In this document: positions 1-64,000 of the stretch, one piece after another
Layout of the letters: the number at the start of each line of letters is the position of its first letter
How positions within the stretch are numbered: the first letter of the stretch is position 1
Translations under genes and position numbers: made by a program
Source: Gari tellinella
Lineage: Eukaryota; Mollusca; Bivalvia; Cardiida; Psammobiidae
Reading direction: 5' to 3'
Assembly: GCA_922989275.2 (NCBI GenBank)
Contig: OV277872.1
Location: 29,776,119 to 29,840,118, forward strand
Length of the DNA: 64,000 nt
The notes under the pieces: generated by a model
What the model saw: only the letters and a program-made list of their open reading frames with translations
Told to the model about the DNA's origin: nothing
The model's database searches: none

Positions 1-33
1 GTCCACGGGTTACCTAAAAGGTGTCAACTGCAT

Positions 34-848
34 TCTCTCTTTATCTATCTCTCTCTATATATATATATCTCTCTCTCTTTATCTGTCTATCTGTCTTTTC
101 TCTATAATAATAAATATTCTGTTCTTGTCTCCCTGTCTGTCTGTCTGTTTGTCTGTCTCTCTCTCTCTCTGTCTGTCTCTTTTTATGTCTCTGTCTCTAT
201 GTTTCTATCTCTGTTTATCTGTGTGTATCTTTCTCTCTCTCTCTGTCTCTATCTGTCTGTCTGTATGTGTGTCTGTATCTATGTCTCTCTCAGTCTCCAT
301 ATATCTCTCGCTGGTTCTCTCGCTCTCTACCTGTCAGTATCTCTATCTGTCTCATTCTCTGTCTCGTTGTCTCTGTCTGTCTCTGACTGTCTATCTCTAT
401 GTCTGTCTACTGTCTGTCTTTGTTTCTGTGTCTCTGTCTGTTTTTCTCTCTGTTTTTCTGTATGTCTCTGTGTCTCCCAATGTCTGTCTCTGTCTCTGTC
501 TGGCTCTGTCTTTCTGTATTGCTGACTCTCTTTCCCTCTCTCTCTTTCTCTCTCTCTCTTTCTCTGTCTCTATATCTCTCCGTCGTTCTCTCTCATTCAG
601 TGTTTGTTTTTTGGTTCTCTCTGTCTCTCTGTGTCCGTCTCTCTGTCTGTCTATATACCCGGTATATGTCTCTCTTTCTCTGTTTTTTCTTACTGTCTCT
701 CGCTGTGTTTCTACACCTCTTTCCGTCTCTGATTGTCTCTGTTTGTTTCTCTCTCTGTATATATCTCTATGTCTGTCTCTAACTGTCTGTCTCTCTTCCT
801 GTCTCTGTATCCGTATCTCTATCTCTGTTTGTCTCTGTCTCTGTGTCT
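34..848. repeat. (TCTG/TCTC)n pyrimidine microsatellite
   Basis: About 800 bases of almost pure pyrimidine on this strand, built from TCTG, TCTC, TCTA and TCTT steps. All frames through it are long Ser/Leu/Val/Cys or Arg/Glu/Thr strings, so the apparent ORFs are repeat artefacts. The array is old and impure. Confidence 0.95.
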
Positions 849-1090
849 GATATGGGGACATGTACACAGGCATCCTTTATAATCTCAGAGAGAATGTCGC
901 TTGCGGACGTGTCCCCACTTCTATACGGGAAACATAAGAGAACAGTATGCTGTTTTGTTAACCCTTAACCGGATAAACACATACATGTATCTTTAATTCC
1001 CTATGAAAGAAAATATAATCCACCTTAAAAATCATGAATTCGTAACATAAATAGTTTCTTTATCCTCGCAGATTAAGGAGCGTTCTGCGG

Positions 1091-1215
1091 ATGGAAACCG
1101 GACGAACGGACGGACAAACTTCAAATAGTATCTCTCTGCCTTTCGGGGAGGGGGGGGGGGTAATAATAATCGCAATCATCATCATTTTCACAATCATCAT
1201 CATCATTATCAGCAT
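1091..1215. repeat. GACG microsatellite, poly-G and ATC repeat cluster
   Basis: A short GACGAACGGACGGAC run near 1100 is followed by about 12 G residues near 1150 and an impure ATC/AAT trinucleotide tract to about 1210. The GACG run resembles those that end the tandem arrays elsewhere in the window, but no array precedes this one. Confidence 0.8.
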
Positions 1216-1947
1216 CGGTAGGTACTTAGGTTTAGATGCAAATAAAAGACACAAAACCTTAATGTCATTTTTATATTATATTGAACTTACTAGAATTTGT
1301 CAAACACTATGCACTTCTATCATCAGGCTCTATTTGGCCACTTGCTAGTCATACAAGGAGTGTTTCATAATAAATGCAACTTGATCAAAAACTTTAATAA
1401 TATAAGCGCAAAATGCATGTTTGACAAATCATTAGAAAGAACAATTCATTGCATACACCATGGTATGATGCACGGTAACATAACATAACTAGATAAGTCG
1501 CCACACAAACTAACTGACCCCAAGTCAAGGGCACTGGACCATTTTGGTTTATTAATGAGGTAAATTATCGAACTAATATTGATACTATCATTCATATATT
1601 GAAATAATTTTATGAAACTTTCGGTCAAATAAAATCAGATAATTATGCACATACTACGCAGTTTAAGAATATATCATTTTATAGAGTGACAAAAATATAT
1701 CTAGTTTTTAACTCGTACTGAAAATATCATAAAAATAACACTCCTGTTATGTTCAAGAGTGAAACACATTTTGTTAAATCAAATCAGGCTATAATTGAAG
1801 CAATTCGGATCAAGAAAACTCTCATAATGTTTGAAAATTCATGTCGTTTTCTTTCATAAGCAAAATTAGACCTATCACAAATGGTGATTCATACCAAAAG
1901 TAGTGTCTTCTGTAAAAAAAAAATACATATATCTACATATAATTTGT
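1216..1947. other. AT-rich stretch, nothing recognised
   Basis: AT-rich with no long reading frame, no terminal repeats and no copy of the window's MITE families that I can see. Confidence 0.5.
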
Positions 1948-2770
1948 GTAGTTTGAAGTCAATAGCTCTTATTTTTTCGAAGTTATGCTCCGGAAAAGCC
2001 TAAATTGGGTAAGAATATATCAACAAAGGGTAATAACTCCAAAAATACTGATGATAGAGTTATGGTTCTTGCGCACTGCACTCCTAGTCAATGAGATCTA
2101 TCTGTATATGAAGTTTGAAATCAAAAGGTCTTATTAATTTGAAGTTATGCTCCGGACAAGCCTAAATTGGATAAAAATATAACAACAAAGGGCAACAACT
2201 AAAAAATACTGATGACAGAGTGAATGTTCTTGCGCAATGCACTCCTTGTCAATGAGATCTAACTATATATGAACAAGAAAATCAATAGCTGCTATTCATT
2301 TGAAGTTATGCTCCGGATAAGCCTAAATTGGATAAAAATATAATAACAAAGGGCAATAACTCCAAAAATACTGATGACAGAGTGAATGTTTTTGCGCAGT
2401 GCATTCCTAGTGAAAAAGATCTATCTGTATACGAAGTTTAAATTCAATAGCTCTTATACTTTGGAAGTTATGCTCCCGACAAGCCTAAATTGAATATTAA
2501 TATAACAAAATGAGACCTAACTATATATGAACAATGAAATCAATAGCTCTTATTCATTTGAAGTTATGCTCCTGACAAGCCTAAATTGGGTAAAAATATA
2601 ACAACAAAGGGCAATAACTCCAAATGTACTGATGACAGAGTTGTGGTTCTTGTGCACTGCACTCCTAGTCAATGAGAGCAATCAATATATTAAGTTAATA
2701 TGTAAAGAACTTGAGTTATCGTGACATATCAAAAGTTTTGACGGACAGACAGACGGACAGGACGCAAGGA
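1948..2770. repeat. 161-bp tandem array ending in a GACGGACAG tract
   Basis: The phrase AGTTATGCTCC recurs at about 1981, 2142, 2303, 2466 and 2562, giving a period of about 161 bp with a shortened last unit. Each unit also carries a version of AACAAAGGGCAATAACTCC and CAATGAGATCTA. The array ends at about 2735-2760 in GACGGACAGACAGACGGACAG. Core repeats with a GACG tail recall the tandem-repeat-bearing non-autonomous elements (pearl/Helitron-like) known from bivalves; that assignment is inference. Confidence 0.85.
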
Positions 2771-2774
2771 CATT

Positions 2775-2822
2775 AAATAAAGATGGTGTTGATTATGATG
2801 ATGGTGGTGATGATGATTATAC
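2775..2822. repeat. (GAT)n microsatellite
   Basis: Impure GAT/GGT trinucleotide tract directly after the GACG tail of the preceding array. Confidence 0.7.
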
Positions 2823-2869
2823 CAACAAAAATATCATCTTAAATATTTGGTACTTGCAGTCATTGGTCC

Positions 2870-3050
2870 TAGTTACATTTAGGGCCGCATAGTTACATAT
2901 AAGGCCGGAGTTACATATAGGGCCGTTTTTTGTTACAAGTAGGGCCACTTTTTTTTCGACGTCATTTCGACGTTTAGTTACATTTAGGGCCGTTTAGTTA
3001 CAAGTAGGGCCGCGTAGTTACATTTGGGGCCTAGTTACATATAGGGCCGC
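2870..3050. repeat. Irregular short repeat, TAGTTACATNTAGGGCCG, about 8 copies
   Basis: About eight copies of a 17-18 bp unit with fixed GTTACA and GGGCC parts and variable ATAT, ATTT or AAGT spacers. Spacing is irregular; a T-rich insert holding GACGTCATTTCGACGT lies in the middle. It is not part of any MITE family here. Confidence 0.8.
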
Positions 3051-3054
3051 TACA

Positions 3055-3346
3055 GACGTTATAGGAAGGAACATTGGCTTACATTACAAACAGCTAAAAT
3101 CCAGATCAGACACCGCGTCAGGCGGCGTCTCATCTGGATTCAATCTGTTTTTCTCTCGTCTTTATTTTTTTTCTGTCAAAAAGTCCAATATTTGACTGAG
3201 AAAAACTGCAAATGGCAAGTTTAAGCAGAAGGTTTTGCAGATGTGAAGAGGCTGGACATATTTGTCTGGTTTTGGGGAACGGCGTAAATCGTTGTTGTTA
3301 TGATGGAATCGTTGTTGGGAGGGTCGTTGTAGGGAGGGGCATTGTA
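3055..3346 (+). mobile_element. MITE-B, 5' truncated
   Basis: Carries the B core hairpin (CAGATCAGACACCGCGTC with its inverted arm), the CTCGTC...TTTTTCTGTC segment and the B right end GGGAGGGTCGTTGTAGGG to ATTGTA. The left end with CTCTCTACAACG is missing. Strand is given relative to the copy at 36302. Confidence 0.8.
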
Positions 3347-3349
3347 ATT

Positions 3350-3440
3350 GCAAACAATTTTGGTTCTGATCAGACGACCGCGTTACGCGGGTTCTGATCA
3401 GACGACCGCGTTACGCGGGGTCTGACCAGGATCTAAATTG
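3350..3440. mobile_element. Core-1 hairpin with an internal 28-bp tandem duplication
   Basis: A core-1 hairpin (GCAAACAATTTTGG ... GATCTAAATTGTTTGAC) whose left arm and centre are duplicated exactly: 3362-3389 and 3390-3417 are the same 28 bases. One arm now has two possible partners. Ends of the parent MITE are not clear. Confidence 0.75.
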
Positions 3441-4725
3441 TTTGACACTCATGTCTATACATGTACATACATCTAAATAAATATATAAAGTTTAGATGTG
3501 AGAAATACAAGCAGCAAATAGAAACCGTTGTATAAAACAGATGACGGCATGACAGTGACGGTATTCGTCTTATTCTAGTCAGAATTCGGTTTAGTTAATA
3601 TCAAAATTACACGGAGCAGCGGTATATATCGATTCAAATTATTAAATGCCAATATGACGGACATGTATGCCGTTTGGCCCATCAATGCATATCCGCATCA
3701 CCAGATATCAGCAAATAGTGAAGACGCCGCAATTTGAAACATTTTGTCAGGGTCTGCACTGTTTGCTATTTGATATGACATTAACTGCTGTATGGACAAG
3801 TGTAAACCTATAATGATTTTTTCAGCAAGCACATTCGGAGAGTTCATTGCAATATTCTAGCAGAAAATGGTCATTACTTAGAATTTTTTGTTTTATATTC
3901 ATTGTCCATTGATTGGCCGACAAACTTATGCTTGAAGGCTGACAACTTGACAACTTTCGCAAATAAGCACAATATTCTAAGAGAATTACAGTCATTGCAA
4001 ACAGTTTGATGCCTGAAAAGTCGCCATAATAAAGAGAAAACATTATTTTCTACCGAATTAGACACGAACGAAACACAAACACAATGTGATATCCAGGGCT
4101 GCCATAAGTTGACATGAAAAATCCTAAGATTTCAAAACTTGCATTTTTCAAGTGCGATTTAACGAATCGTACCTTTACCCATTAGCCTTTTTCTCGTTTT
4201 GTTGACATGCGACTACTTAAAACAGGCTGTAAGTAAAGCAGAATGCGCCTGAGGGCGCATTCTGCTTTACTTTCAGCCTGCTTTAAGCTACTATGTACTG
4301 GGAAAAAATCCGGAGATTTAGGAAAAATCCGGAGAAATGGCAGCCCTGGATATCATATAAAAGATCCATGAATTTAGTTGAAACTGAATGGCAACAAAAG
4401 TTTCGAGCCTGCTCAGACGCCGGGAACTCGATGTTTTATCAATCAAATCTAAACATTTAGAGACACAGCAGATGGTTATTGTATGTAGTGTCTTTATGTA
4501 GCAACTATTCTAAGATTGAAAGGGACTTAACAACGTAATTCAATTGTTGCAGAAATATTGACGTATTATGTAATTGCCAAAGCTGACAACTCTTCTGGAA
4601 CTTTTAATGTCAGTGAGTATATTATGAATTGCCAAGTGCAGAAGTATTTTTAATTTGAGAGAAACGGGATATGAAAAATGTATTAGTTGTGAGGTTAATT
4701 TCCGGTTACATGTAAGGACTAGTTC
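3422..4725. repeat. Old dispersed duplication, copy 1 (partner 10085-11195)
   Basis: Blocks in the same order and orientation as 10085-11195: ACAGATGACGGCATGACAG near 3540 with 10165; TGTAAACCTATAATGAT and ATTGTCCATTGATTGGCC near 3803-3910 with 10650-10770; GAATTGCCAAGTGCAG and GTTAATTTCCGGTT near 4625-4705 with 11120-11200. MITE-K interrupts this copy at 4094 and foldback H interrupts the other at 10396. No coding capacity is evident. Confidence 0.8.
4094..4348. mobile_element. MITE-K (hAT-like ends) enclosing a MITE-F fragment
   Basis: Ends CAGGGCTGCCAT and ATGGCAGCCCTG are exact inverted repeats, flanked on both sides by GATATC (4088-4093 and 4349-4354), a possible 6-bp target duplication. 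The interior from about 4172 to 4300 is a MITE-F piece including its core-2 hairpin (GCAGAATGCGCC and inverse). Termini of CAGGG type suggest hAT, but hAT duplications are normally 8 bp. Confidence 0.8.
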
Positions 4726-4817
4726 TATAGTAACAACGAGATGCGTTGGAGTACTAATCATGTAGTATTATCGTCGGCGTCAAAGTTGTCATGTGACAAC
4801 ATACACCAATGAGTTTG

Positions 4818-4995
4818 TACACTGCAAAAGAAATAACTCTTCCCCGTTAGAACGTTTATTCTAAAACAAATATTGCCGCTGCAAACAGTTTGGTGTCAGA
4901 TTAAACTTCAAACTGTTTACCACTGAGATTCAAATAAATCTTCAACAGGTTCTGTCTTTATACAATTTAGTGTATTGCGTTTCTGTTTTGTTTCT
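4818..4995. mobile_element. Degraded MITE-A
   Basis: TACACTGCAAAAGAAATAAC start, GTTAGAACGTTTATTCTAAAACAA, a CAAACAGTTTGG arm and GTGTATTGCGTTTCTGTTTTG show a diverged A copy with most of the GC-rich hairpin centre lost. Confidence 0.55.
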
Positions 4996-5014
4996 TTCAG
5001 CGGGGATTAATTAA

Positions 5015-5264
5015 TACAGTGGAGAATCTGTTATTCTTTCCTAATAAACGCGGTTACGCTAAAACTATTATTTGCAGTGCAAACATTTTGGAGCCAAATC
5101 AGACGCCGGGTAACCCGGCGTCTGATCAGGCTCCAAACTGTTTGCCACCAAGATAAACAAGAATTATCAGAATTATCCAAAAGTTGTTCTTTTCTACGTT
5201 TTAGTGCTTTGCGTTTGTGTACGTTTGCGTTTAAACGGGAAAGAATAACAGATTCTCCACTGTA
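5015..5264 (-). mobile_element. MITE-A, full length
   Basis: Complete 250-bp copy: TACAGTGGAGAATCTG left end, AATAAACGCG, core-1 hairpin with GGGTAACCC centre, GTTTAAACGGG and CTCCACTGTA right end. It lies inverted with respect to the copy at 5417. Confidence 0.92.
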
Positions 5265-5416
5265 CCTGCTCTCCGTTGTAGTTTTTGTTCCTTATCTACG
5301 CTGCATTCTAACTCCCATAAGCAATTAAGCTGAAATTGTTCGTTGACTTTCCTTAATGACTAGTGATAGTGCTGCAAGTGGTGCTTGAACAATCAATTTA
5401 TTACGACAATATGTCA

Positions 5417-5666
5417 TACAGTGGAGAATCTGTTATTCTTTCCCGTTTAAACGCAAACGTACGCAAACGCAAAACACCAACACGTAGAAAAGTACAACTT
5501 TTTGACAATTCTGATAATTCATGTTTATCTTGGTGGCAAACAGTTTGGAGCCTGATCAGACGCCGGGTTACCCGGCGTCTGATCTGGCTCCAAACTGTTT
5601 GCACTGCAAATAATAGTTTTAGCGTAAACGCGTTTATTGGGAAAGAATAACACATTCTCCACTGTA
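5417..5666 (+). mobile_element. MITE-A, full length
   Basis: Complete 250-bp copy with intact ends and GGGTTACCC hairpin centre. With the copy at 5015 it forms a 250-bp inverted repeat separated by 152 bp. Confidence 0.92.
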
Positions 5667-5807
5667 GGTCGTTAACACTGTTCATGCAGATTCTATCATC
5701 GGTTTCACCCCTTTCTTTGCAATAATAGTCTGCTTTAATACCGTTGTCTATAATATTGTTACAAAGCTATAGATTAAAGGCACAATGACTATAGATGTTA
5801 TCCCTGA

Positions 5808-6171
5808 TAGAAGGCGCGTTTCGCGGCGTGTGGTCAGGATACAAACTTTTTGGATAGTCAGTTGTACAGTGGAGAATGTGTTATTCTTTCCCAATAAACG
5901 CGTTTACGCTAAAACTATTATTTGCAGTGCAAACAGTTTGGAGCCAGATCAGACGCCGGGTAACCCGGCGTCTGATCAGGCTCCAAACTGTTTGCCACCA
6001 AGATAAACATGAATTATAAGAATTATCCAAAAGTTGTACTTTTCTACGTTTTAGTATTTTGCGTTTGCGTACGTTTGCGTTTAACCGGGAAAGAATAACA
6101 GATTCTCCACTGTAGAAGGCGCGTTTCGCGGCGTGTGGTCAGGATACAAACTATTTGGATAGTCAGTTGTA
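5808..6171. repeat. 59-bp direct repeat pair bracketing a MITE-A
   Basis: Both copies read TAGAAGGCGCGTTTCGCGGC ... GGATAGTCAGTTGTA. The repeat itself looks like the right part of a core-1 element (CGCGGCGTGTGGTCAGGATAC). Confidence 0.88.
5865..6114 (-). mobile_element. MITE-A between 59-bp direct repeats
   Basis: Complete 250-bp copy. The bases immediately left (5808-5866, including the terminal TA) recur immediately right (6113-6171) with about one mismatch, so the element sits between direct repeats far longer than the expected TA duplication. Confidence 0.92.
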
Positions 6172-6204
6172 ACTGCCTGTTGCGGGTTGCGGTGAACTTT
6201 GTAA

Positions 6205-6345
6205 TACAGAGCTCCCTCTCTACAACGACACATTAGGAGAGACAACGACTGTGTGTGTTGTTCGGAGGGAGTTGTTATAGGGAGGGATACATAAGACTTG
6301 GCCTACAAATAGCATACAGCTTGAATCCAGATCAGACACCGCGTG
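6205..6345 (+). mobile_element. MITE-B, 3' truncated
   Basis: Left end TACAGAGCTCCCTCTCTACA, then GGAGGGAGTTGTTATAGGG and the left hairpin arm CAGATCAGACACCGCGTGAC. The copy stops in the hairpin centre. Confidence 0.8.
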
Positions 6346-6466
6346 ACGTTTATATCAAAAATACATTTCAAAAACCACCAAAGAGCTCTGTTGTGATTGT
6401 ACAACCCATACGGAGAAAGCAAAATAACATTTGCTCTAAATAGGTCAAACTCTGCTTGATATGCAG

Positions 6467-6816
6467 TAGTATTCCCTACAACGGCCCCAAGAACAAGTCC
6501 CTCACTTCAACAACGATTAAAGCTGTTACAAAATAATTATATTCTACATTTTCACTGCTGCAATATCGTCTGCTTAAATTTGTCGTCTGCTGTTTGTTTC
6601 TCAAAGTTACATATAAGTGATATAATAAAAATAATGACGAATGACACACAGCTTGAATCCAGATCGGATGCCGCGTGACTCGGCGTCTGATCTAGTTTTA
6701 AGCTGTTTGCAAAATTAAGCCATGTCTTAATTATCACTCCCTATAACGAGTCCCTCCGAAGAACACACACAATATGTGTCTCCAAGTGTCGTTCTAGCTC
6801 TCGAGGGAGCACTGCT
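6467..6816 (-). mobile_element. MITE-B, near full length
   Basis: Reads the right end first (TTCCCTACAACGGCCC), then GTCTGC modules, the core-1 hairpin near 6655-6705, CTCCCTATAACGAGTCCCTC and GAGGGAGCACTGC. Ends are eroded. Confidence 0.82.
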
Positions 6817-6946
6817 ATCGGTTTGTGAAGACATTCAAGTCTAAATATAGGTTTCCAATGAACCATGTATTTCAATTTGGCTCTCAGCCGTTTTCTAAGA
6901 ACTAATTCGATTCAACAGTACACTCTAGAACACAATTCGCAGTTCG

Positions 6947-7197
6947 TTAACACTTTCATGATCAAATTCATCGTGAGGATTTTTACCCCTTCACTGCCAT
7001 AATGTCGTCTGCTTCAATATTTTTGTCTGCAGTATCATTTCAAAGTTAGATTTAAGGCAGTATCACTGACATAATTTCCAAAACAATTGACAAACAGTGT
7101 TGATCCTGATCAGATGCCGCGCTCCGCGGCGTCTGATCAGGATCAAAATTGTTTACAAATGCGCTTTTAGATGACGTCATTGGGAGTGAAAGGATTA
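6947..7197 (-). mobile_element. MITE-C
   Basis: TTAACACTTTCATGATCAAA end, two TGTCTGC modules near 7000-7035, hairpin GATCAGATGCCGCGC with its inverse, then GACGTCATTGGGAGTGAAAG. About 250 bp. Strand relative to the copy at 40659. Confidence 0.85.
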
Positions 7198-7258
7198 GCT
7201 AGAAATTTCACTGAAATGAATCGCTTCAAGCTATAAGCCGTAAATACGAGGTTTAAAC

Positions 7259-7615
7259 TACAGTTCCCCCTCTCTTCAACGACACCCATTCGGAGACATT
7301 TATTGTGTACGTTGTTAAGAGGGAGTCGTTATAGGGAGGGAAATTTTGTTTTCATTTGCAAACAGCTTGAATCCAAATCAGACGCCGCGTCACGCGGCGT
7401 CTGATCTGGATTCAGGCTATTTGTCACTCGCCATTAAGATTTTTATGTCAATTTGCTCATTATGTAACTATGAGAACAACAGCTGACGACAAATTTAAGC
7501 AGACGGTATTGCAGCAGTAAAAGTTTAAGTCATAATTGTTCCGTTTAGAGAGCTACGGTAAGGGTCGTTGTAAGGAGAGATTCGTTGTTCGCCTGTGTAT
7601 AGAGGGAGCGTTGTA
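7259..7615 (+). mobile_element. MITE-B, full length
   Basis: TACAGTTCCCCCTCTCTTCA to GAGGGAGCGTTGTA, 357 bp, with the core-1 hairpin near 7365-7420 and the AGCAGACGG/GCTGACGAC modules near 7485-7510. Confidence 0.88.
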
Positions 7616-8243
7616 GTCAGATAACAATAACAATCAACTTTCATACTATCACTTCTATCCTGAGTGATTAAAATAATTCAAGAGAACGGGAATTGCTCAG
7701 TTCGGTTTACGGAAATTAAATTTTAAGGTTTCTAATTATTTTGAACATTTGATAATATTGCATATTGTATAGGGAATGACAATGCTTGCAGTTATTGAAA
7801 AAAGAACACGAGAACAAATGTATTCAGGTATAACTTGACCAAAACATCGAACCTTATTCAGAAATGCTCAACATACCGTAACCCCTATGCGACTGATGCA
7901 AACGCAGATAATTCGATGTACAATGTATTATCTTTCAGCTTACTCTTAGAAAGGTTGCAGACAATAAACTTTCCAGACCACACATATAGCATGATCAAAG
8001 GTAATTCATAGACTTGTAAAAACATAACTAAATTATAATAGTATTTTTATAATAAAATTACTAGGCTGATAAACTGTCTATATGTTTAATAAAATAACAT
8101 CTCAGTTGCCATGACTAGTAAAATATTTCCCCTTTGCTTTGACATCCAATTCGCCTCACGGAAATACAATTTAATGAAAAGTTTCTTATTGTTCTGAACA
8201 TTTAGAATGTTATATGCTTTACAGGAGACGTTTGCAGTTATTA

Positions 8244-8487
8244 CATCTTTCGCTGCCAAATTAATCGTGCGATGTGTACCCTTTTCATCGTTTCATTGTC
8301 GTCGGCTTCAATATTGTTGTCTGCAATATAGTTTGAAACTTAGATTTAAGGCAGTATTACTGACGTAATTTCAAAACATGTGGCAACAGTTTTGATCCTG
8401 ATTAGACGCCGCAATACGCGGCGTCTAATCAGGATCAAAACTGTTTGCAGTTGCGTTTTATGTCGTCATTGAGAGTGAAAGGGTTTA
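8244..8487 (-). mobile_element. MITE-C
   Basis: Contains TTTCATTGTCGTCGGCTTCA, the hairpin TGATTAGACGCCGCAATACG with inverse, GTCGTCATTGAGAGTGAAAG and terminal GGGTTTAA. The left terminus is eroded. Confidence 0.8.
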
Positions 8488-8522
8488 ATTGAAATCTCAC
8501 TGAAACGAATCGCTTTAAGCTA

Positions 8523-8662
8523 TACAGTGGCAAACATGTTATTATTTCCCAATAAACGCGTTTACGCTAAAACTATAACTTCCATTGCAAACAGTTTGGA
8601 GCCAGTTAAGATGCCGGGTAACCCGACGTCTTATCAAGTTCCAAACTATTTTGTGTCAAGGT
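8523..8662 (-). mobile_element. MITE-A, truncated after the hairpin
   Basis: TACAGTGGCAAACATGTTAT, AATAAACGCGTTTACGC and a core-1 hairpin; it breaks off at about 8662, where the duplicated non-MITE segment begins. Confidence 0.8.
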
Positions 8663-9100
8663 TAAAATCAACTTTCATACTATCAATTCTATCATGAGTG
8701 ATTAAAATAATTCAACAGAACGGGAATTGCTCAGTTATGTTTACGGAAATTAAATTTTAACGTAAGGTTCCTAATTATTTTGAACATTCAAGCATATTGA
8801 GTAAGGAATGGCAATGTTTGCAGTTATTGAAAACGAGCACACGAGAACAAAGGTTTTCTGGTATAATGTATACCAAAACATGGAAGCCTATACAGACATT
8901 CTCAACATTCCGTACACCTCATGCGACTGATTCAAACTGTTCTGGTCAAAATGAAACGCCGATAACTCGATGATTCATCTTTCAGCTAATTCTTAGAAAG
9001 GTTGCAGACAATAAACTTTCCAGTCCATACATAGCGCATGTTAAAGGTATACCGTGATGTATACAAATGAAATTCTTGTGTTTTTGTGCAATCTTTGAGC

Positions 9101-9206
9101 AGTAGAACCTCTCTATTTAAACAAAAAAAACTGTGTTAAATTTTGGTATTTGCGACACATGACTGTCTTTGTTTTAGCGGTAGTAATAGAGAGGTTATAC
9201 TCTACA
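9101..9206. mobile_element. MITE-E remnant without hairpin
   Basis: AGTAGAACCTCTCTATTTAA, GTGTTAAATTTT, TTTAGCGGTAGTAATAGAGA and GGTTATACTCTAC match the two flanks of MITE-E, with the central hairpin gone. Confidence 0.65.
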
Positions 9207-9278
9207 TGCTTTAGCAACACACATTCCAAAAGACATTTCACAATTGTAAGTGATTTTGTTTATTTATTTTAAGTAAAT

Positions 9279-9473
9279 CCTCTTTTTTACGACAACTTAC
9301 TTGTGTTAAATAAAAATGTATTTAGGACAGGTGACTGCTTAAAGCTAGGGTATAGTAAAACAGATCGCTCCTTCAGGAGCGTGTTGTTTTACTGTCATAT
9401 TGCTTTAAGTTGTCACCTGTTTTATACAATCAATTAGTCTTCGGTTTAGTAGTAATAGAGAAATTTTAAAGTA
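9279..9473. mobile_element. MITE-E
   Basis: Core-2 hairpin at about 9335-9430 (GGTGACTGCTTAAAGC, CAGATCGCTCCTTCAGGAGC, inverse arm). Outer parts carry TTACGACAAC and TTCGGTTTAGTAGTAATAG. The TACAGTAAAACC ends are eroded. Confidence 0.82.
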
Positions 9474-9836
9474 TTTTGACTATGAGAAACTGCAACAAAC
9501 AAGATACTAGATATATAAAATGTATAGCTAGGCAATAACGTGTTAAACGTACGGCCAACCTGCAAAATCTTATTGGCATTCCAATAATTCAGTGTGGATG
9601 TCTGACGTTTATTAAATAACGGTTGCAGATCTGATCAGTTTGACGAAGATATCAGCATCAAGCCAATGGAATAGAAAGACACACTTGTTTAATACAATAT
9701 TCGAAATTACAATATTAATGTTTTTTTTTATAGAAGATATCTTCTTGTCTTGAGAGACATTTTCTAGTCAAAATCGGTCATCTGCGAAATTGAAATCTAA
9801 AACAAATAAGCCTTGCCTAAACCCCTTACAAACGTT
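9474..9836. other. Unassigned AT-rich stretch
   Basis: No MITE signature, tandem repeat or significant reading frame seen. Confidence 0.45.
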
Positions 9837-10073
9837 TTGATCACAATGCCGTCATAACCGCAGTTGCAAACAGTTTTGATCCTGACCAGACGCCGCGTAA
9901 CGCGGCATATGATCAACATAAAACATATATGCCACTTGTTTTGAAATTACGTCAATTATACTGTCTTAAATCTAACTTTGAAACGATATTTCAGACAACA
10001 ATTTTAAAGCAGACAACTGTATGGCGATTAAGGGATAACATTCTCACGATACATTTGATCATTAAAGGGTTTT
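9837..10073 (+). mobile_element. MITE-C
   Basis: Core-1 hairpin with a rearranged right arm (GCGGCATATGATCAACATAA), followed by TTTTGAAATTACGTCA, TTTGAAACGATATTTCAGAC and a TGATCATTAAAGGGTTTTA end. Confidence 0.75.
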
Positions 10074-10395
10074 AGAACGCGGTGTATGGTTAGGCCCGAC
10101 ACTGTTTGACAGTTTTCTTTATGATGTCTTATGTGAAAATACCTAAAATTACAAAAGAACTGATGAACAGATGACGTCATGACAGTAAAGGTTTAAAGTA
10201 TTCATCGTATTGCAGTCATAATTCAGTTCGGTGAAATCAAAATATAACATAGAGCAGTGGCCTTGATCCATGAAAAATATTGAATGTCCGTATAACTAAT
10301 AACAGAATCTCTGACGTTTCCTCAGTAATGTGTTTCGTCGGTGAAAAAAGACATGTATATGTATCAGTAAATAGTATACATGTAGCTTTTGACCA

Positions 10396-10557
10396 GGCTC
10401 TAAGGTTATAAAGCTGTCGAGTTGAGTATTACGTCGTCGTTCGCAAGCATTTGATTGGTCAGATTTGAGCCTAGACTCAAATCTAAACAACCATATTGCT
10501 TGAGAAGAAACTCAGACTCAACTAAAACGCTTTATAACATTGGAGCCAGGCATTGTA
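10396..10557. mobile_element. Foldback H
   Basis: Imperfect palindrome with GGCTC/GGAGCC ends: TTATAAAGC and CTTTATAAC outer parts, ATTTGATTGGTCAGATTTGA arm, GAGCCTAGACTC centre. Two relatives lie at 38341-38485 and 60525-60602. Confidence 0.78.
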
Positions 10558-10916
10558 GTTCTCGGCGTTGCATCAGGGTTTGTACTGTTCGCTATTTTAT
10601 ATGAACTTTATCTGCTGTATGCATACACACTGATGTATATATAGATAACACTTGTAAACCTATAATGATATTTTCAGCAAACACGTTTGGAGAGTTTATT
10701 GTAATATTCTAGAAGAAATTGGTTAATATTGCAAATGTTCCTGTATTAAATACATTGTCCATTGATTGGCCAACACATACATGGTTGAATGCATACTATT
10801 GAAAAGATGTTATTCTCTTCTAAAATAAACACATATTTTTTATATCAATTGCAACCAGTTAGATCTCTGACAAGACGTCATGGTACAGTGGTTGCAGTTA
10901 TTCATTCCATTTACAC

Positions 10917-11021
10917 TTCAGGAGCTTTCTGTTTTACCGTCACCTTGCTTTAAGCTGTCACATGGTTTTATACAACTACTTTACCATCTTCTTGTGGTCG
11001 TAATAGAGAGGATTTACTGTA
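10917..11021. mobile_element. Half MITE-E starting at the hairpin centre
   Basis: Begins at TTCAGGAGCTTTCTG, the exact centre of the core-2 hairpin, and continues through GCTTTAAGCTGTCAC and GTGGTCGTAATAGAGAGGAT to ACTGTA. The other half is absent. Confidence 0.8.
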
Positions 11022-11199
11022 TTTCAATGGCTGCGGAAACACTCACGTATAATTCAATAGCGAAAGTTGATAACTCTCCCGGAGCTTTTAATGTCGATGG
11101 ACGAGTGAGTATAATTATGAGTTGCCAAGTGCAGGAGTATTTTTCCATAGACGGGATATGACAATTGTATTAGGTGTGAGCTTAATTTCCGGTTTACCC

Positions 11200-11334
11200 T
11201 TAAATTGTAAAATGTATCGTGAGGTTGTTTTTAGCACTTTACTTCCATAATGTCGCATGTTGCCACGCGGCTTTTCAGGATTCAAACTTTTTGCCTAAGC
11301 GCTTTTTGGCGTCATTGATAAATCATAGGGTTAA
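11200..11334 (-). mobile_element. MITE-C, internally deleted
   Basis: ATGTATCGTGAGG, TTACTTCCATAATGTCG, a partial hairpin (CCACGCGGCTTTTCAGGATT), CGCTTTTTGGCGTCATTGA and a GGGTTAA end. Confidence 0.65.
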
Positions 11335-11431
11335 CCTTTTCACTCTCTCTCTCTCTCTCCCCCTCTCTCTCTCAATAGGGCCTAAAAGTGTGGTTGCAAA
11401 CAGTTTGGGTCCTGCTCAGACGCCGCGTAAC
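11331..11431 (+). mobile_element. Left half of MITE-C with a CT microsatellite expansion
   Basis: TTAACCTTTTCACTCTC is the C left end; its CTCTC step has grown into about 30 bases of CT repeat (11342-11373) before the left hairpin arm GCAAACAGTTTGGGTCCTGC resumes. It stops at the hairpin centre. Confidence 0.72.
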
Positions 11432-11555
11432 AACAAGAAGCTTTTGATCATGGACAATATAACCTGGCTTATCCGAAACCTTGTTAAGCCATAAAACCTG
11501 CTTTATCTGACAATATCTTTCGGACTCAAATGTCGAGTGACATACAGGTACAGTC

Positions 11556-11625
11556 GTACTCCCTCCGAACAACACCTGTAGTCTGTGTATCCCATTAGGT
11601 GATGTTTAAGAGAGGGAGCCCTGTA
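11556..11625 (-). mobile_element. MITE-B terminal fragment
   Basis: GTACTCCCTCCGAACAACAC, GTGTATCCCATTAGGTG and GAGAGGGAGCCCTGTA match the B left end in reverse. Confidence 0.75.
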
Positions 11626-11740
11626 TGTGTAAATACTTTCTTGTCAAAGTTTATATTATATTTAAGCGGGCCATTAACATAGTCTCAACTTTTCATCTTT
11701 TGCTAACAGATTGGTCCTTATCATGCAATTATAACATATA

Positions 11741-11788
11741 TCGAGGGAATCGTTGTTCGGAGGACCGTTGTAGGGAGGGACCACTGTA
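11741..11788 (+). mobile_element. MITE-B right-end fragment
   Basis: GAGGGAATCGTTGTTCGGAG and CCGTTGTAGGGAGGGACCAC to CTGTA, the B right end. Confidence 0.75.
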
Positions 11789-12029
11789 CTTTACAGTGAG
11801 AAAAAGCCAATGGCCTCAAATGAATATATCTTAACTGACGTTTTACATTATCAACAGCGGTATTGTCTGTAAATCCAGACAATGTGAAACTCAACAGTTT
11901 CGCTGCCAACCCAATTCAATTTCCAATGATTGATACCCTCGAAAGAATACAAAGAGGCTATTTCCCCGCGCTTTCATTAAAGCGTTCATCACATTATCCA
12001 CAAAAACAATTAACAATCACTGATAATGT

Positions 12030-12257
12030 TACAGTGGAAAAAAGACGTTGCATTTATCCGTTTAAACGCAAACGAAACGCAAACGCATCGTAATAATATG
12101 TAGAAAAATACCATACTTTGACATTTTTCATGATTTAGTTTAATCTGAGTGGCAAATAGGTTTGAACCTAATCAGACGCCGGGTTGCAATGAACAAAATA
12201 GTTAAAGCGTAAACGTTCTTATTGGTAAAGACTAAAGAAAGATCTCTTCTCCTCTGT
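12030..12257 (+). mobile_element. MITE-A lacking the right hairpin arm
   Basis: TACAGTGGAAAAAAGACG, GTTTAAACGCAAACG and GCAAATAGGTTTGAACCTAA, then from ACGCCGGGTT straight to GCAATG, so the right arm is deleted from the hairpin centre. Ends CTCCTCTGT. Confidence 0.8.
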
Positions 12258-12300
12258 CGCATAATGCGGCGTCCGATCAGGATCAATACTGTCCCTTTTA
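12258..12300. mobile_element. Core-1 right-arm fragment
   Basis: ATGCGGCGTCCGATCAGGAT and CAATACTGT: a lone C-type hairpin arm. Confidence 0.6.
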
Positions 12301-12395
12301 TAGACCGCTAGGCACAATTGGTTAAAACTCATTCGATAGACAAGATTAAACGCAAGTACAAGCCCTATACTATACCACAACGTGAGTACAGCGGA

Positions 12396-12597
12396 ATAGC
12401 TCTCACTTTCCAACTAACGCGGCTATTTTAAACACTTATGTAGAGTGCAAAACGTTATGAACCAAATCAGACGCCGGTTTACTCAAATTATTTGCCACTC
12501 ATATTAAAACAAAACGATAGAAAATTCTAAATACTGACATATAGCAATTATTTTACATTTCGTTTGATTTAAAGAGAAAATAATAACGTTTTTGCCA
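12396..12597 (-). mobile_element. Degraded MITE-A
   Basis: AACTAACGCGGCTATTTTAA, CCAAATCAGACGCCGGTTTA, TTTGCCACTC, TTTTACATTTCGTTTGATTT and AATAATAACGTTTTTGCC match A in order; one hairpin arm is missing. Confidence 0.6.
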
Positions 12598-12610
12598 GAA
12601 ATAAAGTTTT

Positions 12611-12798
12611 TTAACCCTTTGTTGTTGGTCGCGACTTTATTTTTGTTGCAAACAGTTTAGATCCAGATCAGACGCCGCGTTCAGGATCCAAACTGTTTGA
12701 CACTCGTCTTTAGGTTTCTTTACTTATATATCTACATTTAACAAACTTTGCAGACGACAATTTCGAAGCAGACGACATCACCGCAGGATAAGGGTTAA
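12611..12798 (-). mobile_element. MITE-D lacking part of the hairpin
   Basis: TTAACCCTTTGTTG ... GCAGGATAAGGGTTAA, 188 bp. The hairpin has collapsed (GCCGCGTTCAGGATCC). The GTCTGC modules appear as TTTGCAGACGACAATTTCGA and AGCAGACGACATC. Strand relative to 56359. Confidence 0.88.
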
Positions 12799-12912
12799 AC
12801 CATAAAATCACCAATACTCCCAAAACTTGAACTCAGTGTAATTTAACTAGTATTTGAAACTATGATAGGCATGCCAAAATACAGTGAAGAAGACTTAATA
12901 ACGCTAGGCATT

Positions 12913-13163
12913 TACAATGGGAAAGACGATATTATTTTCTATTTCAAAGCAAACAGAACATAAACACATTGCACTAAAATGTATAAATTTCAATTTATTA
13001 GAAACTTCTAACAATTATTTTCAATCTGAGTGGCAAACAGTGTGGGACCAGATCAGACGCCGGGTTACCCGGCGTCTGATCTGGTTCCAAACTGTTTGCG
13101 ATGGACATAATTGTTTTAGCATAAACGCATTTATTGGGAAAGAGTAACGTCTTTTCCACTATA
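12913..13163 (+). mobile_element. MITE-A, full length, diverged
   Basis: TACAATGGGAAAGACG to CTTTTCCACTATA, 251 bp, with an intact GGGTTACCC hairpin. The end sequence AAGACG in place of AATCTG marks a second A subfamily. Confidence 0.85.
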
Positions 13164-13371
13164 GTGGATGTTCAATGTTCAATGTTGAACATGCAATGGC
13201 ATACTTAAGTTCATAACCATTTCCCTCAATTACCATAACCGATAGACACTAATGAGAGTTGATCTGAATTGCAAATGAATTAACAGAAGATGTGATGTAC
13301 GTCGGGAACATTAGACTTAATCATGTGCACCAGAAATAAGACTACAATAAAATGGTTGCATATAATTCTAG

Positions 13372-13766
13372 TACATTACTCCCTTCATACAACGGCTCTC
13401 CAAACAAAAGTTCCCTCTTTACAACAATGTGTGCCGCTGTTCCATAAACAAAACTATGTCTAATGCTTTCATTGCTGCAATATCTTCTGCTTAAACATGT
13501 CGCATTCTGTTTGTCCTCAAAGTTAAGTTGTCGACATTTTGACATTTTAACAAAAGAAACATAAAGATGAGTGACAAACAGTTTAAACTCAGATCAGACG
13601 CCGCGTTACGCAGCGCCTGGTCTGGGTTCAAACTGTTTGAGAATGATAGCAAATGTATGGTCTGCACTTTAAGAGTATACAGTTTCCCTCCCTAACACAA
13701 CTCCCTCCGAACAACACTAACTATCTGTTTTCCCATTGGATGTGTTTGTAGAGAGGGGGCACTGTT
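13372..13766 (-). mobile_element. MITE-B, full length
   Basis: TACATTACTCCCTTCATACA to GAGGGGGCACTGTTA, about 395 bp; hairpin at about 13575-13640; GCTGCAATATCTTCTGC module near 13475. Confidence 0.85.
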
Positions 13767-14215
13767 ATACAGTCTGTAGTTATGACAAAATCCGGGCATT
13801 ATTGCAATTAGCACATTGCTTAAATTTAGTTTTAGCGTTCGGCTTGCAAAAAAACCCTCATTGTAATGATATAAGCAACGTATCAAGTTTTACTATATGT
13901 ATCTGTCCATGTTCTGCTACGGTTGGTGGCTGAATTCCATTTGAAGTTCTGTATACATGTACAATATGACGCCTACTACAGCATTAAAGTCCATCCATGT
14001 GTTCCCCTGTGTATAGAGATGAACTGAATACTGGACAGGACAATTGTAAAGATGCACGGTCGTATCACAAAATTATTTCCTTACAGAATTGTTAGAATTG
14101 AAGCGATTTACATTCTTACAATACTCCGCTGAGTGTTACATGTACTGCCTTTGAACTTTCTAAAAGACAAAATAGACATACATGTCTAATCTGCCACTCT
14201 ATTTACGCACTCTTT
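13767..14215. other. Unassigned stretch
   Basis: No MITE ends, tandem repeat or recognisable coding sequence. Confidence 0.45.
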
Positions 14216-14469
14216 TAACCCATTACCCCATAGTGTGTTTCTTGTATTAAATATAGGTGACCACTTAAAGAAGATTAAAAAGTAAAGCAGAATACGCCTT
14301 AAACTGCATTTTGCTTTATTTTCAGCCTGCTTTAAAGAGACTCGCAACCGGATTTAGCATTAAAAATAGTAATTTGTAAATAAATGTCAAATGCTTATAT
14401 AAATGGGTAAGATTTAGTTTAGGATAATAAATTCTGTTAAAAAATGCATGTCAAAAAAAGAAAAGAAGA

Positions 14470-14560
14470 AGCTCTGGTGGGATTCGAACCCGTGACCCTC
14501 CATGTGGAGACAAACATAAACGAGAGCACCGCAAACGGGTGCCGGACGCTCGACTTTCAT
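14470..14560 (-). mobile_element. tRNA-like (SINE head) module
   Basis: Reverse strand has a perfect box B (GGTTCGAATCC) in a T-arm-like GGGTTCGAATCCC. No cloverleaf or CCA is evident, so this is a SINE or pseudo-tRNA, not a tRNA gene. Confidence 0.5.
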
Positions 14561-14719
14561 ATACTTGAGACGGCTATATTTTTCAAACTTAAAGAATGTG
14601 TATGGGTGTTTAATGCCCTATTGATCATAGCAGTTTGTAAGCAACAACAACTTAAACATACTTGGACAGTCTACATTCCACTTAAAGTAAACTATAAGTC
14701 AAAAGAAGGACAATATCTT

Positions 14720-15045
14720 TGCCTGCTTTACCTGCCTTGTTGTAATGCGTTGCCCATTTTGATACTGAACAACTATTCAAAGTTTCAAATAGATACCTTT
14801 GATAGTTATTGAGATATGTTAATTTATAATTTTTAAGTAAATAAAACAAGGGCAATAACTCTGAAATGACAAATCCCAGTGTTACCTGTCTTCTTGTAAT
14901 GAGTTGCCCTTTTAATACTGAACAACAAATTCAAGTTTCAAATGGATACCTTTGATAGTTATTGAGAAATGGACTCTTACAAAAACCTTAAGCAAAAAAC
15001 TTAACCGACGCAGACGCTGACGCAGACGCAGACGACAGGGTGACG
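14720..15045. repeat. 154-bp tandem repeat (2 units) with GACGCAGACG tail
   Basis: TGTAATGCGTTGCCC at about 14741 and TGTAATGAGTTGCCC at about 14895; GGATACCTTTGATAGTTATT recurs in each unit. It ends in GACGCAGACGCTGACGCAGA, the same array-plus-GACG layout as at 1948, 16430, 22752 and 58393. Confidence 0.8.
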
Positions 15046-15623
15046 ACAATAGCTCAACTTTTTGAAAAAGTCGAGCTAAAAACGAGGAAGCGCCTTTACC
15101 TCCTCGGCTACCAGCGCTCTCTCTATATATGGTAGCGAATTAACCTACTTCACTGGTAGCGGTTGATAGTACTTTATTCGGCTCGGGTTTATGTCTGAGC
15201 CCGTGTAGAGAAGAAACAACAACTATACCGTCAGCTGACGCTATAGAAAAACGATGGAAAATATCTAAAAAAAACTAAGATTCGGTGACGATTCTTGACT
15301 TTTTTTGGACTGATCATATTTTTTTAATGTCACAAACCAAATAATGCAACAAATTTGCTTTTATTTGAGTATTTTATTTTATTTTGACAAGTACACATCA
15401 GGTTGCGAGTCCCTTTAAGCTATACTCTACAAGAATATCAAGGACAATCAACGTGGAACTATTTTCTTCATTGAAGAAAAAAATCAAACGAACCTAACCA
15501 ACCTAGAAACATAAGCAAAAAGTAGGGTTTGAGATTCAATGCCAAAATGTAACATACTCTCTATAAACAAAACAATTTCCAAATTCTACCAAACTTAATA
15601 GTCACTTCCTCCAATAAGTACAA

Positions 15624-16258
15624 GCTAATCCATATTTAGGCAAACAGATATCCAAAGACCTCAAATTGAATGTGCACATAAATCAAGTATTCAAAAGGAC
15701 CAATGCAATTATTGGGTTCCTAAGAAGGAACCTTAGAAGTGTAGCGGAAAGTTGCAGAAAAACGGCATACATCTCAGTAGTAAGATCAGTTATGGAGTAT
15801 GGCGCAACCATCTGAAAACCATACCTCAATGGGGCACATAGACAGATTAGAGAAAATTCAGAAAAAGGCTATCAGAGTAATAAAAAAGAGCAATCACAAG
15901 AATGAGAGAACAACTGGAACTGGACGCTTGAAGACGGAGACTAAGCATCCGACTGATACTAATAAATAAGGTAGGAGAGGGTCTGGTACCAGCCCTGCCA
16001 ATATCAACGTTCACAAAACCGGCAAAATCAAGAAGAAACACCAAAGCAACTAGATTTAAAGGTTTCAGTGCAAACATTATAATAGAAAAAGTATGCAACA
16101 ATACAAGAGGGCTTACAGTACCCAATAGCAAGACCCATCAATACAAACATTCGTTCTTTGTAGACACAGTGATACAATGGAACAAACTGCCAGACAACAC
16201 AGTACATGCTGGTTCCGTAGAGGCGTTCAAAACAGCTCTTCTAGAGTATCGCCAATAA
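15624..16258 (+). pseudogene. Non-LTR retrotransposon ORF2 C-terminus (reverse transcriptase tail), broken
   Basis: This is the 3' end of a LINE polyprotein that copied its own RNA into DNA; only the distal RT/connection part remains. The first frame gives YLGKQISKDL, VHINQVFKRTNAIIGFLRR and SVMEYGATI, then a TGA at 15813 where the family has Trp. A frameshift leads to HIDRLEKIQKKAIRVIKK, with further stops downstream (TAA after DTNK). The reading then returns to frame with SFFVDTVIQWNKLP and ends at TAA 16256-16258. The pattern YLG, MEYG, LE.IQKKA, WN.LP is diagnostic of the CR1/Jockey-type RT tail. The 5' remainder (endonuclease, RT fingers) is absent. Exact clade is uncertain. It follows the split MITE-F directly and precedes a tandem array. 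Confidence 0.88.
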
Positions 16259-16429
16259 TATGGCGTCTCTTCTTACCCTTCTTGTAAAAGCCTTTATAGG
16301 ATTAAACGACGTATTGCTACAGATACAGTACATGTTAGACAGAGCAGATCCTTATCAGAGAGCTTCTAAAGTTATGTCTAGTCAGGGTCCACTTTGCAAA
16401 AGTATAAAAGACATGGACAAAATACATGT
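16259..16429 (+). other. Probable LINE 3' untranslated tail
   Basis: Follows the LINE stop codon directly. No poly-A or short terminal repeat could be identified before the tandem array begins. Confidence 0.4.
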
Positions 16430-17020
16430 TTTTGACCTTTGACTTCTAAGTATGACATTGACATTTCTACTGCTGACCTGGATTTTGCACGCTACATAGA
16501 ATACCTTTTACACGTATATGTGTGCTCAGTCATTTCGCAATCCATCAATTGAGTTCTGAGTTATAGCCCAGACAAGCCAAAAATCAATGTTTTGACATGT
16601 GACCTCTACGTGTAATTATGACCTTCACCTTTCAGCTACAAACCTGATGTTGTGCGTGGGACACATCGTACCTGCTAGACAAACATGGGTGTCCGATCAT
16701 TTCATCTTTCAGCTAATGACATTGTTTTGCGTGCGACACACCGTGACTTCTAGATAAATGTTTAAAATAAAAGCCTGGTCATTTTACAATTTATCCAAGG
16801 ATTTCCGGGTTAGAGTCCGGACAAGCTAAAAAATAGAAATCACACGTTTTTTACCTTTAACATCTAAACTTGGTTTTTGCGTGCGACACAGTACCTTTTA
16901 GATTAACATTTATCCCTAGTCATTACACAATTCATCCTTGGAGCTCTTAATTAGAGCCAGGACAAGACCCGACGGACGGGCGGACGGACGCACACACGCA
17001 CGCACTGACATATGGTTTTT
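16430..17020. repeat. About 165-bp diverged tandem array with GACG tail
   Basis: Recurrent TTTTGACCTTTGACTTCTAA, TTTTGCGTGCGACACA and CCGGACAAGC motifs define about four diverged units. The array ends near 16970-17000 in GACGGACGGGCGGACGGACG. It is the same architecture as the 1948 array with an unrelated unit. Confidence 0.8.
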
Positions 17021-17299
17021 GCGATTTTTAAAGCAGATGATTTAACTAAGCAGTGACAGGGGTAATAGAATTTCCAAAACAGTGTTCATCTCGATCATCT
17101 TGTACTAAGATCTTGATGCATACAGCTCGACTCTCTTGTTAAGGTTTATTTATCCAAAACGACTGTCAACCTACATATGTTTTAATGTAGTCGACAACTG
17201 TGAACCAGACAGTATTGTAGCGAAAAGTTAAGATTGCTGCTGGCGTAACCCTGCCAAGAATTGATAGACTCTTTTCGTACTAAGCCGGGCTTAGTAAGT

Positions 17300-17448
17300 T
17301 TGTTTCAAACAGTTCAGATACAGAATAGACGTCGCGCAAGGGAGGTCTGTTCCGGGTCCCAACTGTTTGACAATTTTTGAAAGTGAAAAGTTTAATTTTT
17401 TTGCAGATGGTAAATTTGAAGCAGACGACAAATCACCGTGATAAGGAT
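17300..17448 (-). mobile_element. Degraded MITE-D
   Basis: CAAACAGTTCAGATACAGAA, a weakened GC centre, GTCCCAACTGTTTGACA, then TGAAGCAGACGACAAATCAC and GTGATAAGGATTTA. Confidence 0.6.
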
Positions 17449-17515
17449 TTAGAGTCGTATATTGGGGAAATATTATGTTGACTCAGATGCCGTTTTCCAC
17501 CGATAGAAAATCACA

Positions 17516-17724
17516 TTAACTCTTTACATGCTAGCGGCGGATGTATCTGCAAATTATTATCTTTACAAATAGTTTGGATCCTGATGAGACGCCACATAAC
17601 GCGGTGTCTCATCAGGATCCAAACTGTTTGACACTCTGACCCCGTTTTGAAAATTCTTGTTTTAGAACAGTAGCAGACGACAATTGTTGCAGACGAAAAA
17701 ATTACCCAGCATGCAAAGAGTTAA
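17516..17724 (-). mobile_element. MITE-D variant with TTAACTCTTTACATGC ends
   Basis: 209 bp between TTAACTCTTTACATGCT and AGCATGCAAAGAGTTAA, exact inverted repeats. Perfect core-1 hairpin (CCTGATGAGACGCC and inverse) and two GCAGACGA modules near 17672 and 17690. Confidence 0.88.
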
Positions 17725-17917
17725 GCACAAAACGAACCGGAGGTCAACATCCAATATACTTCTGAACAACAACTAATAGGGGGCTAGAATTAATTTCCTT
17801 ACTGTCTGGTAAACTTGATAGTATGAACAAACATTAATCACTCGACTTTTCTACGAACCGTACAAACACACTAGAGAAGACGTTTCTCTTTCCCAATAGA
17901 CAGATTATACATGTATA

Positions 17918-18487
17918 TGTTACAGTCAATCTGTGTAATCAGTCATTTCACGAAATGACTCAATTTTTCAGTCATTACGTGAAATGACTGTTTCACTTAG
18001 TCATTTCACAAAATGCCTGAACTTTTCAGGAATTTCGTGAAATGACTGAAATTGAAAGGCCACTTCTACACAAATTGGCTAGAAACCTTTAACAGGATTC
18101 AGGCAATGTGTGAAATGACTTTTATTTAATTAATTCAACAGCAGTTGTTCATTCATGTCTTTTGATATGCTTACAATGTTTTAAAACTTAATATCTTACA
18201 ATTATTCCAAAAACATTGCACGCATTTTTTAAAGATTTAAGAGACTTAATTGTATTAAATTTAATATATGCATGTATTGTTGCAATAGTGTAGTTTGTAA
18301 TTATCAAGATATACCAATCATTAAGATTAAATAAATGAAGCTTAAGTCAATTTAGTCATTTCGTGAAATGACTGAAGTAGTATTTTAGTCATTTCACGAA
18401 ATGACTGAAAATTTTAGGCCTTGCATGAAATGACTAAGTGAAACAGTCATTTCACGTTATGACTGATTACACAGATTGACTGTAACA
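17918..18487. mobile_element. Element G: 570-bp DNA element with arrays of GTCATTTCRYGAAATGAC
   Basis: The ends are exact inverted repeats over at least 28 bp (TGTTACAGTCAATCTGTGTA inward), flanked by TATA at 17914-17917 and 18488-18491. Both subterminal zones carry several copies of the near-palindrome TCATTTCACGAAATGA (four or five per side), which look like transposase-binding sites. The middle is AT-rich and non-coding. The duplicate locus near 22330-22345 lacks the element and keeps a single TATA. Superfamily not assigned. Confidence 0.9.
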
Positions 18488-18588
18488 TATACAAGAATGT
18501 CGTTTGAAAAGAGTTTGGAGACAGATCAGACTCGGATTCGTTTCGGATTAAGATGAAACGCCAGGTCATCAAAACATGTCAGAGGGGC

Positions 18589-18836
18589 TTCAACCCTATC
18601 ATTCTCAATGACACCAAAAGGCGCGTTTGCAAACAGTTTGGGTCTAGATCAGAAGCCGCGTAACGCGGCGTCTGATCAGGATCCAAACTGGTCGACACAC
18701 GTATCGATATTTCTTAAAGTCATACTACATTGAATTATTCTTTGAAACGATATTGCAAACAATAAGCTTGAAGCAGCCACAATGAAACGGTGAAGGGGTA
18801 AAACACTCACGACAAAATTTGCAATGAAAGGGTTAA
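18589..18836 (+). mobile_element. MITE-C
   Basis: TTCAACCCTATCATTCTCAA start, hairpin GATCAGAAGCCGCGTAACGC, AACAATAAGCTTGAAGCAGC, TGAAACGGTGAAGGGGTAAA, ending GAAAGGGTTAA. Its duplicate is at 22432. Confidence 0.88.
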
Positions 18837-18856
18837 CAGCATAACGGCTCGTACAC

Positions 18857-18960
18857 GTATAGAGGAGAATACGTTATTATTTCCCGTTTTAACGCAAACG
18901 AAACGAAAACGCATGATCGTAGAAATGCTTCTTATAATTTGTTGAAAATTCTATAACTTT
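18857..18960 (+). mobile_element. MITE-A, left part only
   Basis: AGAGGAGAATACGTTATTAT, TTTAACGCAAACGAAACG, then loss of similarity near 18960. The duplicate copy at 22688 is also cut a little after this point, by a different insertion. Confidence 0.75.
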
Positions 18961-20266
18961 ATATCTTAGTGTCACAATTTCCTTAATTATTACGTTAAGG
19001 AAATCATGATTCCGGGATTCTTTTAAAAGTAATTAAAACTGTGACAAGCGAATTCAGTTATTCAATATTATTATTCACACTCACTAAAGTTATAACAAAT
19101 ACAACACTGGTTAGTAACACACACTCAATCCTTATTTAGTCTTTAGGTATATAATCCACGATATAACCGTATTAATATGTCTATACATGTAGGTATAATA
19201 CTTTTCAGCTTCACAAGTCTGGCACATATATGATTCAACCTAATAATTTCGAACGATCACACAGATCACATCTAACGAAGATAGCCCCACAGGCAAGCAC
19301 TTAACCACAAAGGTTACTTTAGCTAAACTTGGCCACACATTCATAAAGTTTAATCACACAGATTAATATAGCCCTTAGGCTTAAAGTTCAATCACAAAGA
19401 TTACTATAGCCACTTAGGCTTAAAGTTTAATCACACAGATTACTATAGCCATTAGGCTTAAAGTTCAACCACACAGATTACTATAACCACTTAGGCTTAA
19501 AGTTTAAGCACACAAATTATTACAGCCACATGGGCACAAGTTAAATCACATAGCACACAGAGTACAATAAACTAACATAGTCACACAGACTCCAGTTTGA
19601 CGCCACATGATAATCCAAATTAGTATGTACACAAAGTCATGCAAAAGTCTATGTCTAAGTATAGATATGTGGTTGAACTGGACAAAGTCTATTTCAAAAG
19701 GACTGGTATTAAACATAGTCTACTCTCCAAGGACTGGTATAACCAACGTTGCTCGGCGTTACAACCGCTTAAAGACATTAAGCCAGTCCATTCATTGATT
19801 CCCCCTCCATTTTTCCCACTAGGTGTCAAAATAACTGTAAAGCATGGGAAGCGTGCGCTCAGCCAATGTCAGCAATCTCAAGTTTTCTATAGAGGCCCTC
19901 ACATGCTCACACTCAAGGGTTTTTTCAATGGGTTTTACAAACCCAACTATCCTTTTATAGGTACGGGCCTCACATGAAACGCCTGACTGATTCTTTGCCT
20001 AGACATCTGTACATTATTGTAACAGTAAAAGCATGCTGTTCATGATTTAATCCCAACTTTTTTCAGACTAGGTGTTACCACCCAAGCTTGGTCATGTAAT
20101 GTCTTTAAAAGGATACGAAGGATTATCTCAAACTATCTAGGTATTAGTGTTTTCTTTTGACCTGCCAGAGTTATTTTTAGATTGGAACATTCTAAAATTT
20201 TAAAAGGGATGAGTTTTCTTTACATCCAGATAGAGATACGGATAGCTGTAATTTTTATGTGTTATG
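18961..20266. other. Unassigned segment with a 38-39 bp tandem repeat inside
   Basis: Apart from the minisatellite at 19287 and a short palindrome near 18980-19005 (TTCCTTAATTATTACGTTAA), I see no family signature. Small frames at 19607-19977 show no recognisable domain. Confidence 0.5.
19287..19560. repeat. 38-39 bp minisatellite, about 6 copies
   Basis: TAAAGTT starts at 19344, 19382, 19421, 19459 and 19498, a period alternating 38 and 39. Unit: TTAGGCTTAAAGTTYAATCA then CACAGATTACTATAGCCA. Outer units are more diverged. Confidence 0.9.
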
Positions 20267-20497
20267 TACAGTAGAGGATACATTATTCTTTCACGTTTAA
20301 ACGCAAACGCAATACTCTAAACTGTGGAAATATACTTTCTTGTTTAAATTTTAACTATATTTTTAATCTGAGAAGCAAACAGGTTGGAGCCTAATCAGAC
20401 GCCGGGTTACCCGGCGTCTGTTCTGGCCCTAACTTGTTTGCAATGGAAATAATAGTTTTAGTATATAAATGCGTTTATTGGGAAAGAATAAGATATC
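20267..20497 (+). mobile_element. MITE-A, right terminus lost
   Basis: TACAGTAGAGGATACATTAT, GTTTAAACGCAAACGC, hairpin with GGGTTACCC centre, GCGTTTATTGGGAAAGAATA; the CTCCACTGTA end is absent. Confidence 0.85.
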
Positions 20498-21199
20498 AGT
20501 TAAGTGCTGCACGAGGATCATACTTATCTGAAGTAGGAAAGTGTACATTTCTATAGTCGATGTTACCTTGCTTACCCATTTACCTTCATTAACTATTCTG
20601 TTCTAAAAATAACTCCGACAGGTCAGAAAAATCGTACAATAGTATGTTATACATGTAGCTGATATCACTTCCAAGCATTCCGCCATATTATTGAAGGCCG
20701 ATATACCCCACCATAGTAGCCACCTACAAAAGGACAATGAGCAGGGTCTAACTAACTTTAACTATTATTCACTAAAATGCGATATAAAAATTCACGCGTA
20801 TAAAAACACAATACTAAGCTACGGGGAAATGGACACGGGAAAACTTACAGTATAAATAATATCTCCACCCGCATAAATCACACTACATGTACATGCATCT
20901 TCACATCTCAAGTTCTGGCCAAGGAATGACTGTCCTCAGGTAAAACTATTCTACCCACTACACAACATAACAATAGCCCTTTGTTCGCCACTGGTCAATC
21001 TGACCACCTACTCACATGCAATAAAACCAATAGTACACAAACTACAATCAAAGCACTGAAGGTATAGGTAAATTTTGTGCGCTGAACCGTGACTGAGCTT
21101 TTCTATTTATAGAAGTTGCAACCATTCCATGGTATGGGTAGGTTAGGGTTCAAACCTTAACTTGATATTTAAAATAAGATTTTGAGACCTATATGTCAT
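20498..21199. other. Unassigned stretch
   Basis: No repeat family, hairpin or coding signature recognised. Confidence 0.45.
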
Positions 21200-21262
21200 C
21201 GTGGTCGTAATAGTATAGTATTGTTTTACTGAGTAAGGTAATGAGTTCGAAACCCAGTGAAT
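21200..21262 (+). mobile_element. tRNA-like 3' half (SINE-type)
   Basis: GAGTTCGAAACCCAG resembles a T-arm with box B, followed by a T-rich tract (TTTATTTTTTATTTTTTG). The A box is poor. Best read as a SINE remnant. Confidence 0.4.
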
Positions 21263-21599
21263 CCTTTATTTTTTATTTTTTGATTGGTTGGGAAAGGCAT
21301 TTTAATACTACACATGACGATAACCACAAGGAACCTTTAGTAAGTGTTCATTATTCAAATAATATTTAATATTCAGTTTCTTATTACATTTCGGTATAAC
21401 CACATTATTCAAGCTAAAGATGCTACGACAGACAAAAACCACCGCGTCAAGTGTCTAAATTTCCATGGCAAGGAAGCTTGTAGAAAACGTCTACGAGCTT
21501 GTAAGAAGGAGAAGCAGAAGCGGTTTAAATTTCCATTGGATCTAATCCGAATCCCATTTAACTTATTTGGGGTAACCTTAAAGGTATTCCTAAGTACCT

Positions 21600-21790
21600 A
21601 ACACATTGAACCCTAACGACAAGTATACTTGTCATTTAGAAAAAGTGTACGCCTCTTGTCCCTTGTAAACAGTGAATACCCAGATCAGAGGGCACCTTAA
21701 GCAGCACTCTGATCAGGGCAACACTGTTTGTCATTTTTCAATTGTCATACATTAACTAGACTTAATTGGAAACTGGAATTGCCCATTGTC
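21600..21790. mobile_element. MITE-I, diverged
   Basis: CACATTGAACCCTAACGACA, AAAAGTGTACGCC, then a hairpin GTAAACAGTGAATACCCAGA with inverse CAACACTGTTTGTCA around AGAGGGCACC. It matches the copies at 45187 and 54455; the right end is uncertain. Confidence 0.6.
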
Positions 21791-21985
21791 ACTTCAGTGA
21801 TAGAATTAATGTAATTGTTTTCTAGAAGTGAAAGACTGGCCACATAGGGTAACATTTAAAACTCACACAGTTTAACGTTTAGGATGACCATGACTCATTT
21901 TGCATAATTTGTTGAACAATTCAAATAAGTAATTGTTTGAAAATTAATGTAATAAAACATAATAATAATAATTTAAAAAAAAGAA

Positions 21986-22065
21986 ACCCCTACTGGGAAT
22001 CGAACCCACAGCCTTTTACACTATTGCAAGTACCCTAACCCGCTACCTATTAGTCTAACTCGATT
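21986..22065 (-). mobile_element. tRNA-like (SINE head) module
   Basis: Reverse strand reads GTGGGTTCGATTCCCAGTAG, a good T-arm with perfect box B (GGTTCGATTCC). The D-arm side is poor and a run of T follows on that strand, as expected of a SINE. Confidence 0.5.
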
Positions 22066-22234
22066 ATTGATTTAATTTCAATACAAAAGGTATTATATCC
22101 TTAGTATACCATGAAAGGTAGGTAACTCCTGAACAAAGTCATGGTTTGTGACGTGTTTTACCTCTACGGGTGGACTCGTCCTAAAGGTCACAGCTCACGG
22201 GTCAAAATCCGACTATACTGGACATATTTGTGAC

Positions 22235-22750
22235 ACTTAGTACGAACAAACATTATTCATTCGACTTTTCTAGGAACCGTACAGACATAGTAGAGAAGAC
22301 GTTACTCTTTTCCAATCGACGGATTTATTGTTATACAAAAATGTCCTTTGAATAGTGTTTGGAGCCAGGTCAGACTCCGATTAGTTTCGGATTAAAATAA
22401 AACGCCATGTCATAAAAACATGTCAAATGGGCTTTCACCGTTTCCCTCTCGATGGCACCAAAGCGCGTTTTCAAACAGTTTGGATCCTGATCAGACGCCG
22501 CGTACCGTAGCGTCCGATAAGGATGCAAATTGTTTTCCATTCGTATCGATTTTCTAGTGATACTACATTGCATCATACTTTAAAAAGATCTTGCAAACAA
22601 CAAACTTGAAGCAGACGACAATGAAATGGTGAAAACACTCACGACAAGTCTGGCAGTGAAAGGGTTAACAGCATAACGATTATACTTTACAGTGGAGAAG
22701 ACATTATTTGTTCCCGTTTAAACGAAACGCAAACGTATCGCAATAAAACG
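22235..22750. repeat. Dispersed duplication, empty-site copy (partner 17840-18945)
   Basis: Collinear with 17845-17917 plus 18488-18945. At about 22330-22345 it reads TTGTTATACAAAAATGTCC without element G. It includes a degraded MITE-A head (about 22287-22380). Confidence 0.88.
22432..22668 (+). mobile_element. MITE-C
   Basis: CTTTCACCGTTTCCCTCTCG start, hairpin GATCAGACGCCGCGTACCG with a damaged right arm, AACTTGAAGCAGACGACAAT, ending GAAAGGGTTAA. Paralogue of 18589. Confidence 0.85.
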
Positions 22751-23551
22751 TAACAAGAATGCGCTTTCAATAAAAACGTATGCCCCCGGTGGCATCCTTG
22801 ACAATATATTCTGAATTTGCAGTCCAAATTAGGTCAAGGTCAAGGTCAAAATCAAGGATTGGTAATATGGGTGGATTTGTAGTGATCCAAGGCAACAACT
22901 GTATAAGTATCAAAGCATTGTAGTCAGTTATGCTGATGCTAGACGAAACGGTAAAATCTAGTTAACCAAGAAATAGCCCATCTCAAATATTCTTAGTCCA
23001 AATTAGGTCAAGGTCAAGGTCAAAATCAAGTTTGTGTGATATTGGTGGATGGGGAATGGTCCAAGGCAACAACTGTATAATTATCGAATCATTTGAGTAG
23101 CGGTGTTGATGCTAGACGAAACGGTAAAATCTACTTAACCTGTTACGGACGGACGGAAGGACGGACGTGCCACCGAATTGGGTTAGAGGACCTCTTGTTT
23201 TGTTATTTCTTTTGTTTGAATAACGGGCCACGGCCTCTTAGTGTATTGTTACGGAATGAACTCCATTGTCTTCTTTCGTTATGTTTACCGTTATCTGGCC
23301 CTCTAACCCACTTTAGTGGCGCGGACGGACGCACGGACGGACGGAAAGGACCATTACTATATGCCTCCGCATCTATAGATGCCGGGGTCATAAAAAAAAG
23401 TTTCCTTGTTGACAATTCTGACTATTTATCTTAACATGAGTGACAAACAGTTTGGAACATGATCCGTAGCCTTGCGTCTGAGATGGCTCCAAACATAATA
23501 GTTTTAGCTTAAACCCGTGTATTGGAAAAGAAATACGTCTTATCCACTGCA
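22688..23551 (+). mobile_element. MITE-A split by a tandem-repeat element
   Basis: Left part 22688-22751 (TACAGTGGAGAAGACATTAT, GTTTAAACGAAACGC). The right part resumes near 23402 (TTGTTGACAATTCTGACTAT), with a damaged hairpin and CTTATCCACTGCA end. Confidence 0.82.
22752..23401. mobile_element. 166-bp tandem-repeat element with two GACG tracts, inserted in MITE-A
   Basis: CCAAATTAGGTCAAGGTCAA at 22823 and 22989 gives two 166-bp units. GACGGACGGAAGGACGGACG follows near 23146-23166, and a second GACGGACGCACGGACGGACG lies near 23322-23343. Near the edges are inverted pieces CCCCCGGTGGCATCC and GATGCCGGGG; the middle has GGGTTAGAGG and CCTCTAACCC. This supports a mobile unit carrying the array, Helitron-like/pearl-like by analogy. 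Confidence 0.75.
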
Positions 23552-23927
23552 CATGTGTTTGACTTAAAGAAGGCTCTTTTCTTATTAATAAATGAACTGA
23601 TTAGTTTTCGGCGTTTAAGCGAAATAAACGAAAGAAAAATGACAGGCAAATTCAATGAATCGTGTAAAATGAAGCAATACTAATGTATATTTTATTACAA
23701 TAGTCTAAGTGCAGATTAAAATCTAACGTTATCTGAACATAACTATAGCGGCGTAATTACTGTTTAATGGCTATTTACTCTTACATGCTGTTAACCAATA
23801 TCTGTCGAATAACGATCCTTATCTGAAAGCAAACACATATTCCAGCATGTTGGTTAAACACAACTAGAACAAATTGTAGGTTTTGATGAGTAAGTGCCAC
23901 AGCAGACAGTTATTATTGTTTTGTGGG
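23552..23927. other. Unassigned AT-rich stretch
   Basis: No recognised element or coding sequence. Confidence 0.45.
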
Positions 23928-24135
23928 TACAGTAAAACCTCCCTATTACGACCACTAAAACGAAGGCTAATTGAATGTATAATAGAAAGGTGACCGCTTA
24001 AAGCACGGTGACAGTGAAACAGAAAGCTCCTTAAGGAGCTTTCTGTTTCACTGTCACCGTGCTTTAAGCGGTCACCTACTGTAAGCCCTAATAATTAACA
24101 CAATTTAGTGGTCGTAATAGAGAGGTTTTACTGTA
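23928..24135. mobile_element. MITE-E, full length
   Basis: Best E copy: TACAGTAAAACCTCCCTATT to GAGGTTTTACTGTA, 208 bp, with a long perfect core-2 hairpin at about 23989-24078 (GTGACCGCTTAAAGC, AAACAGAAAGCTCC, TTAAGGAGC and inverse). Confidence 0.93.
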
Positions 24136-24262
24136 TATGAATCGCGTACATTTGTAGTGCCATTGTAAATTAGCTGCCACATCATTTCAATGATAACATT
24201 ACAATGGTATTGTGATTCATATTTCCCTTATCGTACTTATTCGACATACACAATTGCTAGCA

Positions 24263-24445
24263 CAAACTAGCAAGGTGGTACTGTGGACCCCTAAACATGG
24301 GAAGCGGAACCGAGCGCATCAAGGCTTAACCATGGTTAATGTCCTGGTGCAGGATGCAGAAGCAGCGACCCCAGAAGAACTTGCAAAAATGCATTGCAGA
24401 AAGAACAGATTGGAGGTGTCGGCAACGTGTCCGTCTGCGAACGAC
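24263..24445 (+). pseudogene. LINE ORF2 extreme C-terminal tail, decayed
   Basis: Within a 113-codon frame from 24212, residues about 18-78 read LWTPKHGKRNRAHQG, VNVLVQDAEAATPEELA and CRKNRLEVSATCPSAND. The pattern WTP.HGKR.RGRP.LT..D.L..D.G...EEL is the post-RT tail of many metazoan LINE ORF2 proteins; here GRP has decayed to AHQ and the expected Trp-Arg after the helix is lost. No RT domain lies upstream. Family-level call only. Confidence 0.6.
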
Positions 24446-24563
24446 CTGATGATGATTGCTGATTTTCAATTATATTCACATTTCATTTACTCTTTATTCA
24501 ATCGAATTAATAGAAGCTTTACCATTTCCCTGCAGTTTGCTGTGTACGTGTAAGGCAGGTGCT

Positions 24564-24636
24564 TGCTTAAGCAGACGCGACAAAATTGTGGTAAAGGGAT
24601 AACAATCTCACAATAAAATTGATCATGAAAAGGTAA
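24564..24636 (+). mobile_element. MITE-C right-end fragment
   Basis: TTAAGCAGACGCGACAAAAT, GGTAAAGGGATAACAATCTC, AAAATTGATCATGAAAAGG. Confidence 0.65.
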
Positions 24637-24750
24637 TTCCGTTTAGAAAATATAGAATAAAGTATTCCACTTAGGCGAAACATGGCATGCGTTATCGTGT
24701 CATTTAATGGCATAGCTTATCAGCACTAATGCCAGACAATTGCGTTGTAT

Positions 24751-25001
24751 TACAACGAAGAAGTCGTTATTCTTCCCCGTTTTAGCGCATACGAAACGCA
24801 AACGCATTGTAACAAAATGAAGAATATTGCAATATTTCGACAATTCTGAATGTTGATTTTAACCTTAACGGCAAACAGTTTGGAGCCAGATCAGACGCCG
24901 GGTGGACCTGTGTCTGATCTGGCTCCAAACTGTTTGCAATGAAAATTATAGTTTTAGCGTAGACGCGTTTATTGGGAAAGAATAACATTTTCTTCACTTT
25001 A
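24751..25001 (+). mobile_element. MITE-A, full length
   Basis: TACAACGAAGAAGTCGTTAT to CATTTTCTTCACTTTA, 251 bp. The hairpin centre is altered (CGCCGGGTGGACCTGTGTC) but the outer arms match. Confidence 0.86.
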
Positions 25002-25114
25002 ATCCAATAATTTCCGATAATTCCACGTGCGATACACTTGGTACTTGTGGCCTCTAATTAAAAGATTATACAGATATAGATAACCGTTTTGTTGCTATTG
25101 GAAATGAAAACCAA

Positions 25115-25360
25115 CTTTGCAAACAGTTTAGATCTCAGGGGTCGTGAGTTTGATCCCCCGCCGAGCCAGCGGTCTGACTAGGGAATCTTTTCTGAATCCC
25201 CGATGATGTACAGGAATGTTGTTGAGCAAGACAAGTACCGCGAATTGCTCCTCTCCACCCTGGAGTTAAAATGTGTACATATGAAGGGCCTGAGAGGCAC
25301 TGCAGCTGCATTTAATTGCGCCATATGTTAGCAGTGCTCAATATTGTAGGCAAGATGGCT
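25115..25360 (+). mobile_element. Probable SINE fragment joined to a core-1 arm
   Basis: After GCAAACAGTTTAGATC comes GGTCGTGAGTTTGATCCCCC (box-B-like) and CCGAATTGCTCCTCTCC style sequence (here GCGAATTGCTCCTCTCCACC) of the kind seen in tRNA-derived SINE bodies. No poly-A or flanking repeats identified. Confidence 0.4.
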
Positions 25361-25523
25361 CAATGATCAGGAGGGTAAATGTACAGTCGACTGAGCGGTC
25401 ATTCGGAATGAAAGTAGACTATAACTTGGTATATTATTATTATCACCACGTTTCATTGTCGTCTGTTTCAATTGTGTTGTTTGCAATCTTTGCAACATCG
25501 TTTCAAAGTAACATTCAATGTAG

Positions 25524-25774
25524 TACAGTGGAGAATCTGTTATTCTTTCCCAATAAACGCGTTTACGCTAAAACTATTATTTGCAGTGCAAACAGTTTGG
25601 ATCCAGATCAGATGCCGGGTAACCCGGCGTCTGATCAGGCTCCATACTGTTTGCCACCCAGATAAACATGAATTATCAGAATTGTCAAAAAGTTGTTCTT
25701 TTCTACGTTTTAGTGTTTTGCGTTTGCGTACGTTTTGCGTTTAAACGGAAAAGAATATCAGATTCTCCACTGTA
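25524..25774 (-). mobile_element. MITE-A in tandem unit 1
   Basis: 251 bp, complete ends; AATAAACGCGTTTACGC on the left, hairpin centre GGGTAACCC. Confidence 0.92.
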
Positions 25775-25944
25775 CCTGTGAAGGATCTGAGCGTCACTGC
25801 ATCTGCATTTAATTGCGCCATATGTTAGCAGTGCTCAATATTGTAGGCAAGATGGCTCAATGATCAGGGGAGTAAATGTACAGTCGGCTGAGCGGTCATT
25901 CGGACTGAAAGTAGACTATAGCTTGGTATATTATTATAATCACC

Positions 25945-26395
25945 ACGTTTCATTGTCGTCTGTTTCAATTGTGTTGTTTGCAATCTTTGCAACATCGTTT
26001 CGAAGTAACATTCAATGTAGTACAGTGGAGAATCTGTTATTCTTTCCCGTTTAAACGCAAACGTACGCAAACGCAAAACACAAAAACGTAGAAAAGTACA
26101 AATTTTTGACACTTATGATAATTCATCTTTATCTTGGTGGCAAACAGTTTGGAGCCTGATCAGACGCCGGGTTACCCGGCGTCTGAACTGGCTCCAAACT
26201 GTTTGCAATGAAAATAATAGTTTTAGCGTAAACGCGTTTATTGGGAAAGAATAACGTTTTCTCCACTGTATGACATGTCGATATGAGTATCAAACAGATT
26301 TGATCCTGAACAGACGTCGCGATACGCGGCGTCTGGTCATAATCCAAACTGTTTGCATAGTCGCATTTTGGCGCCGTTGGCAATGAAAGAGTTAC
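25945..26395 (-). mobile_element. MITE-C split by a MITE-A
   Basis: Left part TTTCATTGTCGTCTGTTTCA to CAATGTAG (25945-26020), right part from GAGTATCAAACAGATTTGAT (26271) through a core-1 hairpin to GCAATGAAAGAGTTA. The left part and the MITE-A are also present in tandem unit 1. Confidence 0.8.
26021..26270 (+). mobile_element. MITE-A in tandem unit 2, inverted relative to unit 1
   Basis: 250 bp, complete; GTTTAAACGCAAACGTACG on the left, GGGTTACCC centre, right terminus ACGTTTTCTCCACTGTA. It sits inside a MITE-C. Confidence 0.92.
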
Positions 26396-26707
26396 ATGTA
26401 AGTAAACAGTTTTTAAACTATCTTTGGGAAAACATCTGACCACATTGTTAATCTATTTGTGCCAACGGTCCCATTTTCGGGACATAGGCAAACAGTGTAG
26501 GCTCTGATCCCACTAATTGCTGATAAGAATGTTTAAATAAAACAAACTGAAAATGACAATTTAGACAAGACGACCTTTAGGTAAAAAATTGGACTAATCC
26601 AATATATAAATATGGAATAATCTACTGGGCGCAAACGGATCAAACAAGACGTAATTGTGCTAAAAGAGGGGTTAACCGCTGCATATTTGGTTCGATAACC
26701 TGTTAAA

Positions 26708-27065
26708 TACACTCTCTATAACGGCCCTACCAAATACGACTTATTCCTTATTCCCTCCTATTCTCTTAACGGGACAATTATGTCTAATGCTTTTTCTGCT
26801 GCAATATCGTTTGCTAAGAATTGTCTTCTGCTGTTTTTCTCAAAGTTACATATAAGTGGAGATTTTGATAGAATAAATATAACTGATGTGTGACAAACAG
26901 CGTGAATCCAGATCAGACGCCGCGTAACTCGGCGTCTGATATGGATTCAAGCTGTTTGAAAATGTAAGCCAAGTCTTATTTTTTCCTCTCTATAATGACT
27001 CCCTCCAAACAACACACACACTCTGTGTATTCCATTGTGTTTCGTTGTAGAGAGGGATCACTGTA
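26708..27065 (-). mobile_element. MITE-B, full length
   Basis: TACACTCTCTATAACGGCCC to GAGAGGGATCACTGTA, 358 bp, hairpin at about 26895-26958. Confidence 0.9.
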
Positions 27066-27078
27066 CAACGATACAGTA

Positions 27079-27328
27079 TACAGTGGAGAATCTGTTATTC
27101 TTTCCAATTTAAACGCAAACGTACGCAAACGCAAAACACTAAAACGTAGAAAAGTACAACTTTTGGACAATTCTGATAATTCATGTTTATCTTGGTGGCA
27201 AACAGTTTGGAGCCTGGTCAGACGCCGGGTTACCCGGTGTCTGATCTGGCTCCAAACTGTTTGCACGGCAAATAATAGTTTTAGCGTAAACGCGTTTATT
27301 GGGAAAGAAAAACAGATTCTCCACTGTA
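27079..27328 (+). mobile_element. MITE-A, full length
   Basis: 250 bp, starts 13 bp after the end of a MITE-B; one hairpin mismatch (CCTGGTCAG; GGTGTCTG). Confidence 0.92.
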
Positions 27329-27810
27329 AGAATCCACCATGAATGTTGATATAGGATAGGAATTTCGTCCCCGAGGGTCAGACAATTCATTCAGGGAGGA
27401 GGCCTGCCGCTCCGAGGGTGAGAAATTTATACCTACATTAACAAAACGAATGGTTGATTTTTTACTTCCATTTCAATCATAAAAATATGATGCAAATGAC
27501 GAAATAATTGAAGTTTGTGTGCACTTTTTCCGCCTACACATTACGTAGTAACGTCATCAGAAATGACTTAATTTAGTTACCCGCGTCATGCAGCGCTTGT
27601 GGTTAAGCTGGGCAAACAATAAAAGACGTCTAGTGGTATGGTAGATACAAGTAGTTGCTCCACAGTTTAGCAGAGTGTCCATATATTAACTCATTACATC
27701 AAAACTACACCATTCCGACCCTGAATACAATAGTTCAATTTTATACTATCATACACAAGCACAATAAGAAAATAATCATATATCCTAACAATTGTTAGTT
27801 TAGAGAAGAC
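27329..27810. other. Unassigned stretch
   Basis: No family signature or coding sequence recognised. Confidence 0.45.
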
Positions 27811-28060
27811 TACAGTGGAGAATCTGTTATTCTTTCCCGTTTAAATGCAAACGTACGCAAACGCAAAGCACTAAAACGTAGAAAAGAACATCTTTTTGAC
27901 AATTCTGATAATTCTTGTTGATCTTGGTGGCAAACAGTTTGGAGCCTGATCAGACGCCGGGTTAACCGGCGTCTGATCTGGTTCCAAACTGTTTGCACTG
28001 CAAATAATAGTTTTAGCGTAAACGCGTTTATTGGGAAATAATAACACATTCTCCACTGTA
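27811..28060 (+). mobile_element. MITE-A, full length
   Basis: 250 bp with intact ends. Hairpin centre GGGTTAACCGG carries one change. It is followed after four bases by another A copy in the same direction. Confidence 0.92.
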
Positions 28061-28064
28061 AGTG

Positions 28065-28313
28065 ATAGTGGAATAGACGTATTTCATTCCGGTTTAAACG
28101 GAAATCAAACGCAAAATCACTGCACTAAATTGTAGAAAATGACATTGTTTGACACTTCTGAATATTCACAGTAATCTGAGTGGCAAACAATGTGGAGCCT
28201 GATCAGACACCGGGTTACCCGGCGTCTGATCTGGCTCCAAACTGTTTGCAATAAAAATAATAGTTTAAGCGTAAATGTGTTAATGGGGAGTGAATAACGT
28301 TTTCTTCACTGTA
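28065..28313 (+). mobile_element. MITE-A, second subfamily, adjacent to the previous copy
   Basis: GATAGTGGAATAGACGTATT to TTTTCTTCACTGTA, about 249 bp. Clearly more diverged than its neighbour, so the pair is not a recent tandem duplication. Confidence 0.88.
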
Positions 28314-28837
28314 CAAGACAGGATAGTGGATTTAATCACATGCGCTGCTTCACAAGGAATAAGATTAGTCGAAATCATCTTCCCGAAATCATCATCATCT
28401 CACCTCATCATCCTTCATCATTCATCAGCGTTATATGACCTACTTTTGTGTCGCTATGCCGTAAAGCACAACTCATCCATCCATTATCAGGACACACGAC
28501 AAGAAACTATTTGAATAACCGTCCAATAACCCTAAACTGTCTTATTGGCTGTTTAAGGTTGTTTATATTCTGAAGGAAGTTTAATTAAATACTAAATCAT
28601 GAGGGATAGCGCAGCATCCTAAACATTATTGAACCGATCCTTGTATTTGTCTGGAATTTATTTCTAATCTGTCTGTACAGTTCGGTTATCACAACATAGT
28701 CGAAATGGAATGTCCAAAAGAAAAGGCAATGTAAACTATTGAATACCTATTAGTTTCTGAGACATTTGTAGATACAAACTCTAATTGAATAAAGTAGCAA
28801 TTAGTCTGCATTAACCCATCCAGTATTAAAAATCAAT
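28314..28837. other. Unassigned stretch
   Basis: A CATCATCATCTCACCTCATC tract near 28390-28415 is the only simple sequence; nothing else recognised. Confidence 0.45.
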
Positions 28838-29050
28838 TTAAACCCTTTTACTCATAGACGCGCCTTTTATCGCAAATTAATTTATTTATCCACTGAAGAA
28901 AAATAGTTTTAATTTATACAGTCCTGAAAATGTACCATAAGAAGTATGTTCTAAACCCCAAGCATATTATAGGTAAAAGCATGCTAAAAGGCTTTCAACT
29001 TGCTTTAAGGGTCACCTGTTTTCAAAACAAAAACAGGGATAAAGGGTTAA
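28838..29050 (-). mobile_element. MITE-F with a collapsed hairpin
   Basis: TTTAAACCCTTTTACTCATA, CTGAAGAAAAATAGTTTTAA, GTACCATAAGAAGTATGTTC, CTTGCTTTAAGGGTCACCTG and terminal AAAGGGTTAA. The GCAGAATGCGCC centre is gone. Strand relative to 32384. Confidence 0.8.
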
Positions 29051-29092
29051 ATATTGTTTTTCAAATGATGTAGATTATTATCAGAGGGAACC

Positions 29093-29308
29093 TTAGAGTG
29101 ATGAAGACGTTATTATTTCCCAACTAAACGCAAATGCAAGCGAAACGCAAACACAATGCACAAAATGTAGAAAATGACAATTTGTTGACACTTCTGAATA
29201 TTTATTTCCATCTGAGTGGTGGTAAACAGTTTGATCTGGCTCCAAATTGTTTGCAATGTGAAAAGAAAACCGTATAAATTGGTAAATAGTAATGTCTTCT
29301 CCACTGTA
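29093..29308 (+). mobile_element. MITE-A lacking the hairpin centre
   Basis: TTAGAGTGATGAAGACGTTA to GTCTTCTCCACTGTA. GTAAACAGTTTGATCTGGCT shows that the left arm joins the right arm with the GC centre deleted. Confidence 0.85.
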
Positions 29309-29581
29309 ACAGGGCGTGCACTGTTTTATGTTCATGTTTTATGTTCACTTTTCTGAAGTGTTTCTCTAACCAGTCCTGCAATTCAATATAATGATCATGT
29401 TTAAAATGCGAAATAGATCATTTGACAAAATATAGTGTAATCAGTGTAAAGTTTTATTAAAATAATTTTAACGCTGTTTGAAAAAACTGTCACATTTATG
29501 AGCGCATTGGTTAATTTGATATATGTCACCTCCGTTTACACAAAAACAAATAGTATTCCATCCCTATACACCCGTCTGAGT

Positions 29582-29952
29582 TACAGTTCTCCCTCTACAA
29601 CAACGCCAAACGAGAGAAAAAAATGCGTGTGTTGTTTGGAGGGAGTTGCTATAGGGAGGGACAATTAAGACTTGTCTTACATTTGCAAACAGCTTAAATC
29701 GAGATTCGACGCCTCTTAACATGGCACCCGAACAGGATTCAAGCTGTCATTCGTCATTATAATTATTTCTTCTGTCTAAAATGTCCACTTATTTGTAACT
29801 TTGAGACAAAAAAGCAGCCGACAATTTAAAGCAGACGATATTGCAGCAGTAAACGTGTTAGACATAGTTATTATATGTTTGGGGAGCAGCGGCAAACATT
29901 GTTGTAAGGTGGGAATCATTGTTGGGAGGGTCGATGTAGAGAGAGCACTATA
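29582..29952 (+). mobile_element. MITE-B, full length
   Basis: TACAGTTCTCCCTCTACAAC to GAGAGAGCACTATA, 371 bp. The hairpin is heavily mutated (TTCGACGCCTCTTAACATGG). Confidence 0.86.
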
Positions 29953-30686
29953 AATCAATTATATTCAATGTTTACAGATTAAAGCCAGGTCAGGTGTCCG
30001 ATTATGCCTTGAATTGTGTGCAAATAAGATTAAAAGTATATAGTGTAAAACTTGCAAAATGCGTCATTTTCTAACGTGCAATTCATTTCACGTGCCTTCA
30101 ATTTTGTTACAGGGGGTATAAAGGCGCTTTCTCTGCTGTAGCACATTCAATTCAATCTACGAGATAAAGGTCAGGACCCACATGAAGCAGAATGCAATTG
30201 GATCGGGGGGGGGCTCTTCTCAGGGGCGTAGCTAGGCTAATGTGTGTGCGCACTCTTACCAATGGGGTTCGGGCATGCTTCCCGGGGAAATGGTATTCCT
30301 AAATGGCCTCTGTGCGTTCAGTTGGCGTTTCGCGCATTCCAAACAACTACACTACAGACATAAATATATGAAAGATCTAGATAGTTTATAGGGAAAGTTA
30401 TTGGAGGACACGCCTCCCCAACCCCTGTTCCTAGGGGCTTGGAAAGTCAATGTAATAAACAAGCTTGTTACATAAAGCCATGTTGAAACATCTGCTCAAA
30501 GACGCACTTATACATGTAACTTGAAGTAGTTTTATCTTCAAACAAGCCATTTATATACATGTACATGTATAATACTAATGTCAATTGCCATCTGTTTGAT
30601 TTGTTATTACCAAGCTAGTTAGAGTTTTACTTTCTCAGAACCAAAAATGTTTTTATAATATTTATAGTTGCATTAAGCAGTCAATA
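29953..30686. other. Unassigned, possible hAT-type end at 30221
   Basis: CAGGGGCGTAGCTAGG at 30221-30236 looks like a hAT terminal sequence following a poly-G tract, but no matching inverted end was found. Otherwise nothing recognised. Confidence 0.35.
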
Positions 30687-30936
30687 TACAGTGGATAATC
30701 TGTTATTCTTTCCCACTAAACGCGTTTACGCTAAAACTATTATTTGCAGTGCAAACAGTTTGGAGCCAGATCAGACGCCGGGTAACCCGGCGTCTGATCA
30801 GGCTCCAAACTGTTTGCCACCATGATAAACAAGAATTATCAGAATTGTCTAAAAGTTGTTCTTTTCTACGTTTTAGTGCTTTGCGTTTGCGTACGTTTGC
30901 GTTTAAACGGGAAAGAATAACAGATTCTCCACTGTA
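30687..30936 (-). mobile_element. MITE-A, full length
   Basis: 250 bp, near consensus (TACAGTGGATAATCTG to CTCCACTGTA), GGGTAACCC centre. Confidence 0.92.
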
Positions 30937-31060
30937 TCAACGCACAGACATTAACCATCGTTAAGGGGATTAATGTCTGTTTATAATATCACAAAGAGAT
31001 CAAAAACCTTGATGTTCGTTTAATCTATTCTCTACTTTCTTCAAACTTGATTAGACTTTG

Positions 31061-31296
31061 TACAGAAGAGAAGGCGTTATGTTTCGCTTCAATAAACGTG
31101 TTTATGCAAAAACGACAGTGTCAATATTGCAAACACTTTGGAGACCATATCCCGGCGTCAGATATGGCTCAAAATTGTGTGTTACTTGGGTAAAACTAAA
31201 TTGAACAAAATGTGATGACATATAATTGTTTTATTTCATTGCATAGCATTTACGTTTAAACAGGAAATAATAACAGTTTCGCCATTGACACTGTAG
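31061..31296 (-). mobile_element. MITE-A, diverged
   Basis: TACAGAAGAGAAGGCGTTAT, AATAAACGTGTTTATGC, a shortened hairpin (CATATCCCGGCGTCAGATAT), GTTTAAACAGGAAATAATAA, GACACTGTA. Confidence 0.78.
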
Positions 31297-31303
31297 TCTG
31301 TAC

Positions 31304-31533
31304 TACAGTGTCACCTCCCTACAACGGCCATCTGAACAACGATTACCTCCTTACAACAATACTGTTCCCATAACAAGACAATTATGTCTAACATTTTCAG
31401 GGCTGCAATGTCGTCTGCTTTAAATTGTCGTCTGCTGTTTTTCTCAAAATCACATATTGGACTTTTGACAGGAAAACAAATATGACGAGTGACAAATAGG
31501 TTGAATCCAGCTCAGATGGCGCGTTAGGCAATT
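31304..31533 (-). mobile_element. MITE-B, truncated in the hairpin
   Basis: TACAGTGTCACCTCCCTACA, TCGTCTGCTTTAAATTGTCG, then the left hairpin arm; it ends near GGCGCGTTAGGC. Confidence 0.8.
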
Positions 31534-31660
31534 GGTCGGAGGCCTGGTCGGACAACGGTTTATCCGGTGTCTGATCTTGTTAAAACTGTATGACATTGGC
31601 ATATTGTTTTAGCATTAAAACGTTTTTAGGAACGAATACAGTATTCTCCCATGTGTCTTA
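31534..31660 (+). mobile_element. MITE-A right-half fragment
   Basis: GCCTGGTCGGACAACGGTTT, GTGTCTGATCTTGTTAAAAC, TTTTAGCATTAAAACG, then CAGTATTCTCCCATGTG. Confidence 0.6.
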
Positions 31661-31819
31661 GACATTACGTTATACTTAATACGATGTAAAATAAAATGCA
31701 GAAATATAATGTTATTTTTTTTGGCAGTAAACTGTTTGAATATTGTAGGGCTGTTTGTCTTCATTTCTTGTGCTGAACGTTTCTTTAACACTTTTATTGT
31801 CAAATTTAACGTAAAGTGT

Positions 31820-32278
31820 ATCTCTTTACCACTATAATGTCGTCTGCTTCAATAATGCTGTCTGCAATATTATTTGAAAGTTATATGTCTGGGCAGTATG
31901 TCTGACGTAATCTAAAACGAGTGTCAAACAGTTTGGATCCTGTTTAGACATCGCGTAACGCGCCGTCTGCTCAGGACTCAAACTGTTTGCAAATGTGCCA
32001 TTTAACCCTTTACCCAATAACCCGTTTATAACATTAAATACAGGTACTCACTTAAAGCAGGTTGAAAGTAAAGCAGAATGTGCCTTAAGGCACATTCTGC
32101 TTTACTTTCAGCCTGCTTTAAACTACCATCTGCTAGGTTATATAAAATATTTGTTATGATAATTGTTCATGAGGGTATAAACTGGAACTATTTTCTTCAG
32201 CGGAGGAATAAATTAAATACGCTAAAAGTCGCTTCTATGGGGGAAAGGGTTAAGGTCATTGACAGTGAAAGGGTTAAA
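31820..32278 (-). mobile_element. MITE-C split by a MITE-F
   Basis: Left part to about 32001 holds ATAATGTCGTCTGCTTCAAT and the core-1 hairpin (ACATCGCGTAACGCGCCGTC). The C right end GTCATTGACAGTGAAAGGGT then TAA follows the nested F at 32254-32278. Confidence 0.85.
32002..32253 (+). mobile_element. MITE-F nested in MITE-C
   Basis: TTAACCCTTTACCC to GAAAGGGTTAA, 252 bp, perfect core-2 hairpin (GCAGAATGTGCCTTAAGGCA). Insertion at TTAA. Confidence 0.93.
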
Positions 32279-32312
32279 GAAGAAGAATCTACTATCTTTT
32301 TCACATGAATAT

Positions 32313-32770
32313 TCTGAAGTATATCCTCACTATTACGACCACTAAATTGTGTTAATTATTATGTGTTTACATCAGGTGACTGCTTAACCCTTTACCTGAT
32401 AGCCTATTTCTATTACTTAAGATATGTGACTACTTAAAGCAGGTTGAAAGTAAAGCAGAATGCGCCTTAGGGCGCATTCTGCTTTACTTTCAGTCTGCTT
32501 TAAGCTATAATGTGCTATAATATAGAAAATATTCCCAATAATTCATATCCATACTGATTAAATTCAAACTATTTTCTTCAGCGGATGAATAAATCATATC
32601 CGCTAAAAGGCGCTTCTATTAGGGAAAGGGTTAAAGACGGTGACAGTAAAACAGAGAGCCTCTGTAGGAGCTTTCTGTTTAATTTTCACAATGCTTCAAG
32701 CTGTCACTTGCCTTTTTTACAATCAATTAACCTTCGCTTTAGTGACTGTAACAGAGAGGTTTTATTGTTC
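32313..32770. mobile_element. MITE-E split by a MITE-F
   Basis: Left part CCTCACTATTACGACCACTA to GGTGACTGC (32383). The right part resumes at AGACGGTGACAGTAAAACAG (32635) and runs through GAGCTTTCTG and the inverse arm to GAGGTTTTATTG. Confidence 0.88.
32384..32634 (+). mobile_element. MITE-F nested in MITE-E
   Basis: TTAACCCTTTACCTGA to GGGAAAGGGTTAA, 251 bp. It lies exactly in the CTTAAAGC of the E hairpin arm, so TTAA is both target and duplication. Hairpin GCAGAATGCGCCTTAGGGCG with inverse. Confidence 0.94.
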
Positions 32771-32928
32771 TTATATAAGCTCGTTTTCTGACAAAACAAA
32801 GGTCTATGCTTAATGAAAAGTGACATATTTTGAAACAATTTCAGACATAGTATTTTATTATGTCGGGATGGTAATAAACGTCTGGATGAGTTTTGCCATA
32901 CTGTGGATTACATCTTTACTACAGTTGA

Positions 32929-33190
32929 ATAGTGGAAAAGACGTTATTATTTCCCGTTAAACATACACATACAAAGGTCCGAAGTATTGTCTTTAAACGC
33001 AAACGTATTTTAGTTTTATAGAAACTCTACTAATTAAAAATGGCTTACGATTTAATCTGAATGTAAACAGTTTAAAGCTTGATCAGACGCTTGGTTACCC
33101 GGCGTCTCATTTGAATCCTTACTGTTTGCAATCGAAATATTAAATTCAGCATAAACCTGTTTTTTGAAAAGGATAACGTCTTTCCATCGT
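32929..33190 (+). mobile_element. MITE-A, diverged with a small internal insertion
   Basis: ATAGTGGAAAAGACGTTATT; GTTAAACATACACATAC followed by a second TTTAAACGCAAACG suggests a short duplication in the left arm. Hairpin CTTGGTTACCCGGCG. Confidence 0.8.
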
Positions 33191-33261
33191 ACTTTACACG
33201 TTTGTTTTGACCAAGAATGTTTTTGTGTCTTTGCATATTCCGTTATGGAAACATGTATAGT

Positions 33262-33504
33262 TACAGTGGAAGTGGAGGAGAAACGTTATTATTTCCAAAT
33301 AAACGCATTTACACTGAACTTGCAAACATTTGAACCAGACCAGACACCGGTTAACCCAAAGTATAATAAGGCTCCAAACTTTTTGCCACTCAGTTTAAAA
33401 TAAGTCGTCAAAATTATTAAAAAAAAAGTTGTCATTCAACCCATTGTAATGCACTACATGTGCGCTTCGATTGCCGGGAAAAGAATAACGTTATCTCCAC
33501 TTTA
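33262..33504 (-). mobile_element. MITE-A, diverged
   Basis: TACAGTGGAAGTGGAGGAGA (end partly duplicated), AATAAACGCATTTACAC, arms CAGACCAGACACCGG and AAGGCTCCAAAC without GC-rich pairing, TTATCTCCACTTTA. Confidence 0.78.
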
Positions 33505-33746
33505 ACACGTTTTATTATATACCTACCAATGTTCTGCCCGAAATATTTCCGTATTTGATCGAACAAATACACCTTGACGGATTGAAAATTCCGTATTACC
33601 CATGTACCTTGTGTAATGGGGAAAGAACGTTTACTGTGTAGTCGGAAGTTCGGAACTACTTTACACACTACAGGGGCATAGAAAATAGCTATAAACATTT
33701 CTTTCGTTTTTTATTTTATTATTATTATATGAGGTATATAATAAAA
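33505..33746. other. Short unassigned AT-rich stretch
   Basis: No family signature seen; TTATTATTATTAT simple sequence near 33715. Confidence 0.4.
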
Positions 33747-33905
33747 GGAACATTACTATACTTTGCATATCTTATGTACCGGATCACTCGAGTTGTGTGT
33801 GTAAAGGCTATATCCAACTCGACCTTCGGTCTCGTTGGATATAGCCTTTACACACACAACTCGAGTGATCCGGTGCATAAGATATGCAAAGTATAGTAAT
33901 ATTCC
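33747..33905. repeat. Long near-perfect palindrome (arms about 75 bp)
   Basis: ATTACTATACTTTGCATATC ... GGATATAGCCTTTACACACA forms a hairpin centred on ACCTTCGGT near 33834. Only one or two mismatches are visible in the arms (GTACCGG against CCGGTGC). It matches none of the MITE families. Confidence 0.93.
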
Positions 33906-33940
33906 GTTTATACTCGACATTTAATACATTTGTATCACTA

Positions 33941-34210
33941 TACAGTAGAGAATATGTTATTCTTTCCCGTGTAAACGGAAACGAAACGCAAACGCATTAC
34001 AATAAAAAGTATAAAATGACAACTGTTTTAAAAGGTCTAATTTTGATGTAATCAGAAAGGCAAACAATTCGGCATCTGGTCGGGCTCCAAACTGTTTGGT
34101 ACCAGACCCTGGAATACCCGGCATCTGAACTGGATCCAAAATGTTTGCATTGGAAATAATTATTTTAGCGATAACGCTTTTATCGGGAAAGAATAACGTC
34201 TTCTCATTTC
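33941..34210 (+). mobile_element. MITE-A with a partly repeated right arm
   Basis: TACAGTAGAGAATATGTTAT; GGGCTCCAAACTGTTTGGTA precedes a second right arm (CCCGGCATCTGAACTGGATC), so part of the hairpin is doubled. The right end is weak (CTTCTCATTTC). Confidence 0.8.
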
Positions 34211-34217
34211 TATGACG

Positions 34218-34691
34218 TCACGAATGACGTATCCATTGTAGTTGCGAGAGAGATTTGAACTTGTTGCGCCCTGGCGTCGAGTATTCTAGTTTCTTTTCAA
34301 ACAATGCATCAGTAAATAGTGATTTTTTTCTCTTCAAATCGTGTTGGCCAAAATCAGGGGACTCATAAAGAATCCCATCGGAACAAGTTTTGAATTGTTT
34401 ATCAGTTTGAAATGAATCATTAAAAAGCACCCTGACATGACAAACCTAGACAAAACTTCAGTTGGATCTAGAACTGTCACCCCATGTGGTCATGGGGCAG
34501 CTGAGCCTGGTCAACTGACACAAAAGAACGGGGACCACTGTCATTGTCTGGCATGATATAATAGATGGCTGCAAAAAGGTTTTACCTTTTGAGTAATTCA
34601 ATCGAAGGATAAAATCCATCATAAAGTCATTTATCACATAAATTGCGGTCTGGGAGTGGAATTCAGCCATTATGTAAATATCGTAATCCAC
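34218..34691 (-). pseudogene. Unassigned decayed coding-like frame
   Basis: On the reverse strand one frame runs from 34691 to 34218 with two stops (about 34458 and 34446), so the two frames of 77 and 70 codons are in register and could be one decayed coding block. Composition is protein-like and unlike the MITE-derived frames: MDYDIYIMAEFHSQTAIYVI at the start, KTCSDGILYESPDFGQHDLK and EYSTPGRNKFKSLSQLQW further on. No signal peptide, membrane segment or known motif is evident. I do not recognise the family, and chance cannot be excluded. Confidence 0.3.
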
Positions 34692-34904
34692 AAGTGAAAT
34701 ATCCTTTCTTGGGATCCGGTTAACTCTCTTCGTCTACAAGCGCTGCATATGCAGCGGGACACCAAATGACGGCATTTGCGGCGACGTTACCGTAAACAAA
34801 GTCAGGTTTTAGCGGGAAAACAATATAGCAGAAATACTTCAAACTACGGCTTCGATTAATTACATCTGTGTTTAAAAGTGTTATGTGATAAATAGAATCT
34901 CACA

Positions 34905-35030
34905 TTCGTGCTCATTACTTATCAATTTTAATAAACTCGTTGACTAAAATCAATATGACCCTCGCCAATGCTCGCGTCATATTAGTTTAGTCAATTCGTG
35001 TATTAAAAATGATAAATAATCAGCACTCAT
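34905..35030. repeat. Imperfect palindrome (arms about 50 bp)
   Basis: GTGCTCATTACTTATCAATT ... CTAAAATCAATATGAC pairs with GTCATATTAGTTTAGTCAAT ... AATAATCAGCAC around CCTCGCCAATGCTCGC. It is older than the palindrome at 33747 and unrelated in sequence. Confidence 0.8.
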
Positions 35031-35418
35031 ATCAGATCCTCTATTTATGTTAACGTCAGTTCAAGAACTGAAAATGTTAAAATCAATAATATTTGTTACT
35101 CAGGAGTACAGATATCTAGATCAATACCTCATGTTTTTATATCGATGTAATGAGGTGCTGATCTGGCAAGTCGTCTCCTGGAGTCGCGATATGACTTAAA
35201 TATTGTTAAAGAGGCTTAACACTGTTTGACATTTCAGGGGTGATTGCGATAATTAACAAAGGATTTATGTATTCTATGACTACACAATTAGGAGCGAAAT
35301 GAAAGTTTAGACCCTTCATTAATTACTGAAATTGTTTATGCAAATATTTCAAACCTGCACGCAATTCTGACGATATTATACCAGTTGTATGCGGATCAAT
35401 CAATCTTCAAAGAAATAA
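35031..35418. other. Unassigned stretch
   Basis: No element recognised. Confidence 0.4.
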
Positions 35419-35609
35419 CTACAGGGGAAAAAGAGTTATTCTTCCCCGTTTTTAAAAACGCAAATGACACGCAAAATTATTACAATAAAATGTAGAACTT
35501 CAAATAATTTATTTTTGTCTCAGTGGCAAACAGTTTGGAGCCAGACTAGACGCCGGGTTACCATAACATAAGGGAGTTTATTTGGAAATAATAACATATT
35601 CTCCAATGG
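35419..35609 (+). mobile_element. MITE-A lacking the right half of the hairpin
   Basis: TACAGGGGAAAAAGAGTTAT, hairpin left arm to ACGCCGGGTTACC, then directly ATAACATAAGGGAGTTTATT and TATTCTCCAATG. Confidence 0.78.
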
Positions 35610-35865
35610 AAAATGAAAATACATTTATTAAGGAAATAATGAATTGCTTTAAACACATCCTCTGCAAAGAAATCAAAATCAATTTGATTTTAGCTTTTTT
35701 TTAAACTAAATAACGGTTGAATATGAGTACTAAATAGTTGGGTCCAGAACAGACACTGTGTCAGAATTATCAAAATGCTGTCTTCTTTAATATTTACTAC
35801 ATGCAAATTGAATATTCATCGTGTTAATTTTGTTTGACTTGGAAAGTAACACGGCATTTTCAATG

Positions 35866-36038
35866 TACAGTGGATAATTCGTTATACTTTCCCGTTTAAA
35901 CGCAATTGCAAGGCACTAAAATGCAGAAAAGGGCAACATTTGTATAATTCTGACTATTCCTTTTAATATGACTGGAAAACATTTGAAAACCTGATCAGAC
36001 GCCGGGTTACCCGGCGTCTGATCTGGCTCCAAACTATC
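35866..36038 (+). mobile_element. MITE-A, right third missing
   Basis: TACAGTGGATAATTCGTTAT to the end of the hairpin (GGCTCCAAACTAT), then lost. Confidence 0.82.
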
Positions 36039-36068
36039 TAGTGGCCGTGGAGAGTTCTTGCTTGTACA

Positions 36069-36678
36069 GTACAAGGGAGAAAACGTTATTCTTTACAAAA
36101 ATAGCGTTTACGCTAAAACTATTATTTGCAGTGCAAACATTGTGGAGCCGGATCAGACGCCGGGTTACCCGGCGTCTGATCAGGTTCCGAACTGTTTGCC
36201 TCTCAGATGAAAATAAATGGTCAAAGTTATCAAAAGGTTGACATTTTATCCATTTTTGTAGCACTGCGTTTGCGTTTCGTTTGCGTGTAAATCGAAAGAA
36301 ATACAGCGTTCCCTTTTTACAACGACAACCAATGGGAGACAACGATTGTGTTCGTTGTTCTGAGGGAGTCGTTATAGGGAGGGAAATTGGTTTACATTTG
36401 CAAACAGCTTGAATCCAGATCAGACGCCGCGTAACGCGGCGTCTGACCTGGATTCAAGCTGTTTGTCACTCGTCATTATTGTTTTTCTGTCAAAATGTAT
36501 AATATGTAAATTTGAGAAAACAGCAGACGACAATTTTAAGTACACTATATTGCAGCCGTGAAAAGGTTGGACATATTTACATTGTTTCGGGAACAACGGA
36601 GATAGTAGTTGTAAGGAGGGGACCCTTGTTCGGAGGGCAGTTGTAGAGAGGGAGTACTGTACTCTCTTCTCCACTGTA
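36069..36678 (-). mobile_element. MITE-A split by a MITE-B
   Basis: Left 36069-36303: TACAAGGGAGAAAACG, GCGTTTACGCTAAAACTATT, a hairpin with GGGTTACCC although this orientation normally has GGGTAACCC, GCGTTTCGTTTGCG. The terminal CTCTTCTCCACTGTA follows the nested B at 36662-36678. Confidence 0.88.
36302..36661 (+). mobile_element. MITE-B nested in MITE-A, full length
   Basis: TACAGCGTTCCCTTTTTACA to GAGGGAGTACTGTA, 360 bp. Host A sequence continues on both sides at a shared TA. Clean hairpin (GAATCCAGATCAGACGCCGC and inverse). I use this as the reference B. Confidence 0.94.
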
Positions 36679-36848
36679 ATCATGATCAGTGGGTGTCGGC
36701 AATGGACTCAGTGATTGCTGAGGTTGCAGTGCAATATTGTCATTGATCAGGTGAATTATTCACGTTGAAAGTCAACTTTTCTGATTAATGACAAAATGAT
36801 GAGGAATCTACATGCAATGTGCTCGCTACATCTATATACATGTACATG

Positions 36849-37094
36849 TACAGTTGAAAACGTTACTCTTTTCCAATAAACGCGTTTACGCGAAAACTAT
36901 AATTTCTATTGCAAACAGTTGAGCCAGATCAGACACCGGGTAAACCGGCGGCTAATCAGGCTCCAAACTATTTGCCCTCACGGTTAAAATCAACATTCAA
37001 AATTGTCGAAAATATTTCATTTTCTCATTTTATTACAATGCGTTTGCGTTTCGTTTACGTTTAAACGGGAATGAATAACGTAGTATCCACTGTA
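36849..37094 (-). mobile_element. MITE-A, second subfamily
   Basis: TACAGTTGAAAACGTTACTC to CGTAGTATCCACTGTA, 246 bp, hairpin CGGGTAAACCGGCG. Confidence 0.88.
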
Positions 37095-37108
37095 CGTAGT
37101 GTACATAG

Positions 37109-37505
37109 TACAGTATAACCTCTCTTTACAACAACACCCGAAGGGAGACAAAAATTGTGCGTGTTGTTAGGAAGGAGTTGTTATAAGGAGGGAAAATTAC
37201 TAGCCTTCGGGTGCTGAACACGATTTGGCTTACATTTGCAACCAGCTTAAATTCAGATCAGACACCGCTTTACGCGGTGTCTGGTCTGGGTTCAAACTGT
37301 TTGCAACTCGTCATTATGTGTTTTTTCTGTCAAAATTTTAAATATGCTACTTTGAGAAAAACCAGCAGACGATAGTTTTAAGCACATGATACATTTGTAT
37401 TTCAGCAGTGAAAGCGTTAGACATATTGTTTGGGGAACAGCGGCAAGCACTGGTGTAAGGAGGGAATCGTTGTTCGGATGGCCGTTGTAGGGCGGGAGTA
37501 CTGTA
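37109..37505 (+). mobile_element. MITE-B, full length
   Basis: TACAGTATAACCTCTCTTTA to GGGCGGGAGTACTGTA, 397 bp; small insertion near 37195 (TAGCCTTCGGGTGCTGAACA). Modules AGCAGACGATAGTTTTAAGC near 37365. Confidence 0.88.
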
Positions 37506-37548
37506 CATCCAATCTATAATTTAGTCGTGTCATGACAAATTGAAACGC

Positions 37549-37769
37549 CTTTTTGAGCATTAAATCTATCTCTCCCCTGCAGAAAATAGTTATTTATACA
37601 GTCGTAAACATGTACCAAAAATGTTTCTATGTTATATCAGTTGGTAGCTTAAAGCAGGTTGATACATGTAGCAAAACAGAATGCGCATTTAAGGCGCACT
37701 TTGCTTTACTATCAACATGCTTTAAGTAATAACCTGTCTGCAAAACTATGTTTAGAGGCAAAGGGTTAA
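37549..37769 (-). mobile_element. MITE-F
   Basis: CTGCAGAAAATAGTTATTTA, CATGTACCAAAAATGTTTCT, core-2 hairpin GCAGGTTGATACATG and CAGAATGCGCATTTAAGGCG, ending GGCAAAGGGTTAA. The outer left terminus is eroded. Confidence 0.82.
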
Positions 37770-37839
37770 ATATTTGATTATCTTCGTTTTTGTCGTTAAA
37801 ACTATCGTCTGAATAAACAGCCGTCATAGGTGGAATATG

Positions 37840-38215
37840 TGCACATGGGAAAGTACGTTATTCTTTCCAAATACATATTGTCGTGCTGCAACAAATATTT
37901 CCACTGTTAGTTTAAACATATTTTATTTCAAAATAGTACATATTTATAATCATAGATAAATATACTCTAGGACGAAAACGAAAGCAACATTTGCTTATTA
38001 GGTTCTTCTCCTAGTTTGTGGCTGAATACAATCACGATTAACAAATAAACATTTGGAATAAAGGAATGTTCCACTGTTACTATATAAGGGCCAAGATCCG
38101 ACGCCGGATCAGATTCCAAGCTGTTTACTACTTATATAATATAAAGCAAATTGCCAGAACTTAAAAGCTGACACTTGCTAAATTCATTGAAATAGCGTTT
38201 GTGTTGAAACCGCAG
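37840..38215. mobile_element. Degraded MITE-A pieces
   Basis: ACATGGGAAAGTACGTTATT at the left, TTGGAATAAAGGAATGTTCC near 38053 and GATCCGACGCCGGATCAGAT near 38094 look like rearranged A fragments. Confidence 0.45.
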
Positions 38216-38340
38216 CTCAACTGCAACTGTAAGAAGTATACTTTGAATTAGAAACAGAACTCAATCGGCTACCAATTATTTACGATAAACCTCCAAACAT
38301 GATCGCTGTGTTCGCGACCTCATAATGTTCATACTATCAG

Positions 38341-38485
38341 GCTCCGATGTTATAAAGCGTTTAGTTGAGTCTGAATGTGTTCCCAAGCCTTTGATTGGTC
38401 AGATTTGAGCCTAGGCTCAAATCTGACCAATCAAACGCTTGGGAACGAGTTTAGACTCAAGTCAAAAGCTTTATAACCTCGGAGC
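38341..38485. mobile_element. Foldback H, best copy
   Basis: 145-bp palindrome with GCTCCGATGTTATAAAGC / GCTTTATAACCTCGGAGC ends, TTTGATTGGTCAGATTTGAG arms and GCCTAGGC centre. Related to 10396-10557. Confidence 0.88.
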
Positions 38486-38762
38486 AGGACGTGTATCCCT
38501 GGGTTATGCGTTCATTTGGAATCTGGCATTAACTGAATCAGATTAATCATTTACCAATGGGTAAATATCGTGACTTTTGCCTATGAATTACTACAATGTA
38601 TCTGTATGGAGTGACCTTGAATCAGTGTATACAAGTATTATGAAATATGCAGATATAATTCTAGTCAATACTCATGCCGTTAATAACCTCTTGATCGCTA
38701 CCTATAGTAAAGACACTTGAGTAGTAAACGTGTGAGTGGTTAATATTGTATAATTAATATTT
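38486..38762. other. Unassigned stretch
   Basis: No element recognised. Confidence 0.4.
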
Positions 38763-39948
38763 TACAGTGTAGTAAATGTTATTCCCTGCCAATAAACGTG
38801 CTCATGCTGAATCAGTCAATTACATCGAAAACAGTGTGGAGCCAGATCAGACGCCGGATAATGAGGCGTATGACCAGGCTCAACAATATTAAAATCAATT
38901 TTGCTAATAAGATAAAAATGAGGAAATCAGTACTTTTAAAGACATACTCGCCTATATTAAAACTGTTGAAAAATAAACTTCTTAAATACCTTGATCACTA
39001 TATATTTTCTGATTTGCAATACATTTATTACCATAAAAATTAATTTTGAAAAGTTCTCATTGGTAAATTAAGTAACATATAGTCCTTTCCGTACAGGCAC
39101 TGTTTCAAGATTTGAAAAAACTGTCCCGAGTAGCAGTTCTTGTAGAAATTATGTTTATATTTATATTAGCAGCACTGTAAATGCTTGAATTAACTAAAGC
39201 TTTATTAAATGCTGTTGTATTCACATACACTCATATATTTACCAATTTAAGCAAATATTGGATGAACATGTCTCATTTTAAGGCCAACAGAGACCCAATT
39301 TGGCTATTGGGGGAGGTAAAATCTACATAAAATCTAAGGGTGTAGGGTTAGACTTTTGACCATATTTCATAAATGAGCATAGTGACACCTACGTTACCAT
39401 TTGATACGGAATACTTTAACCTAGATGTCTAGAAAGATTAAATAATTTTTTACGGAAACTTTTTACATAATTGATGTTTTTGTGAGACATTGGCAAGAAA
39501 AAATGTCTTATTTTTCCGGTTTTCAGCATTCATTTTAGCCAAAAAGCTCATTAAAACACAAGAAAGAGCTTTAAAAAGTTTATTTCACACTTGCTTGTGA
39601 TAAATGAATGCTAGAAAATTAAAAAGTGTACTAGAAATATGTTATTTTGTTGTAATATAAGTGCATTTGTCCCTTATGACGTTTTCTGCTCTGACAATTA
39701 GCAAATGCGGCAAACGTAACACTTTTCAAAGCCAGCTAGAGCTAAAAAAAGAAAGGCAACCCCCAAATTTTATTTTAGCAATTTGCTTATACAGACCTTA
39801 ATTCAACTTGTGGAACACTTCATGAGATTCTGTCGGTTTTTTCAAATACGCAAGTATCCCTTTAAAAAATGGCAATTTCTACATTTATTGCAATGCGTTT
39901 ACATTTCTTTTGCGTTCAAACGTAAATGAAACACATATCCGCTGATGT
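38763..39948 (-). mobile_element. MITE-A split by a 922-bp TTAA element
   Basis: Left 38763-38939: TACAGTGTAGTAAATGTTAT, hairpin GACGCCGGATAATGAGGCG, GGCTCAACAATATTAAAATC. Right from 39862: ATGGCAATTTCTACATTTAT, GCAATGCGTTTACATTTC, a terminal region near GATGTA. Confidence 0.75.
38940..39861. mobile_element. 922-bp TTAA-flanked element
   Basis: Between TTAA at 38936-38939 and 39862-39865. Imperfect inverted ends of about 27 bp: AGACATACTCGCCTATATTA and, in reverse complement, AGGGATACTTGCGTATTTGA. The interior is AT-rich and non-coding. The ends resemble those of the 14336 element (AGAGACTCGC / AGGGACTCGC). Confidence 0.72.
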
Positions 39949-39981
39949 ATAATTAATATGTTAGGTAACAAAAGTTTGTGC

Positions 39982-40234
39982 TACAGTGGAGAATGTGTTA
40001 TTTTTTCCTAATAAACGCGTTTACGCTAAAAACTATTATTTGCAGTGCAAACAGTTTGAAGCCAGATCAGACGCCGGGTCACCCGGCGTCTGATCAGGCT
40101 CCAAACTGTTTGCCACCAAGATAAACATGAATTATCAGAATTGTCCAAAAGTTGTACTTTTCTAAGTTTTAGTGCTAAATGCGTTTGCGTACGTTTGCGT
40201 TTAAACGGGAAAGAATAACGTTTTCTCCACTGTA
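39982..40234 (-). mobile_element. MITE-A, full length
   Basis: 253 bp; TACAGTGGAGAATGTGTTAT to CGTTTTCTCCACTGTA; hairpin centre GGGTCACCC. Confidence 0.92.
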
Positions 40235-40243
40235 ACTGATACT

Positions 40244-40441
40244 TAACCCTTATTCTGCGGTGATATTGTCTGCTTTGAAATTGTTGCCTGAAAAATGGTT
40301 AAATTTAGATTTATACATTTGTTAAGCTAGGAAATCTTAAGACGCGTGTCACACAGTTTGGATTCAGATCAGACACGGCGTTACTGAATCCAAACATATC
40401 ACAAAAACCACACAGGTTGCGATTAGCAGACAAAGGGTTAA
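40244..40441 (+). mobile_element. MITE-D with a collapsed hairpin
   Basis: TTAACCCTTATTCTGCGGTG to GCAGACAAAGGGTTAA, 198 bp. ACACGGCGTTACTGAATCC shows loss of most of the right arm. Confidence 0.88.
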
Positions 40442-40551
40442 CACAAAAATTAACCGCCTTGATAACAGATACCATTGAGCTCTGGTTGTTTTCCGTTTGA
40501 ACATTGTTAGGCGCATGCAAGTTGCAAACGAATTCTTTATAACAAGAACTA

Positions 40552-40658
40552 AACAGTAAACCCCCTCTATTACCACCAATAAGTTGTGTTCATTCTCATG
40601 CACTTGTTTAAGGCAGGTTCCTTCTTAAAGCAATATGAACGTACAAAAGAGAGCTCTC
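40552..40658. mobile_element. MITE-E left half, cut by a MITE-C
   Basis: ACAGTAAACCCCCTCTATTA, CCACCAATAAGTTGTGTTCA, left core-2 arm to AAAAGAGAGCTC. A possible E right end (ATTATCGTAATAGAAAGGTT) lies at 41205-41237, beyond a C and an F. Confidence 0.75.
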
Positions 40659-40904
40659 CAACCCTTTCACTTTGAATGACGTCATAAAGCCCATTTGCAA
40701 ACAGTTTTTATCCTGATCAGACGCCGCGTAAAGCGGCGTCTGATCAGGATCAAACCTGTTAGCCATTTATTTTGAAATTACTTCAGTTATACAGCCTTAA
40801 ATCTAACATTGAAACGATATTGCAGACAAAATTATTGAAACAGACATTAATATCGCGGTGAAGGGTAAAAACCTCACGATAAATTTGATCATGAAAGGGT
40901 TAAA
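40659..40904 (+). mobile_element. MITE-C, full length (reference copy)
   Basis: CAACCCTTTCACTTTGAATG, GACGTCATAAAGCCC, a near-perfect hairpin (CTGATCAGACGCCGCGTAAA), TTGAAACGATATTGCAGACA, GATAAATTTGATCATGAAAG then GGTTAA. Confidence 0.92.
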
Positions 40905-40944
40905 GATGTCGAATTTACCTTTCATTTGACTCTCATATAGTCTA

Positions 40945-41192
40945 TTAACCATTTCCCTTTTAGAAGCGACTTTTAGCGCATTTTATTCTTCCGCCAAAGA
41001 AAATAGTTCCATTTTATACTGCCATAAACATGTACCATAAGAAATATGTTCTATATCCTAGCAGATTGTAACTTAAAGCAGGCTGAAAGTAAAGCAGAAT
41101 GCGCCCTAGGGCGCATTCTGCTTTACTTTTAACCTGCTTTTATAGGTCACATATCTCAATTACTAGAAACAGGCTATGGGGTAATGGGTTAA
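40945..41192 (-). mobile_element. MITE-F, full length
   Basis: TTAACCATTTCCC to GGTAATGGGTTAA, 248 bp, perfect core-2 hairpin GCAGAATGCGCCCTAGGGCG with inverse. Confidence 0.92.
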
Positions 41193-41293
41193 CCTTATGA
41201 GATTATCGTAATAGAAAGGTTACACAGTACATGAATATCTCACCTGTTTCAAAACTGCTCTGGTGATTTAGATATATCATGAAAGAAAATGAA

Positions 41294-41360
41294 AATTATT
41301 TAACTGTTAGCAGACGACAAATTTAGCAGACGTCAAATACATAGCGTGTAAGAGGGTAAG
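41294..41360 (+). mobile_element. MITE-D or C right-end fragment
   Basis: GTTAGCAGACGACAAATTTA and GCAGACGTCAAATACATAGC, then AAGAGGGTAAG. Confidence 0.55.
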
Positions 41361-41425
41361 ACATCGTAATTATTGACACCATGTGTCGCTATCGTGATTA
41401 TATTGAATGATGCTGAATTTGCATG

Positions 41426-41641
41426 TACAGTAAAAACTCTGTAGATCTATTACGGTCATTAAATTACATGAATTTATTCATGATTAAAGACAGGTGACTG
41501 TTTAAAGCAAAGTGAAAGTAAAACAGAACTATACCATAGGAGCTTTCTGATTTTCTTTCACATAACTTTAAGCTGCCATTTGTATTTCCTATAATTAATT
41601 AGTATAATATTTAGTGATCGTAATATGGAAGTTTTACGGTA
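41426..41641. mobile_element. MITE-E, full length
   Basis: TACAGTAAAAACTCTGTAGA to GGAAGTTTTACGGTA, 216 bp. Core-2 arms GGTGACTGTTTAAAGC and CTTTAAGCTGCC are intact; the hairpin centre is mutated (ACTATACCATAGGAGC). Confidence 0.85.
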
Positions 41642-41692
41642 GAGGGTCTAGACACACAATTAACGTGTCCTTCTGGTTAGCAGCAAGTACGT

Positions 41693-41770
41693 ACAGTGAA
41701 AAAGACGTTAAACGTTCCAAAATTGGAGCCGGATTATAAGCCGGATATCCCATGTTTTATCAGGTTCATA
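41693..41770 (-). mobile_element. MITE-A fragment
   Basis: TACAGTGAAAAAGACGTTAA, ATTGGAGCCGGATTATAAGC, CCGGATATCCC: an internally deleted left part. Confidence 0.55.
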
Positions 41771-42070
41771 TTGAGTTGGCATTTAGATATAAAGGAATCG
41801 TTGGGAATTCATATAAATGGTATTTCTGTTCTTCACTACAATGTGTTTTGTGTTATGGATAATGTTTTCTTAAATGTATGACGAATGTAACAAATTGGGT
41901 GTTAATCCTTTACGTTCGTAGATTGGCTAGTTAGCACATTCACGATGTATGGATACTGCAATGGACTGTCCACAGGTATTTGACACATGAATCTAGATCT
42001 ATTACCAAAAAAAAAAAAGCCATTCAAGATGACGCGAATTTTATTATATTATCTGATAAAGATATCTACA
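41771..42070. other. Unassigned stretch
   Basis: Contains a 12-A run near 42008; otherwise nothing recognised. Confidence 0.4.
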
Positions 42071-42140
42071 GTCGGTAATGGCTCAGTGGTTATGTGTCTG
42101 CGCTATCAACGTAAGGGTTATAGGTTCGATACCCGATAGA
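42071..42140 (+). mobile_element. tRNA-like (SINE head) module
   Basis: Good internal Pol III boxes: A box TGGCTCAGTGG and B box GGTTCGATACC in the right spacing. The anticodon stem does not pair convincingly and a T-rich tail follows, so SINE or pseudo-tRNA is more likely than a tRNA gene. Confidence 0.6.
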
Positions 42141-42286
42141 GTAAATTTTGGAATATTTCTTAATGTTTCTTTTTTATAACTTTTTTATGGTAGACACAAA
42201 CAAACAATGATATATAAATATTATGCAATTGTATAAAATAAAGTGCAGTGAACTTGCCTTAGGAAACTTGGATAGAGAAGTGCGTA

Positions 42287-42547
42287 TACAGTGGAGAAAC
42301 TGTTATTCTATCCCGTTTAAACGCAAACGATACGCTAACGCAAAACAATAAATAATAGAGCATGACAATTTTCGACAATTTTTGCTATTCATGTTGATCT
42401 GAGAAGCAAACAGTTTGGAGCCTGATCAGACGCCGGGTTACCAGGCGTCTGATCTGGCTCCAAACTGTTTTCTATGGAAACAATAGTTTAGCGTAAAGTT
42501 TCCCCGTAAACGCGTTTATTGGAAAAGACAAACGTTTTTCCACTGTA
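42287..42547 (+). mobile_element. MITE-A, full length with a short insertion
   Basis: 261 bp; TACAGTGGAGAAACTGTTAT to GTTTTTCCACTGTA. An extra AAAGTTTCCCCGT lies between GCGTAAA and CGCGTTTATTGG. Confidence 0.9.
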
Positions 42548-42719
42548 AATAGCAACATAACGTTATGCAAAGCTCTCTCTGGCAAAAGCACTCTTTGTTA
42601 CTTCTGTTTTTCGTTAGGCAGCAAGTGTTTCTTTACCCAAACGTTAACTGTTTTATTTTAAGTACATTTGTAAATATATAGTCATCGTAAAAAAAACCTG
42701 AAGCTGACGTTTACAAAAC

Positions 42720-42790
42720 AGTGCCTTGAATCGAACCAACGACCCTAGCACTACGAGTCAATGACACTATCCACTGAGCTATTATGACAG
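42720..42790 (-). mobile_element. tRNA-like (SINE head) module
   Basis: Reverse strand: A box TAGCTCAGTGG and B box GGTTCGATTCA at tRNA spacing, preceded by ATAATAGCTC and followed by a TTTTTTTT run at 42690. Flanks do not form a full acceptor stem. Confidence 0.6.
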
Positions 42791-42976
42791 TGGCGTTAGA
42801 TCATCGACTGAAGTATACTACCTGAAGTTTTCATTGATCTATACATAAAGTATACGGAAACTTCCGATGGTGCCAACGAAAGTTGACGGAAAGTGATGAC
42901 CGACAGGTCAAACCTTATGGATAATACATGTACCTGTGGACCTGTCCTTGTGTTTGGTGAAAGTTTTCAATACATA

Positions 42977-43198
42977 TACAGTGCAGAAGACGTTATACAC
43001 GCAGTAAAAAAGGTATAAATTGGCATTTAAAAAAAATGATAGCTGTTAATCTTTATAACTAACAGTTTGGAAACTGTCCAGACGCCGGGTTACAAGACGC
43101 CTGCAATATCCCGCCTCATCTGGCTAAAATTGTTTGCAATTGACATAATGATTTTACCATAAACAGTTTTTTGGAAAAAGAATATCTTCTCTTCCGTA
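42977..43198 (+). mobile_element. MITE-A, diverged
   Basis: TACAGTGCAGAAGACGTTAT; the left arm is partly lost; hairpin disordered (ACGCCGGGTTACAAGACGCC); TATCTTCTCTTCCGTA end. Confidence 0.72.
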
Positions 43199-43238
43199 TT
43201 CAAGGTTGATCTAAAGACATTTGCAATATTAGTCAATA

Positions 43239-43913
43239 CTGTGCCCTCTCCTTACAACAACGCCCACTGGGAGACAAAGAGTCTGTGTGTTGTTCGGAGG
43301 GAGTAGTTATAGGGAGGGAACCCGGCTAACATTTGCAAACAGTTTGAATCCAAGCTGTTTGTCATTCGTCCTTATGTTTTTCAGTCTGTCAAAATGTCCA
43401 GTATGTGCCTTTGAGAAAAACAGCAGACGACCATTTTAAGCAGACGATATTGCAGTCTTGAAACATGTATTGATATACAGCGCTCCCTCTCTACAACGAC
43501 ACCCAATGGGAGACAAATAGTATGTGCGTTGTTCGGAGGGAGTCGTTATAGGTAGGGAACTTATTTTACATTTGCAAACAACTCGAAGCCAGATCAGACG
43601 CCGCGTAACGCGGCGTCTGATCTGGATTCAAGCTGTTTGTCTTTTGTCATTATAATTTTTTCTGTCAAAATGTCATTTATGTAAGAATAACAGCAGACAA
43701 CAATTTTAAGTAGACGATGATGCATCAGTGCAAGCATAAAACATGATTTTCGTGGGAACAGCGGTGAATGTCGTTGTAAGGAGGGAGTAGTTGTTGGGAG
43801 GGTCGTTGTAGAGAGGGAACGTTGTAATTGTCTTGCTTAGAGAACAGCGGCTATAGCATTGTTGTAAGGAGGGAAGCGTTGCTCAGAGGGTCGTTGTGGG
43901 AAATGTACAGCAA
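43239..43913 (+). mobile_element. MITE-B split by a second MITE-B
   Basis: Left 43239-43475: GTGCCCTCTCCTTACAACAA, a collapsed hairpin (TTTGAATCCAAGCTGTTTG), AGCAGACGACCATTTTAAGC. Right from 43827: TTGTCTTGCTTAGAGAACAG and GGGAAGCGTTGCTCAGAGG. Confidence 0.86.
43476..43826 (+). mobile_element. MITE-B nested in MITE-B, full length
   Basis: TACAGCGCTCCCTCTCTACA to GAGGGAACGTTGTA, 351 bp, with an intact hairpin. The outer B resumes at once on the right, with TA shared. Confidence 0.92.
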
Positions 43914-44011
43914 CTCATTACTTTTATCGGCGTCGTTTTACGCATCTAATTTATTTCTCCATATTCTGGGACCGAAATGTATTCATTTTCCGAGACTTCC
44001 GGTTTAACCCT

Positions 44012-44454
44012 TTTACTGCCATTGTGACGTCATAATGTTTGCTTCCATACTATCGTCTGTTTAGATTTTCTGTCTACTTTCAGCTATACAAGTTGGCGTA
44101 TTGTGCGCTTTTGACTAAAATAAATCATTGATACAGTGGAGAATCTGTTATTCTTTCCCGTTTAAACGCAAACGTACGCAAACGCAAAGCACTAAAACGT
44201 AGAAAAGAACAAATTTTGGACAATTCTGATAATTCTTGTTTATCTTGGTGGCAAACAGTTTGGAGCCTGATCAGACGCCGGGTTACCCGGCGTCTGATCT
44301 GGCTCCAAACTGTTTGCACTGCAAATAATAGTTTTAGCGTAAACGCGTTTATTGGGAAAGAATAACAGATTATCCACTGTAACAGACTCAAACAGCTTTG
44401 ACTTTTATCAGACGCCGCTAGTCGCATATGTATTGTAGGAAATTATAGGGTTAA
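44012..44454. mobile_element. TTAA-type element (C/D-like) split by a MITE-A
   Basis: TTAACCCTTTTACTGCCATT, GACGTCATAATGTTTGC, TCGTCTG near 44060. After the nested A: CAAACAGCTTTGACTTTTAT, CAGACGCCGC, ending TATAGGGTTAA. Confidence 0.75.
44132..44381 (+). mobile_element. MITE-A, nested, full length
   Basis: 250 bp near consensus; TACAGTGGAGAATCTG to TATCCACTGTA, GGGTTACCC centre. Confidence 0.93.
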
Positions 44455-44475
44455 GAGACTCTAGAAATGTGAAAC

Positions 44476-44781
44476 TACAGTGCTTCTTCCCTACAACGAC
44501 CCTCTAAACAACGATCCCGTCCTTACAAAATTGCTTGCCGATGTTCCTCAAACATCACAACTATGTCGAACACTTTCACTGCTATCGTCTGCTTAAAACT
44601 GTCGTCTGCTGTTTTTTTCTAAAAATTACATATTCAATAGATATTTTGACAGAAGAAATATTATTTGCAAATGTAGATCTTAAGTAAAATCTTAATTTCC
44701 CCTCCCTATAACAACTCCCTCCGAACAACACACCCACTCTGTGTCTCCCACGGGGAGTTATTGTAGGGAGGGAGCTCTGTA
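44476..44781 (-). mobile_element. MITE-B without the hairpin
   Basis: TACAGTGCTTCTTCCCTACA to GGAGGGAGCTCTGTA, 306 bp. The region that should hold core 1 reads GAAGAAATATTATTTGCAAA, so the whole hairpin is deleted. Confidence 0.88.
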
Positions 44782-45186
44782 AAATGTACATCCTCTGTAA
44801 ACAAGTAATTTATACAATATTTCGATTCGGGTCTTTTCCATAGTAGATCTATATTTCCTTTTTCGATCAACATGCCAGATTATGTTAAATTTGCGTATGA
44901 GATCGATGGGTAATCATGTTCTTTGAACAACGGTATTCCTAGGGGAAATCACTCAATAAATCAACAAAGACAGGTCAAGCCGAGTATAATCACTCTATAG
45001 CTAATACAACTGTCTACGCGCAAGGCGGAGAAACAGTTTATACGTTTGAAAGCCAATTTACCGCCACAATTGTAATCTGCCCTAATCTCTTGTCGACCTT
45101 GTCTCGTTTGCTGTTGAATACAATGCAGAAAACGTTCCTCTGCCGGGTTGAACTCAATATACAATGGGCAATTCAAGTTTGCAATT
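44782..45186. other. Unassigned; shares a segment with 61015-61110
   Basis: GAGATCGATGGGTAATCATG and AATAAATCAACAAAGACAGG near 44900-44975 are matched by AGATCGATGGG and AATAAATCAGCAAAGACAGG near 61027-61100, an old dispersed repeat of unknown type. Confidence 0.45.
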
Positions 45187-45387
45187 AAGGCTGGTCCATT
45201 TTCGACTACTTAGGTGGGGTTTTTTAATAATGTTTTACAAAATGACAAACAGTGAAGACCCTGATCAGAGGGCTCCTGCAGGAGCCCTCTGACCAGGGAC
45301 TTCACTATTTGCATTTTACAAGTGTACTCGGTACTGGTACACTTTTGGTAAAAGATGCATATATGCGTCACTAGGGTTCAATGAGTT
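45187..45387. mobile_element. MITE-I
   Basis: Hairpin CAAACAGTGAAGACCCTGAT with inverse around AGAGGGCTCCTGCAGGAGCC. Right side GATGCATATATGCGTCACTA then GGTTCAATGAGTTAA. CAAACAG and GATCAGA positions match core 1 but the centre is different. Confidence 0.82.
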
Positions 45388-45857
45388 AAACGCATATGAA
45401 ACGCACAAGCAAGGCAGTAATGTTCGTAGATAAGGTTGGAAATGTTCTGTAAATATCTGTACATTATCTTTAGGGGGAAAAGGGAGATAAGTTGTTTGTA
45501 TGTTCTAATTGTGTTACCCTATTGAAGTAAAGTCTTTATTATTATAAGTAGTATTTTTATTGATATAGACAAATACATATTTGAAATTGCCTACCATTCA
45601 ATTTAATCTAAGTGGAAACCACTTTGGAATTGATATTGACATTTCGTAGCCGGCGTCTGATCTAAATGAAAATTGTATCCACTCACACGAGTCGATAGAA
45701 ATTGCTATAAAATTAGCTTTTTACTACGTTTTATTTTGTTTGAACATAGTTTATATCGATATTGTAATGAAACTGGGTCGGGCTACAAGTTCTCAGCACA
45801 GAATAAGTAAAAGATGATTAAATACACATCAGTGTTTGTTATTGTAGCAAAATATGC
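45388..45857. other. Mostly unassigned; MITE-A debris near 45600-45680
   Basis: TTTAATCTAAGTGGAAACCA, CTTTGGAATTGATATTGACA and AGCCGGCGTCTGATC look like a degraded A; nothing else recognised. Confidence 0.4.
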
Positions 45858-46193
45858 TATAGTGCACCCTCCCTACAACGGCCCTCCCAACAACGACTCC
45901 CTCCTAACAACGACACTTGTCGCTGTTCCCCAGACAATACATTTATTTCTAATCTTTTCATGACTGTAATACCGTCTGCTTGAATTTATCGTCTGCTGTT
46001 TTTTCTCAAAGCTACATATAAGTGGTCATTTTAATATGATAAATATAATGAATCCAGATCAGACGTCGCGTTACTCAAGCTGTTTGCAAATGTAAGCAAA
46101 GTCTTAATTGTCCCTCTCTATAACGACTCCCTCCGAACAACACACACAATCTGTGTCTCCCATTTGGTGTCGTTGTGGAGAGGGAGAGCTGTA
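45858..46193 (-). mobile_element. MITE-B with a collapsed hairpin
   Basis: TATAGTGCACCCTCCCTACA to GAGGGAGAGCTGTA, 336 bp. GACGTCGCGTTACTCAAGCT shows loss of the right arm's inner half. Confidence 0.88.
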
Positions 46194-46197
46194 TTAT

Positions 46198-46320
46198 GAT
46201 ATAGCAAACAGTGCAGTCGTTGCCCGGCGTCTGATCTGGTCCCAAAATATTGCAATGGAAAACATTGTTTTACTACAAACACGTTTCTTTCGAAGAGAAG
46301 ACCGTTTTCCCCATCATGTC
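46198..46320 (+). mobile_element. MITE-A right half
   Basis: CAGTCGTTGCCCGGCGTCTG, TTGCAATGGAAAACATTGTT, ACACGTTTCTTTCG, GACCGTTTTCCCC: starts near the hairpin centre. Confidence 0.65.
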
Positions 46321-46702
46321 TTAAGTAGTCTGTATCTTTTTTATCAATTCATTCCCTGAGAAAGGAACTGTGAATATCGATTGGTAACACAAAGTTTATC
46401 AGTGAAGTTAGAAGATTTGTATTCCAACAATGTGTACCAAGATTATTTATGGGAGATCTTTAGACGTTTGGTATCCCAACAATATATACGGAGATTATTT
46501 ACGGAGAAATCTTAGACGCAGTCATCATCGGAATTGTGGCAATTCGATTAAGGCCCAAAGCATGAATAACGCGAGCTGAAAATATAAAGTCGGACGACCT
46601 TGAATTTTAACTATGAAAACAGTTTTACTATTTCCGTGAATGCCAGAATTGCAATTTTAGTGCAATTTTTATGCCTTTATCGAACAGTTTTTCTAAAACA
46701 AG
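46321..46702. other. Unassigned stretch
   Basis: A short repeated phrase (CCAACAATGTGTACCAAGAT near 46424 and CCAACAATATATACGGAGAT near 46475, about 51 bp apart) is the only structure seen. Confidence 0.5.
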
Positions 46703-46952
46703 TACAGTTGAGAAAACGTTATTCTTTCCCGTTTAAACGAAACGAAACGCACACGCAAAACACTAAAACGTAGAAAAGTGCAACTTTTTGACAATTCTGA
46801 TAATTCATGTTTATCTTGGTGGCAAACAGTTTGGATCCTGATCAGACGCCGGGATACCCGGCGTCTGATCTGGCTCCAAACTGTTTTCATTGGAAATAAT
46901 AGTTTTAGCGTAAACGCGTTTATTGGGAAATAATAACGTTTTCTCCACTGTA
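46703..46952 (+). mobile_element. MITE-A, full length
   Basis: 250 bp; TACAGTTGAGAAAACGTTAT to TTTTCTCCACTGTA; arm variant GGATCCTGATCAG opposite CTGGCTCC. Confidence 0.92.
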
Positions 46953-47015
46953 AGTGCAAACGAAAATAAAAGAGAACTTTCCTTTATTGGCATTTTCCTT
47001 TATTTTCATATTGAT

Positions 47016-47248
47016 TTAACACTTTAACTCTCATTAACACCTTAAAGTGCGTTTGCAAACAGTTTGGGTCCTGGCCAGATGCCGCGTCACGCGGCGTCTG
47101 ATCAGGGCCCACACTGTTGGAATTTTATTGATATCTATTAAATCATACAATCTTAAATCTTAATTTGAAACGTATTTTGCAGACAACAATACTGAAGCAG
47201 ACGACAGTAAAGCGGTGAAGTGGAATAATTCGATCATGAACGGGTTAA
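47016..47248 (+). mobile_element. MITE-C
   Basis: TTAACACTTTAACTCTCATT, CAGTTTGGGTCCTGGCCAGA hairpin with a GCGTCACGC centre, GAAGCAGACGACAGTAAAGC, GATCATGAACGGGTTAA. Confidence 0.88.
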
Positions 47249-47571
47249 GCTCCCATCGGTATGCAACACCATTGATAGATGTTGATTATGAGGGGGAGTA
47301 TGTACGGTAGTTTTTACCGATATTTGCTTAATATTTGCCGATAAAGCGCCTGCAATCTGAGTCTGCACAGTTTGCCTACCGGGAATGATATCAAAACTGA
47401 AATGTGAATAACAAATGAGGTTGGCACCTTCTAAATGAAGAATAAACTCTGTAAATATATAATCAAGGAAGGCTCAATTTTCTAGCATAAATGCGTCATG
47501 GTAGCTTATGCGGGGGAGAAAGTTAACCTTTTCACTCTTCACAATAATTGCTTCCTAATGTCTTTCATCAT
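47249..47571. other. Unassigned; C-like end near 47523
   Basis: GTTAACCTTTTCACTCTTCA directly before the next MITE-A resembles a C left end; the rest is unrecognised. Confidence 0.4.
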
Positions 47572-47821
47572 TACAGTGGAGAAAACGTTATTCTTTCCCA
47601 ATAAACGCGTTTACGCTAAAACTATTATATGCAGTGCAAACAGTTTGGAGCCAGATCAGACACCGGGTAACCCGGCGTCTGATCAGGCTCCAAACTGTTT
47701 GCCACCAAGATAAACAAAAATTATCAGAATTGTCCAAAAGTTGCACCTTTCTACGTTTTAGTGCTTTGCGTTTGCGTACGTTTGCGTTTAAACGGGAAAG
47801 AATAACAGATTCTCCACTGTA
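47572..47821 (-). mobile_element. MITE-A, full length
   Basis: 250 bp; TACAGTGGAGAAAACGTTAT to GATTCTCCACTGTA; GGGTAACCC centre. Confidence 0.93.
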
Positions 47822-47895
47822 CATTTATTGTCTGCTTTAGCTATTGGTGTCCCTTTAGATTCATAATTTAGTTCCAAGCACTTTGACAGAAGCAA

Positions 47896-48280
47896 TATCC
47901 AGTGTTCCCTCCCTATAGCGACCCTCCCAATAACGAATCCCTCCCTATAACAACGACCCTTGCCGCAGTTCCCTAAACAGGACAATTATGTCTAAGGCTC
48001 TTAATGCTGCAATACTGTCTGCTTGAAGTTGTCGCTTGCCGTTTGTTTCTAAAAGCTACATATCAGATAAGTAGACATTTTGATTGAAAGTATATAATGA
48101 CGAGTGACAAACAGTTTGAATCCCGATCAGACGCCGCGTTACGCGGCGTCTGATCTGGATTCAAGCTGTTTGCAAATGTAAGTAACGTTTTTATTTTCCC
48201 TCCCTATAACGACCCCATGTAGACAACACACACAAGCTGTGTCTCCCATTTGGTGTCGTTGTAGAGAGGGAGTACTATAT
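47896..48280 (-). mobile_element. MITE-B, full length
   Basis: TATCCAGTGTTCCCTCCCTA to GAGGGAGTACTATA, about 385 bp. The right-end motif CCCTCCCTATAACAACGACC is partly repeated. Perfect hairpin. Confidence 0.88.
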
Positions 48281-48286
48281 TGTCAA

Positions 48287-48606
48287 TAAAGTGCTCCCTC
48301 TCTACAACATCATTCAAAGAAAGACACAGATTATATGTGTTGTTCACAGGAAATTGTTATAAGGAGCAAAATTGTCTAACATTTACAAACATAGTAATTC
48401 CAGATCATTTTTCGCTTCTGGATTATATCTGCCTGTCACTCGTCATTAATTATTTTCTGTCAAAATTTACAATCTGTAACTGTGAGATTAAAAAGCAAAG
48501 AACAAGTTTAAACGGACGATATGGCGGTAGTGAAAGCGTTAGACATAAATGATGTGTTTTGGGAACAGCGACAAGCATTGTTGTAAGGAGTGAATCGCAG
48601 TCCTGA
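48287..48606 (+). mobile_element. MITE-B, facing the previous copy
   Basis: GTGCTCCCTCTCTACAACAT; hairpin degraded (CCAGATCATTTTTCGCTTCT); GGGAACAGCGACAAGCATTG; right terminus lost. Left ends of the two B copies abut head to head. Confidence 0.82.
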
Positions 48607-48614
48607 GTCAGCAT

Positions 48615-48720
48615 CAAACTAAATGGTTATACTTGTCAACAAATTGCCATTTTCTACGTTTTTATTGCAATGCATTTGCGTTCCATTTGCGTTTAAACGG
48701 GATAGAATAACGTTTTAGCG
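48615..48720 (-). mobile_element. MITE-A right half
   Basis: ATTGCCATTTTCTACGTTTT, GCAATGCATTTGCGTTCC, GTTTAAACGGGATAGAATAA: no hairpin, no left half. Confidence 0.7.
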
Positions 48721-48844
48721 CATGTTTGACTGTTATAGCCGTTTTTGACACCATGTAAACAGGAAGACGAATAAACCGATACATCACCGAATGGCATTAT
48801 CTGTACCTCATTAGCAAGACAACCAATTGATAATGCACGATAAA

Positions 48845-49089
48845 TACAACGGAGAAGACGTAATTCATTTCCAATAAACGCGTGTTACGCTAAAACTATT
48901 ACTTCCATTGCAAAAAATTTGGAGCCTGATCAGACACCGGGTGATCCGGCGTCTGATAAGACTCGAAATTGTTTGCCATTCAGCTTAAAAAAATCATAAG
49001 AAATGTCAAAATGTTATTTTCTTTATTTTACGTGTTTGCGTTTTGTGTGCGTTTAAACGGGAAAGAAGTATAACGTCTTCTCCACTGTA
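48845..49089 (-). mobile_element. MITE-A, second subfamily, full length
   Basis: TACAACGGAGAAGACGTAAT to CGTCTTCTCCACTGTA, 245 bp; hairpin CACCGGGTGATCCGGCG. Confidence 0.9.
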
Positions 49090-49104
49090 GGTACTAGAAC
49101 AGAG

Positions 49105-49163
49105 ACTGCCGATCATATACCGTAAAACTCCTAAAAAATCTGCCGATCGCATACCGTAAAACT
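49105..49163. repeat. About 31-bp tandem repeat, 2 copies
   Basis: CTGCCGATCATATACCGTAA and CTGCCGATCGCATACCGTAA, each followed by AACTCCTAAAAA(A)T. Confidence 0.85.
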
Positions 49164-49374
49164 CCTAAAAATCTGACACCCTGTATAATGTAGGTCCCGG
49201 GCTGGGTGGGACAGCGATTACTTATAAATCATTAGTATTAATCATGCCATTGATCTTTTTATTATTTGACTCATTTTAAAGTTGAGTTTACAAACTAATA
49301 ATAACAGTTCGGAAATCGGAATATGTTTCAATGTAAATTCATAAGGAATCATGTTTATTGTAAAATTTATGTAG

Positions 49375-49580
49375 TTATATGTCTGTGCTCGCTTTGTATA
49401 TGATTTCATGTGAAACGCTTTTGAACGCACAACTCCTGTGTGGAAACAGCGCTATATAAATCTGGTATAATAGTGATAATAATAAAATTAATAATAATAA
49501 TGATAATAATAATAATAACATTAATAATGATAATATTATAATAATGATAATAATTATAATTACTGCTTCAATTGTAATAA
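49375..49580. repeat. TATATAGCGC repeat plus AAT microsatellite
   Basis: TTGAACGCACAACTCCTGTG, AGCGCTATATAAATCTGGTA, then about 90 bp of AAT/GATAAT. The same module in reverse orientation is at 63315-63395 (ATTATTATTATACCAGATTT, ATATAGCGCTC, GTGCGTTCAAAAGCGC), so this is a dispersed repeat with an AAT tail. Confidence 0.82.
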
Positions 49581-49680
49581 AATTGAAACCAGCTGCTTCA
49601 AGCACACAGTAAAGTCCAGACTATAATACACATTGTGCTGACCATTGTCTCAATTCTGTTGACGATTGGATTACGTATAT

Positions 49681-49890
49681 TTACCCTTTTACTCTAAATG
49701 ACGTCATAAAGCGTATTTGCAACCAGTTTTGATCTTGATCAGACGCCGCGTAACGCGGCGACTGATCAGGATCAAAACTGGTTGTTACTTGTTTTGCCAT
49801 TTGTTTTGAAATTACGTCAGCTACACTGCCTTAAATGTAACTTTGATCCGATAATGCAGACAACAATATTGAAGCAGACGGACATTCGTG
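49681..49890 (+). mobile_element. MITE-C, right end truncated at a mariner remnant
   Basis: TTACCCTTTTACTCTAAATG, hairpin CTTGATCAGACGCCGCGTAA with inverse, GCAGACAACAATATTGAAGC, AGACGGACATTCGTGGG; the GATCATGAAAGGGTTAA end is lost. Confidence 0.85.
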
Positions 49891-49900
49891 GGAGAGACAG

Positions 49901-50725
49901 GCTAAAAATGTTGCCATCTCTAAAATAAGTGATAATGAGAAATATCTACTGAAGATTCATGCACGAATGACAACCAGTCAAGTAGCTAAATGCCTGGGCA
50001 TATCGACGGGATCAGTATATAAGATTTCGAAGAATAAATTAGGAGCTAGCCGTATTGGTGCTAGGTGGATACCCCATTTACTGACGGAGGATCAAATGAG
50101 ATACTGTGTTTCGATTACCCGTAAATTGCTTAAGATGTATCCTAAATTTAATAAAAGAGCATTTTCAAATGTTTGGACTGTCGATAAAGCATGGGTAAAC
50201 TTCTATCAGCCCACCAGAAAATGTAGCAACACAATAAGAAGATTATCCATTGCAAAACGTTTTACAAGTGTGAAGAAGGTCATGTCAATATTCTTTAACA
50301 GTCGCGGTGAGAGTTCATGTAGCGATTCCCCGTAAAAAAACATAAATGGGAAACTCTGCCAACGACAAGTTGTGAAAAGGTTTGAGAAAACCGTAAACAA
50401 GTCTCGGTATACGAGGACTTACCCTGTTGCAGGACAATGCAACAGCAGACACCTCAGCATGAATAATCGCATGTCTGGAGAAGAAATAACTTACACTTTG
50501 CCTGCACCCATTTTTTCACGATATATACTTCCATGCGACTCTTTCTTGTTTCCATGTATGACAAAAACGTTCGAGGGTCGGATATATATATCAAGACACT
50601 TGAAAACAGGCTGTTGGAGCGGCAGTATTGCAGTGTCTTAAGGGTGTACCTAAGAAAGACTACGCCGAAGCTTGCCAGAAATGGATTGTGTATTCGTTCA
50701 AAGGAGGTGTAGTTTTAAGGGATGC
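49901..50725 (+). pseudogene. mariner-family transposase, broken
   Basis: Transposase of a Tc1/mariner-superfamily DNA transposon (cuts and pastes at TA), now inactive. An N-terminal HTH-like part (TTSQVAKCLGISTGSVYKIS) is followed by ARWIPHLLTEDQ, the WVPHLL-type mariner motif, then TVDKAWVNFYQP (first catalytic Asp, GAT 50183). After a stop at 50333 the same frame continues. The second Asp (QDNATADTS, GAC 50433) is in another frame, and the third lies in ILPCDSFLFP (GAC 50537). The two are 104 nt apart, one base short of the 35-codon spacing of D34D mariner. A further frameshift precedes VPKKDYAEACQKW near 50646-50685. At least one stop and two or three frameshifts. Terminal inverted repeats were not found. 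Confidence 0.9.
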
Positions 50726-51094
50726 ACTAATAATTTTAGGGTAAAGCACTGTTCCTCATTGTTTTAGAACCCATGTTGCAATAGATAATGAACGGCCCTC
50801 GTACGTAGGCTCATTACAGAAGATTTGCTAATAAACAACTGCAAATTAAACACAGAGAGCCATCTTGGCACATTATAATGCTGTTTTGGATTTTATAAAA
50901 TGGGTAAGACTGTGTTGCCATGTATAGGTATGTCTTCTATCAGAAAACCATAACAATACATGACAAGCTATTGATTACAGTGTTGTGTGGTTTGTGCGAT
51001 GCAATATACTGCAATAATATTGTTCTCGCTTCTGTTTTACATCAAGACGGGATCGTTTATGTTTGAATCATTTACAGCATTGTATTGGTGCTTA
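50726..51094. other. Unassigned, possible mariner 3' flank
   Basis: Follows the transposase remnant; no terminal repeat recognised. Confidence 0.35.
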
Positions 51095-51557
51095 TACAGT
51101 CGAAAAGACGGTGTTTGTTCCCAATTAACGCGTTTATGCTAAAAAGGTATTAATATTACTTACAGATTGAGGCCAAATCAGGTGCCCGTTTCATAAAAAA
51201 CGTCGCACGATAAAAACGATCGTAAGTCAAAACTTTATAATACATTTAATTTCTTATTTCTCCATCTAATTCTGTCTTGTGACATCTCTTTGGAATCGTC
51301 AGACGATTCAATAGAGATGTCACAATACAGGATATGTTTGAGAAATAAATAATTATTAAGACTTTTTTTAATTTGACTAACGACAACATTTGTCGTACGA
51401 CGTCTATGAAACGGGCATCAGACTCCTAACTGCTTGGCACACAGATGGACATTAATCGTTAGGAGTTTTAATAGAAACACATTTTGCCACATGATTTGCA
51501 TTGTATTTGATTTCCGTTAGCGTTTAAATTGACAAAATAATATAAATCTCCTCTGTT
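51095..51557 (-). mobile_element. MITE-A split by MITE-L
   Basis: TACAGTCGAAAAGACGGTGT, CCAATTAACGCGTTTATGC, TTGAGGCCAAATCAGGTG up to 51183. Resumes ATCAGACTCCTAACTGCTTG at 51417, then GATTTCCGTTAGCGTTTAAA and TCTCCTCTG. Confidence 0.82.
51184..51416. mobile_element. MITE-L, nested in the hairpin of a MITE-A
   Basis: 233 bp with inverted ends GCCCGTTTCATAAA and TCTATGAAACGGGC; subterminal ACGTCGCACGATAAAAACGA and CATTTGTCGTACGACG; a central perfect hairpin near 51274-51325 (TTGTGACATCTC, GAATCGTCAGACGATTC, GAGATGTCACAA). Confidence 0.88.
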
Positions 51558-51870
51558 GGTAGTACGTTCGTGTTTGTAAGCAATGATATGGTGTGTGAAT
51601 ATTATGTCCCAGACAGCGAGAACATTTAAAAGACAGGAAATGGCCATAAACACAAATTTTACGATGGGGAAAAATGAGTGTTCCGTTTAGGGGCCACTTA
51701 ACGCAACAACAATGCAGTTGCTCATGGAAAATGACAATCGTTTGGAAGTATAGACGATTTCATTTTATTCTGAATGTTAGCCAGGCATCAGCATGGTCCA
51801 GTCATCGATTTGCTTATCCACCCATGTCTAAGATACTCACGCATTTGCTAAAATAAATTGCGTCTCTTAT
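51558..51870. other. Unassigned stretch
   Basis: No element or coding sequence recognised. Confidence 0.4.
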
Positions 51871-51955
51871 GTACATCGAAGAAGACGTTATACGTTATAA
51901 TTTCCCGTTGTAACGACAACGAAACGCAATGCACTAGAAAGGGGAATAGTTTTTA
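51871..51955 (+). mobile_element. MITE-A left fragment
   Basis: TACATCGAAGAAGACGTTAT, TTTCCCGTTGTAACGACAAC, GAAACGCAATGCACTAGAAA, then lost. Confidence 0.65.
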
Positions 51956-52284
51956 TTTTGAGCAGGACCAAGGGATCAAACTGCCTGGATCCCACTCGGG
52001 GATGCTACACTCCATAAGTTCGTATAGCTTAGGGGAAGGCATACAACAAGAACATAACACTCGATGTCTTATTTTGATTTACAACAAATATCTCTTTATA
52101 CTTATCTTACAAGAATCAGCACACAATTAGCTGCATATCTCCAGAGCAGAACGTCGCCCGCAAAGTGTCAAGGCAGACGTTTAGATGGGCAAAGGTTTGT
52201 CCTGATAAGTAAGTTGTTATCTTGTGTCCGTTTCATAAAGCTTCGTTCGACAAAAACGGTCGTAAGTCAAAACTTTAAAAGAAA

Positions 52285-54195
52285 CTTCAAAATCCTTCCA
52301 AACCTGAATCCCTGACTCTTTCAAGGAAAATAAACAAAATCATTCACCCTACATTGTTAATGCTAAATGAAGAAATATATAAAGTCTCATAAGCACCTAG
52401 GAGTCCTTCTCTCAAATAATGGTAAATAACTAGGGATGTCAACGGATACCAAAATCACTATTCGGATATCCGTATGAGTATCCGGATAGTATTCGGATAT
52501 TCGCATCCATTCAAATCACATGGAAAATACCGACGACATTTTTTGTTGTTGATTATTCAAAAGTAAATTAAATCTGCACGTATATAGTCTGCACGTATCA
52601 AATAATTTGTATATATACCGTAATAAAGTTTCTTTGTGGAACAATTACTATCTTGTTTAATTTCATACCTATTACACGTCGATTCCTATTATTATGATAA
52701 TTAGTTGCACGCGCTAGCTAATCATGTTAACCTTACATGTATTACACATGTGTAGTTTACCGTCGCTGTGTTTGTGCAGCTTCCGGGCCAGTATAAAACA
52801 GCCATTAAACTTCAAACAATGAACTTGTTAACTTAGTCTACTTTTTTGTGAAATACGTGCAGATTTAATTCACCAATCTTTATAATCGGATATAAAAAGG
52901 TCTAGCATCACTCTTGATTTAGAATTGGGACTTGATATGTTTAGGCCTTTAATAACTTGTTGTCGAATTGCTTATGAAATTACGTAATATGGCTGTAAGC
53001 TTTCACACAGAGGAGTGACACCTCCGAGAATTCATCAGAACTTAAAACAATATCAACTGAAATTGGACAAGAAAAATAATAATAAACGACATAGATCTAC
53101 TTATTTTAACATTTTACTGACATATCTATCAAATTATCTTAAATAGTTCTAAAACTAAAGTTTTATAAGCATAACCCAATTAGCACTAAGTCAAGCTCCT
53201 AATACCTCATTAGTGACTTGTGATAATTGCCCCCAGACAATGCGACCCATGCAGCCCTGCTGATCCAGGCAAACTGTGATAGCCGTTATCAAAACAATGA
53301 CCTTTAATCCGCGACAAGAACACCATAACAATTACACACATGTTGTTTTAACTGATGTCAAAGGCCAGTATAGGGCGATGTTTGCAAACTCCGAACACAA
53401 TTTTACCGCTATGTTACAATAGGGGATCATGGGTAATTGCACTGGTTATGTAACAGTTTGATCGCTACCTGTATCTTCAGGCAGACAATGAAATAATCGT
53501 CAACGCTTGCGGTAGTATTGGAATTTGAATGGGTTGGTGTCGTAATTTAAATCAAATAAGTTGAAAAAAAGAGAAATTAAAAAAAAAAAGTTCGTCCAGA
53601 GCTATTCGGATACCGAATTAATATCCGGATATTCGGTGCTATCCGAATATCCGAATATCCGTTGACATCCCTATTTAAAATAACACGTCCACATAGAATA
53701 TATTACAAGCAAAGCTTGGATTAGGTTAAATAATATTATGCGAAATTTTAAAATATAAGCTTGATAGAAGATCTTTGGAAACCATATACAAAGCTTTATA
53801 GACCCGTACTTGAATAATATGCTGATGTTGTATGGGGGAATTGTACACAGGATGCAAAAGACGAATTAGACAAAGTACAGAGTGAAGCAGCCATAATAGT
53901 CACTGGAACTACTAAACTTGGCTCAATTGATAACCTGTATAACGAAATCGGCTGGGATAGGCTTGAAAAAAAACAACCTAATATATATCCTCTTTAGTAC
54001 CTCCGCTGGCCAGCGATGCCTCTATATATCGACTTAGAAATTCAGATAGTACGATATCCCTCTGCCGAACGCAACTATACTCCACTTCTTTTCTTCCGAC
54101 TGCCGTGCAGATGTGGAATTCTCTCTCAACTAATTCTCGTAATTCTGTTTCTATTGCGTCTTTAAAGAACTCTATCAGATCTGACGTTGAATAAT
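52285..54195 (+). pseudogene. Non-LTR retrotransposon ORF2 C-terminus, split by a hAT-like element
   Basis: 5' part (to 52430): LTLSRKINKIIHPTLL and SHKHLGVLLSNNGK, the LG(V/L).(L/I)S..G motif of the RT palm/thumb. 3' part (from 53674): LWKPYTKLYRPVLEYADVVW, KDELDKVQSEAAIIVTGTTK, LYNEIGWDRLE, then after a frame change LRNSDSTISLCRTQLYSTS, MWNSLSTNSRNSVSIASLK and a stop near 54193. The same tail type as 15624 but a different family (EAA.IVTGTTK). Several stops and frameshifts; inactive. The upstream RT and endonuclease are absent. Confidence 0.88.
52431..53673. mobile_element. hAT-like element, 1243 bp, non-autonomous
   Basis: The ends are exact 18-bp inverted repeats, TAGGGATGTCAACGGATA. Subterminal zones are full of CGGATATCCG/ATTCGGATAT steps on both sides. 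No transposase frame. The flanks share AAATAAC (52424-52430 and 53678-53684), not a clean 8-bp duplication. It interrupts the LINE coding sequence after SNNGK. Confidence 0.88.
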
Positions 54196-54265
54196 AATAG
54201 ATACTTTATAATCTGACTTAAGACAATATTAAATATTTTGCCGTACGAAACTTTATGAAACGGGC

Positions 54266-54454
54266 CCCTGGTTGTCACGTGATGCCAAATCTTACCTGAA
54301 AGGTCTCTGCACCATACTAGCTACACTCTCTTGGACACATATTTCAAAGTTCTCAACATTGATCCGACCAGCTGGTTCGTCACTATTTCGTATTTCCATT
54401 ACATGTATATATACTTGTATGTTAATGGAAACACATCCAGTAAGCGGCTAGCAT
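54266..54454. other. Unassigned spacer
   Basis: No element recognised between L and MITE-I. Confidence 0.35.
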
Positions 54455-54704
54455 TTACTCATTGAGCCCTAGTGACGCATATATGCGTACTCTACCAAAA
54501 GTGTACATGTGAAGAGTACACTTGTCTTATGCAAACAGTGAAGTCCCTGACTAAAGGGCTCCTACAGGAGCCCTCTAATCAGGGACTTCACTGTTTGTCA
54601 TTGTGTAATATATTATAGAAAAACAACCCTAAATATTCTAAAATGGACCAGTCTTTATTGTAAACTGGAATCATCCATTGAAAATCTCAGGGGATAATGA
54701 GTTA
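54455..54704. mobile_element. MITE-I, best copy
   Basis: TTACTCATTGAGCCCTAGTG to GGGGATAATGAGTTAA, about 250 bp; palindrome GACGCATATATGCGT near 54475; hairpin CAAACAGTGAAGTCCCTGAC and inverse around AAGGGCTCCTACAGGAGCCC. Confidence 0.87.
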
Positions 54705-54894
54705 AAGCACGATTTGGGATTTCACGGTAAACGTTGTAGCTACATACTTGTAAATTCTGTATGTTTTTATTTTAGACCTTCATCTACTATAATTATAATC
54801 TATAATAAAGGTACACGAACTCCGCCAGGAGTTTTGACTGTATAATTAGGACAACCCTGGTAACATAGATGGGACTTTAAATCAAACTACTCTG

Positions 54895-55144
54895 TACAGT
54901 GGAGCAGACGTTATTTATTCCCGTTTACACGCAAACGAAATACAAACGCATTGTAATAAAATGATGAAAAAGACAATTTTTGACAATTCTGAATATTGAG
55001 TTTGACATTGACGGCAAACAGTTTGGAGCCAGATCAGACGCCGGGTTACCCGGCGTCTGATCTGGCTTCAAACCGTTTGCAATGGAAGTTATAGTTTTAG
55101 CGTAAACGCGTGTATTGGGAAAAAATAAGGTTTTCTCCAATGTA
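54895..55144 (+). mobile_element. MITE-A, full length
   Basis: 250 bp; TACAGTGGAGCAGACGTTAT to GTTTTCTCCAATGTA. The mismatch position is CCAGATC/GATCTGG here, so this copy has the fully paired arm. Confidence 0.92.
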
Positions 55145-55329
55145 TATGTTCAATACTGGAAGCGAACATCACGACCTAGTGATCCTGATACAACCCATGG
55201 ACATTAACACTACAGCAGTCCTGTTTAACACGCTGCCTTGTAATTGATTAGGTTAATTATTTACGCTACCGTGATTGTTGGCAAACTAACTGTGTGTCTG
55301 CAGGCAATGTCCTTGTTCTATTTAGTTGT

Positions 55330-55580
55330 TACAGTGGGGAAGACGTCACTCCTACCCTTTATTCACAAAAGAAACGCAACCACGATGCAAAAATAGGCGA
55401 ATAATTACGATGAACATTATCAAGTTTTGCACGATTTGTTATTGAGTGATACGAAGTTTGGAGACTCATCAGACACAAAATTACCTGGCTTCTTAAATGG
55501 CTCCAAATTGTTACCTATGGAAATATTAACTTAAGCAAAAACATGTGTATTGGGAGATAATATAGTATTCTTCACTGCAG
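55330..55580 (+). mobile_element. MITE-A, diverged
   Basis: TACAGTGGGGAAGACGTCAC to GTATTCTTCACTGCA; the hairpin has lost its GC-rich centre (CACAAAATTACCTGGCTTC). Confidence 0.8.
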
Positions 55581-55690
55581 GGCTGCTATAACTTGATCAT
55601 GAAAAATCCTAAGATTTCCGAATTTTCTATTTTTCAGGCCTGTTTACTTAAAACGCATTCTGCTTTACTTTCAACCTGCTTTAATTATTC
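55579..55690. mobile_element. MITE-K left part joined to a core-2 arm
   Basis: CAGGGCTGCTATAACTTGAT, GAAAAATCCTAAGATTTCCG as at 4094, then an F-type arm (AACGCATTCTGCTTTACTTT, CAACCTGCTTTAA). The right K end is missing. Confidence 0.75.
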
Positions 55691-56358
55691 AATTTAATTA
55701 TTGATGAAGCATTAATTTACAAAAATTATAGCTACCCGGATCAGTTTTTCTGAAAAATACAAATGACTGCATAGAGAGCAACACATGTCAATCCTATTAC
55801 ATATAGGGTTACATGTATCTTCAAGTGCTATATTATAACCACTTTAAATGCTAAAATGTGTCCAAATCCATACTGTTCAATCGTCAACAATATATAAAGA
55901 AAATACAATTTTCAAATAATACTTTATCATATAGTATTAATCAAAGGAAGGCAATTCAAGCAAAATGTTTGCATGAGTTTCACCCCTTTGACCTTTAGAA
56001 ACAGAAACTGCCGCGTTCGTCCTTAAACCGAGTGCCAAATGACAGCGCTCCTTCCAACTCTTATCAGTCTACTGTTGTTGTTGATGTTGTTGTTTTTAGT
56101 CAAAAAGAAAAACACATTTTTTTTCAAACCTTTATGGAGTAATTGCATATGTTATCAGACATTCCTGTTCACAACATTCTGACGTTGTGTTGCTTTGTTT
56201 CATTCTGTTACTGTTTTTATATATATGGATAAATAAAACGCAACAACATATTTGGTAAATATTTCTCCTAACAGCAAACTTGAACGTTAGTATGTGTGTG
56301 TCGTTGTTATTTATTTCATTACATGCATATTGGATTACTGTTTTCGGTATTTAATGTA
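55691..56358. other. Unassigned AT-rich stretch
   Basis: Short GTTGTTGTTGATGTTGTTG tract near 56075; nothing else recognised. Confidence 0.45.
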
Positions 56359-56571
56359 TTAACCCTTATCCTGCGGTGATGTCGTCTGCTTCGAAATTGT
56401 CGTCTGCAAAGTTTGTTAATTTTAGAAATGTACATTTTTAAAGTAAATAAACCAAAAGACGAGTGTCAAACAGTTTGGATCCAGATCAGACGCCGCGTTA
56501 CGCGGCGTCTGATCTGGATCTAAACTGTTTGCAAAAATCAATAAAGTCGCGACCAGCAGGCAAAGGGTTAA
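56359..56571 (+). mobile_element. MITE-D, full length (reference copy)
   Basis: TTAACCCTTATCCTGCGGTG to CAGCAGGCAAAGGGTTAA, 213 bp. GTCGTCTGC occurs twice (56382, 56400). Perfect core-1 hairpin (GGATCCAGATCAGACGCCGC and inverse). Confidence 0.94.
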
Positions 56572-56679
56572 ACTCGTTTGATCAAATATCATGCTGCAAT
56601 TCAATAATCAGTATGCATTACATTGCGTCGTTTAAATGGGTAGGTCAACCATTCTCCGGTTGTACAAAGATATGTATAC

Positions 56680-56820
56680 TTGGAACGGGTTTAAAAGTAA
56701 AGCTGAATGCGCCATATATTTACGTGATCTGCCTTACTTTTAGCCGTTTTAAGTTTAAATCTGCCATCTACTAGAGTATGGAAAATGTTTTTATTGGCTG
56801 GAATTACTTCCTGAAGAAGA
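56680..56820 (+). mobile_element. MITE-F fragment
   Basis: GGTTTAAAAGTAAAGCTGAA, TGCGCC, a damaged right arm (CCTTACTTTTAGCCGTTTTA), then CATCTACTAGAGTATGGAAA and ATTACTTCCTGAAGAAG. Confidence 0.62.
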
Positions 56821-56946
56821 TGAAAAATTGTGGAAAGTATTCGAAAGTATCTATACAAAACATGTATGTGCAGGTTTTTGTTATTAGTTAGAATGACTGG
56901 CTGTCATTACTCGATAAATTATGTTCAATATAATGCTAATAGACAT

Positions 56947-57197
56947 GTACAGTTGAGAATCTGTTATTCTTTCCCAATAAACGCGTTTACGCTAAAACTA
57001 TTATTTCTATTGCAAACAGTTTGGAGCCAGATCAGACGCCGGGTAACCCGGCGTCTGATCAGGCTCCAAACTGTTTGCCACCAAAATAAACATGAACTAT
57101 CAGAATTGTCCAAAAGTTGTTCTTTTCTACGTTTTAGTGCTTTGCGTTTGCGTACGTTTGCGTTTAAACGGGAAAGAATAACAGATTCTCCACTGTA
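56947..57197 (-). mobile_element. MITE-A, full length
   Basis: 251 bp near consensus; TACAGTTGAGAATCTG to GATTCTCCACTGTA. Confidence 0.93.
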
Positions 57198-57936
57198 CAA
57201 GTCGTCTGCGAAATACCGGTAAAACATAATATAACATATAAATGATGGCACTATAGAGCATGATCAATTGGTATTTACACATCAACGATCATTAAAGCTC
57301 ATTATTGACACTAATCGTGTATATACTGACGTGTTCCTAGCTGTAAATGCCAAACACTTTATGTCGGATATAAAATGAGGAGACGGGTTCTTACTGCAGG
57401 GATATTCAACATTTGCAAAGCTAATGGGTTCATACCGTATTTAATGGCCAAAAATGATGTCGTTTGTTCCTTATATTTATGTTTTTATTTTCTGTCTTGT
57501 CCATTTAATGTGTATATTGACCAGATTTGTATTCATGTATATAAATATATCATATACCGGCCAAAAAGGTTTGATAGATTTTATCTCGGAAATGTAACCG
57601 TCATTCGATCTCTATTATATTTATGTATGAAAAGAGTCCAAAATACATGTTTCGGAGTTGCTTTACAAATTCAGGCTTTTACCCAGTAAACTGTCTCCGT
57701 GTGCTTAACGAACACATTTAAGACATTAAAAATAAATAATGCAACTTGAATATATATTATTAAAGCATATTTAAAAACAAAATAATTCGCGGGTGTGTAT
57801 TTCAGTCTTGATAACACGTCATAGCAACCGCCAGCTGGTCGTTAAATCGGTTACTCTCCGGCGGAGACTTCGCCCTCTTGCTAACTGGCTGGAACTAGTT
57901 TTGATTTGCAGGTTCAGAGAGAAAAAGAGTGCATAT
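57198..57936. other. Unassigned stretch
   Basis: A 104-codon frame (57375-57689) is Cys/Tyr/Ile-rich with no recognised motif and AT-driven composition; I do not call it a gene. Confidence 0.45.
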
Positions 57937-58199
57937 GTTTAGCAATATCGTCTGCTTAAAATTGTCCTTTGGCATTTTTTTCTCTCAAAGTCAGATAATG
58001 GACATTTTGGCAGAAGAAAAATATAACTACGAGTGGCAATCAGCTTAAATCCAGATCAGATGCCGCGTTACTTGGCGTCTGATCTGGATTTAAACTGTTG
58101 GCAAATGTTAGCCAATTTCCTTTCCTATAACGACTCCCTCCGAAAATAAAGACAGTCTGTGTCTCCCATCGGGTATTGTTGTAGGGAGGGAGCACTGTA
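57937..58199 (-). mobile_element. MITE-B, right end missing
   Basis: Starts inside at AGCAATATCGTCTGCTTAAA; hairpin CCAGATCAGATGCCGCGTTA with inverse; CTCCCATCGGGTATTGTTGT, GGAGGGAGCACTGTA. Confidence 0.83.
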
Positions 58200-58319
58200 A
58201 AATGTTTCAAAATATAATATATGTTTTTAAACAACATTTAAATGAAATGAAATAACTGTTAATTTTTTCCATGTGAACGACAACAACAAAAAACAATCGC
58301 ATAGTAATACGAGAAACCG

Positions 58320-58750
58320 CCAATGTCGGTATGGCCGGATTGTCTGCACTTTTGCTTTGTATATATATAAACATATATATATATATAATATAGTTACCCA
58401 TGGCATGTGATGATGACCTCACTACAACTGTATATGCCAAATTTGGTTGCTGTAGGACTTAAATTTGACTAAAACTGACACTAACAAAAAGGTAAACCAA
58501 GACGCAAACAAAAAGGTTAACCAAGAATTATCTAAGTCATTGGACCTTGAAATCTAGGTCACAGTGACCTAGCTACCCATGGCATGTGATGATGACCTCA
58601 CTACAACTGTACATCCCAAATTTGGTTGCTGTAGGACTTAAACTTTGACTAAAATTGACACTAACAAAAAGGTCAACCAAAGTGAGGACGGACGGACAGA
58701 CGGACGGACGGCATTCGCCAATCTATAGACCGCATTTTCAATCCGGCCAA
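58320..58750. repeat. 179-bp tandem repeat (2 units) with GACG tail and inverted flanks
   Basis: CTACCCATGGCATGTGATGA occurs near 58393 and 58572. AAAAAGGTCAACCAAAGTGA leads into GACGGACGGACAGACGGACG near 58685-58708. GGCCGGATTG (58333) and CAATCCGGCC (58740) bracket the array as inverted repeats. Confidence 0.82.
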
Positions 58751-58778
58751 AAATGAAGAATATCTATTTATGCTTTTC

Positions 58779-58847
58779 GGTGGATTACCACGCAATAGCA
58801 GTGGATTATCACTTGGTAATCCACTGCAGTGGATTATCACCAATCGC
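58779..58847. repeat. GTGGATTAYCAC mini-palindrome cluster
   Basis: Four direct or inverted copies of GTGGATTATCAC/GGTAATCCAC in 70 bp; GTGGATTATCACTTGGTAAT then CCAC is itself a hairpin. Confidence 0.8.
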
Positions 58848-59171
58848 TTTTATAATGAATTTTCCCCGTAGGGCTCCCCAAGAATCGTAGTCAATCGTGT
58901 CTTATCGTTAAATTTCGGCAGTCCGATTTGTCGCGAACTACTCACCGGGAGGGCACGAATCCAAACTCGGGAGCAACGAAGTAATTCGGATGACGTCAAA
59001 TCAATAGATAAGTGACGTCATCGTACGGGAAACTGTTTCGAAAATGTGTTCGATATAAAGTTGGGGCTCAACACGGGGTAAATCATTTACTTTCGCTTTC
59101 TCAATTGTCGAACAATTTCGTTTAAAACGTGGCTTAAAAGCATAAATAAATAGAAAAATTGTACTTTTTTC
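58848..59171. other. Unassigned stretch
   Basis: Mixed composition, no element recognised. Confidence 0.4.
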
Positions 59172-59300
59172 AGTATAAGATCGAATTTAATCCATTTCGT
59201 GAACATCAGACTGTTATATTTTCACCAGTGGCTTCGCCACTCGTGAAAATATAACGTCTGATGTTCACGAAATGGATTAAATTTCTATCTTATACTGAAA
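59172..59300. repeat. Long near-perfect palindrome (arms about 55 bp)
   Basis: CAGTATAAGATCGAATTTAA, CCATTTCGTGAACATCAGAC, TATATTTTCAC pair with the inverse to TTATACTG around GTGGCTTCGCCAC. Similar in design to 33747-33905 but with a different sequence. Confidence 0.92.
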
Positions 59301-59384
59301 TTTTTTTTTATCCTCTATGACATTTTTTTTAAACATTTGGATCTACTATTATTATCCATGTAACAAACATATTATGAACTGATC

Positions 59385-59498
59385 AAAAGACCGGTTACAC
59401 GGCGTCTGATATTGCTCCAAACTGTTTGCAATGAAAATAAAGTTTGAACATAATAATGCGTTGACTGAAAATAAAATACGACGTCTTTTTCTCCGTAC
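59385..59498 (+). mobile_element. MITE-A right half
   Basis: GACCGGTTACACGGCGTCTG, GCTCCAAACTGTTTGCAATG, AATGCGTTGACTG, GACGTCTTTTTCTCCGTAC; starts at the hairpin centre. Confidence 0.75.
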
Positions 59499-59501
59499 AT
59501 G

Positions 59502-59711
59502 TACAATGGAGAACACGTTATTCTTTCCCAATAAAACGCGTTTACACTAAAACTATTAGTTCCAATGCAAACATTTTAAAGCAAAATCAGACTCCACATT
59601 GTTCGTCACTCATTTTAAAATGAATTGTCAAATAGTTGTCATCTTTCACATTTTATGACAACGCGTTTGCGTTTCGTATAAATTGGAAATAATGACGTCT
59701 TCTCCATTGTA
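59502..59711 (-). mobile_element. MITE-A lacking the hairpin centre
   Basis: TACAATGGAGAACACGTTAT to GTCTTCTCCATTGTA, 210 bp; CAAAATCAGACTCCACATTG shows the arms joined with the GC part deleted. Confidence 0.87.
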
Positions 59712-59913
59712 TTCTGCGGGTATGGTATTGCAAATTACAACCACAACAGCAAGTAACAAGCATCTTTATTGCTACAAATTATAGGGCTTACAACGGATAA
59801 CGAATGTGATAATGTTGCATTCTGTCAACAAATGTGTTAATGACATGAAATAATGACGTTAACGTATCCCTCGATCTAACATAATGTTATACGCTGCTGT
59901 CATTCAAATACAT

Positions 59914-60263
59914 TACAATGCTACCTCTCTACAACGGCCCTTCCAACAACGACTCCCTCCTTACAACGACCTTTGTCACAGTTCCCTAGAAAAGACAATC
60001 ATTTCTAACGCTTTTACTGCTGCAATGTCGTCTGCTTAAAGTTGTCGTCTGCTGTTTTACATAATGAACATTTTGACGGAAATAACTTAATGAGGAGTGA
60101 CAAACAGCTTGAATCCAGATCAGACGCCGCGTAACGCGGCGTCTGATCTGGAATCAAGCTGTTTGCAAATGTACGCTAATGTCCCTCCCTATAACGACTC
60201 CCTCCGAACAACGCACATTATTGTTGTTTCCCATTGGATGATTTGTAGAGAGGGAGCACTGTA
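59914..60263 (-). mobile_element. MITE-B, full length
   Basis: TACAATGCTACCTCTCTACA to GAGGGAGCACTGTA, 350 bp; near-perfect hairpin; TCGTCTGCTTAAAGTTGTCG then TCTGC module. Confidence 0.93.
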
Positions 60264-60348
60264 TTAACTTGGGTCTAACACGTCTAACCCATTCATGCAA
60301 ACTGGCTTATTCCATGCGTATATATTGGATACGTCCGTTTTTTATAAC

Positions 60349-60602
60349 TTAACCCTTTCACGATCAAATTTATCGTGTGATTTTTACCCCTTCACCGTTT
60401 CATTGTCGTCTGGTTCAATTTTGTTGTTTGAAATATCGTTTCAAAATTAGATTGAAGGCAGTATATTTGATGTAATTACAAACAAGTGGCAAACAGTTTA
60501 GATTCTGACCAGGTGCCGCGTAAGGCTTATGCTCAAATCTGACCAATCGAATGCCTTAGAACAACTCAGACACAACTCAAATTCTTTACACCCTTGGATC
60601 CT
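60349..60602 (-). mobile_element. MITE-C joined at its hairpin to half of foldback H
   Basis: TTAACCCTTTCACGATCAAA, TTTCATTGTCGTCTGGTTCA, CAGTTTAGATTCTGACCAGG, GCCGCGTAAGG; at about 60526 this changes into GCTCAAATCTGACCAATCGA ... CTTGGATCCTGG, one arm of H. Confidence 0.75.
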
Positions 60603-60769
60603 GGTAGAGTTGTCAATTTTAATTTGAAGGGGTCAATGAGAAAACTAGGATTCAAGTTATAAAGACTCAATAGAATTGCGGATCTTAAATCTCGCGATTT
60701 GAGTTAATATATCGGTATGCTCTAGAGAGACCAATATCATTTTCTAAGCAACATCTCAAAATATGGTTG

Positions 60770-61013
60770 ACCCCTTTTACTCTCAATGGCGTCATTCAGC
60801 ACGTTTACAAACAGTTTGGATCCTGATCAGACGCCGCGTAACGCGGCGTCTGATCAGGATCAAAACTGTTTGACATTCTTTTTGAAATTTCTTCAGTCAT
60901 ATTGCTTTAAATTTAACTTTGAAACGATATGGCACCCATCAAAATTGAAGCAGACGACAATGAAACGGTGAAGGGGTAAACATCTAACGATTAATTTGGC
61001 AGCGAAATGAGTA
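60770..61013 (+). mobile_element. MITE-C, full length
   Basis: CCCCTTTTACTCTCAATGGC, perfect hairpin (CCTGATCAGACGCCGCGTAA and inverse), GAAGCAGACGACAATGAAAC, GATTAATTTGGCAGCGAAAT. Confidence 0.88.
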
Positions 61014-61176
61014 AGGGTTTGTATTAGATCGATGGGTTTTTCAGTTGCCTGCGCAATAGAACTCTCTGAGGGAATCATACAATAAATCAGCAAAGACAGG
61101 TCCGGCCGTGAATGATCACTTTTCAGATATTGTGAATGTCATTATGTGTAACGGTGAAAAAATGCGTCCACTTTTT

Positions 61177-62933
61177 AACAGAACAGAACAGAACATATGT
61201 TCCATTGACTTGTACATAGTACATCATAATATATACATGTAATATTATCTATAGCATATAACATATTCATATCATATTCAAAGTTATAACCAAATTGAAT
61301 ATAAAAGTCATATTAAAGTATGTAGTGCTAAGCAAATAGAGGATGAATTACGTACTATGAGTAAAGTTACAACGAAAGGAGAAAGCAGATTTAAGATATT
61401 TAGCAAGATTCAGTAAAGTGACATAATCTTCCGTTCGGAGCATTTCTATAAATTTAAACATGCTGGGTCTAATACAGTACAAATAATCCTTTTATATTAT
61501 ATTCATTTTGAAGTCTGAAAAACATGATCAGTTAATCATACAGTGGTATTCATCTTCTTGTTCTGTACTTCTGCAATACACAGAGCATCTCTCATCTAAA
61601 CTCATCCCTGAAAATGTTAATGGAGAATTTAGCCTAGTCCTTTATTTATTTTTGGGGTTGAGTTGACCATTATATCATTTAAAAATTATAAACAGGACTA
61701 ACCCTGATACACGTAGTTCTGCAAGATAACTCTGACCAGGGTCTACAAGGTGTACATAGGACAAGTGTATACGTCACAGGTGAAAGTGTTTGTTAATGAC
61801 GAGCATATAGTTACAGTTGAGAAGACGTTATTCTTAAATGCATAAAAAAGCAAATGCATTGTAATAAAATGTTAAAAATTGTTTGCAATAGAAAAAACAG
61901 TTTAAACGTAATTTAATATATTTGGAAAGAATTGTATAATACATTCAAAAAGACGATACTACTTTTTGCGGTTGTCTGAAAATATACATAAGGCATTTAG
62001 ACATTTAAATACATACTCTATCTTACAAATAAAGCTGTACATAGCACCTCAATGGTATTGTCTAAATACATGTATGGCAGCCTTCTAGCTATATACATGT
62101 ATGTATGTATATTTTTATTAAAAGGTTATGGTTGACATGGTGCATTTAGCTAAATTGATTTTAAAGGTTGAGTACACAATACATGGTTTTATGCTGGGGT
62201 GGAGAACGCAGCAGTACAGGCACTCATTATCAGTGGGCATTCGTTTTTCCGATAAAGCAGATTCGTTCAAAGTGACGGTATTGTTGACACTAATCTTACA
62301 TACATGATTTTGTAGAAGAGAATCTGAGTTAGAGATGAAAGAATAAGCAATAGCAGTTAATTTGTATTTTGAAAGACATCTGGTATGAAACTGTATGTTA
62401 CAGACGCTGTGTCAAAAAGGTACATACGAATACTTTAATTTTCTTTATATACACAGTGGATGAAAGATGAGTATTTTTAAAGGGAAATGATTTTTCGTTT
62501 TTCTTTCATTGAACTAAGCCTAAAGAGAACTGACATCGAGGGTTAGCAACACATCAATGCAATGTGCGATGATACCGCATCATTAGTATGATATATTGTT
62601 TGACCTACATTACACAATTTTTGCATATTAGTGTATAAAACAGGGCTTTGAAGTCTTAATTCACGCGTCATCTAATCAATTGACAACTACGGACATAAAC
62701 CCGGTAATTTGCTGTTTGATGCTGCAGTTGTGCTGTTCATTAGGGTCAATTATTAACGTCAGGTGAATTGATAACGCTAACGAGACAACTGTAGACAGTT
62801 ACAGCGGAGACTACCTTAATAATAGTATTCATCTTCGTATTGTCACGTGATGTTATATGTTTGTGAATATTTATATGTGACTAAGATGATGTACTTTGTA
62901 CAAATCTGAATACAATTATGTTCTGTTCTGTTC
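61177..62933. mobile_element. 1.76-kb element with AACAGAACAGAACAT inverted ends
   Basis: Left AACAGAACAGAACAGAACAT then TTGTACATAGTACATCA; right TGATGTACTTTGTACAAATC then ATGTTCTGTTCTGTTC. The reverse complement of the right aligns over about 45 bp with gaps. The interior is AT-rich, holds a degraded MITE-A (61812) and has no transposase. Superfamily unknown. Confidence 0.6.
61812..61935 (+). mobile_element. Degraded MITE-A inside the 1.76-kb element
   Basis: TACAGTTGAGAAGACGTTAT, AAAAAGCAAATGCATTGTAA, TAAAATGTTAAAAATTGTTT, GCAATAGAAAAAACAG, AATTTAATATATTTGGAAAG: hairpin lost. Confidence 0.65.
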
Positions 62934-63314
62934 TTATTCTTTACCAATAAACGCGTTTACGTTAAAACTATTATTTGAATTGAAATCGGTTTGAAGCCAG
63001 ATCAGACGCAGGGCACTTTATTATCAGGCGTTTGATCAGTCTCCAAAATGTTTGTCACTCAGAGTATAGAAACAGTTTGAGTTGTCATAGGTTGTACTTT
63101 TCTTCAATTTATTGCACTGCGTGTGCGTTTAAACAGGAACATAATGCCCATATACAATTTTCCAGATGCTTGCTTGAGTAGTCTATATGAATGTGTATAT
63201 CGTGTTTTACAACTATTGTTGATACAGGGAAGGGAACAATAATTAGGTTCGCCTGTATAATTCATACAAAATGTGTCATCTTCAAGGTCACAATTTGACA
63301 ACTTTTACAGCCTA

Positions 63315-63400
63315 GCCAGATTATTATTATACCAGATTTATATAGCGCTCTTTTCACACAGGGATTGTGCGTTCAAAAGCGCTTTACATGAAATAACACT
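63315..63400. repeat. TATATAGCGC dispersed repeat with ATT tail
   Basis: ATTATTATTATACCAGATTT, ATATAGCGCTCTTTTCACAC, GGGATTGTGCGTTCAAAAGC, CGCTTTACATGAAAT; inverse copy at 49375. Confidence 0.82.
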
Positions 63401-63419
63401 TATGTACCTATAAATCGTG

Positions 63420-63765
63420 AAAAGACAAAATAACTACAATTAGATCTGAAATAAAACATGAATAAACATATAAAAGACAGTCCCCCAAAACGGCGATCAC
63501 ATTACCCCCATCAATCAGCAATGAACCGACCGGCTAAGTATTGCCGACTGATATAAATAATGGTAGAGCGCCCAATGCAGGCCATCGACAAAACACAAAT
63601 AACTATAATTAGATCTAAAATAAATAAGAATAAACATACAAAAGACAGCCCCCAAAACGGCAATCATACTACCCCCATCAATCAGCAATGAACCAACCGG
63701 CTAAAGATTGCCGACCAATAGAAATAATAGCAGAGCGCCCAATGCAGGCCATCTAATGTAACATA
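63420..63765. repeat. 168-bp tandem repeat, 2 units
   Basis: AAATAACTACAATTAGATCT at 63429 and AAATAACTATAATTAGATCT at 63597; both continue with CAATCAGCAATGAACC and GAGCGCCCAATGCAGGCCAT. About 90% similar. No GACG tail is seen. Confidence 0.9.
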
Positions 63766-64000
63766 ACTAGGAATAATAGCATGCGACCATAACTAAAAAC
63801 CCTATAGAAGATCAATAACATTATTAAAAATGGTGAAAGCTGTCCACGAATTGTACCACAGACCACGCCAGCTGGTTTCAAAAGAGATCAGAGTTGTATC
63901 CCTACCATCAAAGATCCACCAGACAGGCATTGGTCAACAGTACAACCCCAGAACTAAACATTAGACCCATAACATATACAGAATGAACACAGCCCTAGGG
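63766..64000. other. Unassigned, runs off the window
   Basis: Nothing recognised; it may continue the element that holds the 168-bp repeat. Confidence 0.35.

Follow-up and report, generated by a model that had tools for sequence, protein, structure and literature searches.

Two internal hairpins in MITEs of different target-site classes in Gari tellinella and their probable spread by capture

Hairpin-bearing elements of the window

The 64-kb window (the whole stretch of Gari tellinella DNA analysed here) harbours families of short elements in whose interiors lie two near-perfect hairpins of 65-90 nt, cores 1 and 2. Core 1 is a near-perfect palindrome of 65 nt that runs from CAAACAG through CCWGATCAGACGCC to the inverse, while the palindrome of core 2 measures about 70 nt, and 90 nt in the E copy at 23988. 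Folding of seven cores gave z-scores of -12 to -19 and energies between -43.7 and -85.4 kcal/mol. All the material comes from one genome (1,597,604,326 bases in 80 contigs), of which 264 kb were read, namely the window and, as a sample, 20 further stretches, each 10 kb long, which include 5,974 N in all. An nhmmer search of the window with 34 seed cores returned 118 merged core-1 matches at E<10, 51 of which exceed 45 bits and are near full length, while for core 2 merging left 18 matches at E<1, and 13 of these score above 15 bits; at more than 45 bits the sample contains 57 matches to core 1 and 62 to core 2. Genome-wide, exact matches to CCWGATCAGACGCC number 234,422 in forward and 234,467 in reverse orientation, 468,889 in total, compared with one forward and no reverse match for the same string read backwards. 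The window gave no match at Rfam gathering scores, that is, no member of a known RNA family, and a protein search with an open reading frame spanning core 1 found no match. Relatives in viral contigs were also considered and rejected: the core-1 search gave 15 chance matches to one 17-mer, none of them accompanied by the CAAACAG arm, and the core-2 search gave none.

We defined families by flank clustering and the building of consensus sequences. Families A (250-bp consensus, 21 copies aligned) and B (370 bp, 10 copies aligned) have TA ends and core 1; the A element of the window occupies 44132-44381 on the minus strand, with ends TACAGTGGAGAA and a core of the GGAGCC type at 44251-44317, and the B element occupies 36302-36661 on the plus strand, with a core of the GAATCC type at 36401-36465. 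Core 1 is likewise found in families with TTAA ends, namely C (249-bp consensus, nine copies aligned), D (213 bp, two copies aligned) and G (209 bp, one copy). The C element, at about 40657-40903 on the plus strand, has its core at 40698-40762 and a decayed left end; D lies at 56359-56571 on the minus strand (core at 56467-56531), and G at 17516-17724 on the plus strand, bearing a variant of core 1 at 17566-17630 between TTAACTCTTT ends. Family H, with TTAA-type ends and three copies in the window, carries a relative of core 1 that has a different stem top, reading CAAACAGTGAAGTCCCTGA.. at 54532-54597 in the plus-strand element at 54454-54705, the ends of which are approximate; further H copies lie near 45246 and 21664.

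Core 2 is carried by three kinds of element. Family E has TA ends TACAGTAAAACC, and in its plus-strand copy at 23928-24135 core 2 spans 23988-24077, all 90 nt of it perfectly palindromic. Family F has TTAA on both sides, at 32384 and 32631 in the plus-strand element that spans 32384-32634 (core 2 at 32433-32504), and a second F element lies at 32002-32253 on the same strand (core 2 at 32051-32121). Element I, at 4094-4348 on the plus strand, is bounded by CAGGGCTGCCA ends and flanked by direct repeats of about 6 bp, which read GATATC on both sides in the window, TGGAAC at locus L024 and TTAACC (or 7 bp) at locus L035; inside it lies a fragment of F with core 2 at 4216-4287.

These elements have the make-up of MITEs, being short (the consensus of F measures 252 bp, those of A, B, C, D and G 209-370 bp), noncoding and bounded by inverted ends. 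A, B and E show a TA target duplication at inverted ends of the form TACAGT..ACTGTA, which points to MITEs of the Tc1/mariner type, presumably pogo-like in view of their CAGT start. C, D and F have TTAA on both sides together with the CC[C/T]T motif of piggyBac/TTAA MITEs (PMC2872659), the consensus ends of F and C being TTAACCCTTT..AAAGGGTTAA and the ends of D reading TTAACCCTT on one side and TAAGGGTTAA on the other. The terminal CC[C/T]T motif is absent from G (ends TTAACTCTTT) and from H (ends TTAACTCATT), though both have TTAA. The labels piggyBac-type and pogo-like, drawn from target sites and end motifs, should be taken as putative.

An earlier note on this DNA had described six example loci, A to F, in which each of the two hairpins is combined with TA as well as with TTAA ends. 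The six loci do hold the features described, the left TTAA of C reading CCAA, and each core does occur with both kinds of end, core 2 being found in the 6-bp element in addition. When elements were picked blind to the core, by their ends alone, and the core was counted at E<=1e-3, it was present in 89 of 96 elements, compared with 21-26% of random intervals of equal lengths; by end type the counts were 26/28 for TACAGTGGAGAA, 6/7 for TACAGTGCTCCC.., 7/9 for TACAGTAAAACC.. and 50/52 for TTAACCCTTT, and the control, pairs of reversed end motifs, yielded 0, 0, 0 and 2.

Cores, flanks and ends compared

That TA elements and TTAA elements carry one and the same 65-nt core would be accounted for if, as the earlier note raised as a possibility, the palindrome were a separate module swapped between MITE families through gene conversion or a hairpin-resolving recombinase. 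Against such swapping, the core and the ends agree fully between families. On a tree built from 65 columns of 50 cores, in which few branches are resolved, the labels of five families change four times, which is the minimum, compared with a mean of 21.0 after shuffling; support amounts to 97/93 for A and 91/85 for B, the B cores are sister to the D cores (93/78), C needs two changes and G falls within C. Arm assignment of the 57 core-1 copies in the sample placed both arms in 36 cases, one arm in 13 and none in 8, and 35 of the 36 copies with both arms assigned belong to a single family, the exception being a C element that abuts F. The outcome that the note itself had named as refuting, agreement of cores with flanks, is thereby observed in large part, which speaks against continuing exchange between families; the notion of the hairpin as a module holds to the extent that it is maintained as a unit, between unrelated ends, but not as regards repeated free swapping.

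Cores without MITE ends, a further check named in that note, were sought in the window and the sample without any convincing case, several decayed cores being unassignable. Cores lacking assigned arms amount to 17/91 in the window, judged by eye, and in the sample to 8/57 for core 1 and 5/62 for core 2. We found no support for the bare hairpin as an element in its own right: 74 of the 91 core-1 matches above 12 bits in the window touch A, B or C arms; among the other 17, inspected by eye, many resemble D, G, H or relics of A, and some are undecidable. Of the elements found by their arm, 4 of 34 in family A and 3 of 19 in family B have a lost or badly broken core, indicating that the hairpin is not needed once the element has inserted.

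Homology beyond the core is unevenly distributed. Between the core and D's end, B and D are identical at 144 of 166 aligned bases, and their likeness stops exactly after a decayed TTAA terminus (AAGCGTTAG in B, AAGGGTTAA in D); compared by themselves, the right flanks of these two families reach a score of 70 and their shuffles 24 at most, and the right-flank pairs B-C, C-D, B-G and D-G also exceed their shuffles, as does C-G narrowly (27 vs 26). None of the left flanks of the core-1 families rises above shuffles, save for the TTAACCCTTT tip common to C and D, and the left half of the captured D-like element is missing from B. As a correction to the earlier note, the shared part exceeds the palindrome: B, C, D and G have up to about 100 bp in common to the right of it. 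Homology that leaves the core one-sidedly in these four families is a further argument against free swapping, and its uneven extension into the ends fits capture.

In two long copies, the part of F that element I holds starts at F's sixth base (CCTTTACCCC), takes in core 2 and stops about 30-40 bases further on; it thereby includes most of F's end. The F element at 32384-32634 is itself inserted within the core of an E element (32320-32769 on the plus strand, ends approximate), at a TTAA of that element's own core 2, other E copies representing the uninterrupted site. At the level of sequence, these comparisons establish B as the holder of the right half (core and right interior) of a D-like TTAA element, and I as the holder of the left half of F. 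Capture, which the earlier note had listed among the explanations to be weighed, is therefore seen in B, in element I and in the insertion of F in E, and a hairpin-resolving recombinase is not needed.

We infer capture for A and E as well, where only the hairpin and some 10-20 neighbouring bases remain. The flanks of A have no significant match in other families beyond a few bases (best p 0.10-0.13) and so lend no support to homology of the A arms with other families; outside the core only edge bases agree between A and the other core-1 families. E and F are homologous over 102 nt, that is, core 2 with about 21 and 11 bases beside it. Neither A nor E contains a fossil TTAA end, a point against capture in these families. 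Overall, the combinations of cores and ends have the look of old captures, not of ongoing swaps.

That all the families descend from one ancestral hairpin MITE whose ends diverged, with no capture involved, strikes us as very improbable. The right edge of core 1 reads NCA[C/T] in six of six core-1 families, which implies that the core has one orientation; this single orientation, the common edge bases, the co-segregation of cores and ends and the resemblance of C, D and G in their TTAA-type ends and in part of their right flank are all features that simple descent would explain. However, TA, TTAA and 6-bp target sites are those of different transposases, and the fossil TTAA-class ends that lie inside the own ends of B and I contradict simple descent for these two elements, although among C, D, G and H it may well hold.

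Pairing and inheritance of the hairpins

In a set of 26 cores selected as well preserved, 23 of them distinct, paired cells amount to 93.5%, compared with 84.2 after shuffling; 15 of 32 stem pairs vary on both sides. Covariation scores 0.249, as against 0.087 for shuffled and 0.032-0.066 for slid alignments. Positions 7, 10, 11, 13, 16 and 29 vary in the consensus stems of A, B and C1, and five of the six are paired in all three; position 16 occurs as A-T, as T-A and, in A alone, as a mismatched A.A that is kept in the stem of 13/13 young copies. Subgroup C2 (four copies) has one further unmatched change, and the cores of E and F differ on both sides at six pairs, plus one base at the loop centre. 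Between families, stem changes are thus nearly all matched on both arms. Among the copies of A, B and C there are 202 one-sided changes versus 21 two-sided ones, 13 of the latter being still paired, compared with shuffle means that add up to about 5.6 (p 0.02, 0.08 and 0.12 for A, B and C). Columns 1-3, 5-7, 15-16, 18-20 and 22-24 show no matched change, which suggests, under a partition made post hoc, two conserved sequence blocks besides the paired ones; copy-level changes are somewhat rarer in the conserved blocks too (101 vs 143, p 0.009).

The pairing might conceivably stem from mutation, with template switching copying arm onto arm in replication and the elements spreading neutrally. Template switching is a published mechanism for matched double changes (PMC8794818), and it would fit both the excess of paired double changes among A, B and C copies and the situation in F, where 22 of 25 matched double changes fall within the seven loop-side pairs and one-sided changes are spread 21, 29, 18, 13 and 31 along the stem. 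On the other hand, two CpG pairs account for the loop-side changes in F, and such pairs are change-prone anyway. Moreover, most changes in copies are one-sided (202 of the 223 changed stem pairs in A, B and C), so that in-place correction was rejected as the only source of the pairing. Nor would correction by itself explain why the core has less inherited change than the arms. Taking both sides into account, we regard a purely mutational origin of the pairing as improbable.

Stem pair 29 of F is C-G in 18, T-A in 13 and mixed in 6 of 37 copies. On the F arm tree, which is weak (5 of 34 inner branches starred), the paired states change nine times (shuffled mean 10.2), and starred branches force at least three of these changes. 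A test made after the first tree had been seen rejects a single clade of T-A copies (p-AU 9e-7). Two sister copies, at 40935 in the window (C-G) and at L038:1560 (T-A), have a loop variant in common and differ on both sides of pair 29. Since the state of this pair does not follow the arm tree, it is not explained by pure descent; a fair candidate for the cause of the switching is the copying of one arm onto the other near the loop, and recurrent change at the two CpG pairs is another. The switching could also be invoked in favour of swapped palindromes, but pair 29 is linked to its partner (r2 0.52) and not to other core variants (at most 0.16), which an exchange of whole cores would link, and both the weakness of the arm tree and the timing of the test weigh against this use of it. 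Inverted core markers (T.T and centre T, versus A.A and centre A) were observed in two old A copies of 45; they, too, are of the kind that swapping could produce, and as a mechanism in its own right centre-base inversion was rejected, 2/45 A copies being too few. Overall, the swapping of palindromes between families seems unlikely to us. The switching of the pair between C-G and T-A inside family F, at least three times and usually on both sides, does speak for gene conversion, as weighed in the earlier note, or for arm-to-arm copying.

How far variation is inherited was assessed in 13 young A copies picked by the right arm and in old A, B, C and F copies that were partly picked by core score. 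In young A, singletons amount to 14/845 in the core and 43/2405 in the arms (p 0.88), whereas the variants shared by copies number 1 in the core and 19 in the arms. The ratio of singletons to shared variants is 40:6 in the core versus 152:91 in the arms of old A (p 0.001), 40:6 versus 133:65 in C (p 0.007), 50:15 versus 139:125 in F (p 4e-4) and, pooled without F, 123:22 versus 553:291 (p 1.7e-6); taken alone, the difference is not significant in young A (p 0.098) or in B (29:9 vs 225:116, p 0.27), and in B singletons per site are fewer in the core (0.446) than in the arms (0.76). Conservation of the core after insertion was rejected as an explanation, the first comparison having been biased by the picking of copies by core score; in arm-anchored copies the difference shrank, with 0.106 in the core versus 0.135 and 0.157 in the arms of A, and 0.107 versus 0.172 and 0.173 in B. 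We take this to mean that a copy needs the hairpin in order to propagate rather than while it stays in place. From the pairing kept between families, together with the rarity of inherited change in the core, we infer selection for the hairpin in the copies that propagate.

Spread of the hairpins and known systems

We consider it probable, though by no means certain, that TTAA hairpin MITEs were captured in other elements and spread as units, and that copies with a well-paired, conserved hairpin propagate better. Hairpin-bearing TTAA (piggyBac-type) MITEs would have inserted in other short elements and been trimmed later; each capture would have founded a composite family once, and the family would then have spread as a unit with its own ends. 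The hairpin would be kept by the better propagation of copies in which it is well paired and conserved in sequence, and the candidate factor, serving elements with different transposases, may be a host protein, RNA processing or hairpin replication. It is conceivable, if rather doubtful, that the hairpin is a transposase-independent spreading module, recognised by a host factor through the conserved CAAACAG and CCWGATCAGA blocks, which would raise the copy number of any MITE that captures it, be its target specificity TA, TTAA or 6-bp, and have its loop-side stem re-templated from the other arm.

For the capture and unit-wise spread of hairpin MITEs, the nearest precedent is that of the CMITEs of Acropora corals, whose interior is common to six TTAA families (PMC2872659). 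The likeness, as given in the relevant sections of that paper, comprises families with different ends around some 75 internal bases that are conserved, CC[C/T]T ends at TTAA targets, an internal type that tracks the end family in all but one case, and a MITE-in-MITE insertion that made a new element, CMITE-IN; all CMITE families are TTAA, however, whereas the Gari cores cross the TA, TTAA and 6-bp classes, and those sections describe no hairpin or matched arm changes (PMC2872659). The printed 60-base CMITE consensus had no significant match among seven consensus sequences, those of A, B, C, D, G and F included (p 0.06 to 0.93). MER6 is similarly a Tc1/mariner MITE with a conserved domain, the V domain of SINEs, from another element class, but its donor was a SINE body, in one event, and no hairpin appears in the part of the account drawn upon (PMC6887750). 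Made1, associated with hsa-mir-548, is comparable as a MITE of about 80 bp whose palindrome folds, as RNA, into a stable hairpin processable to microRNA; according to the pertinent passages its palindrome consists of its own terminal repeats, whereas that of Gari is internal and independent of the ends (PMC1784062). The maintenance of hairpins by template switching resembles the present case in its matched changes on both stem arms, possibly made in one event, but the portion of the paper concerned describes it for RNA genes, and here it is a possible contributor only, in F near the loop (PMC8794818). A literature search, mostly at listing level, for these cores or for hairpins common to different MITE classes found no describing paper, and short core strings matched literature text only under unrelated titles. 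What sets the present case apart from the precedents is that target-site classes are crossed and that the hairpin has matched arm changes.

The interiors of MITEs are usually regarded as filler. In these elements, copies that spread change more slowly in the interior than in the arms, and the interior crosses transposase classes and keeps its base pairing. The fossil ends show MITEs of one class passing their interior to another, and through the hairpin the limits on MITE amplification become experimentally testable.

Matched stem changes in family F

Among the 37 copies of family F (TTAA ends, core 2) from the window and the 10-kb sample stretches L024-L043, stem pair 29 of the core hairpin has switched repeatedly between C-G and T-A on the tree built from the flanking arms, both sides of the pair being changed in most cases, and the matched stem changes of these copies cluster next to the loop.

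Core 2 is also carried by a third kind of element, short, with CAGGGCTGCCA ends and direct repeats of about 6 bp (window 4094-4348; L024 2500-2755; L035 4807-4939), within which a fossil of an F end is present.

Lost hairpins, other palindromes and an open frame

Two B elements (TA ends, core 1), at 44476-44781 and 43226-43558, have lost the hairpin almost entirely while keeping both arms. A long, unrelated palindrome lies at 33741-33911 (arms of 84 bases, 5 mismatches, 3-base gap), and inverted arms at 17907-18498 hold repeated short palindromes around AGTCATTTCGTGAAATGACT. An open frame of 162 aa (49847-50335) adjoining a C element (TTAA ends, core 1) gives a weak helix-turn-helix match of 26.5 bits, under the Pfam cut-off of 27 bits; by eye, we take it to resemble a mariner transposase fragment.

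Inverted core markers in old A copies

Of 45 copies of family A (TA ends, core 1), two old ones, at 33063 and 8586, have core markers that are inverted relative to the arms, reading T.T with a centre T instead of A.A with a centre A, which is the pattern that a flip of the hairpin in place would leave.
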